From the NCBI RefSeq assembly GCF_035582795.1, contig NC_134368.1:248001-312000 (forward strand): a DNA stretch of 64,000 nt. Direction: 5' to 3'. Source of the stretch: Mycteria americana. Its lineage: Eukaryota > Chordata > Aves > Ciconiiformes > Ciconiidae. Shown piece by piece: positions 1 through 64,000 of the stretch; position 1 is the stretch's first letter; each line of letters opens with the position of its first letter. The position numbers were made by a program, and so were the translations under genes. The notes beneath the pieces are model-generated. The model was not told the DNA's origin. It searched no databases and worked only from the letters and a program-made list of their open reading frames with translations.

Positions 1-417
1 AGCTCTCTGCGGCGGGGTGCTGGGCTGGACCCCTGCGCCGCAGGGCTCTGGCTCACGTTTAGGGCCGTCGCTCCTAATTTTGGAGTGCAACGCTGCCCAG
101 GGGCCATGCACTCCCTTGCCCTTGGGTCGGTGCTGTCCCTTGGCTGGGAGGCCTCTTCCCCACTTGTGGGGACTGACGGGAACTCGCCAGAGACCAGCTG
201 AGGTGGAAATCAAAAGGTTTTTACCCCCAGCTTGGGCAGGTTCCCACTGGGATGGTGGGCGCCAACAGCCCCCTTTGACTTTGGATGGACCGTGATCAGT
301 CCTAACCATTTCGTGGCCAGTAGTTTATGCTTAGCCCTATTCAAACGGGTTTAGTCAGATCATTTCCACGGTGATTACTGGAGAGGGAAAGGAGACAACA
401 GAGAAGGTGGGATTTAC
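1..417 (-). other. Part of DOCK2-like intron 26
   Basis: No exon of the DOCK family, repeat or RNA gene is seen in this end segment. It is left of the last visible exon and should be intronic. Confidence 0.6.
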
Positions 418-3400
418 CTTCTGGGCCTTGTACAGCACCTCCAGGATGTTGCTGAGCAGCTCAATGCAGGCATCCTCCTCCTCTCCCTTCTCAATCAGCT
501 CCTGCAGGATGGGCACTGTCGTCTGCAGCAGCAGCTCCCGGCACTCTGTTGGGGCGGACACGGAGGCGCGGGGCTGGCGGGCATACCGGCACCGCCCCGG
601 CACGGGAGAGGACGGGGCAGGAAAGGCACCAACAGGACAGACAGGACGAGCGTGACGCCTGCTCTGGGCTGCGACCCACACGCATGGAGCCGTCAACTTC
701 CTCCTTGGATGGAGCAGGGTTTTTGGAAAAACATTAAATCCTGGTGGGAAGGCTCCAACACAGAGAATTCGTTGCAGCCTGTTACACAGCTACTTATCCT
801 CTCTGCTAAAATCAACCAAACTAAAATAGAAAAGCCTCATCTGAACCTCTCCTGCTTCAGCTTCCGCCAACGGACTTTGTTCTGCTTCTCTGCTCTGTTA
901 AAGGTGCGTACGATTTAACTGAATAGATGGAGACTTTTTAAACTGGACACCGTCTCGATAAACTAGAGTCTCTAGTGCTGAAAAACCTGTGCTCTTCCTA
1001 TTACATATTACTCTGTTCCTCTGCCCAGGGCTGGTATTTGCGGCACCACGCCGCACTGCCGGTTCCACGTTGCTGCTTATCCCTACAGTGGCACTACTAA
1101 AGTGGGGGCACGGGGAAGGAAAGTGGGGGGAAAACGTTTCTCTTGTTTTCTTGCTGGCACCACCGTCTGCCATTGTGGGGTGCGGAGGAGCGGTGTCGTA
1201 CGGCCTCCCCGGGGCTGTGGGGGGGGATGTGGGGAAGGACCCAGGGTGGGCTGTGGGGAGGGACGCAGGGTGGGATGTGGGGAGGGACGCGGGGAGCGCT
1301 CGCAGGATCGCGGTGGCTCAGAGCAGAGCCGGAGCAGGCGGCAGGAGGTGACCTGCCACCCGCACTCGATGGCTTAGACACGTTCACGTTGCCAGCTCTC
1401 AAAGTCTCCACGGGCAGAGACACAAAACGGTTCCTGCTGCCTGCGGCTGAGCTGCTACCCTGCTCCCCGGACCCTTCCTGCTGCGGCTGAAGCCCAGGGC
1501 CCCTGGCCCAGCTCCCCAAGGCAGCCCACTCCCCTTCTCTTTAAAGATGCCGTGTGGGTATTTGGAAGCTCATCGCGTCTCCCCCGTGCCCTTTCCTGCC
1601 CCGAGCCCCTCAGTTGTTTCTTCCTCACCCTGTCCTCTAAGCTCTGCTTTCTTCTGGACTTCCTCCAGTTTAGCCACAAGTTTCTTGTGCCACCCAAAAC
1701 CGCGCCTGGAAGTGAGCCCAGCCGCGGCCTCGCTGACGCCGAGCAGGGTGCAGGGCGCTCGCGTGTCCGAGGGACGCTCTCCCCACGGGGGCTGCACCCC
1801 CGAGCCCCTCTGCTCCCCCAGCCCCAAACCCCTCCTGCAGCGCTGCTGCCGCCCTGGGCTCCGTCCTCTGCTCCATGATTGCTTTCACATGATTGTTTTT
1901 AACTTAAATATGGTCTATAGCTTTCAAAACCTTTTCTCCAACTTGTTGAGATTTTAAATCCTGAGTCTGTCCTCCAGCGTGCCTCCAGTCACTTCTGCCT
2001 TGCAGGGCAAAATTTACCAAGTCTACTCTTTTTTCCATCACCTAGATTACTCCTAGGAATACCAAACAGCATCAGAGTCAGGGCAGACCTGGGGAATCCT
2101 ACTCAGTACGTCCTTCCAGTCTGACAGCAAGCCCCCGACACCCCCGCCCTGAACACCACTCCTGAACCACCCTCACGCCGACTGCGTTTTGCTGCAGCTG
2201 AACCCTGTTGCCCTCTGCAGCCTGGCAGCGCTTCCGACAGCAGGAGAGCTTCACCCCGACAGCACCGGCTGGGCGACGCACGCGTCCCGCACGAGCTCGA
2301 GGGAATTGCCTCCCTCTGCAGAGCCGCCCCGGGCACGGGCCCTGTCTCAGGGGCAGAGGAGGGGTCCCCGCAGCAGGGACTCGTCCCCATCCGACACCCT
2401 GGCCGTCCCGGAGAGCTCAGCGTGGGCAGTGCTGCCAGGGCCCCCAGTGCCCCCTCTCACCGTAGGACTGGAAGACCTTGCTGTTGACGATGTCAGTCAG
2501 GGACTGCAGCTTCTGCTTCAGCAGGCGCTGGGGTGGCAGGTTCCCAATGAAGTCCCGCAGCAAGGCCCTGCCATCCAGGCGAGAGGATTTAACGAGTGTT
2601 AAATACGGCGCTTGCAAGAACCCCGCTTGTTTTGCAGTCCCGAGCACCCGCGGCCCCTTTCCTTCTGCAGGAGACAAATGCAGCAGCGGGGGGTCGGGCA
2701 CCGATTGCCCCTGTGTTTCGGTCAGGACGGGGCTGCTGGGTGGGGGGAGCCGCTCGATGGCGGCAGAGCTGTGCGGGGAGGGGCCGGGCAGGATGGTCCC
2801 ACCACACAAAGCCACGAGGCAGCCCGTGCCCACCGCAGACAGCCACGCAGAGACACCCGGCGTAAAAACTCTGCCTGAATTCCCGAAACGGACCCGGCTG
2901 GGACTGAGGGTTTCCAGGCTCAGCCCCTGCCTGAAGCACAGGCTACTGCTAAAATTGAGCAAAACCCTCCCCTGGTTTTGCACTAGGAAGGGGATAAGGA
3001 GGCAACTCCCAAGCGTCAGGAAACCCAGACCCCTCCGCCTGCCCTCGCCCTCAGCTTGACGGCATCAGCTTGCGTCCCTGCCGGCAGCTCCGGGATGGGG
3101 GTCACCGCAGGACAGGAGTGGGGACAGAGGTGGCTGCGGCAGGCGCTGCGCACGCCACAGAGCAGGGCTGGGGATGACGGGGGCAACGGGGACCCTACCC
3201 CAGCGCAGAGGAGTCGAAGATCCCAAACACGTCCTCGAGGATGGAAGGCAGGTACTTCAGGGCTGCTCCCTGCAAAGAGATGAGAGAGCTGCCTGCACCG
3301 GCCCTGCTTCGCCACGCGCCCGCGGGGCAGGATGGACGGACGGACACCGCGCGGGTAGGGAGGTGACCCCCGGCCCCTCCTGCCTCCCCCAGGTTGCGGG

Positions 3401-6400
3401 TGCTGAGCCAGCACCATCCTCGTTCAGCCCCCCCTTGTTAAAGCAGCCTGGCCCGCAGCCGCCAGCCCATCGCCCTCGCCGTCCCGGGGAAGCGGCGTCC
3501 AGCCGGGAGCAGCTCCCTCTTGCCAAGCCACCAGCGTCCAGCAAAGCACCCAGAACCACCACGGTCACGTACCTCTACTGTTGTCAATAAGAATAACTGT
3601 CTCCAGCTTTTACTTGGAAACACATAAACTCCCACAACATGACTATCAGGTACGCAGGCCCTGGCTTGCGTTGCTTGTAAAACCCTCCAGCACCGCTCAC
3701 GGCCGCCGGCAGCCACTGCTGCTGCAGCCGAGGCTGCTGGGGGAGCGGGGCTGCCCTGCACCCAGCCCGGCTCCGTGCCCTCGCTGGAAGGCTGCAAGGG
3801 TGGGGACACACGGCTATTTGTTTTTTGGAACAGCAAACACACTGACCACAAATCGTTCTGCATTAAAATCTACTTCGTTATGTTTATGATGTGACTAAGT
3901 AGCGTAAATGACTCGCCGAGTTCTGCTTAGCTTTGCCCGGTAGCTGGTCCTTCAGGCTTCCCCGGGCTTCCAATGTGCTAAAAGTGGCACCAGGGACCCT
4001 CCAGCCTCCGGGTGCAGCCGCCTGCCAGAGGTGGTCTCACACGCTTCTGCACTTCAACATCAGTTTAGGAGGTTCAATGCCTGCAGATCCACACGGGGCC
4101 GACCGCTACGCGATTCAGCTCCAGGAATTTTCACCCAGTGGTTTCGGCATCAAGTCCGTCATCTCCCTCTGAGTTGCAGTAGGCGCTTGGAAGACTGGTG
4201 CCTATTGCAAATTCACCTAGTTTTAAAAAGTGCCTGGACAAGTTCACCTAGGACACATCCCTCAGAGCACAGCGAATACAGAGATTACGGGCACAGCCTG
4301 GGCAAGTCCCTGGAGGGGTTTGCCCTGGGAGCACCCTGCAGCAGGACCGAAACCTCTGCCTGGCTCTGACCCCTTGCTGGGTGGCCGCTGCCCACGTCAC
4401 GGCAGTAACGGGCAGGGCAGACCCTCGTCCCAAGCCGGGATGGCTCCGTGAAGATCTCCAGATGCAATTAAAAACTGCGCCCCAGAGGCCCTGCCGGCCC
4501 AGAGCCGGCTCCGGCAGCGGCAGTCACCCGTCCTGCCGCCTGGCACCGCGTTCCCGGTGAGCTCGGTGAGCTCCCGCGCCCTTTGCTGGACTGGGCTCTG
4601 CCTTTGCCTGCAGCACTAAGCGATGCTCCAGTCTTCTCCCTCTGGGTTTGCAAAGACTGTGATGGAGTTCCCCAGTACCCTCTTCTAGCTGACTGAAATA
4701 GCGTTAATGTCCGTCGAACACACCAGACCCTGAGTCATTTCTGCAGCTCTTGCAAACCCTTCTCCAATACCTGTTGCAACTGAGGGCAGCAAGGCCGGGC
4801 GCATCATCCACCAACAGCCTCGTTCGCATCGTGTGCCCCTCCAGATATCTCTGTTTAACGCCTCTTTGCACGTAAATCCAGGGACTGGCTGACTTCTTGA
4901 CTGACTGCAATGACACCATGCTCGGAGCTGCCTTCGGCCGCTCGCTGCTGGCAGCTCCCAGCTCTGCTCCCAGCTGCTGCTCCGCAGCCCCGTCCCCTGC
5001 CCCGGCACCTCTCTGCCCGCAGAGCCCGGGCACGGAGCAGGGGCTTCCCCGTTATCCAGCGCCGCCGCTGCCGCCCATGCCCCCTGCACCGGCCACGGCC
5101 GCGTCTGGAGAATCAGCAAACACGCAGAGATGTCTGAGCCGAGAGCCAATTCCCCTGGGACCCAAAAGAAATGCCCATCCCAGCACGACGGTTCTCCATT
5201 TGTAATGACTTTTTTTAGAACTGAGAAGATATATGTTAGGAGATTAAAGGTAGTTATTTTAATGAACTTACACAATGCTAATTTTAAATCAGAATGCGGT
5301 ATCAAGTCAAACAGTTGTTAGTCTCGCCTATTATGTCAGTTATCTTAGTCAGTCACATTTGTAACTTCAAAAAAGTGACAGCTAAATTTGATTTTTTTTT
5401 TTTACTAAACTCCATGCTTAGTAAAGCTGGACTGATTAACATTAATTAGACTGCCACCCTTTAATTCTGAATTGATTGCATCCTCTCCATGACTGAGCCA
5501 GGATCAATGGTCAGCCTCTTTGGTCTACAGTTAGCAAGGTCATCTGATTCACTTTTTGAAAAATGAGCTAATACAGACTTTTTCCCATTCCTCAAGGATT
5601 TTTCCGGTGTTACAAGACTTCTTAAACATTGGCATCTACGTCTCAGAAAGGATTTATTCCAGAAACTGGTTCTGGCTTTTATTGTAACTGCCAAGGCAAC
5701 TGCCTGGCCTGGCAGAACTGAAAATGTCTGTCTTCCACCACTGAGGATGAGCCCCCTCTTACTGATTTTTCATGGCAAGAGTGTGTCACAGCCCGGCCAC
5801 GACGTACAAATTGTGTCCGATTTCTCCCCAGCTGCAGAACAGCAATGTTTGTTCGAACCAGCTGCCCTGCCCGTGCCGTCACTGGTGATGCTGTGGCAGC
5901 GCTGGTGGAGCTGGAGGATGGACCGCTGGCACCCACCCACCGGGTCCGGTGGGAGCGGGCAGGGAGACGACCGTCAGTGAGCCCAGTGCAGAACCGGGAC
6001 GGGCGCGGAGCCCGGTGGTCGCCAGCCTGGGGCAGGAGCCGCCTCTGGTGCGCGTGGCAGCGACCGTCACCTTTGCGCAATGCCGGTGGCAGGGTGTCCT
6101 GCAGAAACCCACCCACGTGCCAGCGGCCACAGGGGAAGAGTCTCAGCGAAGCTCCAACCATGGACACTCGTGAGCACCCCATCAGGAAAGCGCAGCCCCT
6201 GACCCGGGCTGCGAAATGCAAATGCAAACCCAAACACTCCAAGGGGCCGCGGCGGGCCGGGGCCATCTCCTCCGCTCCACCCTGCTGAGCTGCAGGTAAG
6301 CCTGGACCTAAACTGAGGAAAGATGGAGGGGAGCGGGTTGTCCCTCTCAAGGCATGAACAAGGGGAAACGTGCACCCACCACAAGCAGCGACCTGCCGCT

Positions 6401-9400
6401 GCTGCATGCCTGTGCGGGCTGTCTCCAGGCACGGGACCCAGTTTGGGTCCCCTGAAGCTCCCAGCTGCGCTGGCAGCAGCGTGATGCTCTGCTCCGCCTT
6501 GCTCAGCGCCTTGGCAGCTGGCATGAGCCCTAAGTGTTCGTTTAAGTCTGTACCCCAATCCCACCTCAAAACTCAACTTCTCTGGGTGCAGAGAAAACCA
6601 GGGCTCCAGGAGGGAAGCAGTGGGATGAGTGAAGCTCTTCTCAAGGGCCCTCTGGCTATGGCAGGGAGCAGTTGCAGCAGAAGCCCTGTCTCCTGGCTGG
6701 AGATGTGCAAGGCAGCTGCACGCAGGGAGCAGGTAGCCTTCCATCTCCTTCACATCAGGGGCACCGTCCAGGTCACAGCATTTATCGGGGATGCTGGAGG
6801 TGTTTGGCTGAAGAACAGCTCCTGCTCTCTGGCTAGGACCGTGCCATGGGTTTGTCCCTGGCCCCCAGCCTGTCTGACGCCAGTAAGCAGAGCCCAAAGA
6901 GGCTCAGCCTCCTCTCCACAGCTCCAAGTAGTCAAAATAGTACAAAACCTCCCAGCCTAAAGTAGTCCAACAGAGGACCGGCTCTCTCCACAAGAGAGGT
7001 GGCCTTTGCAGGAGTGTTGCAGCTAACAAGCTATTATCAGCTCTGCCTTGGGCTGATCAGATAATTGCAGCTTTAACGAAAAGAGTAGGCAGAACGGGAT
7101 GAAGCTGCAAAGCTTACGTCAGCCACTAAGATCTTTCGGGTATCACCTTCAGCTGCTAGACGGGAGCTGGTCGTCACAGCTAAAGATGCAGGGTGCCTGC
7201 AAGCTCTGTAAAGCAGCTACAAAGTCCACTTAGAGAACAAGAAAAAAAAGTTCTCTCCTTGGAGTACCTGCTCAAGGTGTTCAGGAGACACCGTCAGGGC
7301 TGGATATAGCACGACCCAGTGGCTGGGGTCCAGCAGGAACCAGCGCAGGATGCAGCACAAGAGCTGTGGCCAGGACACCAGGGAAGCCACGGGACCCCCC
7401 GGACGGGGGAGCAATGGGGGGGCCGGGCAGAGGCACCGGGAGCCAGGCAGCACGAGGCTGGGCACTTGGTCTGAGGCTCAGAGGAGAAGAGGATGGGACC
7501 TTGCTGGCTCACAAGCCCACAGTGGTGCTTCCCAAGGTCAGGGCCTCTTGAATAAGAAATGTCTGTATATTAAAATAATCCTGGGTGGATTTTTCTTCCA
7601 CAGATCAGTACGGCTGTTTGCAAACTTGCACAAACTTTCAGCATCCACAGCCTGCTCCGAGGAGCAGATACAGACCATCGCAAGGGGCTCGACAGCTTCA
7701 TCACACAGTAGATTAACAAGCACTGCCTTTGCCCGTTTCACAAGGTGCTCCCTCCTTCCCAAGTAGGAGAGACCTTGAGCAACCATTTCCATCCCCTACC
7801 CCCCTCCCCAGGTTGGAGGCGAATCTGCAGCTCCCTGCTCCAGCTCCCTGCTCCAGCTCCCTGCTCCAGCTCCCTGCTCGCGTCTTTTCCAGGAGGGAGG
7901 GGTCTGGTCTGGCCAGGTAGGTGATCCCACCCGAAAGGTGCCCCCTACACATGGTCACCCTTCGCTGGGGCTTTTCCAGCTCGGCCGCACACTCTGAAGC
8001 GCGGGCACCAGACACATATGCACCACGGGGACTTACGCTGCGGCAAAGGGCATTTTCTGTTTTCTTCTTGAGTCCCTTCCTGATAATTCCCAACTTTGAG
8101 AGAGCATTCCCTGATCAGCGCCAGGCACGGAGCTGACGTTGCCAGAGCACTATCCGTTATTGTCCCAGGTCTCATCTGCCAGCGCGTCAGTCAGCTTGGA
8201 GCCCATCACCGTGCATTTAAAGTTAAGGGATTTCTCACTCTTAAGACCACTTTCTGATTTTCATTTCCACAGTGAATAATTTCACCTGGGCACTCTCTCC
8301 CCCAGTGAAACACTTTGTCGGTGACATGGAAGAAGCCCTGTCACCGTAACGCCTGCGGAGCAGCAGAGCCGGCGGTGAGCACCGAGGAGGACAAGTGACG
8401 GTGAGGAGGAGACCCGGCTGACACCGTGCTCAGGGCGAGTCAACACCGTGCACTGCGATGCGGCCGAGCACAAAGCCACACGCGGAAATACCAAACACAA
8501 GCTGCATTGACAAAATTGGCAACTTTAAAGTTGGGAGGCAATGACCGAAAATGACCTGGGGGACGTCAGTGAGAAACAACCCCGATGCCTCCCCCCTCTG
8601 ATGGAACGAGCTCCCCTTTCTGCCTTCCTCCAAGGAGCCGCCACCAAGCCAGTGACCTGGTGACGAGATCTCTGAGTCCAGGTATTCGCACCCAGAAGAG
8701 ATGGGAGCAGAGGGAAAGTCTCTCTGAAGGACTGTGTCGTGCTACTGTGCAACACCAAAGCCCACTACAGACCGTGGCCCCAGCACCTAGACCTGCTCAA
8801 CACTCCAGCAATCCCCAAGGAAGAGCCTGGGGGGCTTCTAAGGGGGACATCCCCCTAAAGAGAACAGCACAAATCTGCCAGAGCTTCAATCCTTCCTGCT
8901 CTCTCTAACAAAGTAATAGCAACCAGAAAAGCTATTTTCACAGGGAAAGCTCCCGCTCAGCAGCTGGGATCCCGCTGCAGAACTCGGCCGCTTCCAGGAG
9001 AAAGCGCCGTCAGACTCAGCAAACCTGGCAGCAGCAGCAGTGGGCAAATCTCTGAGCCCCATCCCCAGCTTCCTTCAGGCTGCTCTGGGCGGAGGGCAGC
9101 TCCCGCCGAATCCTCACCCCGAACTAAGGGATCCTGCCCCAAAGCCACAGCAGCGTGACGGCACGTGAGGGAATACCGTTTTCCAGTCTGCTTTTTAACG
9201 ACATTCGGCTGTTGCGCACACCCACGGTGCCTCGAGCGCACCGGAGGAACTGCAACCGTGCTGCAACTGGAAAACTGTCCTGCTGAGACGGGCAGCCGCT
9301 GCTGGCCGCGTGACAGGGACTCAGCCGGACTCCCCCAGCACTGAGACGCCAGCCCAGCTGAGGTAACTGCAGCCTCGTCTTTTCCAATTAACGCCGTCTG

Positions 9401-10917
9401 CGGTAAGGCTGCAGCCTCAGGCGCTCCTTACCGCGCACGCGTGTCTCCCCACACCTCGGCTGGACACCCGGCACGGCTGGATCCCAGACGTGGGCTTCGT
9501 CCGCTCCTGACAGTCCTCCGCCTCCTCCCCGACACTTTCGGCAGGCGGCTGGCGGACCTGGCCCGCATCGCCTGTGCCTTGTGGCAGACCGTGCCGCGCC
9601 GTCTGTGCCTCGTGGCTATTATTTGCTATCACCACTGCTATTCCTGATCTCAGCCGCAGGGCAGCTGCAGGGACGCCTTTTCTGGTGATGCGCGGGCAGA
9701 GCTTTCCCTCTGCCCTGGACAGTGGCCCCTCTACTCTGGATGCGTTTGCAAGAATTCTTTTCTGCAGACCTGAAGACGGTGCTGAGTGATGCAGAACTCG
9801 CACAGGTGAGTGTGCAGCAGTCGGTAACACTGCAGCGACAGGTTACCATAGCACGGAGTCTCTAGAGCAACGGTATTGAGATGGAAATCAGAATAATGAT
9901 CAGTGTTTAGATGGGAGAGGGGATAAGGAGGGAGAGGCCGTCCTCCTCTCCACGAGGATAGCTCTCATGTTGGGCTTCAAACTACTTTTTTCTAAATTAG
10001 AGTAGTTTATAAGGGATTATCTAAGAACACCATGAATTAATGCAACACAGGAGCCACCGCACGTCCCAGCCTGCAGACGAGGTCCCCACCTGCACCCTGC
10101 GGTGCCTCTCCAGCTGGGAGACCGCGGGTGCAGAGTGCGGCCCTATCCTCACCCCTGGCACCGCACCAAAGTGAGACCAACTCAGCCCCGGCGCCGGCTC
10201 CTGCCTCCCCTCGCTAACCGACTTCGCAGAGTAACGTGGCTCTGTCGCGTTCTCCGTTCAGCTCCCCCCCCCAGCACCGTCACACCGGCGGCTGGAGGAC
10301 CTCGACACGGGCTGCCGGTAAAGGACACGGCTGTGCCCGCGGGGCCCACGGTGCAAAGGGCACTGTTTCCACTCCCCCCTGGCACCCCAGCCTGGTCCCG
10401 GGGTGCAGGGAGTGGGGCCAGGCCAGCTCCAGGATGGGGACGAGCCCCAGGAGCCCTCCCGAGACCCTCTGCTCCAGGCATCGGCACATGCACGGCCAGG
10501 AGAGCGTTCGCCTGAGCTGCTGACCCCAACCCACGCCGTGACCCCCAACACCAGTGCAATGCGGGGATTTGTGGTCTGGGGCCTCGGGGGGCTTTGCACC
10601 AGGGGCACAAGTCGGGGTTCCTGGGGGAGCGAGGCACCACGCAGGGTGGCAGCTCCCTTTGACGCCCTGTGCATGGGGAGGTCCGCGTGCAGGACGGCCA
10701 GCGTCCTCCCTGCACAGGCACAGCCGGTGTCACCCCCGCTGGGGCACCGTCCATCCCGCCGTGCACCAGAGCTGAGACCCCCGCAGCACCGGCCCCCCGC
10801 CGTACCTGGGAGAGCAGCGTGGGACCCTCCAGCGGGGACTTCATCAGCTGGTTCAGGGAGAGGAAGAACCGCTGCAGCGAGCGCTGGAACTCAGCCGTCT
10901 CCTTCCCCTCGTAGAGC
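418..10917 (-). CDS. DOCK2-like exons 23-26: armadillo-type repeats, gene leaves the window
   Basis: Exons: 23 (10917-10806), 24 (3269-3199), 25 (2567-2461), 26 (545-418). They encode [54 protein letters not shown] and [20 protein letters not shown], ending in [14 protein letters not shown]. The order and spacing match human DOCK2 as I recall it, before its VNRTVISMGRD-type region. Exon 24 is small and joins exon 25 through a split GGG codon. Intron 23 is 7.5 kb, the longest seen. I found no further exon in 1-417, so the remaining half (DHR-2 and tail) must lie to the left of the window. Confidence 0.85.
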
Positions 10918-13900
10918 CTGCAACAGCCAGAGTCACCACACCGTCACCACGCCGCCACCGCACCGCGCGCCTCCCCCGGGGCCTGCGGGTGTCACCTGCG
11001 ATCCCAATTAATTACGTTCCTCGGTAACCATTTTCCATAGCTGGGTGTAGCAGTGGCACGGCCACTGCCCCAGCATGGCCACTGCCTGGCGCCTGGGCCA
11101 GCCAGAAGCAACACTTCAGAAGTGCAGAATTACCAGACTGAAGACTACTGTCTGCTCTCCTACAGTATTTATATACACCGCTTATACATACTCACATATA
11201 TACTCTTTTTTTTTTTAAACAGACTCTTCTGCATGACTTCGTACGCTGAAGTCCTCTCAAAGGACATTAGTATCTTCCCACCCGAGCAGGAAACCTCCTG
11301 CGCCCTCCAGCCTGAACACGACCTGGATGACCAGTCGCAGAACAAACCGAACACACGGGGAATTTTAGCCGTGAGACGTGCAAAACTGCGAGAAAGCTTC
11401 AAAGCTGCTAATCAAATGCGTAATCATAAGAATAAAGTCGCCATATTAACTCATTGTGAAAACCGGGTGGTATTTGAGCCAATCCACCCCATCCATTGGC
11501 ACGGCGAACGGAGCAGCGAGCCCTGCTGGGGAGCGATTGCAGGTACAGACGGGAGAAATGCGGGATAAAACGCTGATCTCCCCACGGCCGCGGAGACAGA
11601 CCCGTCTTCCAGCCCGAGCTGACCCCCGCACTCCGACTGCCACCGCAGCAAGCAAACCGTGTTTGGTTCTTAATTGTGTTTTGGTTTCTAATTGTGCGTA
11701 CAGCAGCAGAACAAACGAGATCTGACAGGTTTTGCTTAACAGCTATTTTTATTGAGCCTAGTTTTTGTAAAAACTTTGCTGCTTTGTGTTGTGTAATTAC
11801 AGTTGGATAGTTCTCCTTTCAAATTCATCTTCCCTATCTGGTAAACGAGCCCAAGGGAACGTACGAGACATCGCAGGTCTGGCAGCGGTAACAAGCCTGT
11901 TGATCTGCCTGAGGCATCTCAGATGTGCTCGGACAAATGCAGCGGCTGAGCAGCGGCTGCTTTACAGCCCTTGAGCGACTTCCAAGTCAAAGCAAAGCTT
12001 AGACTAACTCAAGAAAGGTCCCTCCCTCTCATCCCCTACCTTAAAACTTACTGACCGGGGGGAGGCCCAGCAGACCCCGTCCCTGCAGCCCTGGAGCCTG
12101 GCCCAAAACCCCCTGACCAGCGGCCAGGAAATTTAAAGAAGGCTGTACGTGTTAAAATAAGCAAACGGAAATGAAGGTCCACATACAGCTTTTACTCTCA
12201 CAGCCACAATACCATGCAATGATCATGGTTCATTAGAGATTTGTTGGATTTGTCACGGTCCCTTTTTTTAATGCATCTACCCACAACCGACTGGCGTGGA
12301 TTTTCAAGCTCACCTCCACCATAAACTCTTGCCTACAAAATTCTGTATTTTTATCTTAAAGAGGGCATGCATGAATACAATATGCTATTTTAACAATTGT
12401 AAGACATATCGTCAACACAGATTTCTGACTTTTAAGTGTGTAATGACTTAAACCAGAGCAGCGTAAAGCAGTCAGAGCGTGCAGCTCAATTAAGCCAAGA
12501 TAATGGCCGATTTGCATTGCTGCAGCAGATGTGGGGCAACGCGGTCTTTAATTTATCACCGACCTATTGGTTTGGAGGATTTCATCAGGAAAACTGGCAG
12601 GCGGAGCCCAGTCCTTGAGCCCAGTGCCTCTTGGGTGTAAAGAGACCGGGCGTGCTCCTGCCTCGGTTCCTACAGCTTCGGGCTCCGGCATGCAACCAAG
12701 CTCGAGGTGCGGCACAGAAATCCCACAAGCGCCAACAGCAAAGTGGCAGGAAAAAATATCCAGCCACCAGCTCACTACGCAAATTAGTACAGACTGCGAT
12801 AAAAGCCGTGCTGAATGGGATTCACTTGGGAAGGGTCAGCGTGGCTCTCGGTAAGGGACGCCCTGCCTGCGAACCCCCGGAGCTCTTCCGCAGGAGCCTC
12901 CAACCAGATGGCGGCTGGAGCCCCGCAGCTGCGACAGCCTTTAGGGACCCCAGCAATGTCCCCGCGGGAGGGGGGCCGGCGGGGACGCTCAGCAGCTGCC
13001 GGGTCCCTGACTGCACAAGTGGCTGGCTAGAGGGTGGGGGGGGCAAGGGGCCAGTCTTCGCAGGGGCGCTGGGCTGCCCCGGGACGGGAGAGGGGACAAG
13101 CGGGGCCGTGGCGGAGCCCGCGGGTGCTGCCCGAGGGGGGGCTGGCTGCAGGAACAGGGGGACTGAGCGAGGCTGGGCGAGGGGGCTGCGAGCTGCAAAG
13201 CAGGCGGCTGCGGAGGGATGCCGGCGAGAGCAAGCGACTCCAGCTCCCCCCGTGCCAGCAGGAGAGCGGACCCCGCGCGGGGCGAGCCCCAGGGTGACGA
13301 CAAGCGCTTTCAGGAAAACTTTGCCACCCTCGGTGGCAGCCAAAAAGCAGAAGCAGCCAGAGGAACTGGCAGGGAGGAAGCAGCGAGCGGGAGACCATGT
13401 CACCGCACCATCAAAGCCCCGGGCCCCCGGCCCCCTCCCCGAGGCGACGGAGCCACGCGGGCAGGGGGGCTCCAAGGGCAGTCGGGGTTACCACGGCCAG
13501 GGCGGGAGAGGGGAGAGGTCCCCAACATCGAGAAGGGTGCGGGGAGCTTTGGGGGGCCCCGCCGGTCCCCGCGTGCCCCAGCACGGCGCGTGGGGTGCCG
13601 AAGGGAAAGGCGGCTGGAGACGTGGCACCGCGTCTCCCTGCAGAGCGAGGGCTGGGGGCGCGTTCCCGCAGGAAAGCACATTCCGGGCACAGAGCTCCCC
13701 TGGCCGCCCCAGGATCCAGCCCCTTCACAGCCCACCAGCTCCCACGCCTCCTGCCTGAGGCAGGAGGGGAATCGGGGAGCCCTTTCCCCGCACAGCGGCC
13801 ACAGAGCTGCCCAAGGTCCTCGTGCGATGAACCTCCAGCCCCGCTTCGATCATCCTCGCAGCAGCCTGGGATCCTCGTACGAGCTACTCGAGCTGCTCGG

Positions 13901-16900
13901 CTGATTCCAGCGGTACCACACGTAATCAAATAGATGCAGCAATCTGCAGTAACTTATTATAATTACAATCTAATTTCTTTAAATTATAGACTGTGTACAA
14001 ATTGTAGCACCGTTTAAAGTATTTAGAAGATCTGAGGAGTCCATGTTATTGCACTGTTAAGATCACTAAGATAAAGGGAAGATGAATAAAAACACTAAAT
14101 GTCTTCAGGGATGTCTTCATTCCAATGCAAACTAATTCACAGGGCTGTTTGCAAATGCTCCATATAATTAATTTTCTCTGCCAGAAGTTCTATAGGCTGG
14201 GGAATTTGCTCTGTATTTTCATATATGACGAGGAGGTAGATGCCTCGGTCTACCGCTGGAGCACCCCAGAGCCCTGGAGCAGCCGCCTGGCCATGAACGA
14301 GACCCTGGGAAGGGCCGGCAGGCAAAAGCGACGAGGAAGGACAGACAGCGCTTGCAGCAGCTCGCACGCCGGCAGACCTGGCGCTCTGCAGCGAGAGCTA
14401 CACGGGGAGCGCTGGCAGACAGCAAAGCGAGACAGCAAAGACAAAGTGGGGGCAAAGTGAGGTCTGAGAGCCCCTGGCGATGCTGGGAACCCAACACGGC
14501 TCCTCACCGCGAGTGGGGCACCGAGCGCCGACGGGGATGCCGACACCCGTCCTAGCACCTCTGCATGGCGCTCGAGATTCCAGGCGGAGGAGGCAGACCC
14601 TGGGCTCTTGCTCTGCTCCCTGGAAAACACCCGCCTGCCGAACCGTGGCCCCACAGCACGGGGCGACCCTGCTGCTTTTCCAGCGCAGCCTGGCGATGCC
14701 ACGTGCAGAGGGACCTCGCCTCCCGCCTCTCCTTTGGGACGCTTCAGCTTTCGGTGCCGTATACTTGGAATGAAAGAGGAACGTAACTTGCTTTTTCTGG
14801 TAACTCTGATCGGTCGTGTTTTCGATTTTCCACTTCAGCCCAGCAGCACGGCCGGGCTCACCCACGCCTGCGCAGGGCGAGGCTTGTTTGTCCCATCACG
14901 CAGATTAGGACAGGAACTTCGTGTCCACGGGGAACAAATGAAACCAGGTCCCAGGAGGACTCTGGAGGGACCCAGGGGTAACTTCGACCTTATCCTCAGC
15001 AGCAACAAGCAGCCATCGAGGCTCCCAGCTCCTTACGCTGCTTATCACAGAATCACAGAAGGGTTTGGGTAGGAAGGGTCCCTCAAAGATCATCCAGTCC
15101 CACCCCCTGCCGTGGACAGGGACATCTTCCACTAGACCAGGTTGCTCAAAGCCCCATCCAACCCAACCGTGAACACTTCCAGGGATGGGGCATCCACAGC
15201 TTCTCTGGGCAACCTGTGCCAGTGTCTCGCCACCCTCACAGCAGAGAATTTCTTCCTTATGTCCAGTCTACATCGACCCTCCTTCAGTTTAAAACCATTG
15301 CCCCTGGTCCTGTCACTACAGGCCCTGGTAAAAAGTCTCTCTCCCTTTCTTACAACCCCCTTTAGAGCTTGTGCTGAGTGGGGGGATGAGCCGCTGAGCC
15401 AGAACAAGTCGGGGGGGGCTGGCCCAGCACCCCTTCCCCAGGCCCGGGGGCAGGCACCGTGCCGCCTCTGGTTTTGTTGCGGCGCTAGGGACCCCCCGAG
15501 ACCGAATACACACTTTGCATTGGGAATTATCTGAAAGCCCAGTGACCAGCTGAAGCGTGAGAGCAGCCGTGGGCGCTGCCGGAGCCGCAGAGGTAGAGGG
15601 TGCTTCATAGGAACCCTCCGACGCCAGACTTGTGTCTGTCACCGATGTGCCGGGGGGGGTCCCTGCACAGACCCCACTGCCCAAATCGCTGTCACCACAC
15701 CCACCACCATCCACACCCGCAGCCGTCGCACCCGCTAACGGCGACGCTAGTGCCGAGCGGGGCGGCTCGCAGGTAACGCTGTCGGCAGAGCTGGAGATGC
15801 CGAGGGGCGGCACAGAGGCGGACGACAGCCTGGGGGCTGAGACGGTCTGAGCTGAGCGGAGTGCTGCTCCATAGTGAGATGAGCCTTGCTGCGGGTACGT
15901 GCAACGTTCTCCTCTCCAAGAAAAAATCCACTAAAAAGCTCCCAAACAGCACAGGGCTGGTAGGCAGAAGCTCCCTGGGAACGAGCAGGAAGAGTGAGGC
16001 TGGACGCCAGAAAACCCGTCCAGCCGCAGTGCCGGCCATGCAGGGGAGCAGGCTGCCCGGGGAAGTTTTGCCGTCTCCTTCGTGGGAGGTTTTTAAGAGC
16101 GCGTTGGAAAAACCCACGTGTCAGGGTGGCTCCGGCAGAGCTAGCCCTGCCGTGGGCAGGAGGCCACTGCAGGTCCCTCTGGCCTTGCACACGTGGGTCA
16201 GCTGTACGGAAAGGAGCTGGGCATTTCCCGACGCCACGGCACGTGGCAGTGGGAGCCGGGGCAGGGCCTGACCACACAGAGACGGGGCAAAGCTGCCGGC
16301 GTGGCGGGGAGGGAGCGTGGGCTCCATGCCAGCTGGCTGTGGCCGGGGCTCATGGGCAACCCCGTGGCTGCGGCACCAAAGCCGATCTCACCAGCACCTC
16401 GGACTGAGGCTCTCGATCAGCACACACGCAGGAGGAACCAGCAGCAATTAGCCTGACGGACAGCAAACCACGGGTTTGCTTCGTGCTAACGCCGGTGTGC
16501 ACGCACCGCCTCACCGCCAATGCACTTTGCAAACGCTGTGGAACACCGCTCGTTGGCCGGAGAGCAGTTTGTGTGACAGCACCCGTCCGGCTGCGGCCCC
16601 TCGCGCCGCAGAAGCTCTCCCGCCCCGAGACGGACGGCGCTGCCTGCCGCCCGCACCAGACCACGACCGTCAGTGACAGACACAGCAGCAACCGGAGGAC
16701 AGCGTGCAGCAGAAAATGCCGGAAACCTCAGGGAGAGGAAGCGCGGTGGTGGAGGAGAGCCTGGCTGGGGACCGGCCAACACGGCAGCACGTCACAGCGT
16801 GCCAGGAGCTGCGGGTGCCACCCCTGGGTGCTGAATCCGACCCGAGTAGCCGGCACCGGCACCAGCACCAGCGCCAGGCAGGTTGAGGTGCCAGTGCCAC

Positions 16901-19900
16901 ATCCCTGAGGCCAACAGTCAGCACCGACACCGCTCCCGTGGCACAGGGACCCCCGTGGGACCCTTCCTTTCCTCCCTCCCACAGAATCCATCCCCAGGGG
17001 CCGACGCTCCGGCGGCGCTGCCGACACGCAGCACTGGCATAGCAGCCCGGCACAGCAGGCACCTGGACCGGTGGAAGCAGTCGCTGGTACTTACTGGGCA
17101 AAGAGGTGCCGGGAGCGGACGATGAACTTGAAGATGTACTCCAAGGCCTTGAAGGTGCGCATGAGGGGCTCGCAGGGCTCTCCCCGGCTCGCGTGGTCCA
17201 CGTACTGTGTCAGCACTGAGATCAGCTTCCTGCAGGACGGGGACGCGTGTGGCCAGGGCTCAGCAGGCTTCCCAGCCTCGGCCGAGCAGCCTTCGGGGCA
17301 GCCCCCGAGCCGTGCCGGGCTGCCCGCCGAGCGCTCCCCAGGCTCCAGCCCCGTCCCTCTCCACGCCTGCCGTCCCAGCCCCGTCTCTCCCCGTGTCGTG
17401 GCCGCCAGGTACGCACTTGTAAGCGAGCGTGGCACTGAAGTGCTGGCGGATGTAGGCCTCCAGGACGGCGTTGAAATGCTGGAACTTCCTGTCGGCCACC
17501 AGCCCCACGATGAAAACCTGGGGGGAGTGGGCAGTGGGCACGGCTTGGTGCAGGCAGCAGGATGCCCGGGGACAGCCGGGTGCCCCCAGCCACAGCCAGA
17601 GCAGCATCGACCCCTCGTGGGGGCTGCTGAGGCTGCCAGAGCCCCCTGCACGCCCGCCCAGCCTGCCAGGACAGGCAGACTTCTGAGACACGGAAAGCCC
17701 AAAACAAGCCCTCAGCCCAGCAGCCGCAGGACCCTTCACGGCCAGTTTGCGCGGAGCTTGCACCATCACCAACCCCAGGCGTCCCACGAGAGCCGCCCCG
17801 ACCCTCCCCTGCTCCCGTCACTGGTGTCACTCTTGTCTCGGTGCAGGAGAAACACCTTGGCACCTTGCTGGAATTGACCCCTGGAAGGACAGTGTCCCTG
17901 CGGAGCCGTGGCCCTGCCCCGCGCCAGGTCGGCCGGGGTCTCCCAACCCGTGGCACCACGGTGGAGCCGGAAGCACTGCACAGCTCTGAGCACGGCTTGT
18001 CTGGTCGTCGGCGAGCCCCACCTCAAACCCTTGGCCCGTCCTGGGCACCTGCACTGGTCCGTGGGGTCAGACCCATGCTCAGCGCTCACGGGGAAGCAGA
18101 TCCCGCTTACCAGGGCATCAAAGACAAGCGTGTCATAGACGTCCGTGTCGGAATTCTCCATCATGATGGAGAACAAGGCATCCAACGTGTCCTGGAGGAA
18201 CTGGGGGAGACAAGAGGGCTGTGAGGACTCGAGTGTTAATTCCCAGCATTGTCCCGGACCCATCTCTGAGCGCGAGAGCCTGGGCACAGAGCTCCTGTGC
18301 CCGTCCTCAGCCTTTCCCAGCCTGGGGCGTCCAGCCCTTTGCCAGGACACGGCTCCCCGGCTCGGCCTGTCGCTGGCAGGCAGCCCGGCACTGCCCCTCC
18401 GGCCGCCTGCTTGCCCCAGCAGCCCCAGGGTCTGACGGGGGCTCCGGGGCCGATGGGGCAATCGCCGCAGGCAGAGGCAGCATCTCTCCCCGGGGAAGAG
18501 GCCATGCAGGACGCTCCCAGTGCGCCCGGTCCAGCCCAGGCCAGGGCGGCTTCCCCCACTCCGGCGGCCGGTCTCGGCACGCCCGGCCAGGCGGCCAGGG
18601 AACGCCTGGTGCCGACGCCGCGGCCCCTGGGAGCTTTCACGTCCCTCTGCCCCCCAGGGAGCAGCCGCCTGGGGACGTGGTTGGAGACATGAGCGCAGGA
18701 GCAGGGAAGAGAGGAGTGGGAGGGAAGGTCCCGGCAGCGTGGGGGGAAGGTCCCGGCTGTACCTTGATGACCTCCCCTCCGTCCACGTTCATCAGCTTTT
18801 GGAGGTTCCCGGAGAGGAGGCTGGGCTTGGAGCGCCACTTCAGCAGCCCCAGCAGGTTGACTGGGTGGGAGGAAGGGCAGAGTCAGCACAGCTTCACTTG
18901 CCGCCCGACCCGAACGCTGCCGGCCCCCCAGGCCCCCCACCCCACCCTCGCTGCCCAGGGCATCCGGTGGGAGAGGCCCCATCCCGGGGGGACACCGTGC
19001 CGCTCGCTGCTGGCCCCGCGCCGGGGGAAGCACAGGGCAAGCACCCGTCGTGCCTGAGCTCCCGCCGTGCCGTCACGCAGCCGGGCGGCAGGCGCAGCCT
19101 TCCTCTTTACACGCCCGCAGGAGAGAAACTGAGACCCGAAACACGAGGACTCGGCGCTGGAGCTGCGGCTTCCCCACGAACCCGCGAACCTTTCGCAGAA
19201 GGGACCTCGGGCAGGGGGGCTGTGGGTCGCCATCCTCCCCCCGCTCGTGCCCTCCACCGGCCGGCCCGTGCCAGGGCTGGGACCCGGCGAGGGCCCCCAC
19301 GCTCCTTGCGGCTTCCCGGCACCCACCCCAGGTGCCCGCCCCGCGCTCCTGGCCGTGCTGCCCGCCCGAGGCAGCCGCTGCACCGCTCCTCTCCTGGGCC
19401 AAGCAGAGCTGACCGCTGCCGGTCAGACGGGCACGGAGCCTCGTGCTGACCCGCCGGCGGTGCTCCCGGGGAGCGGCCGCGGCACATGCAGAGCGCAGCC
19501 TTGGCACCGCACCAGCTGGTGGCCAGCACAGCGCTGCCAGGAGCAGCCGGGACCGCGCCGACCTCCGACTCCCTGTACGACTGCTGCTCGGCACAGAAAG
19601 CTTCCTGACTTCAGTACCATAAAAGCATAAAACTCGGCCAAATAAAAGGTTGTTACTGTAGCAGCTGTAATTGCGCTGCAGGAAGGGAATTAACCGAACA
19701 GCAACGGCCCTGAGCCCCGCTCACACCGAACCGCGGCGGCCCCAGACCCCGTCAGTGCGGCAGCGACGAGTCACCACGTGCTGCGTCCCCCGAGCCACGA
19801 GGCTGCGGTCCCCGAGCCCCGCGCCAGGGCTGCGGTTTCCCCAGCCGCGTCATTGCACTTCAGCAAAAGCAGGTCGAAGCGTTTCCATACGTCGGCCTTG

Positions 19901-22900
19901 CAGAGGCGGCGCTGCCGGACGGGAGGGAGCCCGGCTTTCCTGCGCGCTCTTCCCCTGCCCGAGCACCGCTGCCGCTCGCCTCCCGAGCGCGGAGCCTGCC
20001 GGCCGCCGGTGCTCCCGTGCAGCATTTAACTCTCCAGGCAGTTGGAGACGTGACCTCCAGGCGTTCGTGTCGCCTGCCCCGAGGGACGGGTGACTGCTGC
20101 GGCTGCTGCGGGGCTTTCTGCAGCCACGCGCTGAAAACGCGGCAGCGGCCCGAGCACCGGCACCGCCGCACAACACAGCGCAGTCAGACCTGGCAAACGG
20201 CCGGGCCGCTTGTCCCCATTTCGGCGGAGGTGCACGTGCCGCGCTTCCCCCGAGCTGGACGCCTGCGAGGGCACTCGGGCAGCGTGGCCCCGTCAGCCCT
20301 CCCTTCCCGCAGGGCCGGTGCCTGGCTGCTCCCTGCCAGCCCCGCTCTCCCCCCTCGCTTCAGAGGGGCACGGGAAGCAGTTTGATAACTGCCAGCGCCT
20401 GCTCAAGGTTGCCGACACCTCTTTGTTCTGCCACCTCCCAAAACATTCTGTAGAAGGCAAAATCCCATCTACAAACGCAAATGCGTCTGTGCTGAGGTGG
20501 CACTGTACGCTCTCGGCTGCCCTGCAATGAACTGCACAAAGCACCCCAGGGCTGGAAGCCCACGCTGGCTAACAGAAGACAGGGTTTAAAAACAAGGAGT
20601 CCCAATTCCCACCCGGATTTCGAAGGGCCCACGGAAGGTCACGGAGCCCTCGACAGCGATGCTCAGCAGCTCGCTCCAGCTTCCAGATCGGAGGCAGCGG
20701 CTCAGTCCCCCGGGGCAGGAGCAGATTAATTGCCATCTGCAAGGGTTTGCACCAGCCAAGAAACTGCTAACTACCCACAGCGCTGGCAGCGGCTCCGCAC
20801 CCCCAAGGTGGGAGAGCGCCTGGAAACACTTGCAGCCTGTTATTGTTTGTTCTCATTCCCCCGCCTTGGAAAACTAATCTGCTGCTAACTCAGGAGGGCC
20901 CAGGAGACAGAAAAGCCAAAAGACAACCTTAATAAAAAAAGAGGAAAAAATGAGAAACCCTCTGAGTTACAGCCCGGCGCTATCGACCCAGCGATACGCA
21001 GACAGAGCCTGCAGCAAACCACATCCCCTCCGAGCAGCGCGGGCAGCGTGGCGCGGGGTGCTGCAGCAGCCGTGCCACGGGGCAAGGACAGCGAACCTGG
21101 ATTGCCGGGGCGACGGGCAGGGCAGCAGCGTCCCGGCCGCAGGCGTTCCTGCTCGCTGCCGCTCCTCTCCAGGGCACGGCAGCCCCCGAAGCCCCCGGGA
21201 CCGTGCTGCCCGGCCGGCCTGCACCCGCCCCGGGAACAGCCGTTAGCCTTGGCGGTCCTGACCACGTCAAAACGCTACGTCAGCGCTCACCGGTCCTGCT
21301 CTCCCTGCATTTTCGGCATGCCATCCCAGTGCTGTTCGTGACGGTCAGTGAGCGAGCCCCGGTCCGGCTGCACCGTGCCAGAGGGGCCGGTGCTGGCACA
21401 GCCCCCCAGCGTGGGCAGCAGCCGAGCTGCCCCGGGGCCCTGCACAGCCCCCCTGCTCTCGCCTTCTCACGCGGGGCAGTAAATCACCCACAGCCTCTGC
21501 AGCTTGGTGCCCTCACGAGGGGATGACAGCCGTTCCCTGCGCAGCCAGGCCCCAGGACGGATGGGTACAAGTTGTACCGACTGCACAGGTTTAGGAAGAA
21601 GGGCAGGTCAGGTCCTGTTCCCTGGCCTGAGGACAAATGTCTCCGCTCTGGTGGGCAGAGCCCAGCCTTCCCCCCTCCCCAGCATGGCCTCCCGGTGCCG
21701 CCACAGCAGCACCGGCACCGTGTCCCGCAGTGGCTGGCACGTGCCAGCAGACAGCAGCCGGAGAGCCGGCCGCTGGCAGAAGAGCGGTCCGGCAGGTGGA
21801 GATGCTCCAGTGGGGTGGGGGCACAGCCCCGCTGCCACCCCCGCGGGGAGCCGGGACTCACCATTCTGGGTCAGCTTGGTGGAGCAGACGAGCGTCGAGA
21901 TTTGGAAGCTGTCCCGGGCCGACACGGTTAAGCCCGATGCACCCCCGCTCACACGGAAGGAGGAGCCGGAGAGGAGCTTCGGCTCCGAGAGGTTCCTCAT
22001 GGAGGGCAGGGTCAGGTAAGCGCCGGCGTCCTCCAGCTTCCTGCTGTCGCCCTGCAAGGTGGAGCACGGCTGACACCGGGCAGCACAGCCCCGCGGGAGC
22101 CCCGTGGGACAGAGCTGGCCCGTGGGCTCGGTTTTGACCCCACGTTAAGTCCCCTGTGCGGGGGACTTTGCTGTGCAGAATGGGGCAGGGCAAGGAGGTC
22201 AGCAGAGCCACGCACAGGTAACGGTGGCTGCCGCCTAACAGCATCCTTACGGCTTGGTAGCCTCTGGCTTGCGGGAGTCGCCGGGATGCGGGAGCCTGCC
22301 CAGGGGAATCGCTGCCCGTGGTGCAGAGCCCTGCGCGGGGAGCGCAGCGGGCTCACCTGACATTCATTTCAACAGAGCATCCGACACGTGCGGGGCTACG
22401 CAGGGACCCACGCTCCGCTGGGACACCTGACCGGGAGAGACACCGAATCCCAGGCAGTGCCACGCAGGGAGGACACAAGAGGAGGAACAGCGCGGGGGGA
22501 GGCCAGTGACACAGAGGAGCCTGGGGCCGGGCAGCAGCGCGCGGGAATGAAGCACGTGCCCGAGCACCGCTGCGGGGACGGACACGCAGCAGGACATCGA
22601 CCAGGTCGCCGGCACGGTCCCACGGCATCACCATCATCAGGCCAACAGGACGTTTCCTGCCTGCGTGGGCACGCCGGGGTCTCTCTCCACGGCAGCAAAA
22701 CAGCCTATTTCTTTGTGTCCCCTGCTCTTAAGTTGAAGAATTAAGACGAAGTTACAACTGGGAGGGCTCCCTGGGGTGACTTTCTAAATGATCCTTCCGC
22801 GCTTGTTTGCAAGACTGGGACATGGTAGACGTCCAGAGACAGCCGGACACACGACGATGGACCGTGGCCATGCCTCCCCAAGCCTACCAGCACTTGCTTA

Positions 22901-25900
22901 CGGCTTGGCAACAGGGCGTTTATCCTTCCTTGCCTGCAACCTTGCACGATAAAATTCTTCCTGCTGAAGGTCAGATGAATATCACAAAATTGTTTGTTGT
23001 TGGCTTTTCTCTCCACCGAGCGTACCCACGGCAGCCAGCTGACTCACGGGAAGCCCTGCACTTCTTGCGAGGGCAGCTAAGCCCTTGTAGGGTAAACTGG
23101 CTTAATTTCAGTCATTTCTCGACCAGCGTGAGATCAAGAGGTCTGAGGAGCTAAAAGCATATAATTCACATTCCTCTGGCAAAGAAAGATAAAAAGATGA
23201 AATAGCTTCTGACTCCCAGAATCAAGCCCCAGTGTTTGCCGGGAAGAGCAGGAGTCAGCAGGGGAGAAGACGATGCAGAGCACGCCAGCCTTCACTTGCT
23301 CGGGGTGGAGGATGCTGGTGAACGCGACAGTTCAGCGAGGGCAGCAACAACCATTTAAGGAGAAAATGCATCCAGGAGGGAGGCGCGCGGGGTTTGATCT
23401 CACTGCCCCAGCCGGCACCAGCAAGTCCCGAAGGCGTTCAGTGCTCCTGCCACCGCACGGGCCGCGGAGGGGACAGTCCCCCAGAGACCGTGTCTGCAGC
23501 TCTGCAGGCCACAGCAGCATTTAAAGAATTTGGGTGTTTTGCCCGAAAAGAACATGGAGGAGGGACACGATAACAATTTCAAATGCCTAGGAGCTGCTGG
23601 GGAAGAAAAGCGCAGCCCTGTCCCCGTCCCCAGGCTGGGCAGGGCACACGGGCTCCCTGCGGGAGGGAGGTCGGGCATGACAAGAGTGATAGATGAGGAA
23701 CGGTAACGGCAGCGCGGCGCCAGGACAGACCGGACGGGCGCGTGGGGGTGAGCCCGTCCCGTCAGCAGAAGCGTGCCCGAGCAAGGACGGCTCGGGGAGG
23801 GCTGGTCCTGCCTCGGGGCAGGAGGTGGACAGGGCGGCCCCAGTGCGGATGGACAGACGGACAGCAGAGACCTGCAGGGGCGCGTGGGTGGCTCAGCCCC
23901 CAGCGGGGCAGCTACGTGAGCACGGGGCAGGAGCACACCCAGGGTGACGCTGCGTCAGATCCACAACACAGTCCTGCGACATGGGACGACGGTGAGCACA
24001 GCGGTGTGCTGGCAGCAGCCCGTCTGCTGGGGCACCTCTGCTGCCGGGACGTTACGTAGCTGCAGAAGCAGCATCGGGGTGCTAAGAGGGAAACGCGGTG
24101 ATGAAGAAGAGGAACTCCTCCATCGAGCTCATGGGCAGCATTGGCTGAGGCCGGCTGCACAGCTGCCACAGCAGGTAGGAAACATCTGCTCGTCCCAAAA
24201 AGATGCGGGACCTGGGGAGGGAGATGGGTCTACCTTGAGTAACTGTGGTCACATCGCCAGGAACAGCAGGGAAAATTAGAGAAAACTTCAGTTAAATACC
24301 AGAGCAGCCAGGGGGCTGAGGTGGGAAGGTCACCTCCTGGGGAGGCTGGAGCTCCATTGCCGGTGAGGAACGCTAAGGCGGTGCCGACACACAGAGGAAG
24401 AGTCCTGAGCTCGCCCTTGCAGCGGGGACTAGCCCGCACCTCCCGGTCCCCTGGCCGCGGCCAGCCCCAGCCTGGGGGAGGGGGACACCAAGGCAAGGCA
24501 GGGCAGTGCCTTCACAGGGTCTTTCACACTCCGGCGTCAGAGCTGACTGCATTTTTCCCAAATGAACAGTGAATTTTCCCTCCTCGTGTTCTCTCTCTGC
24601 TCTCTCAGAAGAAACACCGAGCAGTTTTAGGCAGACAAACGCTGGTGAAATCAGGTAAAGTGCAGCAAATGTCTTCATGGAGACGTTCCCTCCCAAGTCA
24701 GATAAATTTAAGTTACCCTTTTCTAAACAAAACTTGTCATTGGCAAAGGAACAGCGTGGAGATTAGAGACGCCACGTGCAGGGAGCCATGGCAGGAGCCC
24801 CCACCATCAAGGACAGAAAGGACGGGAGGGAGGGAGGGACTGGAAACCCTCCGGGGACTTTGGGTACGTGCCACCAGTGCAGCAGTACTGGCAGGGACTG
24901 GGACCCCAGCCCCGTGCACCGGGAGAGCCGCCATCCTGCAGCCTCCCCGCTTCGAGGGGTCTCTGCCTGGACCCCCCCTACCTTGGCCCCCCCGTACCTT
25001 GTACAGAACCAGGTCGTGCTCCCCGTCATGCAGCGTGGTGCCGTCCGGTCGCATCAGCTTCACGAAGGCCATGGAGAAAATCCGCTCGCTCTTGTCTTTG
25101 GCTGAGAGAGACAAACACGGGGAGTTTGAAGCCAGCTCAGGGGGAGCCCAGGACACGCGTGCAGGCAGGGAAGGGCAGCGCAGCCAGGGGCTCCTGCCCT
25201 CCCGGCAGCCGGAGCGGGCCATGGAGGGGGCTGCCGGGGAAGAAGCGTTTCCTTCCTGGAGCCCGCGGGCTGTGCCCACGTGCAGCGAGACCCCCGGGGC
25301 GCTCGGGAAAAGCGGCTGCTGCAGCTATTTGGGAACCTCGGAGGGGGAGAGAGGGGAGAGACAGCAGCGATGAGCGGATGCGCAGCCAGAGGAGCCGCCG
25401 ACCGCCCGCATGAGCTGCCCGGGCAGGCGGCCATCAGAGAGCTGCCTCTGCAGGAACAAGGCAGGCTTGGGGCAGGCAGGGTTTGGGGCAGGCAGGGTTT
25501 GGGGCAGGCAGGGTTTGGCTTGCGCAGGATCAGACCGCCGAGCAGCAGCCTCAGCTGCAGGTCTCCGCAGCGGCCCTGGGGAAGGTCCCCGCAGTCGCAG
25601 GACGTGCCGCACCATGTCTCATTGCGTGTGGTTTTCAGCTCTGCGAAGGCACTGACCGCAGCACCCCTGCTCTGGAAGCAGCCCGTGCTCCTGGCCACAC
25701 GCCGCAGCCCACCGCCCTGCTGCAGCCAAAAGCCACGGGATGAGGAGCGGGTGCTCCGGAGAGCCAAGCACAGGCACCCAGGGCGCGGCTGCCTGCGAGA
25801 GGCGGCGGTTTCCCAGAGGTCTGCCGCCTCACCACGGGCAGCGGTACGCAGCAGAACGGGGGGCGGCTTCCTTCCTCCCACACGTGAATCCAGCATCCCT

Positions 25901-28900
25901 GACGTATCCCCGCACGGTGCGAGACGAGGGCCGCTGCGGGGCCCTCCTGTTCCTGCAGCCCCTGAGCTGCAGACAGCCCACCTCCATCGCAGCCCTTGCT
26001 GGGAATGTTAGCAGAGGAAGACCTGAAGAAAGGAGATACTTACAGTCACTGGAGGAGCGATGCCGGAAGGTGAACCTCAGGTGGGTCTTGTGGACGTCTT
26101 CGATGGGAACAGCAATCTGAGAGAGAGAACGCGTGCCCGCACGAGGACAGGAAGGCACGGGCTGAGTGACCTGGCTGGCCAAGACCCCTGTGCTCGGGCA
26201 AAGGCTGTGCTGAACAGTCAGTTGCTTAAATCCCAACCCGCACGCTTTCCTTTCAGTTAAGGAGGCTGAACTGGAGACAGAGGTGTCTGTGCAGGGCCGG
26301 TGGTGCATGTCCGTGAGCCCGTGGGGAGAGGCAGGAGCGATGCAGGAGCACCGCCGGCGACGCGGCACACCCGGAGCCCCTGCCCCAGCACTGCTCGTCA
26401 GCAGGGGCAGCGGACATCGCCTCCCTGCTGCAGGCCCCTGGGCCTCCATCCAGGGGTCGAGCCATGACACTGGCACCATCTCCCATCCTCCCCGAGCTGG
26501 GGAGCTAGGGACTTTGCCCCCTGAAAAGCCAGCCCTGACGGGGAATGCCCTCCAGCTCAGTCCTGCTGCGTGGGAGGAGCGAGGGACGCAGCCTCAGGGG
26601 GTCGCAGCCCCGGTCCCACCTCAGCCCCGAGCCTGGTACGAACCTTCACCGTCTCCATCCACCGCTGGTGCCGCTGCTGGTAGTAGACCACAGAGCGGTA
26701 CTCACTCACCGGCTTGTCCCCCGCGCCGTGGTAAATCACGTTCTGCGGAGAGGGCAGCAGCAGAAGAGACGCTTCATGGTCAGATCAAATAAACTTGAAG
26801 GGCTGAAGAATTTTGCATCCCCTGCTAACCCGGGCCAGCCCCCAAGTGGTCCAGCCCCCCCGAGCCACTCTCCCCTGCCCACGCCACGGCAGCCCCTACC
26901 CGAGCCCCCCCAGCGCAGGTGCCCCTTTACAACAACCCAGCCGGCGCGCGGACATCTTTCCAACTGTCCCTGCCCAGCCAGGCTCAGAGGGACAGCAAAA
27001 GGCGTCCCCGTCCCCGTCCCCATCCCCTTGCACCCCCCTGGTGCAACCTCCGAAGGGAGCCAGCAAGGGACACGCGGCCCCCCGGGGCACGGCCACGGCT
27101 TGGCTTCCATCGCCCTGTGGGAAGGGCATTATCAGGGACGGAGAAGGAGGTGGGGGCTGCACCCCTGGACCAGCCCAGCGGGACCCTCAGCAATTCACAG
27201 CCTGTTCCCCAGGGGCCAGGTGGGAATTGCGTTTGGAATGAAAGCAAACACCCTGGAGAGAGAGACAAGGCAACAGCCAGTCCTGGGGGGGGGGACTGGG
27301 TCTGAGCCTCCTCCCGCCCTCCTGGCAACCCCCCAGCTCCTTCCCCCTCCTGCCTCTCCCAGGGATGGAGAGCTGGGACGCCCAGGGGCCTCCGGGGGTG
27401 GCAGGGGTTCTGGCTGTCCCCAGGGGAGGATGATTTTCTCTATCCCTTCCCACCGCTTTCCCAGATCTATTCTAAAGGGCAGGTTCAGGGGCTCCAGTAG
27501 CCAGAGGCTACTCCAGCCGGTTCATGCTGGCACCAACACTGGCACCGGCATGCTACGGACCTGCTGCCTCTGCCCGAGGTGGGGCGATGCGGGGGACAGT
27601 CCCTCGCCCCAGGACCAATCCGGCACCTGCCGTACCTGCACCACGTTGCCCGACTCATCGCAGACGCACACCGTCACCTCCACATTCTTCTGCGTCTTCT
27701 TGTTCCCCTTGTCGAACTCACCCTGCACCAGCGTCAGGTAGATGTCGTTCCTGATATCTCCTGGGAGGACAGCCCCGTCAGTGAGGCTGGGTCCCCTCTG
27801 TAGTGGGGCACCCCACAATGCCACACCGGGACCCCCAGAGACCATCCAGGGATGGTCCAACCTGCCACCCCGCTTGCCTGGCATGATGACCTCCGGATAG
27901 CCCAGCTTGCGTGCCACCACCGTGCTGCGGTCCACGAGGTGGGGATGGTCCTTCCGCACTTGGCTCAAGTCTCCCCACAGCATCTTCAGGGACACCCAGA
28001 ACCCTGCCGGGACAACGTGCGAGACGTCAGCCCCACGGCCCGCGCCCACTCAGCTCGCGCTGTGCCGTGTTGTGCCATGCTGGGCAAGGCTACCGGCCAC
28101 GCATGCCTCCTGCGGAAGAGGTTGCCCCTCCCTGGGGCTCAGCCCTGGATGCATTTAAAGGGTGGGTGGTCAATTCCTGGTCACCCCGCATGGCTCTGAT
28201 CCCGATTGCCGGGACAATTCACACAGCGAGCCCCGGCCGCACCCAGGATCAAACCTGCACCCCCATGGCTGCTGCAGTTTTTCAATGGGCGACGGTATGC
28301 AAGAGCCCGGGGGAGGCAGCAGGAGGGGGCCCAGGGCCGGCCAGGGACCGGAGCAAGCCCCCGGACCCAGCGAGGAGTGGCACGGGGGGGCTGCCCCAGC
28401 GTGGGGGCCGCGGGGCAGCCCAGGACCCTGAGCACAAGCGGCAGCCGCAGGGAAACGCGGGATGGGCCGAGGAAGGGTCTCACCCTGTCCCCCACCACGT
28501 ACTGCAGCGCAGAGCGGGCACACAGGGCAGGGGGGACGCGGGCGCTCTACCTTGTCCCTTGTGGTTGATGTCCTTCCCCTCCACCGCTTTCCTGATCATG
28601 TTGTGAAGAAAATCGTTGTCAGCAGCCGCCCTGCAAACACCAGAGCAGGGCGATTCGGAGGAGCTCCTCGCTGGGTGCACACGGGGAACCCCATACAGCT
28701 GCTCCCCGCAGCCAGGCACCGACCACCAGCGAACCGAACGGCAGCCCGGATCCCGCTGCGGCTCCCCAACCTGCCGGCCTCCAGCCCGCCGGGAGGGAGG
28801 TGCAGGACGGCATCCACAGCAGACGTGGGACCCTGAGCACGCGTGTGCCCCGAAGGGCCGGGAGGCAGAGCTCCAGCAGGGCTTCAGTATCTCCGAGTAC

Positions 28901-31900
28901 ATCGCTGCCCATAGAAATACCCCTTTTCTAACCTCACCGAGGTCCTGGACCTGGTGACATCGTGTCCCAAGGATCCACGGTCCCTTTGCAAAGCCACATT
29001 TAACGGAAAAATCTTTTCTCTTTGACCCTGGCCCCTCTTGCCCCCTTGCAGCCGCTGTCCCCGTGCCAGCCAGGCCCACGGAGCGCTCCCCTCCCACCCG
29101 CGGCCACCCTGCCCGGCCCCGCGGGACTCACAGGTGCACGGGGATGAAGTGCTGCTTGTCCTCGTCGCTCTCGCACTTCCCCTTGGTGATGTCCGTGATG
29201 TCCATCACTGCAGCAGCACAGGGGCGGCAGCGTGGGGCGGCTGCCACGGGCACCGGCAGCCCCAGCCCCCAGCGCCAGGGCCCTCCGTGCCAAATCCTCC
29301 CGGGACCAGCACCCAGGGCAGTTTTGTCCCGTCCTGCAGCCACCGCTTCGCCTGTGCCACTAGCACTGACCCGGCTGTGCCCTGGCCAGTGCTCCACGGG
29401 GAGGTCACCGTGCCCCACCGAGACCCCTCTGCCACTCCATGCCAGACGGCACCGAGCTGCACGGGGCTCTCGGCAGGGAGAAACCCCGCACGGCTCCGCG
29501 GCAGATGGACGTGCTGCCAACACGGGCTGGGACCTGGCATCCCGGCGCAGCTCACCCGTGGGAAATGCTCCCGGGGGGCTCTGCAGCAGCACCGGCACTG
29601 GCCCCCAGCGCAGGGAAGGGTCCGTGCTGGGGCACAGCCCGAAGGCCACCCGCCCCTCGGGCTCTCCCCTCCTCGCCCTGCGGTTCTCCGGCCGCCCCGG
29701 GGCAGAGCTGGCTGCCTGGGGCTCGCACCACGGGCCCACCGCCCCCCCAGCCACGTGCCTCTGGGGAACGGCACGCAGAGATGGAGCAGCCACCAACTGG
29801 ATGGTCGCCACAGGTGACCTCAGAGCTCTGGAGCAGATTTTGGCCAAAATAAGCCATATCCAGAACCCCTGCATCGCCCACAGACAGGGGGGTTGGTGCA
29901 GGACAGACGGAGTGGGCACCGGGACAATCCGTCTGGCCCCTACCCGGGGACACGCTCAGCTCGGAGCGCAATTAGCCACCAATATGTTCATAATTCACCT
30001 GGTAACTTCTCTGTGGCTGAGGTGACGCTCATTAGCCAAGTAAAATCAATAATTTCCTAGCAAGTCCCTCTGACGGGGATCAATACCCAGAGCAGGACAA
30101 CGGGTTGAGGCGGAGGGGGGACAGGCGCGTGGAGGGGCCAGGGCTGCTCCCGGGGGCACCTCCAGCAGCGCCAGCCTGGGGGTCCCCGCACCACGCAGCA
30201 AGGAGGGACGGCTGGGCCCCCCAGTCCCTCTCCCCTGCCGGGGCGGGTGCGTTGCATCCCCACGGGCCCCGCGGCCGCAGCCCCGGTAGGGCAGGGCCGG
30301 CCCATGGCGGGTGACACGAGGTGGCCGGGGGAAGCTCTTGGCTCTGGTCGTCGCGGGAGCAGGGAGCCAAGGCTTTCCCGGCAGCCGGAGCGGCCGTGCC
30401 AGATCCCTCCCCGCACCCTGGCACTAGCCACACGTGGGAAAGGCCCTGTGCCACCACGGGGGGTTGTGGGTCAGGCTGGGGAGGGGGAGACAGGGCAGCG
30501 AGCTTGGGGGGAGCACGCAGAGGCAAGCGAGGGTCGGGGTCCGTGCATGGGGACGGGGGCTGCCTGGCCAGAGGCAGGAGCAGCCCTGGCGCGTTGCTGC
30601 CCCGAAGCACTGCACCCCACGGCCAGCGAGCCCCATGGAGCCAAGAGGTGGGTGCTGGGGGTGGCTGGCGCAGGCAGCGCCGGGTGGTCTCCTCCCGGCA
30701 CCCATGGCAGACCCTGCTCTCACCTGAGATCCCGAAGGGCCGCCGGAGGCCCGTGCTGAGCTTGCGGCTGTAGGTCTCCCGGAGGTCCATGCGTCCCACC
30801 CGGATGATCTGGCACACCAGGAAAAGCCTCTCCCGCTTCAGGTCTTTGCTGCCCAGGTCCTGGAGAGAGACAGGGGCTGCGTGAGCCAGGCGCCGGCAGC
30901 ACCGCCCGGGGATGTGCCTCTGCCAGTGCCAGGCGACCAGGGGGTACCCGGGGCTGCGCGGGAGGATGAACCAGCGGGTGCAGAGCCACCACGGGTCCCT
31001 GCTTCTGGTGCCCCGGCACTGCCTTCAGGGGCTGGGGACTCCTCCTGCCCCTGCACCCCACGCAGGGGCTCGGCTGGAGGGTACGCAGCCCCGCTGCCCC
31101 AGCGAGCCTGGGGTTTCCGTGCACCCCAGGCAGCCCCGAGCCCGAGGGACGGGGACAATGCTGGGGCTGGTGGAGACCGATGGCCCCATGGGGCACCCAG
31201 GGGCACCCATGGGTCAGGCAGCACAGCCGAGGGCGGCACGCTGCCCTGGGAGGGAGCAGGTCTGACACGGCGTAGGGCTTGGTGGGGTGGCCACGTGCCC
31301 CAGCTCCGGGCACCCTGGGGGGCTGAGTCCCGCAGGTGCTGCTCCTGCGTGAGAACCTTCCTGCGGGACTGCGGCACGGGGCTGCGGCACGGGGCAGGGT
31401 CACGCCGCAGCACACGGGGAGGCACGGCCGACGCCAGCAGCGGGCAGGGGTCGGAGGTGGGCGAGAGCCAGGGGAGCTGGACCGCGGGGGCTGGAAGTGC
31501 TGATGCTGCTCATTAGCATTGATCTTCCCGGCTCATCTGCATATCGACGGCTCGGCTTGGGCCGTCCTGAGGGTCAGCTCAGCTCTGCTGGTGCAGCGGG
31601 AAAAATGCTGGGTCAGCAGGCGCTGCCGGTGCCTCCTCCCGCCCGTGGCCAGGGACCGCTGAGCCCAGCTGCGGGAGAGGAATGGAGCAGGGATGGGGGC
31701 ACGGGTGCCCCAGCAGCCCCAAACCTGGGAGGGGAGGCCGCCAGGGTGCCGACGTCCTGGTGCCAGGACTGGGGTCTGCGCAGGAGCCGCGGGGCTGGCC
31801 AGGCTGGGGGGCACAGGAGAAACGAGCAGCAAGGAGGGAGCAGCGGGAAGGAGCGGGGATTCGGCCGCTCCGAGGGGGACGCAGGCGGCGGCGGAGCCTC

Positions 31901-34900
31901 GGGGGCCCCGTGCACGGTGCTGGATGCATCCAAAATGCTGCACGGGGTGGGGGGCACCTCTGCAGGCAGCGAGGAGGGGAGGCGGCGCAGGCAGCTCTGC
32001 AGGAGGGGAGAGGCAGGCAGCAGCAGCGCTGCTCCCGAGGGTTCTGCGCTCACCGTGAAAATGGCCTTGAGGTTGTTGAGCAGCTCGATGTCCTGGGGGA
32101 CGCCCGTGCTGGCCCAGCGGATCACATAGTTCTCGCTGCGAGGGGACGGCAAGGGGGTGAGGAGCCCACGGCGGGGGCCGGGCACCAGGACATCAGAGCT
32201 GGAGCTCAGCGCGTCCCTGCGCGGCGGGGGTCCGGCCAGGCAGAGGCTGCCGGCAAGCAGCCCACGAGCAAACACCACGACGTGGGCTGGAGTGCTTCGG
32301 CCATGGGCAGGGCATGCTCGGGCCGTGGTTCGTTTGCCCAGCCCCTGCCAGCTCCCACCACACAGACCCCTTGTCCGCCCAGTAGCTCCAGTCACAGCAC
32401 ACAGACTGGCCCAGCCTGGCTGTCTCCAGCAGCGGGAGGCTACCAGCCCAGCCCTGCCTGCGGGCGGGCAGCTTGTAGGTGCCCCGAGCGCACCGGCTCG
32501 CCGGTCCCTTGCACGGGACCACGCTGCTCCAGTGGTACCCGGGATCTGGCGTGGGCTGAGCCGTCTCCTGCCTGCCACGGGGCCGCGGGCAGATCAGCAG
32601 GGCAGCATGCCACAGCACACCTGCAACAGCCCGCAGTGCGTCGGACACACACAGCCTCGGGCAGGGTGGGCCGTGGGCTGTCCCACTGGACGCGGCTGCA
32701 CACCTTGCACGCTGCCGACAAACCCTCCCGCTCCGGAGGATAAAACCCTGCAGGATGGGACCTGCCTCTGTCCCCTCTGTGAGATGTGCTGGCTTGTGGT
32801 GAGCCGGGTGGGCAGCCAGGCTGGGCAGGAGAGGCAGCCCGGGGGTGGGCAACGAGGTACAAAGGGGCAGGGGCTTCCCTGCGCAGAGGGGACCAGACTG
32901 GGGGACGCTGCAGGGAGTGGGGGGACAGGCACCCGGCCGAGCCAGTGGCAGGGGTCAGGCAGCGGGGCCGGTCCTGCGCCGCTGGGGCCCCACCTGATCA
33001 TGCGCTGCTCGCCAGGGTCGTACAGCGCCATGAAGAGCTGAGCCTCCTCGCCAATGTTGCAGACAAAGTTGCGCACGCAGAGGTAGAGGCTGTGGGAGGG
33101 CGAAGCCGACAGGCGGGTGCTGCAGCCCAGCGCGCTCTGCTGCGGGCTCTGCGGGGCACGAGGCCGCTCAGCCCCATGGCTCTGCCCCACAGCACGGCCC
33201 CAGCACGGCCGTGCGTGGGGCAGCAGGCTCTCAGCACGGAGGGGATGGCACGCTGGCACCGGCGCTGGCTCTCACCGTCTCCTCCTGGATGCGCTGCGTG
33301 ACAGTCTGCGCAGCCTTCTTGTGCGCCTGGAAGAGGCTGATGACGCTGGTCCTGTCAGGGTCCAGGATGTTTTCGTCCTCGTCCCGCACCACCAGGTCCA
33401 GCGCAAGGATCCTGCGGAGGCCAGGACGGGGTGAGGCAGGACCCGGCGCCCGGCTGGCCAGGGGGACACGGGTCTGCGTATGCCACTGGGACCCGCCTGC
33501 CCTTGCACGGGCACGGGCTGGCACGGGGTCTGGGGGTGCCGGCACAGTGTGGGGGCAGGACGGATCCCGATGGGTCCTGGCCAGCAGCAGAGCTCTGGCA
33601 AGGGGACAAGAGCCGGGCAGCACACGGGATGCTCTCCTGCCCCAGCCAGGGCTCATTGGTGGTGGTAGCCCGTGGCTAGGCGGCTTGCATACGCCCAGCA
33701 CACCTGCTGTCCCCAGCCACCCTGGGACAGCCAGCCAGGAGAGCAGGGACATACAGACAGCCAGCCAGGATGATGGGGACAGAGGGACAGCCAGCCAAGC
33801 CAGCGGGGACACTGCAGCAGAGGGGCTGAGCGTCCCTCAGCACCGCGCAGGCTGTGCCTGGGGCGGGGGCAGAGGCCCGGGCCCCCCCACGTTCCTGTCC
33901 CCGCTCTCACTTGTTGCCATAGTCGATCTTGCCGGTCACCTCCTTCTTGAGCTGCAGGAGCTCGTCCTTGGGCAGCGTCCCCGAGAGCAGCTGCGAGCGC
34001 CGCTCCATCAGCTCGTACATCATCCGCTTCACCTGCCGGTACCGCTCCGTATGCCCTGCCTGTGGGCAGCAGCGCAGGGTCACCGTGCGCCCCGCTGGCC
34101 CCGGCCCCCCCGGCCCCCGGCCCTCACCACGTAGAGCTGCTTCCAGATGGTGGCCCACTCCCGCAGCGTGGTGGTGATCTCCTGCACCATGGGCATCTCG
34201 GCGGGCACCACGCTCTCCTCTGCCCTGGGGAGAGGCACAGGGAGCCCTGGAGCCCCGCGGCATCGCACGGGCGCCCGCGCCGGGCAGGCGCATGGGGCCG
34301 ACTCGCCCGTGCCCGTGGCCGGTACCTACCCCCTGCGCTCCACCACGGCACCCTTCAGGTGGATGAGCGAGGCCGGGAAGATGCCCTGGGGGAGCCGGAG
34401 CCGTCAGCGCCCACGGGCCGGGCTGGGCAGGAGACAGCCCTCCCCCGGGGCCACGGCCGGGGGCTCCCCACCCTGGGACCGAGGGTCCCGCAGAGGGTCC
34501 TAGCCCGGCAATGCCGCAAGGTGCCTGGCGCGTCCCCCCAGCAGGGACAGGGCGAGCCCCCGGCCATGCCCACACCCCCCCTGCACCCCGGCCCCAGCAG
34601 CCCCTCACCTACCCGGGCAGCCCTGTTCCTCAGCGAGTACCCGCGGTACCAGCCTGCGAGGGGAGGGAAGGGGACGCTGTCAGCCGGGCTCGGGGACGCA
34701 GCAGCCCGCGGCAGGGCAGGCCTGGGCGCCCGCCGGCAGCGCGGCCGAGAGAGGGTGCACGAAGCCCCCGTGCCGGGGTGCAGCGGGTGCCCAGCCCAGC
34801 CCCTCCCCAGCAGGGAGCAGCACGGGGCCTGCCCGGGGCAGCCGGACCCCCTTACCCTCGGAGGCCTGCAGGATGTGCACCGTCTCCCCAATCTGCAGCG

Positions 34901-37836
34901 GGAGGTGATGCTCGCTGGTGCGCGGGAAGTTCCACACGGCTGCGGGAGAGGGGCCGGGGAGCCGTGGGCAGGGGTCCCTCACCCGGACCCCCCCCGCACC
35001 CAGCACCGCCCCCCCCGGGGCCCCGCGCCCTTCGGGGCAGCGTGCCCCACGGCTGGCCTCCCCACGCGGGGCGGAGCGACGCGAACAGAGGGTGCAGGGT
35101 CCCAGCCCCGCGCGAACAGCGCGAGACCCTCGAGCAGGCGTGGGGCCGAGCCGCGGCGCGAGGCAGAGGCAGAGCAGCGCTGGCCACGGCGCCAGGGTCC
35201 CCTGCTCCGCTGCTCCCCTCCTGCTCCGCTGCTCCCCTCCTGCTCCCCCCCTGCTCCGCTGCTCCCCTGCTCCCCCCCTGCTCCGCTGCTCCCCTCCTGC
35301 TCCCCCCCTGCTCCGCTGCTCCCCTCCTGCTCCCCTGCTCCCCCGCTCCCCCCCTGCTCCCCTGCTCCCCTCCTGCTCCCCTGCTCCCCCCCTGCTCCGC
35401 TGCCCCCCCCCTGCTCCCCTGCTCCCCTCCTGCTCCCCTGCTCCCCTGCTCCCCCCCTGCTCCCCTGCTCCCCTCCTGCTCCCCTGCTCCCCCCCTGCTC
35501 CGCTGCTCCCCTCCTGCTCCCCTGCTCCCCCGCTCCCCCCCTGCTCCGCTGCTCCCCTCCTGCTCCCCTGCTCCCCCGCTCCCCCCCTGCTCCCCTGCTC
35601 CCCTCCTGCTCCCCTGCTCCCCCCCTGCTCCGCTGCCCCCCCCCTGCTCCCCTGCTCCCCTCCTGCTCCCCTGCTCCCCTGCTCCCCCCCTGCTCCCCTG
35701 CTCCCCTCCTGCTCCCCTGCTCCCCCCCTGCTCCGCTGCTCCCCTCCTGCTCCCCCCCTGCTCCGCTGCTCCCCTGCTCCCCCCCTGCTCCGCTGCTCCC
35801 CCCCTGCTCCCCTGCTCCCCCCCTGCTCCGCTGCTCCCCTCCTGCTCCCCTGCTCCCCCCCTGCTCCCCCCCTGCTCCGCTGCTCCCCTCCTGCTCCCCT
35901 GCTCCCCTGCTCCCCTGCTCCCCCCCTGCTCCGCTGCTCCCCTCCTGCTCCCCCCCTGCTCCGCTGCTCCCCTCCTGCTCCGCTGCTCCCCTGCTCCCCC
36001 CCTGCTCCGCTGCTCCCCTCCTGCTCCCCTGCTCCCCCGCTCCCCCCCTGCTCCCCTCCTGCTCCGCTGCCCCCCCCCTGCTCCCCTGCTCCCCCCCTGC
36101 TCCGCTGCTCCCCGCCACCCGCCCCAGCCGCGCGGCCCTCGCGAGCGCTGCGCCCGGCGGTCCCGCTCCCTCGGCAAGCGGCAGCTGAGCCCCGGCCCGG
36201 AGCAGCAGCGCTGCCCTCCCGGGGCCGGCACCCGGGGCCAGCAGGAGCCGGCGGCGGGGGGGGGAGCGGGGCCGCGAGGGCGGTGGGGGCGGCGGGGGGA
36301 GCGGGGCAGGGAGAGGAGCGGGGCGGGGCGGCGGGAGCACGGGGGGGCTCGCTGCCGGCCAGACGCTTCCTGCTGCGGCGTGGGCTGCACCGGGCCAGGC
36401 TGCGGTTAGTCCTGCCGCTATTTCTGGTCCTGGGGACAGCGACAGCTCTGTCTGGCGGAGGCAGCCCTGGCTCGGCCCCGGGACCGGCCGCACGCTGCTC
36501 CAGCGGACAGTCCCCTGCAGGCGTGCCTGCGCCCGGGGGGGGTCCCTGCCGGGACGCTGCCCGTGCCCGCCGCCAGCCCTGGCCAGGGCCGGCTCACGCT
36601 GCGACGCCCCCAGCCCCGCACCGCTCAGCAGAACCCCGCGTGCTGGCCCCGGCACGCCCTGCAGCACCGGGAGCCCCGAGTCCCACGGGACCCCTCCTGC
36701 CGCCCTGCCCTCCACACCGGGACCCTGACCCAGCCCTGGTCCGGGCTCGCTCCCCTCCAGCCCCTTCCCACCCCCCCGGGCCCCCAGGCAGGGTTCCTTG
36801 CAGGACGGTTAATGCCTGCCGGGCGTTAACAAGCAGGAACCGAGCCCTTGCACTCCCGGTGCTGCCCAGGACCCCGCGGGGGCTCAGCCCTTGCTCCCGG
36901 TGCTGCCGGCAGTGCAAGGGGAGGGTGCAGGAAACGGCCCCCGCCAGAAACGGGAAGAGGCGCGAGGCTGCGAGGGCTGGCGTGGGGTACGGGCAGCGTG
37001 TGCTCGCACGGGGGCTGGGGTCGGCACGGGGACCCCGGGCTGGGGGGTGGTGCGGGGAGCGGGGCTGCCCAGGGCTTTGCCATGACAGACGCAGAGGCGG
37101 GGAGCAAACCCCAGCCGGAACCGGGGGCAAATTGTAGGGGTGGCTCTGGGCTGCCCAGGCAGCTCCCTGAGAGCAGGTCATGCGTGAGCCAACGATCCCC
37201 GTTAACAAGCTAAGCACCCCTGGGCTGGAGGGTTCCGCACTCCAACGGCCAGGCTGAGCCTAGGTCCCTCGCTCAGAGGGGAGGGCCGCATCCTGTGCCA
37301 AGCCCCCCGCCCCAGTGCTCTGCCCCCAGCCCCGCTCAGCCCCGCAGCTCCCCGTCCCCACCCAGCACCAGCCATGTTCAGCCTCTGGGTGTGCGGGTCC
37401 CGCTGACACCCGCCCTGCTCAGCTCCTGTCCCCTGGGCCACCCCGTCACCAGCCCCGCAGCCCCCCGCCAAGCCCCCGTTCATTCCTGCACCCACTGGCC
37501 CACCCAGCGCTGGCATCGCAGGGACCTGGCCCCTGCCTGGCACCGCTGAGCATCATTGCCAGGCCCACCCAGCCCAGCACCACCGGCGCTGTTCACCCCG
37601 CAGCCCCCCACCATCGCCCAGCCGCCATCGCCCATCCCTCTACAGCCCACTGCTGCGGGGCCACCGCAGCCGGGTGGCACCGGCAGCATCGCCCCGGCAG
37701 CAAGTGCCCCGTCCCGCCAGCCCCACACCCCTCCGGCGAGCTGGGGAGCCCAGCAGGGACCAGCGCCCGCTCAGCCCCGAAGCCTACACTCACCCACGCC
37801 ATACTTCTCCTCCTTGGTGGGCAGCCACGGAGCCAT
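418..37836 (-). CDS. DOCK2-like Rac guanine-nucleotide exchange factor, 5' half (26 coding exons, continues beyond base 1)
   Basis: DOCK-A proteins are large cytoplasmic activators of Rac that work with ELMO; DOCK2 does this in leukocyte migration. Twenty-six exons join in one frame with no stop and encode about 898 residues of a protein that is about 1830 long in human DOCK2. Visible in order: SH3 domain (about 12-68), ELMO-binding helices with TTTLREW and TLPKDEL, the stretch leading to DHR-1, DHR-1 (about 419-610), and the first armadillo-type helices. The catalytic DHR-2 domain is not in the window. DOCK2-like wording includes [22 protein letters not shown] and RGEPCEP, so DOCK2 is the nearest relative I recall, ahead of DOCK1 or DOCK5. 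The neighbours are DQX1 and TLX2, whereas DOCK2 proper should sit by TLX3, so I infer a separate paralog and give no symbol. One intron uses a GC donor. Family membership is firm; orthology is inferred. Confidence 0.9.
3270..10805 (-). other. DOCK2-like intron 23, no gene seen
   Basis: This 7.5 kb intron is of mixed composition. It holds an AT-rich block at about 5.20-5.46 kb with a T run (5389-5401) and TTAATTAG-like motifs, and a short 12-bp tandem repeat at about 7829-7880. The open frames on both strands have no recognisable family and no exon-like borders with conserved sequence. I see no RNA gene or transposon remnant. Confidence 0.6.
7829..7880. repeat. 12-bp tandem repeat, about 4 copies
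   Basis: The unit CTCCCTGCTCCA is repeated almost perfectly four times inside DOCK2-like intron 23. It is a short minisatellite and no function is evident. Confidence 0.85.
10918..17094 (-). other. DOCK2-like intron 22, with AT-rich islands and one CR1 copy
   Basis: This 6.2 kb intron alternates AT-rich stretches (about 11.15-11.25, 11.68-11.82, 12.13-12.45 and 13.92-14.24 kb) with very GC-rich, CpG-rich stretches (about 12.87-13.75 and 16.4-17.0 kb). The AT-rich parts contain octamer-like, GATA-like and TAATTA-like words. A CR1 fragment sits at 15.04-15.37 kb. No coding exon of any family was recognised. Confidence 0.6.
15044..15365 (-). mobile_element. CR1 LINE, 3'-end fragment
   Basis: The plus strand starts with ATCACAGAATCACAGAA, the reverse complement of the CR1 3' tail repeat. 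It then follows the standard avian CR1 3' region (GATCATCCAGTCCCACC, GACCAGGTTGCTCAAAGCC, ACAGCTTCTCTGGGCAACC, TTTCTTCCTTATGTCC, CACTACAGGCCC) for about 320 bases. It is 5'-truncated, as most genomic CR1 copies are, and carries no coding capacity. The element lies in the same orientation as the host DOCK gene. It is the clearest evidence that the window is avian. Confidence 0.95.
17095..22051 (-). CDS. DOCK2-like exons 18-22: end of DHR-1 and start of armadillo-type region
   Basis: Exons: 18 (22051-21862), 19 (18860-18763), 20 (18200-18111), 21 (17517-17417), 22 (17229-17095). Exon 18 encodes [17 protein letters not shown], a variable Ser/Gly-rich stretch, then [17 protein letters not shown]. 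Exons 19-22 encode [40 protein letters not shown] and [16 protein letters not shown]. These are helical repeats strongly conserved across DOCK1/2/5. Phases are 1, 0, 0, 2, 2. The variable stretch in exon 18 is where DOCK paralogs differ most, so it is the best short probe for telling this gene from true DOCK2. Confidence 0.88.
18861..21861 (-). other. DOCK2-like intron 18, no gene seen
   Basis: This 3 kb intron is GC-rich with a CpG-dense middle (about 18.9-20.4 kb). No exon, RNA gene or transposon could be recognised. The open frames reflect low stop-codon density in GC-rich DNA. Confidence 0.55.
22052..24997 (-). other. DOCK2-like intron 17, no gene seen
   Basis: The composition is mixed, with an AT-richer part at about 22.7-23.25 kb. 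I recognise no exon, repeat family or RNA gene. Confidence 0.55.
24998..29207 (-). CDS. DOCK2-like exons 11-17: entry and most of the DHR-1 lipid-binding domain
   Basis: Exons: 11 (29207-29132), 12 (28630-28551), 13 (28003-27878), 14 (27760-27636), 15 (26742-26644), 16 (26116-26044), 17 (25101-24998). DHR-1 is a C2-like fold that binds phosphoinositides at the membrane. It begins near [19 protein letters not shown] in exon 14 and continues through [31 protein letters not shown] and [16 protein letters not shown]. Exon 13 ends in CCAG followed by GCAAGC, so its donor is GC rather than GT. The joined codon (GGA, from exon 13 last base plus exon 14) restores MPGDIRND as in relatives. All other borders are GT-AG and in phase. 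Confidence 0.88.
25461..25519. repeat. 17-bp tandem repeat, 3-4 copies
   Basis: The unit GGGGCAGGCAGGGTTTG is repeated nearly perfectly within DOCK2-like intron 16. No function is evident. Confidence 0.85.
27876..27880 (-). other. GC-type splice donor of DOCK2-like exon 13
   Basis: On the minus strand the exon ends ATGCCAG and the intron begins GCAAGC. No GT in reach would keep the frame. AG|GCAAG is the known consensus for the minor class of GC-AG introns, so this is probably functional. The acceptor of exon 14 is an ordinary CAG at 27761-27763. Confidence 0.75.
30724..34224 (-). CDS. DOCK2-like exons 5-10: ELMO-binding helices and region before DHR-1
   Basis: Exons: 5 (34224-34128), 6 (34059-33911), 7 (33411-33276), 8 (33148-32994), 9 (32135-32054), 10 (30859-30724). 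They encode the helical segment after the SH3 ([14 protein letters not shown], then [16 protein letters not shown]), the [15 protein letters not shown] block, [27 protein letters not shown] and [10 protein letters not shown]. All of these are hallmark DOCK-A stretches. Every border has GT-AG sites and the phases agree (0, 2, 0, 2, 0, 1). At exon 6 two adjacent AG acceptors are possible; I chose the one that keeps the AGHTER reading, by analogy with DOCK2. Nothing here suggests decay. Confidence 0.88.
33705..33805. repeat. Imperfect repeat with GACAGCCAGCCA core
   Basis: Three to four degenerate copies of about 31 bases share the core GGACAGCCAGCCA inside DOCK2-like intron 6. Confidence 0.6.
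34330..37836 (-). CDS. DOCK2-like exons 1-4: start codon and SH3 domain
   Basis: Exon 1 is 37836-37794. It starts [14 protein letters not shown] in a strong context (GCCATGG) and matches the conserved DOCK N-terminus. Exon 2 (34939-34856) carries AVWNF and [10 protein letters not shown], exon 3 (34653-34613) the WYRGY core, and exon 4 (34385-34330) [10 protein letters not shown]. Together they form a complete SH3 domain, which in DOCK proteins binds ELMO and takes part in autoinhibition. Phases run 1, 1, 0, 2. Intron 1 is 2.85 kb and is mostly occupied by the large CT-rich minisatellite. A possible splice acceptor (TCCCAG) lies 14 bases before the ATG, so the 5' UTR may include a further upstream exon that I could not place. 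Confidence 0.88.
35202..36112. repeat. Large CT-rich minisatellite in DOCK2-like intron 1
   Basis: About 910 bases are made of variants of TGCTCCCC, TGCTCCGC and CTGCTCCCCCC, arranged in higher-order blocks of roughly 30 to 110 bases that recur. It contains no stop codon in any frame, so long meaningless open frames run through it on both strands. On the DOCK sense strand it reads GGGGAGCAGGGG over and over, which could form G-quadruplexes and R-loops just inside the gene. Length polymorphism between individuals is likely. The array is cleanly bounded by unique sequence. Confidence 0.97.
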
Positions 37837-40360
37837 GGCCGGCTGTGCCGCTGGGACCAGGGCCCTGCGCAGGGCGGCTGCTGGTTCCTCCTGCCGCGCT
37901 CCCCAGGTCACGTGCGTCTCACCAGCTTGTGCAAACCTCCGCTTCCTCAACGGGCAGCTGGGTGCTGCAGGGACCCACCGACCGCCCTGCGCTCCCTTCA
38001 CGCACCAGGGCAGGGGTGGTGGGGATGGAGCCTCCAGAACCCTGCCACGCCGCCCACCCGGGGGCCCAGGCTCGGGTGGCTCACTGGCCCTGCCTGCAGG
38101 ACACGATGGGGCTGCTGGCCCCGGGCAACGCTGTGGCACCATGAGCCCCTCCAGCTGAGCACTGCTGCCAGAGCTCGGCAGCCAGCGGGACACGGGGCTG
38201 GAGCCCAGTGCATGGAGCAAGGGCAGCCCCGGCCACCCCGTGGCTCGGGGAGCTGCAGGGAGCCGTGCGCTCAGCCCAGCCACACCGCTCCAGACCAGCA
38301 CCGCAGGGACGAGGCCTCGGCCTCCCTGGCTGGGGCTGGCCCGTCCCCATCCCTCGGTGCGTGAGGCTCGGCAGCCCAAATGCTGGCGCGGTGCACGGCC
38401 ATGCCCTGGGCTCTGGGGGCCGGTGCCCAGCCCTCCGCTCCCTGCGGCACCAGGACGGTGAGCGGAGCAACGGTTCAGCATCAACCACTTCCTTCCTGCC
38501 GCCTGCTGCAAACCCTGGCCGTCCAGTGCTGCAGGTCCACGGGGGCTGGATGCTCGTCCCCTGGCCCTGCTCAGCCCCGAGCCAGCGCTGGGCAGCGGAG
38601 CCCCAGCCCGGGCCAGGCCCCCGCCCCACCCGGCCACACTGCCCTGGGACCCCCTCTTCCCCCGAGACCTGGCCGGCCCAGGCAGGGCTTCCGCAGGCGG
38701 GCCGCCGCTCTCGCAGGTTGAGCCACTTCTCCACCGGCCCCTTGAAGGCAGCGTCAGGCTCCTTCCCTGCGCCGCCCGTGCCCCCCTCGCAGGCCCCCAC
38801 CTCCCCCCGCCAGCCCGAGCCTGCGCTGGGGTCACCCCTGGGTGCAGCTCCCCCATCCCACGGGTCACCCCCGGCCCCATGGCAGACACCCCAGGCTCCA
38901 GGGCAGACACCCCGGCCCAAAGCCTGCTCTGGGCAGCCCTCACAGACCCTTCAGCCTGTGGAAGAGGTGAGGGAGGGGACGGGGACCCCCACGGGAAAGG
39001 GAGCTCGAGCAGGTTTGGGTGAGCCGCCGGAGCTGGGTGAGGGGAGCTGGGGTACAGGGAAACCCAGGAGCGAGGAGGCAGCCGGGAGGGTTTAAGGGCC
39101 CCCGAGCACAGAGACTGCAGGTGCGGCCTCTGCCCAGAGAGCCGGAGGGGATAACCTGGGATCATCACCCCTCTGCCTGGGCGTCTGCTCCCGGGTGCTG
39201 GCACGGCCAGGTCCCTGGCTGGGGTGGCAATGCCCGGCGCGAGCAGAGCGCGTTGGGGCAGCACGCCGCAGCCTGCGGGCACTCGCCACGGGGCTGTGCC
39301 AGCACTGAAGCCTGCAGCACGGACCTTCGATGCAGGGGAGCCCGCACCCGGGGCCGAGGACAGCCGCAGCAGCCGCCATCCCTCGGCGGCAAAGGTCAGG
39401 ACGCGCAGGCAGCTGCCCTGCCATCGCCACGCCAGCACGGACCTGCCCGCACCGGGGCCCGCGGCTCAGGGGTGGCCGAGGCTGGGTCAGACAGCCGCCT
39501 GTCCCCGTGGCCCGGTGTGGCACGGGCACGCAGCAGCAGAGGCCGGGGCCGGGGGTCTCTCTCGGAGCTGCGGGGGCAGCGCGGTGACTGCAGGCGCCTT
39601 CGGAGTTTCGCTTTCCGGGGTTCCCGGACCCCGCTCGCGCCGGCGGCTTCCGACGCCGAAGTCCCGGGGCCAGCTGGGGCCACGCTGCCCGCCGCCGGCT
39701 CTGCTCCGCTGCCCCGACAGGCGGGGTGCCCGCTGCCCGGGCCGGGCTGCCGCGGGCCGTCTGCCGGTCTGGCAGCTCCACCTGCCGGCCCCCACCGGCT
39801 GCACGCTGTGGGTGCAGGGCCCCGGGCACGGGATGCCCGGCGCCGGTACGGGGTGCCCCGCACCGGGATGCCCGGCACCGGGATGCCCGGCGCCGGTACG
39901 GGCTGCCGGCGGGCTCGGGCTGCAGCCGCGCCCAGCACGGGACCGCGCACCCGGGACTCGCAGCGGAGGGGCAGCGGGCAGCCCCGGAGGAGCAGGCCGG
40001 CCCGCGGGCCGGGTAGCGCGGGGGCTCCGAGCAGGGAGGGGGCGAGGCCCGCGCTGCCGAGCACGGCCCCGTCCGAGGCACGGGCCGGGGCAGCCGGGGC
40101 GGGCCCCGCTTCCCGGGGCCGGGACCCGGGCGGCTGCTCCGCACAAGCACGCCGGGGCGGGCGGCGGGGCGGAGCCCACGGGAGGGGCCCCGGGCCGGGC
40201 CCCGGGAGGCTGAGCCCTCCGCCGGGGCGCGCAGGCGGCCCCGGGGCCCGGCCCGGCCCGTCCCGTCCCGTCGCCACGCAGGCAGGGCCGCGCCTAGCAA
40301 CGGGCCGCGCGCCGGCGGGCGGGGAACGCCCCGCGGCGCTGATTGGCGGGCGCGGGCAGG
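37837..40360. other. Intergenic region between DOCK2-like and DQX1, becoming CpG-rich
   Basis: No coding exon was recognised. From about 39.5 kb the sequence becomes extremely GC- and CpG-rich, as in a promoter island. A short repeat block at 39826-39905 repeats GGGATGCCCGGCACC-like words. The first DOCK2-like coding exon (minus) and the DQX1 leader (plus) diverge from this interval, so both promoters should lie here. The start of DOCK2-like transcription could not be placed. Confidence 0.6.
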
Positions 40361-40370
40361 GCCACGTGAC
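40342..40370 (+). promoter_or_regulatory. DQX1 core promoter candidates: CCAAT box and E-box
   Basis: An inverted CCAAT box (ATTGG, 40342-40346) is followed 16 bases later by CACGTGAC (40363-40370), a USF/MiT-type E-box. Both are within 90 bases of the likely DQX1 leader exon that ends at 40431 (GCAG followed by GTGAGC). No TATA box is seen, as expected for a CpG-island promoter. Function is inferred from position. Confidence 0.5.
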
Positions 40371-40452
40371 GGCGCCGCGGTCACCTGACGGCCTCCCGAG
40401 GCACGGCCCGAGGTGGCGGCGGCGCGCGCAGGTGAGCGGCGGCCGGGCCGGG

Positions 40453-40482
40453 CCGGAACCGGAACCGGAACCGGAACCTGAA
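40453..40482 (+). repeat. Tandem CCGGAA hexamers (ETS-type words)
   Basis: Four perfect CCGGAA units and one CCTGAA variant lie head to tail, 21 bases after the putative leader-exon donor of DQX1. CCGGAA is the core of ETS-factor sites, so the array could be regulatory. It could equally be a simple hexanucleotide repeat. Confidence 0.8.
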
Positions 40483-41052
40483 CCGGGGCCGCGGCTCGGG
40501 GGGGGGGCTGAGTCGGGGGATCCCGCCCCGCCCCCTCCGGTCTGGTGAGGTCTGGTCCGGTCCGGTCCCGGTGCTCAGGTGCCCCGTCCGGTCCGGTCCG
40601 AGCCGGCCCCGTGCCCCCCCGGCCCGGCGCGGCCCGTGCCATTCGGGTCCGCCCGCCTCCGAGGCGTCCGCCCTGTTCCACACCCCCTGCGCCCCGGCCC
40701 GGTCCCCCACGCACAGCCCGGTCCTGTCCGCCGCACCCCACTCGGTCCTGCCGTGCTCTCCCGGTGGCCCGGCCCGGCCCGGCCCCCTCTGGCCCGGTCT
40801 GCTCCGCCTGCCTGTCCCCCCCGGCCCCCTGCCTGCCCCTGCCCCTCTCTGCCCGCGCCCTCCTGCCTGTCCCCGGCCCCTCTGCCCCGCAGGTCCCCCC
40901 ACCCCAGCGGGAGGGGACGGTGGGCCGCGCCAGGCCGCTGCCGGGGACGCGGGCGAGGGTGGGTCAGCGCCGGGCTCCCCCGGGTCTGCTGTGACCCGGC
41001 GGGTCCCGCTCCACCTGCCTGCCCTCGCAGCACCGGCGCCAGCGTCCCCGCC

Positions 41053-47973
<6,921 letters not shown>

Positions 47974-48361
47974 GCCGGAGCCACCGGAGCCCCCGCGTCG
48001 GGGCCACCTAGGCTTGGCTGTGACCGCCGGGGACGGGAGAGCCCCGGGGAGGCCGTGCTGCTGCGGGGGCCGACCCGGTCCCCAGGGAGGTGCGGGCAGA
48101 GCCTGCTGCTACCACAGCTCTGTGCCACGGTCGTGGTGTGGCGGCCACAGGACTGGCCCCCAGCGTCTCCCCTGGGGACAGAGCCCGGTTCGGGGGAGCG
48201 CTGGCCCCGGGGCTGGGGAGTCGTGCCGGCCCTCCCTGTCCAGGCTCCCCCACTCCGTGTTTCCTGGGGGGCTGCCGCGGGGCTGGGGCTGCCGGCCCTG
48301 CCTGTCCCGCTCCCCCCGCGCCCGGGGGAGCAGGGGCCGAGGGGCCGCTTGCGAGTCTCTG

Positions 48362-48367
48362 TATAAA
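48362..48367 (+). terminator. DQX1 polyadenylation signal (TATAAA variant)
   Basis: TATAAA lies 389 bases after the DQX1 stop and is followed by a GT/T-rich stretch (TTTTGTGACCTTTG). It is the only plausible poly(A) hexamer close downstream. TATAAA is a known minor variant of AATAAA. Confidence 0.55.
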
Positions 48368-48399
48368 GTTTTGTGACCTTTGCTCCTGGCCTCGCATCG

Positions 48400-50150
48400 T
48401 CACTGCAGCCGAGGAGGGCTCGTGCCGCAGAGGGGTCCGGCGAGGGTGGGCTCCGTCCCGTCCCACCCCGAGGTCCTGCCTGCAGCGGGGCGAGGGCTCC
48501 CCCCACGCCCCTGCGGGCAGCCCTGCGCCCCCCCGAGCCTCCCCTCTCCCGGGGGGTTTCTGAACATGAGGCAGCCCTGGTCTTGCTCACCTCCTGCCTC
48601 CGGTTCTGGGTAGCGTACCGCTGCTCCCGCTCACGTCGACGCGCCGAGGGGCAGCCCTGGCCTTTGCGCTGGGTCTTCCCCGCTGCGGTCGCGTGCTCTT
48701 CTGCAGAAGCAGAGGGGAAGCTGTGGCCGGCGGGGGTGGGCGGCCGTCTGGGTGTGCAGCCCTGGGCTGGGACAGGGCACGGGTGCTCCCCTGGGGCGAA
48801 GTGTCCCCGTCCCTCCCCTCCTCAGGGTCCCCCTTCCTGCCTTGGGGTCCCCTCCAGCTTTCCAGCGAGTCCCGCCTCTCTCGTGGCTCCCTGGCACCAT
48901 GGGCAAGGGCTGAGCTTCCCCTCGGGGGGCCGGGGGGCCCAGTGTGGGTGCTGCGCTCCGGCCCCTGCCCCAGGACGGACCACTCGGCACGGGACTGCTC
49001 CGTCCCGGCAGCTGACCCTCCTTTCCTCCCTCCTTCCCTCCCCGCAGCCCACGCGTGGGGGCTCTGCTGTTCCCGGGAAGGGGCCTGGAGGTTCCGCCGC
49101 CCTGTCCCCGCCACAGCGCCTAGAAGGCTGGGTGGAAAAGTGAGGGCTGGGCCTCCCCGCAGCCTCCTCGGAGCCCGAACTTCCCCCTCGCTTTCTAGGA
49201 ACCCCAGAAAGTACGTGAGTGGGAGCAGCGGGGTGCAGCTTGCACCTCTCCACCCTCCCCAGCCTGGGGCCGCCTGCGCCCGGGGTGGGGGGGCTGCCCT
49301 GTCCCCTGTCCCCGGGCCGGGGCTGCAGGCAGCGGGGGCCCAGGCCGGCGCCTGCTGCGGGCAGAGGGGCTGTGCCTCGCCAGGCTGAGCGGAGACGGCC
49401 GTGCAGCGGAGCCGCGCCGCTGCTCGCGGGGACGGCGAAGAGGAGCCTGGTGGCCGTGGCTGCCTCTGCCCTGCGTCCCCGTCCCAGCACAGCATCCCGC
49501 AGGACGAGCGGCCGGGGCAGCTGCGTGGCCCTGGGCGGGGAGGGAATGGGCGAGGCAGCCCGCGCCTGGCTGGGTGCAGCACCCCGAGCCCCTGCAGGGA
49601 CCCGCTCCTCTCCTCGGGGACCCACCGCAGCCCAACAGGCCAGGGCCAAGCACCGCGCCTCCCCTCTCCGGACCCCAGGACAGGCGCTGCTGAGCCTCGG
49701 TGTCCCTTCCCCGCACTCCGGCCCCTGCTCCCCCCGCGGCAGGTGCTGTGTGTGTCTGCGGGTGCTGCGTGTGGCTGCGGGTCCTCTGTGTGTCTGTGGG
49801 TGCTGCATGCGGCTGCGGGTGCTGCGTGCAGCTGCGGGTGCTGTGTGCGGCTGCGGGTGCTGCGTGTGGCACGCGGTGATGTGCAAACCTTCAGCTGGTC
49901 CTGGGGCTCAGGACCGCGCTGCGGGAGCTGGGAGCACCCAGGGCTCCTGCACTGCCCTAGGTGCCCAGTGCTGCCCCTTCGCCCAGCGGTTCCTGGGAGG
50001 GGACCCATCCTCATCGCCCCAGCAATGCCTGCAGCTGGGGCAGGGCAGCAGGTCCCGGGTGCCCCCCGGCCGGGGAATTACCCACAGTGAGTCCTAGCAA
50101 GGCTGGGGCCGGGAGCGCTGGGGCCTGAGCGTGGGTCCCGGCTCGCAGCT
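48400..50150. other. Intergenic region between DQX1 and the IL12B-like gene
   Basis: The sequence is GC-rich and noncoding as far as I can tell. It contains the minisatellite at 49.74-49.87 kb. No exon with conserved sequence was recognised. Confidence 0.55.
49740..49872. repeat. About 18-bp minisatellite, about 7 copies
   Basis: Variants of GGTGCTGCGTGTGGCTGC are repeated in tandem between DQX1 and the IL12B-like gene. Confidence 0.92.
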
Positions 50151-50173
50151 CCACCCAGCGCAGCTTTCTCTTC

Positions 50174-50202
50174 TTCTGAGAACTGTGATGCTTCTGTGGT
50201 TT
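50174..50202 (+). promoter_or_regulatory. STAT-type and RUNX-type sites upstream of the IL12B-like gene
   Basis: TTCTGAGAA (50174-50182) fits the TTCNNNGAA STAT/GAS pattern, and TGTGGTTT (50195-50202) fits the RUNX consensus. Both lie 40-70 bases upstream of the TATA box. Such sites are plausible for a cytokine gene, but short matches also occur by chance. Confidence 0.4.
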
Positions 50203-50241
50203 GGCTTCACCTTGGGGCAGCCCCGCGGGGTCCCGGCTCAG

Positions 50242-50247
50242 TATAAA
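50242..50247 (+). promoter_or_regulatory. TATA box of the IL12B-like gene
   Basis: TATAAA occurs in GGCTCAGTATAAACCCAGCC. About 30 bases on, near 50272, transcription would start a short noncoding exon ending at 50313 (GCGAG followed by GTAGGC). IL12B in mammals also has a noncoding first exon. A TATA box in this CpG-rich setting suits an inducible cytokine gene. Confidence 0.65.
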
Positions 50248-50627
50248 CCCAGCCACCCGCTGGCCCCCAGCCCAGGCTGAGCCCACCGGAGCAGCGCACA
50301 CCACGGCAGCGAGGTAGGCACAGCACGGGGGGTGCCGGGGGGTGCTCGCGCCGCGGCCCCGGGAGGGTTTGGGCACCCCGCGGCCGGCAGTGGGAAGGGT
50401 CGGGGTGTTGCGTTGGCTGCCAGCCCTGTGCGGGGCTCCCCCCCGCTGCACCGCTCCCCCTCCTGCCTGGCCCTGCTGCCGTCCCAGGGCCGAGGGCTCT
50501 GCCCTTGCTGATCCTGCTGGCTGCGTCCCAGCTCGGCCGGCTGCCCTTCTCTTGCGGTACGGCTGGCCCCCCTCCCCGGCACGGGGCTGCCCTTCCCCTT
50601 CCCCTACCACTGCCCTTCCCCTCCCAG

Positions 50628-52891
50628 ATGCTGGTGCTGGTGGGGCTGGTGCTGTGCCTCTCTCCTGCGGACGCCCTGACTGCCTTCCCCCCAAAGTGTG
50701 AGTCCTGCCCCGTCTGGGCAAAGGGGAGGCCTGGAGGGGAGACCCCCCGGGGGGGGGGGGGGCTGCAGGACCCACACAGCAGCTGGAGGGAGCAGGGAGC
50801 GCCCGCATCCCTCCGATACGGGGTGACACGAACCCGGGTCAGGGTAGCTCTTCTGGTGCGCTGGGGGTTAGAGGATGGGAATGAGAGTGATGGGGGGTGG
50901 ACACGGGGTGAGGGAGCAGGGGGATGGATGTGGGGTGAGGCAGCAGGGTGGGGATGGACATGGGGTGATGGGGCAGGGGGGATGGACGCGGGGTGCGGGA
51001 GCAGGGTGGGGACCATGGGGAAGGATGGATGTGGTGTGTCGGGACGAGGGGGCACCCAGCCCCATGGTGTTGTGGGGGACAGGCTGCCCACACCATAGCG
51101 CATCTCTGACCCGTCTCTGCCTTTCGTCTCCAGTTCAGGTGGGGAAACTGAACGGGGACATAGTGGTGAAATGCAACACCTCGGAGCAGCAAGTGACCTG
51201 GACGCAGAACGGGGAGCCGGAGCCCATGGCTGAGCTTATAGCCGAGGGACAGACTCTCACCATCCTCGGCTTGGACCTGCCGGCCACGGGCAACTACAGC
51301 TGCTGGGCCGGCACCGTCCTGCTGGACACCACCTACGTGGTGGTCAGCAGCGCCCGTACGTGGGGCCGGGCGCGAGGGGGCTGGCACGGCCGGGCAGGGG
51401 AGCCAGGGCTGAGGCAGCAGGGGGGTTATTGGGGCGGGGGGGGATGCAAGGGGCTGGGGGTAGGCTGGGGACGCTCGTGCATCTGCAGAGGTTCGTGCCC
51501 AGCCCACGGGGCTGCGGGGATGCACCGGGCAGGGCTGTGCGGGGATGGGGGCAGCCCAGCCACGGGGGCAGCCTCGCCTGTGCTGTACGTCCCGGCCCCA
51601 TGCAGCCCCTGAGCCGTTGTCCCCTGGCCCCACCAGGCAAGGAGGGGATGAACGTCTCCTGCCAGGCTGAGTCCTACCGTGGCTCCTTCCACTGCTCCTG
51701 GACCTGTCCCCACTCCACCGTCTTCCGCGCCCGCCTCACACGCAGGTGGGTGCCCCAGGGACCACCCCCCTGACCCGGCCCCGGCCCAGTGGCTGCCCAG
51801 CCCTCACGCTTTCCTCCCCCTGGCAGTGATGGCTCCTTGGGGGAGTGGGTGCCGGCGGCCAGCCACCATGGCCAGTTCAGCGCCAGCTTCACGGACCCCT
51901 CCTTCTGCCCCTTCGCCGAGGAGCTGCGCCAGCTGCAGCTGCAGCTGGAGGGGCTCTCCACCACCTCCTACCTCAACGTCTCCATCCACTTCTTCGTCCG
52001 CGACATTGGTGAGCTCAGACCAGTGGCAGCGGGGTCCAGGGGGCTTCCTCGGGGTGCCGGGGGCCCTGTGGGAGGGCTCGGCCCCAGGGCTGGGCAGCGC
52101 TGCCCTGTGCTGAGCCCTGCTCTGCCCGCAGTGCGGCCCGACCCACCGCAGGAGCTGACCGTGCAGCGGCGGGGGGAGCAGCTCCACCTGGCCTGGGCCC
52201 CCCCGGCCTCCTGGCCGCTCCCCAAGTCCTACTTTGCCCTGCTCTACCGGCTGCAGTACCAGCTCCTCAACGGCACCCAGGTAACTGCGGGATGCCCACG
52301 CCCAGCCTGCCCCTGCACGTCCCGCCCCGCGTCCTCGCTCTGCTGCGCCCACCCTGCCCCGCGCCCACCCTGCCCCAGCCCCAGCCTGGGCTCTTCCCTC
52401 TGCCCAGGGGTGCCACTGGGAACAGGCACTTGACGGGGACTCAGCAACGGCCCCCTCCCCGCTACGCTGCTTCTCTCCTTGGGGCAGTGAATTGTCACTC
52501 CTGGCTGTCACCTCTGCTTCCCCGCCCCCAGTGCTACCCACGCGAGGCAGCGTCACTGCCTGGGTTGGGGAGGTGCCCGTGTCTCCCACTCCTGAGCCCC
52601 CCGCGCCGAGCCCTGCTCCTGCCCTGTCCCACCGTCCCCGCAGCCTCGCCTCCAGCGGCGCCCATGCCGGCTGCGCCCTGCCCCGGTGCCGGGGTGCTCC
52701 CCGAGGCCACAGCCGGCCTCGCTTTGCAGGTTGACAAGTACGTGGAGGGCGCGGAGGAGACGCGGCTGCAGGAGCGGGTGCAGCGGGTGCGCATCAGCTG
52801 CCAGGACCCCTACGCCAACGCCGCCTGGAGCCCCTGGAGCGCCTGGCAGGACGTCGATGCGGCCCAGCAGCACCGGCTCCGAGCGCGCTGA
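50628..52891 (+). CDS. IL12B-like (IL-12/IL-23 p40-type) secreted cytokine subunit
   Basis: p40 proteins are secreted soluble-receptor-like subunits that pair with a four-helix cytokine chain such as p35 or p19. Exons: 50628-50697, 51134-51355, 51637-51745, 51827-52008, 52132-52280, 52730-52891. They join in phase to 297 residues; human IL12B has 328. Residues 1-16 form a signal peptide (LVLVGLVLCL). Residues 24-97 are an Ig domain (C37, W46, C80). Two fibronectin-type domains follow, with VSCQAESYRGSFHCSW (104-119), SFCPFAEE (159-166), FFVRDIVRPDPP (189-200) and WSPWSAW (277-283), the WSxWS motif. Five N-glycosylation sequons are seen (N38, N77, N103, N184, N241). The Ig domain rules out EBI3. 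The location between DQX1 and TLX2 and low identity argue against IL12B itself, so I call it a paralog. Partner and function are unknown. No AATAAA was found downstream. Confidence 0.88.
50870..51040. repeat. Degenerate GGGGATGGAC repeat in IL12B-like intron
   Basis: Four to five imperfect units of about 35-40 bases contain GGGGTGAGG/GCAGG and GGATGGA words. They lie in the intron between the signal-peptide exon and the Ig exon. Confidence 0.7.
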
Positions 52892-54080
52892 CACTGCGCA
52901 CGGACACCGCCTTCCCCCTCGCACCCTTCCCCTACCCCGCTGCACCTCCGTGTGCACGGGGACGCCTGGGGGGCACCCCCCAGATGTGGCAGCCATAGGG
53001 ACCCAACAACGACCTTCCCATTTTCTCGTACGGTTTGGAAGAGGCTTTTTACCTCTGTTAAAGAGCTGGGCTTGGCTTTACTACGACAAACCTCGGTTAG
53101 TCTTTGTGGGGGGTGGCGGGTGCTGGGTCCCCCAGCCCCCATCTTCCGCAGGCTCCAGCTGGGCACGCCACAGGCAGGGCTCCTGCCTGCCCTGCCCTTC
53201 TGCTCAGGGTGCCCAGGCTGGCCCCTGCCCCAGGGGGGGTCACAGGCTTGTGAAGGCCCCCGCTGCCCCACAGCTCCCCGAGGGTCCCCCGCTCCCTGAG
53301 GGTCCCCCGCTCCCTGCCGGTGCTGGGCTGCTGGGCTTGGACCGCGGGGTCCTTCGGCATGGCTGAAAACAGGCGTGTGACACGCGTGCGTGCTCCAGCC
53401 CAGCCGGGGACAGCCCAGCTCAGCGGCCGTATCCAGCCCTGGCCCGGGTGGGGCGTCCCCCCAGCCCCGCCCAACTGCCTGCCAGGGGACACGGGCACCC
53501 TGGACCCCCCTATTCCTCATCAACCCCCCTAGATCTGCCTCCTTTCTGGGGGCTGCGGTGGGGCAGCGTCCCCAGCCCAGGGGCAGCACCCCAGCGGGGA
53601 TGTGCTGCCCTACACCAAGGGGGCATGCCCTGGGGGGCAGCACCCGGTCCCCACGTCCCAGGGTGCAGGATCCCTGCCTGACCCCAGGAGCGCCAGTCCC
53701 GGGGCAGGACACGGCCACGGGGGCGGGGGGGGGGGGGTCAGGGACCACGCGCCAGCACTGGGGGGGCTCAGCTCCCACTGGGGCACAGTTCCCTCCACCA
53801 CGTGTCCGTGGCTGGGCCCCCACAATGGGCCCCACTCAGCATCCCCGCGGGGTGCCCAGCCCGGGGGCAAAGGGCCGCGGCCAGGCGGGAGGGAGCCAAG
53901 ACCCTGCAGCCAGGCAGCCCCTGCAGGACATGGCCCCGGCACCCAGGCTCCCATGGAGCCGCCCCACGCCCCGGCTCTGCCGCAGACCCCGAGAGTGCAG
54001 CGGGGTGCCCCCGGCGCAGGGCCGGCCGGGGGTCGCTGCCCCCCGCCACAGACGGGCCGGCTCCAGGTAATGCCACAGGG
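52892..54080. other. Intergenic region between the convergent IL12B-like and short filament genes
   Basis: It should contain the 3' UTRs of two tail-to-tail genes. A G run lies at 53726-53738. No further coding exon was recognised. Confidence 0.55.
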
Positions 54081-54081
54081 C

Positions 54082-54087
54082 TTTATT
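54082..54087 (-). terminator. AATAAA polyadenylation signal of the short filament gene
   Basis: TTTATT on the plus strand reads AATAAA on the minus strand, 395 bases after the stop codon at 54482. This supports the view that the shortened filament gene is still transcribed. Confidence 0.6.
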
Positions 54088-54481
54088 GAGGTGCTTCCGC
54101 GCAGGCCGGGGCCGGGACCCCAGCCCCGCTGCTACTCCGGAGAGGCTGGTGAGAGTGTACGGCCCCGTGGGTGCTGCCCTCCTGGGGGGCCGGGGCCTCC
54201 CGGGGCAGGGGTCTGGGGAGTCCAGGTAGCCGGGGGTCCCAGGAGTCCGGGGGGGGCCCATGGCACAGGGGGACAGAAGGACCGGGGCTCCAGGAGCCCA
54301 GAGGGGTCCAGAGGGCCCGGGAGTCCCGTGGCCTGGGCGTCCGGGGGCGGGAGGTCCCGAGGCGCGGGCGAGCGGGGGCTCAGGGGACCCCGAGGCGCAG
54401 AAGTCCGGGGTCCGGGGGCCCGGGCGCGGGGTCCGGCGGGTGCCGGCGGCGCGGGGCCCCGCAGCGGGGCCGGGGGTCCCG

Positions 54482-55502
54482 TCACGGCGGGGCCAGGCAG
54501 CCCAGGCGCAGCTCTTCGCCCTCCAGCATCTCCCTGCAAGAGACAGGCCCGGGCTGAGCCCCGCGCCCCGCCCGCCCCGCCCGCCCCCCCCCCCGCGTAC
54601 CGGTACGCGGCGATCTCCGCCTCCAGCGCCATCCGCAGCCGCAGCAGCGCCGGGTACTCCCGCAGGCACCGGGCCATCTCCGCCTCCGCCTCGCCGATCT
54701 CCCGCTCCAGCTCCGCCACCCGCTCCTGCCGGCCGGGCCGTCAGCAACGCCGGGGCCTCCGGGCCGACCCCCGGCCCGCACGGACCCCGTCCCGCCCCGC
54801 ACAGATCCCGCTCCCCGGCCCCACCTGAACCCCCCTCCCCAGCCCCGGCCCGGCCCCGTCCTCCCTCACCCCCCGGACCCCTGGTCCCCCTCCCCAGCCC
54901 CGGCCCGGCCCCGTCCTCCCTCACCCCCTGGACCCCTGCCCCCTTCCCCACCCCCATCCCGGCCCCGTCCTCCCTCACCCCCCGGACCCCTGGTCCCCCT
55001 CCCCAGCCCCGGCCGGGCCCCGTCCTCCCTCACTCCCCGGACTTCTGGCCCCCCTCCCCACCTCCATCCTGGCTCCTGTCCTCCCTCACCCCCCGGACCC
55101 CTGGCCTCCCTCCCCAGCCCTCCGGGCGTCCAGGCCCCGCACCTTTCCCACCCGCGCCGGTGCCTCCCCTCCCCCCCGCCCATCCCAAGCATCCGCCCCC
55201 CTTCCCCGCAGCCCGGCCGCCTGCCCCTTCCCAAACCCAATCACCTGGGACTCCCCAATCCCCCCCCCCCCCGGCACCTCCCCATCCCCCCGCACCTGGT
55301 ACTTGGCGAGCTCCCCGCTGCGCCGGTCCCGCAGCCCCTCCAGCTGCCGGTGCAACGCGCCCACGGCCCCGCGCAGCGCCTCCACCTCGGCAGCGCGGGT
55401 GCGCAGCAGCCGCCGGTACCCGGCAGCCTCGGCACGGGCACGCAGCACCGCCTCGCCGCCGCCGCCCCACCGGGACCGGGGCCGGCCCTCGGCCGCGCTC
55501 AT
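54482..55502 (-). CDS. Short type IV (neurofilament/internexin-like) intermediate filament protein, 3 exons
   Basis: Exons 55502-55296, 54725-54601 and 54482-54533 (minus) join to 127 residues. The protein corresponds only to the end of rod coil 2[21 protein letters not shown] and [19 protein letters not shown] match the alpha-internexin/NEFL wording, and [12 protein letters not shown] then [13 protein letters not shown] (106-118) is the filament-family end-of-rod signature. The tail is only nine residues (LRLGCLAPP). The head, coil 1 and most of coil 2 are absent. Intron positions (after ...AKYQ and inside the Arg codon of AAYR) and the 125-base middle exon match neurofilament genes as I recall them, so it is not a processed copy. 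It could be a relic, a shortened functional protein, or a gene whose upstream exon I failed to see. The frame is intact with good splice sites. The lack of coil 1 argues against normal filament assembly. Confidence 0.72.
54838..55121. repeat. About 58-bp minisatellite, about 5 copies, in the short filament gene
   Basis: Units like CCGTCCTCCCTCACCCCCCG plus GACCCCTGGTCCCCCTCCCC repeat through most of intron 1. They carry no stops in several frames and give rise to spurious open frames. Confidence 0.9.
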
Positions 55503-56990
55503 CCCGGCGGCTCTGCGGCGGCGCCGCGGCGGGTCCGCCCCCCCCCGGTAAAACGGGGCCGCGTCACGGAACCGCAGCCAATCCCGCCGCCGGGGAACCG
55601 GCACCGGTTGCCCGCCTCCTCCCGGTAGCAACGGGGGAGACCGGCAGGAGCCTGCCGGCCCCCGCGGGTGGGGGGCGAGCTCCTGCCGGCCCCCGGCAGC
55701 GGCTGCAGCACCATGGACAGCGGCGGGGCGGGGGTCAAGGTCAAGTTTAGGGTCAGGGCCGTCGTTATGGCCCCCCCCCTCCCCCATCACCAACCGGGGA
55801 CCCCGGCCGGAGCTGGCCCAAGTGGGGGTCCCGGTGACCGGGCACCGCCTTGGCAGGGCCGGGGGTGGGCAATGCCCCATCCCGGCTGGGGCTGGAGTGG
55901 GGCTGCGGGCACCGGTCCCTGGGGGGAGCAGGGGAGGGGAGGGGGTCCCCGGCCGAGGCTGGGGACACTCAGGGGGTCACCAGGGAAGGGGGGCAGATAT
56001 TTGCTGGAGGAGGGGGGTTCAGACCCCTCAGCCTCCCCATGAGCGTGCTGTGGGTCACGCCAGACCAAGGTTCGGTCCAGCCCCGGGCAGCACGGGGGAA
56101 GGTGAAGGGGGTCCTGGGAGCCAGAGAGCGGGCGGGGGGCTGGTGCAATCCTTCAGCACACAGGGGCACCCCGAGTCCATCACGGGGTGCTGTGGGGGCA
56201 CGTCCAGGCCCAGGGCCGCAGGGAGCTGGCAAACCGGCGGGGGCCAGGAGCGCCGGGGAGCCCGGCCCATGGGGCAGAGAAGCCCAGTCCGTCAGTCTGT
56301 CCCGACACTGGGGGGGCCGGGGGCCAGGCTCCTCGTCCAGCCCAGGGGCTGCGGCTGGAAGCCAGAGCTGGCAAACTCCGGCCAGGATAAGGCAAGTTTT
56401 TGCAGGTGGTGCAGACCCCGCGGCGGCCACCAGCGAGGGTGGGGGGGCTCCCAACACTGGGAATGGGGGGGGCCACCCCGTGTCCTGCTCAGCCGGCCCT
56501 GGGTGGGCTGGGGGCTGCTGCCGCTCCGGGGGAGCGGGACCTGGCCTGGCCCAGCCAGGAGAGCCACTGATGGGTGGGCAGCAGGTCCTGAGTGGGGACC
56601 ACCCGAGGAGCTGCCCCCTGAGTGGGGGGCATGGGGGGGGGAGGGGGCTGGACTTGCAGAGGCCCACGGGGTGCAGGGGCGCAGCCCTGGGCTCCCCGGG
56701 GGTCCGGGCAAGGGGCTGCCCGCAGCGGTGCTCCAGGCAGGGGTCCAGGCAGGGGTCGGCAGAGCTTTGAGTCCAACCACAGGGGCACGTCCGCCCACCC
56801 AGAGCTGCAGGGTGGCCAAGGAAGGGCCCGAGGGGGCTGGCCCGCGGCAGGGAGGGGGCTGCCCGTGAGGGGAGGACCCGGGAAGCAGCAGCCCCCTCCC
56901 TGCCACGGGCTGGAGGTGCGGGGCTCAGACCCCGCCGGGCTCCCACCGCCCACTGCCGCCTCCCGGCACGTCCACAGCTCCCCAGGGACC
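55503..56990. other. Region between the short filament gene and the TLX2 stop
   Basis: The sequence is GC-rich. It should hold the TLX2 3' UTR and the promoter of the filament gene. I found no AATAAA on the minus strand and no exon of filament coil 1. Confidence 0.5.
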
Positions 56991-59900
56991 TCACACCACG
57001 GAGGCCACCCCTGAGACGGACGTCACCTTGTTGTCCTCAGCCCAGGGCTGCAGGTTCTGCAGGGCGTAGAGGGAGGAGTTGTGCATGCAGAGCGGGTCCT
57101 GGGGCAGCGGCTGGCTCAGGCTCTTCTGGAAGGCCTCCTGCTGCAGGTGCAGCATCAGGCGGTTGGCCTGCTGGCGCTCTGCCTCGCGCTCCTCCGCCGT
57201 CTGCCTCCTGCCAGCACACACGGCCCGTCCGGCACTGCCCCGCTGCCCGCGCCTGTTGCTGCCTGCAGCCCACCCTGCTGCTGGCACCGCTGTGTGCCAG
57301 TGCGGCAATGCCCCACAGCCTCCACCCCGCAGCCTACCCTGCTGCCAGCACCACCGTGTGCCGGTGCGGCAATGCCCCGCAGCCTCCCGCTGCAGCCCAT
57401 CCTGCCGCTGGCACCGCCGTGTGCCAGTGCGGCAATGCTCCACAGCCCCATCCCTCTCGGCACCGCTGTGTGCCAGTGTGGCGATGCCCCGCAGACTCTG
57501 CCCCACAGCCCTGTCCCTCTTGGCACCACTGTGCACCGGTGCGGCAATGCCCCATCACCTCTGCCCACAGCCCATCCTGCTGCCGGCACTGCTGTGCACC
57601 GGTGCGGCAATGCCCCACAGCTTCTGCCCGGCAGCCCGTCCCTCCCTCGGCACCACCATGCCTCACCCAGCTGGGCACAGGGGATGCAGCGGGGGTAGGC
57701 ACCCCATCTCACCCCGGCCCAGCCCCTCCTGGGGGGCACAGCCGCGGTGGGGAGTGGGTGCCAGAGAGAGGCAGGGGGTCGGAGCTGTGGGGGCTGTGGC
57801 AGCCGCCCCGGGGCTGGCCCCGTTACCTCCACTTGGTGCGGCGGTTCTGGAACCAGGTCTTGACCTGGGCGTCCGTCATCTTGAGGGCCTTGGCCAGGGT
57901 GGCACGCTCGGCCGAGGCCAGGTACTTCTGGCGGTGGAAGCGCTTCTCCAGCTCGCAGATCTGCACCCGGCTGAAGGAGGTGCGTGGCTTCTTCCGCTTG
58001 GGCGGTGTGCGGTTCTGGTAGGGGTGCCCGATCCGCCGGGTCGCCGCGAAGGGTGACAGCGCGGCTGCGGGCAGAGGCAGGGTGAGGGGCTGCTCGGCGG
58101 AGCGCCCTGCCCATCGCTGCCGCCGCACGGGCAAGGGCTGGGCAAGGGGCAAGGGCTGGGCAAGGGGCAAGGGGTGGGCAGAGCCCCTGCTGAGGGCAGG
58201 GCAGGAGTGGGCGTAGCCCGGGCAGCGTGGGAGCCCGGGGGGGGGGGGATGCTCGGATTCTCAGGGCCGTGGGGGCAGGGAGCTCCGGGAGGACAGGGAG
58301 CTCCGGGGGGGCCAGCAGCGCTGCCTGGCAGAGAGGAGGAGAGGAGGAGACCCTGAGTCATCCCCACCCGCTCCCACAGCCCAGGGACGCGCAGGGCAGC
58401 TCAAGAGGTGGCGGGAGGGTCCATCCCCGCCCCACGGCCATGGCCCGATCGCTCCCCCAGCCCGGCGGGTGGGGACCGGGGCCGGCAGGGGGGCTGGGCA
58501 GGCCCGGTCCCAGGGCCAGTGCAGGGCCGACGAGGCTCCCGGCAGCACAAACCCACCCTTCCCCGCGCAGCGAGCCCTGCCGCAGCCCCAGAGGAGCCTC
58601 CGCGGCGCTGCCGGGCTTCCCAGCCCTCCCAGGGAGGGGACAGGACCCCAGAAGCCGTTGGGAGGCGGCCGACGTCTCCCTCCGCGCGCCAGCAGCGTCC
58701 GAGCGCCGGGGGCCAGGGAAGGGGCTGTCCTCGCATGGCCAGGGCGTGAGCCGGGGATGGCGAGGCCGGCACGCTGCGTCCCAGCCCCAGACGCAGCCGG
58801 AGCCAGAGCCATGGGGAGCGTCAGGGCAGCGAAGGGGCGTGGAGGAAGGCGAGAGCTGGGCCCGGGTGCAGCACCCAGCTCCCACTCCCCTCCTGCTCTG
58901 CTGGCGGCCCACGGCTGAGCCACGGCCCCACGGCCCTCGCCATCGCCGGCACCACGCAGGCAGGGCTGCGCGTGGCCGGGCCCATGGGGCTGCCGTGGGG
59001 CCCCAGCACCCCATGCCCGTGGGGGCGTGGGGCAGACCCCACGGCAGCCCCGGGGACAGCCTGGCGCCCGGCAGACACTCCCCGCGAGGCCGGAGCCTCC
59101 CTCCTGCCAGCGCCCAGGCAGGCAGCGCGGGCAGGAGGCCAGCCTGCCCGCCGGCGGGGGCGGACGCGGTTGATGCAGGTGGAGCCGCGCAGTCGGGGGG
59201 ACGGAGGCCCTCGCGCCCCCTCCCCACGCGGGGCGGCCCCTCGCCGGGAACAGATGCCGACAGCCCGCAGACCACCCCAAGGCCGGCGGTGCTGAGTGAT
59301 GGCCGCGGCTGGGAGACCCCGTGCCGGGGAGGGGCCGCCCCGTCCACCCACTGCTGGCGCCAGGCAGGAGACGGGGACGTCACCTGCCGCCCCTGCGCGG
59401 GGACGATGCTTCGTCACCGCTGGGATGGCGGGGTGGGCCAGGAGGTGAACCGGGCTCTGCTGGTGCCCGGGCTGGACCCCGCAGCCCCCGGCCTCCCGCC
59501 CTGCATGGCCCCAGCAGCCCCCATAGCCAGCGCCTGGCCCCCAGCCCCGTGCGGCCCCCAGCCTCGTCCCCGCATGGAGCTGTGCGCTGCGGACGTGGCA
59601 GCGCCGCCATCTTGGGAAGGAGCCGAGCTGAGCCGAGCCAGGCCAGAGCTCCCCAGCACCTGCATGCGCCCGGCACCTAGCACCCCAAACGCAGCACCCC
59701 ACACCTTCTCCTCTGGGACGCAGCGACCGGCATCCATGCCCCAGCTCTGGGTGCTCCAGCCCCCACCACGGGCGCTCAGCCCCCGGCCCCGTCGGCAGCA
59801 CCGGGACCCCGCACCGCCTCCCCAACACCCCCATCACCACCCGTCCTCCCCAGCCCTGGCATGCACCAGCCCCAGCCTCTCCCACGGCGCCGGGACCTCG

Positions 59901-61045
59901 TGCCCTGCGCTCATCCCCACACACGCGGGTCTCCGAGTCCCACCCCTAGGTGCCCCATGGCCGGGCCCCACAGGCACCCCCCCACCGCCTGTCCCCGTCC
60001 CCAGGGGAGCACGGGACAGGGGCACCCGCTCCCCGCGCCCAGCCCCGCACGCAGACGGGTTTTGCCCTGCAGCCCCACGGCGGGTCCCTGCCACCCCCCG
60101 CTGCCCTCACCCCGCGCCCCGGCTCCCCGCGCCCCACAGCCCCCAGCAACCTTCCCGTCACGCGTGGGACGGAGCCGGCACCCGGCGCCCCCGGGCCCAG
60201 GGACGGCGCAGGACAGGACACGGAGCGGAGCGCGAGGCCGGAGCACGGCGGGACCCCTCGGGCGCCGCTCGCAGCCGGACCCCGGCCCGACCCCTGCCCG
60301 GAGCCGCCGGGAGCCGGAGCGGGACCGCGGCGGAGCTACCGGTGGCTGCGCCAGCCCCAGCCGCTCTCCGCGGGCCCCGACGGCGGCCGCTTCCCGCGGC
60401 GGCGAGTGCCCGGCCCGGGGCACGGAGCGGGGCGGGGGCGGGGCGGGGCGGGCGGCGGGCGAGGACCCCGCGCTGCCGGAACCGGCGGAGCGGACGGCCC
60501 CCGGCCAAGCCCGGCCGGTCCCCGCGGGCGGCGCGGCGCCGGTCTGCGCCCGCCCCGACCGCGCTCCGCACCGGCCGCGGGAGCCGCGGGAGCCGCGGGA
60601 GCCGCCGGAGCCGTCGGGAGCCGTCGGCGGGCAGCCCGCGGCGCTCACCTGAGAGCCGGTCCTTGGCGATGCGGCGCGTCGTCTCCATCCAGGGGAAGGT
60701 GAGCCCCGAGAGCCCGGGCACCGGCGGCGGCGCGGCGGGCGGCGCGGCGGGCGCCGGCCGGTGCGCCGGGACGCGGATGACCCCGGCGGGCGGCGCGGCG
60801 GGCGCGGGGGTCACGTTGACGCTCACGTTCATGCTCATGTTGAGGTTGTAGGAGCCGAGCGAGCAGGCGGGGCCGTAGCCGCCGCCGTAGAGCCCGTAGT
60901 CGGGCTCCCCCGCCGCCCGGGCCGGCCCCGCGCCGCCGCCCGCGGGCTCGGGGCCGCCGAGGATCTGGTCGATGCCGAAGCTGATGGGCTCGTGGGGCGG
61001 GGGGCCCTGGCCGCCGCCCTCCCGCGCCAGCGCCGCCGCCTCCAT
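56991..61045 (-). CDS. TLX2: TLX2 homeobox transcription factor (3 exons)
   Basis: TLX2 (HOX11L1) is a nuclear homeodomain factor of neural-crest and enteric neuron development. Exons 61045-60649, 58064-57827 and 57207-56991 (minus) join in phase to 283 residues; human TLX2 has 284. Residues 18-29 ([12 protein letters not shown]) are the TLX N-terminal motif with an Eh1-like Groucho-binding core (23-29). FPWM (117-120) is the hexapeptide-like PBX contact. [20 protein letters not shown] precedes the homeodomain (about 156-215), which has [12 protein letters not shown] with the TLX-specific Thr at homeodomain position 47. The C-terminus [20 protein letters not shown] is TLX2-type rather than TLX1 or TLX3. 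Synteny with DQX1 agrees. The start is the only ATG preceding the HEPISF motif. I saw no poly(A) signal close downstream. Confidence 0.96.
57262..57665. repeat. About 61-bp minisatellite in TLX2 intron 2, about 6 copies
   Basis: Units share GGCACCGCTGTGTGCCAGTG and CGGCAATGCCCCACAGCC with variation in length. The array lies between the homeodomain exon and the last exon. Confidence 0.93.
58128..58180. repeat. 17-bp tandem repeat in TLX2 intron 1, 3 copies
   Basis: GGGCAAGGGGCAAGGGCT-like units are repeated in tandem just upstream of exon 2. Confidence 0.85.
58181..60648 (-). other. TLX2 intron 1
   Basis: This is the main part of a 2.6 kb GC-rich intron. It contains a stop-poor open frame on the plus strand with no recognisable domain. 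A CpG-dense part (about 60.2-60.65 kb) adjoins exon 1. Confidence 0.7.
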
Positions 61046-61139
61046 CGCCCGGCCGCGCTCAGAGCCGGCGGGGCGCGGGCATGGCCGGGCCGCCTGCGGC
61101 CGGGGGGCGGCGGGGGGCGGCGGCGGGCGGCGGCGGGCG

Positions 61140-61252
61140 GCCCCGCGCGGGGGCGGGGGCGGGAGCGGGAGCGGGAGCGGGAGCGGGGGCGGCTGGCTCG
61201 GGGCGCCCGCTGCGGGCCCGGCGGGGCAGGGACGGGGACGGCGGCCGGGTCC

Positions 61253-61284
<32 letters not shown>

Positions 61285-61370
61285 ATCGGGGTCCGGTGCA
61301 GCGGCCGGGTCCGGGTCCGGGTCCGGGTCGGGGTCGGGGTCCGGGGCAGCGGCCGGGTCCGGGGCATGGC
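61140..61370. repeat. GGGAGC and GTCGGG hexamer arrays near the TLX2 start
   Basis: GGGAGC units (about 61158-61186) and then GTCGGG/GTCCGG units (about 61250-61365) lie 0.1-0.3 kb upstream of the TLX2 ATG, probably in its 5' UTR or promoter. G-runs on the plus strand could form quadruplexes. Confidence 0.85.
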
Positions 61371-61486
61371 CCGCGGCTGCTGGCGGCCCCGGCGCGGGTG
61401 CGCGGGTGCGCGGCGGGCCCCGGCGGCGCGCGCTTTTCTGCCCCGCTCCATCTGGACCTGCCAAAATCCCGGCCGCCCGCGCCCTG

Positions 61487-61514
61487 ATTGGCGGCCGCGC
61501 CCCGTGATTGACAG
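61487..61514 (-). promoter_or_regulatory. CCAAT box and PBX-PREP-type site upstream of TLX2
   Basis: CTGATTGGCGG (ATTGG at 61487-61491) and TGATTGACAG (61505-61514) are 13 bases apart, about 0.45 kb upstream of the TLX2 ATG. TGATTGACAG is the composite PBX-PREP/MEIS decamer as known from HOX enhancers. TLX proteins cooperate with PBX, so autoregulation is conceivable. Function is inferred. Confidence 0.5.
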
Positions 61515-61566
61515 CCCCGCGCCCCCGGGGGCGGGGCTCGCGCATCCCGGGGCCACGCCCCGCCGC

Positions 61567-61588
61567 CACCGCCCCCCCCCCCCCCCCC
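61567..61588. repeat. Poly-C tract upstream of TLX2
   Basis: An almost pure run of about 20 C follows the short sequence GCCACCG. It is prone to sequencing error and to quadruplex/i-motif formation. Confidence 0.85.
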
Positions 61589-62164
61589 TCTTGCCGCGGT
61601 CCCGGGCCCCCGCCCCGCCCGGCTCGCCGCCCGCCGGGGCTCCCGCACCGGCTCCGCCGCGGCCCCGGGGCGGCCGTCCCGGCCCGTCGGGCCCCGAGCG
61701 CACGGCGCCCCGCCCGGCCCCGGGACGCGCCCCCGGCCCCGCCGCGCTCCGGCCCGGTCCCCCGGCTCGCAGCAGCGAAGGGGCGGCGCGGGGCACACCG
61801 GAGCCGCCGCGAGACCGGACCGGCTCCTCTCCGCGCCCCGGCGCAGCCCCGGCTCCGCCCGCGGCCCCCTCGGAGGCTCCGGCGGCGTCGGGGCGCCCAG
61901 CGTGAGGGGCCGGGGCCGCCGCTCGCCCGCCCCCGGCGGAGCCGGGGCCCCCTCGTCCTCCCGGGCGCGCACCGGCTGCGCGTCGCGGGGCGCGCGGAGC
62001 GGCCCCCGGCCCCGGCGCCGTTATTCCGCATCCCGGGGCACACGGGCCGGCACCACGCCCGCCGCTCCCGGGGCGCGCAGGATTCGTTCCCCGGAGCCGC
62101 CGCTGTCCGGGCGCGCGACCCGGTCCCACCGAGCCCGCCCACCGCGGAGCGAACGGAGCTCTCG

Positions 62165-62712
62165 GTCTCCGGAGCCGCCGGCCCCGGGACACGGTGCCGG
62201 GGTTCGCCCCGACCCGCCGCTCCCGGACGGACCGCGCTTCCTCCGAGCCGCCGGTCCCGGGACACGGACCCATCCGCCGTTCCCGGTGGTACGGAGCCCG
62301 CTTCCCCCGCGCCGCCGGTCCCGCGACACGGACCAATCCGCCCTTCCCGGTAGCGCGGACCCGCCGTCCCCGGGACACGGGTTGCGGTTCCCCCGACCCG
62401 CCGGTTCCGGGGCACGGACCCATCCGCCTTCCCGATGGTACGAACCGCGCTTCCCCCCGAGCCGCCGTTGCCGGTAGCACGGACCCCGGTTCCCAGGAAC
62501 CCGCCGTTCCCGGGACACCGACCCCAGTTGCGCCGACCCGCCGTTCCCGAGTCACGGATCCCGTTTCCCCGGGACCCGCCGTTCCCGGTAGCACGGACCC
62601 CATTTTCCACGGACCCGCCATTCCCTGATCACGGATCCCGTTTCCACCGAGCCCACCCTTCCCGGGTGACGGATCCCGGTCCCCCGACCCGCCGTTCCCG
62701 GGCACGGAGCCC
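62165..62712. repeat. About 48-bp minisatellite upstream of TLX2, about 11 copies
   Basis: Degenerate units contain CCGCCGTTCCCGGTAGCACG and GACCC/GATCCCGTTTCC. The array is CpG-rich and lies 1.1-1.7 kb upstream of the TLX2 ATG. Confidence 0.9.
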
Positions 62713-63169
62713 AGACCGGCCCCGTCGGGACGCTCGTACCTGGCTCGCAGGAGCGGCCCCGGCCGCGGCCCCACCGGGTGCCCGGGCGCGGGGTGCGACG
62801 GTGCCGCTCGGGGCGGGCTCGGCCCGGGCCCGCGGACCGGCCCCGCTCCGCCGGCGGGCGGCAACGGCCAGCGGAGAGCAGCACGGGCCGGGCCGGGCCT
62901 CCCGGCGACTATCGCGACAGCCGCGCCGCGAGCGCTGGGTCCGGCCCGTGGGGCGCGGCCGTGGGGCGCGGGTCGGTCCTGGCGGCTGCCAGGCTGGGGG
63001 TCCCGGCTCCCGGGCGGGCAGCGGCTCGGGGCGGCGGGTCACGGCTGCGGGGCAGGGGCCGGCGGGGGGGCGGCCGCCCGGCCACCCTGGCGCCACCGGT
63101 CTGGGGTAAATGACATTACCGGGGCCTGCGCCTGTAAATCACGGCTGCACCGGGAGCCGCAGCTGCCGC

Positions 63170-63722
63170 ACCCCGGGGGCACTGCATGTCCCGGGGGCAC
63201 CGCACGCACTGCAGGCACTGCACACACTGTGGGCGCTGCATGTCCTGGGGGCACTGCACGTCCTGGGGCCACTGCATGCACTGCAGGCACTGCACATCCT
63301 GGGGGCACTGCAAACACTGCGGGCACTGCATGTCATAGGGGCACTGCATGTCCTGGGGGCACTACGCACACTACAGGCACTGCATGTCCTGGGGGCACTG
63401 CATGCACTGCAGGCACTGCACGTCCTGGGGGTACCGCATGTCCCGGGGGCACCGCACACACTGCAGGCACTGCATGTCCCAGGGCACCGCACGCGCTGCA
63501 GGCACTGCACGTCCTGGGGGCACTGCACGCTCTGCGGGCACTGCACATCCTGGAGGCACTGCATGTCCCAGGGGCACCGCACGTCCCGGGGACACTGCAC
63601 ACACTGCAGGCCCTGGGGGCACCGCACACACCGCAGGCACTGCACGTCCTGGGGGCACTGCACGTCCTGGGGCTGCCAGGCAGACCCAGGGGCACCACAC
63701 GCACTGGAGGCACCGGGTGGTC
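63170..63722. repeat. 15-18-bp minisatellite, about 30 copies
   Basis: Tandem GGGGGCACTGCATGTCCT and GGCACTGCACACACTGCA variants form a 550-base array with few stop codons. Cys- and Gln-rich open frames on both strands are by-products of the repeat. Confidence 0.95.
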
Positions 63723-63884
63723 CTGGGCTCAGCCGGACCTGCTGCAGTGGGGGGTGACCATCCCTGCACCCACAGCTCCTCTGGGGCGTGGGGCCATGGG
63801 CCCCCGGGGCTGTACGGGGCGCATGCTCAGCTGGCGGCGTGGGGTGGCGATGCACAAACACACCCCCCAGCAGGGCATAGCTGC

Positions 63885-63998
63885 CTGCACGCGCATGTGT
63901 GTGCACAGCCTACAGCACAGCTGCACACGCACACAGACACACTGTGCAGCGCGGATGCACACGTACACGCACGCTCGCACACGCGCACATCACCAAGG
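63885..63998. repeat. CA-rich degenerate microsatellite at the window end
   Basis: Interspersed CACACG/GCACAC units form an imperfect CA repeat. The sequence stops at the window edge. Confidence 0.7.
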
Positions 63999-64000
63999 CA

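Follow-up and report, generated by a model that had tools for sequence, protein, structure and literature searches.

A probable set of 2R ohnologs at the Lbx2/Tlx2 locus of Mycteria americana: a fourth DOCK-A gene, a p40-type gene and part of a type IV filament gene

The closest described system is that of the Lbx/Tlx paralogons, and our comparison drew on parts of four published accounts (PMC2446394, PMC4929537, PMC2946394, PMC8481787). Wotton 2008 (PMC2446394), the source of the human 2p13 gene order used below, groups Lbx1/Tlx1 and the 8p locus as one pair and Lbx2/Tlx2 and Tlx3 as the other, and reports the Lbx2/Tlx2 signature genes of chicken on chromosome 4. The locus presented here has the block, the four-region structure and the locus pairing in common with that description, but differs from it in gene content, since the parts of that paper used here place DOCK2 nowhere but at the Tlx3 locus, and give neither a DOCK nor a p40 or filament gene for Lbx2/Tlx2. 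Concerning p40, the carp p40c is reported to have split before p40a and p40b, and in the excerpts of the fish work used here both the carp and the grass carp p40c are described without the p35-linking cysteine. Among the open-licence papers listed by our literature searches, no title or abstract opening names a bird p40 or DOCK duplicate at the Tlx2 locus.

The Lbx2/Tlx2 block and its counterparts in the assembly

The window, that is the whole 64,000-nucleotide stretch analysed, lies on a 92.9 Mb chromosome (C4) with the gene order LOXL3-HTRA2-AUP1-DOCK-DQX1-p40-neurofilament-TLX2-PCGF1-LBX2. This is collinear with the human 2p13 order of Wotton 2008 plus three extra genes (DOCK, p40 and filament), and with LOXL3, HTRA2, AUP1, DQX1, TLX2, PCGF1 and LBX2 in order the block was identified as the Lbx2/Tlx2 (human 2p13) paralogon. 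It is gene-dense and GC-rich, and lies at most 0.35 Mb from the start of C4. The five families that the original prediction had brought together from the sequence (DOCK-A, DHX32/DQX1, p40, type IV filament and TLX) are all at the locus. Among the members it named, the 2p13 genes DQX1 and TLX2 and the additional DOCK and p40 genes were recovered, while the neurofilament-like gene is present as the C-terminal part of the rod only. Its span of 418..61045 ends exactly at the TLX2 start codon, but its lower limit falls inside an exon of the DOCK gene, which runs on beyond the window.

DQX1 is encoded on the (+) strand at 41050..47892, with an approximate 5' end; tblastn with a DHX15 sequence aligned over 41200-47892. 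It carries a DEAQ box in place of DEAH and lies between AUP1 and TLX2, and its closest relative elsewhere, labelled here as DHX32, is found at C6:4.03-4.05 Mb; the assignment was made from these features. TLX2 (57000..61045, (-) strand) starts with an ATG at 61045, with exon 1 at about 61045-60653, the homeodomain exon at about 58035-57826 and the last exon at about 57209-57000. It was likewise assigned from its TLX homeodomain, a 12-residue N-terminal segment and its position beside PCGF1 and LBX2. A fourth TLX (the lost Tlx4) was not found, both TLX exons occurring at three loci only among the 150/185 candidates scored. FGF- and NPM-type genes, which are neighbours of teleost Tlx2, were not detected at E 0.01 in the 214 kb around the window and the 50 kb chromosome tip with FGF8 and NPM1 sequences as baits. 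For seven long ORFs no convincing Pfam family was obtained, and a single one of these showed a match, which was below threshold.

The original prediction had named the human regions that we take to be paralogous, namely DOCK1-DHX32-TLX1-INA on 10q, DOCK5-NEFL-NEFM on 8p, DOCK2-TLX3-IL12B on 5q and DQX1-TLX2 on 2p13. A gene-order comparison within the same assembly retrieved counterparts of all four with the expected members: apart from the C4 block, C6 bears DOCK1, DHX32, INA and TLX1, C8 bears IL12B, DOCK2 and TLX3, and C23 bears DOCK5, NEFM and NEFL, with gene labels assigned from match strength. The three other paralogous regions are therefore separate in this genome, which has DOCK-A loci on C6, C8, C23 and C4. 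The prediction had offered the absence of distinct DOCK2 and IL12B loci as evidence against itself; both are present on C8, apart from the window, and the possibility that a window gene is the only DOCK2 or IL12B of the genome was rejected.

A fourth DOCK-A gene

The first part of the DOCK-A gene occupies 406..37836 on the (-) strand and was located by tblastn searches that used the human DOCK1 and DOCK2 proteins as queries. Exon 1 (37836-37795) starts with a 14-residue segment, further exons follow down to 546-406, and the gene extends below the window to C4:203646. Over its whole length the alignments cover 1564 of the 1618 query residues, in ordered and open exons that span the protein; the three stops each fall in an intron-bridging alignment, and on an overall inspection most exons can be seen to be flanked by splice sites. 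Exon by exon it is the same protein as the DOCK-A Rac GEFs, with identities of 72% to human DOCK1, 69% to DOCK2 and 67% to DOCK5 (624 aligned residues), yet it is a fourth gene, nearest to DOCK2, and the published human order shows no DOCK at this locus. Its C-terminal part, outside the window, scored 1007 bits against the DOCK2 structure in the PDB and 944 bits against DOCK5. The product is likely a Rac GEF, because the DHR-2 region, also outside the window, retains the NGIVDPAVMGG segment.

An unrooted tree of seven sequences placed the gene outside the human and bird DOCK2 pair and adjoining it, with a support of 99.5/100. The resulting order, ((DOCK1,DOCK5),(DOCK2,window)), agrees with the locus pairing given in the part of Wotton 2008 (PMC2446394) used here. 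The original prediction would have suffered from a DOCK nested in DOCK2 as a recent bird duplicate, and that topology was rejected: the AU test gave p = 6.8e-6 for a sister of bird DOCK2 alone and 8.8e-8 for a sister of human DOCK2 alone. AU values were also low for a grouping with the DOCK1 pair or the DOCK5 pair (2.8e-4 each), with bird DOCK1 alone (5.9e-4) and with bird DOCK5 alone (8e-106); under the SH test a union with either the DOCK1 pair or the DOCK5 pair was not rejected (p = 0.179). On this unrooted tree the gene belongs to DOCK-A as a lineage of its own, separate from DOCK1, DOCK2 and DOCK5 and predating the bird-mammal split. When DOCK3/4-type exons served as outgroup, the root fell beside the DOCK2 pair with weak support (51.9/57), which makes the rooted order provisional. 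Human and bird DOCK2 differ at 67 sites, and the window gene agrees with the human residue at 15 of them and with the bird residue at 20. For DOCK5 (106 differing sites) the matches are 46 to human and 14 to bird, an imbalance that points to a fast or imperfectly stitched bird DOCK5 sequence.

The p40-type gene and the filament fragment

The IL12B/p40-like gene (50628..52891, (+) strand) consists of six exons with in-phase GT-AG joins, read by eye, and a stop codon: a leader exon (50628-50697), an Ig exon (51134-51355), two D2 exons (51637-51745 and 51827-52008) and two D3 exons (52132-52280 and 52730-52891, stop included). Its protein matches Pfam IL12p40_C with 42.3 bits against a cut-off of 25, and among solved structures IL12B is the best match (E-value = 1e-21), IL-27 beta giving 3e-10 with a 195-residue part. 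Identity with IL12B is 29-32%, and three intron donors agree with those of the bird's own IL12B in place and phase (1, 2, 1). The Ig plus fibronectin-type layout and a WSxWS-type motif are common to this protein, IL12B and the teleost p40a/p40b/p40c set, but the two cysteines found in VTC and VEC of human IL12B are absent from it. The cysteine that corresponds in the alignment to the one tying human p40 to p35 is retained, in contrast to p40c of carp and grass carp as reported. A secreted cytokine subunit is the likely product, because a hydrophobic leader, the Ig domain, WSPWS and this cysteine are all present.

In the best tree the p40-like gene, a long branch, stands outside bird and mammal IL12B. 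This speaks against the other outcome that the original prediction had set against itself, a bird duplicate inside IL12B, but only in part, as the topology with the gene as sister of bird IL12B was not rejected (AU p = 0.135). A sister relationship to the pair of mammal IL12B sequences (0.003) or to EBI3 (0.009) was in each case rejected by the AU test. Across the 104 sites that differ between human and bird IL12B it matches human at 16 and bird at 19.

The type IV filament gene (54482..55502, (-) strand; exons 55502-55296, 54725-54601 and 54533-54482) matches Pfam Filament (PF00038) with 88 bits, at model positions 210-313 of 313 only. Instead of a complete rod from coil 1A to 2B it encodes the C-terminal third; head, coil 1A and coil 1B were not found, and the gene is regarded as partial because a coil 1A match is missing from the 214 kb examined around it. 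Its introns, after YQ and after AAYR, are at type IV positions: the YQ donor was read in the bird's own INA and NEFH and the second intron in its NEFL, NEFM, INA and NEFH, while three of its type III genes have no intron at YQ. The rod end is also common to INA, NEFL, NEFM and NEFH, but the tail is nearly absent here. The fragment was too short for a usable tree topology, the window gene lying on a long branch. With no more than the last third of the rod encoded, the gene either is a remnant or specifies a very short protein. We consider it evenly balanced whether the filament gene is a decayed pseudogene beside ancient DOCK and p40 ohnologs, a reading compatible with the explanation preferred below. 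The missing coil 1A, the missing model positions 1-209 and identities of 42-51% to the eight other filament sequences compared favor decay, against which stand three exons in frame with splice sites, a conserved rod end, a stop and an ATG (55502) opening the surviving part.

Origin of the three genes

The best explanation, in which we have high confidence, is that the window genes are retained 2R ohnologs lost in human. The window would represent the Lbx2/Tlx2 (human 2p13) quarter of a paralogon that arose through 2R, in which one ancestral segment bearing DOCK-A, DHX32/DQX1, p40, type IV filament, TLX and LBX gave four copies, each shedding different genes. On the fourth copy this lineage would have kept DOCK-A and the p40-type gene, the former complete and the latter intact, together with part of a neurofilament gene, whereas all three would have been dropped by the human lineage. 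The same had been proposed in the original prediction as the simplest reading, and it holds unevenly: gene order and the unrooted tree make a strong case for DOCK, that for p40 is moderate, and for the filament gene position and introns point the same way. We infer that p40 and filament are as old as DOCK, and the published gene order suggests a loss on the mammal/human side.

DOCK-A would thereby become a full quartet, with an unrooted tree that fits how the four loci were paired by Wotton 2008, and a gap would be filled in a well-studied paralogon. The position of a second p40 suggests more than one p40 gene before the fish-specific duplication, which is relevant to how p40a, b and c of fish arose. 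The locus also illustrates how, behind a count of 'three members in human', a fourth ohnolog can go unnoticed at the GC-rich end of a chromosome. We suggest tentatively that birds, and perhaps sauropsids or all non-mammals, have a working second p40, pairing with p35, p19 or another alpha chain in cytokines without a mammalian counterpart, together with a working fourth DOCK-A, both being 2R ohnologs; a filament protein of 127 residues, made of coil 2 only, may be a third survivor.

It is improbable that lineage-specific bird or reptile copies of DOCK2, IL12B, and INA or a neurofilament were inserted into the Tlx2 block by chance and then diverged rapidly. The long branches of the p40 and filament genes and the surviving topology of p40 with bird IL12B would suit such an origin, but the bird-duplicate topology fails for DOCK, no clear excess of sites is common with bird DOCK2 or IL12B, and three separate insertions would be needed, all into a block paralogous to their sources. 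Retroposed copies were rejected, because introns are kept in all three genes. Finally, an assembly misjoin, with the block taken from another chromosome or the genes brought together by the assembler, could be suspected from the GC-rich position within 0.35 Mb of the C4 start, but is very unlikely given 214 kb around the window with zero N, a block gene order equal to that of human 2p13, and an earlier placement of chicken Aup1-Htra2-Loxl3 on chromosome 4 in the published excerpts.

Gene content of the Tlx2 block and its paralogous regions

In the stork assembly (1.348 Gb, 279 contigs) the window lies near one end of contig C4 (92.9 Mb), with GC going from 0.56 in its first part to 0.80 at its end in 4 kb steps. 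Genes were sought by tblastn with human proteins as baits, in the window and 150 kb around it. The aligned parts on C4 are LOXL3 (171.6-173.7 kb, +), HTRA2 (176.6-185.2 kb, -), AUP1 (185.9-194.4 kb, +), a DOCK gene (203.6-285.8 kb, -), DQX1 (about 289.1-295.9 kb, +), a p40-like gene (298.6-300.9 kb, +), a filament gene (302.5-303.5 kb, -), TLX2 (305.0-309.0 kb, -), PCGF1 (322.3-325.5 kb, +) and an LBX homeobox (345.5 kb, +). Comparison with the published human order, LBX2-PCGF1-TLX2-DQX1-AUP1-HTRA (printed HTRA1)-LOXL3-DOK1 (Wotton et al., 2008; PMC2446394), identifies the window as the 2p13 block with three additional genes. The order as printed there has no DOCK, which here sits between AUP1 and DQX1, and neither p40 nor filament, which here lie between DQX1 and TLX2. 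The same source places chicken Aup1-Htra2-Loxl3 on chromosome 4.

Four paralogous regions had been predicted from the human gene positions, and all were found in this assembly, with gene labels inferred from match strength. C6 bears DOCK1 (3.34-3.44 Mb), DHX32 (4.03-4.05 Mb), INA (15.2 Mb), TLX1 (15.93 Mb) and a homeobox taken for LBX1 by position only (15.96 Mb); C8 bears IL12B (13.73 Mb), DOCK2 (18.83-18.91 Mb) and TLX3 (19.83 Mb); C23 bears DOCK5 (4.63-4.65 Mb), NEFM (4.75 Mb) and NEFL (4.76 Mb); the window block on C4 is the fourth. NEFH is off these regions, on C13. DOCK2 and IL12B thus both have separate loci, and their absence, which would have told against the original prediction, is excluded outright.

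DHX15-type exons (identity assumed from the match) lie near 21.13-21.16 Mb on C4, the same chromosome as the Tlx2 block. Given the human position of DHX15, they fit the published link of the block with the human chromosome 4 cluster.

The fourth DOCK-A gene

The window DOCK gene is complete. Exon 1 lies at window 37836-37795 with a splice donor after it. Of the 1618 query residues, 1564 are covered by alignments scoring 24 bits or more, and stops occur in three alignments only, all of them bridging introns (exon flanks inspected by eye). Its C-terminal part matches human DOCK2 in the PDB at 1007 bits, above DOCK5 at 944 bits. Across 624 sites its identity is 72% to human DOCK1, 69% to DOCK2 and 67% to DOCK5; the true pairs reach 94% (DOCK1-C6, 569 sites), 87% (DOCK2-C8, 537) and 82% (DOCK5-C23, 639). 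For these figures, alignments with fewer than 28 bits or less than 38% identity (30% for DOCK3/4-type exons) were discarded. Outside the window the gene keeps the NGIVDPAVMGG segment of DHR-2, the nucleotide sensor of DOCK proteins, and because of this its product should be a Rac GEF.

The unrooted tree of seven DOCK-A sequences is ((DOCK1,C6),(DOCK5,C23),((DOCK2,C8),window)), in which the place of the window gene next to the DOCK2 pair has support of 99.5/100. Seven topologies were compared by AU tests. Joining the window gene to either the DOCK1 or the DOCK5 pair is rejected by AU (2.8e-4 each) but not by the SH test (0.179); bird DOCK1 alone is rejected at 5.9e-4. Recent duplication in birds is dismissed for DOCK, as sister of bird DOCK2 alone (AU p = 6.8e-6); human DOCK2 alone (8.8e-8) and bird DOCK5 alone (8e-106) fall as well. 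Human and bird DOCK2 differ at 67 sites, and there the window gene agrees with human at 15 and with bird at 20; the counts are 13 and 10 for DOCK1 (32 sites), and 46 and 14 for DOCK5 (106), a skew suggesting that the bird DOCK5 sequence is fast-evolving or imperfectly stitched.

An outgroup of DOCK3/DOCK4-type exons places the root next to the DOCK2 pair with weak support (51.9/57). The rooted order is therefore tentative; the unrooted order is settled. In the latter, 10q goes together with 8p and 5q with 2p13, as Wotton et al. (PMC2446394) report for these regions.

Within the gene, an intron of ~31 kb separates neighbouring aligned exons outside the window (C4:214295 to C4:245248). On either strand, GC-rich repeats in the first intron (window about 34900-36200) create very long, spurious ORFs, and a 120-residue open frame on the opposite strand of an intron (window 22792-23151) has no Pfam match.

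Origin of the block

The block most likely arose by two duplications and differential loss. An ancestral segment would already have held DOCK-A, DHX32/DQX1, p40, type IV filament, TLX and LBX genes; two genome duplications would have given four copies, different members would then have been lost from different copies, and the 2p13 copy would have kept more genes in the stork's lineage than in human. Ohnologs kept in one lineage and lost in another are well known. The paralogon has been on record since 2008 (PMC2446394). Among the papers listed by searches of open-licence literature, none showed DOCK, p40 and filament genes at the Tlx2 locus in birds, and annotation databases may already carry them under '-like' names.

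A second p40 and a shortened filament gene

The second p40 is the most interesting part of the find. The gene is intact. Read by eye, its six exons stay in frame across GT-AG joins and encode a hydrophobic leader, MLVLVGLVLCLSPADA, then an Ig domain, a pair of cytokine-receptor-type domains and WSPWS. It scores 42.3 bits against Pfam IL12p40_C (cut-off 25), and among solved structures a 195-residue part matches IL12B best (E about 1e-21; IL-27 beta, 3e-10). Introns were compared with the stork's own IL12B at the Ig and D2 exon ends, where IL12B has donors at corresponding places, in phase 1 after the Ig exon, phase 2 after the first D2 exon and phase 1 after the second.

The gene shares 32% of residues with bird IL12B (205 sites) and 29% with human IL12B (211), against 46% between those two (239). 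With EBI3 and CNTFR as outgroup, bird and mammal IL12B group together and the window gene falls outside (95.7/82). A recent bird duplicate, dismissed for DOCK, is here disfavoured: pairing with bird IL12B is 7.3 log units worse, although the AU test does not reject it (0.135). Human and bird IL12B differ at 104 sites, and there the gene agrees with human at 16 and with bird at 19. Grouping with EBI3 (AU 0.009, SH 0.11) or with mammals (AU 0.003, SH 0.14) is rejected by AU but not by SH.

The cysteines of human p40 in VTC and VEC have no aligned cysteine in the p40-like gene, whereas that in SACP, which joins p40 to p35, is kept as SFCP. The product should be secreted, judging from its sequence, and its kept cysteine could allow pairing with an alpha chain. 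For p40c of carp and grass carp, absence of the linking cysteine has been reported. At C5:70069049-70069111, IL12p40_C matches below threshold (E 0.39, 21.4 bits), possibly marking another cytokine-receptor-type gene.

The filament gene is partial, its three exons giving a putative translation of 127 residues (window ATG 55502 to stop 54482). The Filament profile matches at 88 bits over positions 210-313 only, and a six-frame scan of 214 kb for the coil 1A motif gave no score above 24. One intron follows YQ and one AAYR. Among the stork's own genes, INA and NEFH show the donor after YQ and NEFL, NEFM, INA and NEFH the second intron, while three type III genes examined show no break at YQ. By intron positions the gene is thus type IV in structure, yet shortened; the filament tree does not place it. 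A tRNA-Gly (ccc) that ARAGORN reports just upstream of its exon (window 55610-55702), in very GC-rich sequence, is probably spurious.
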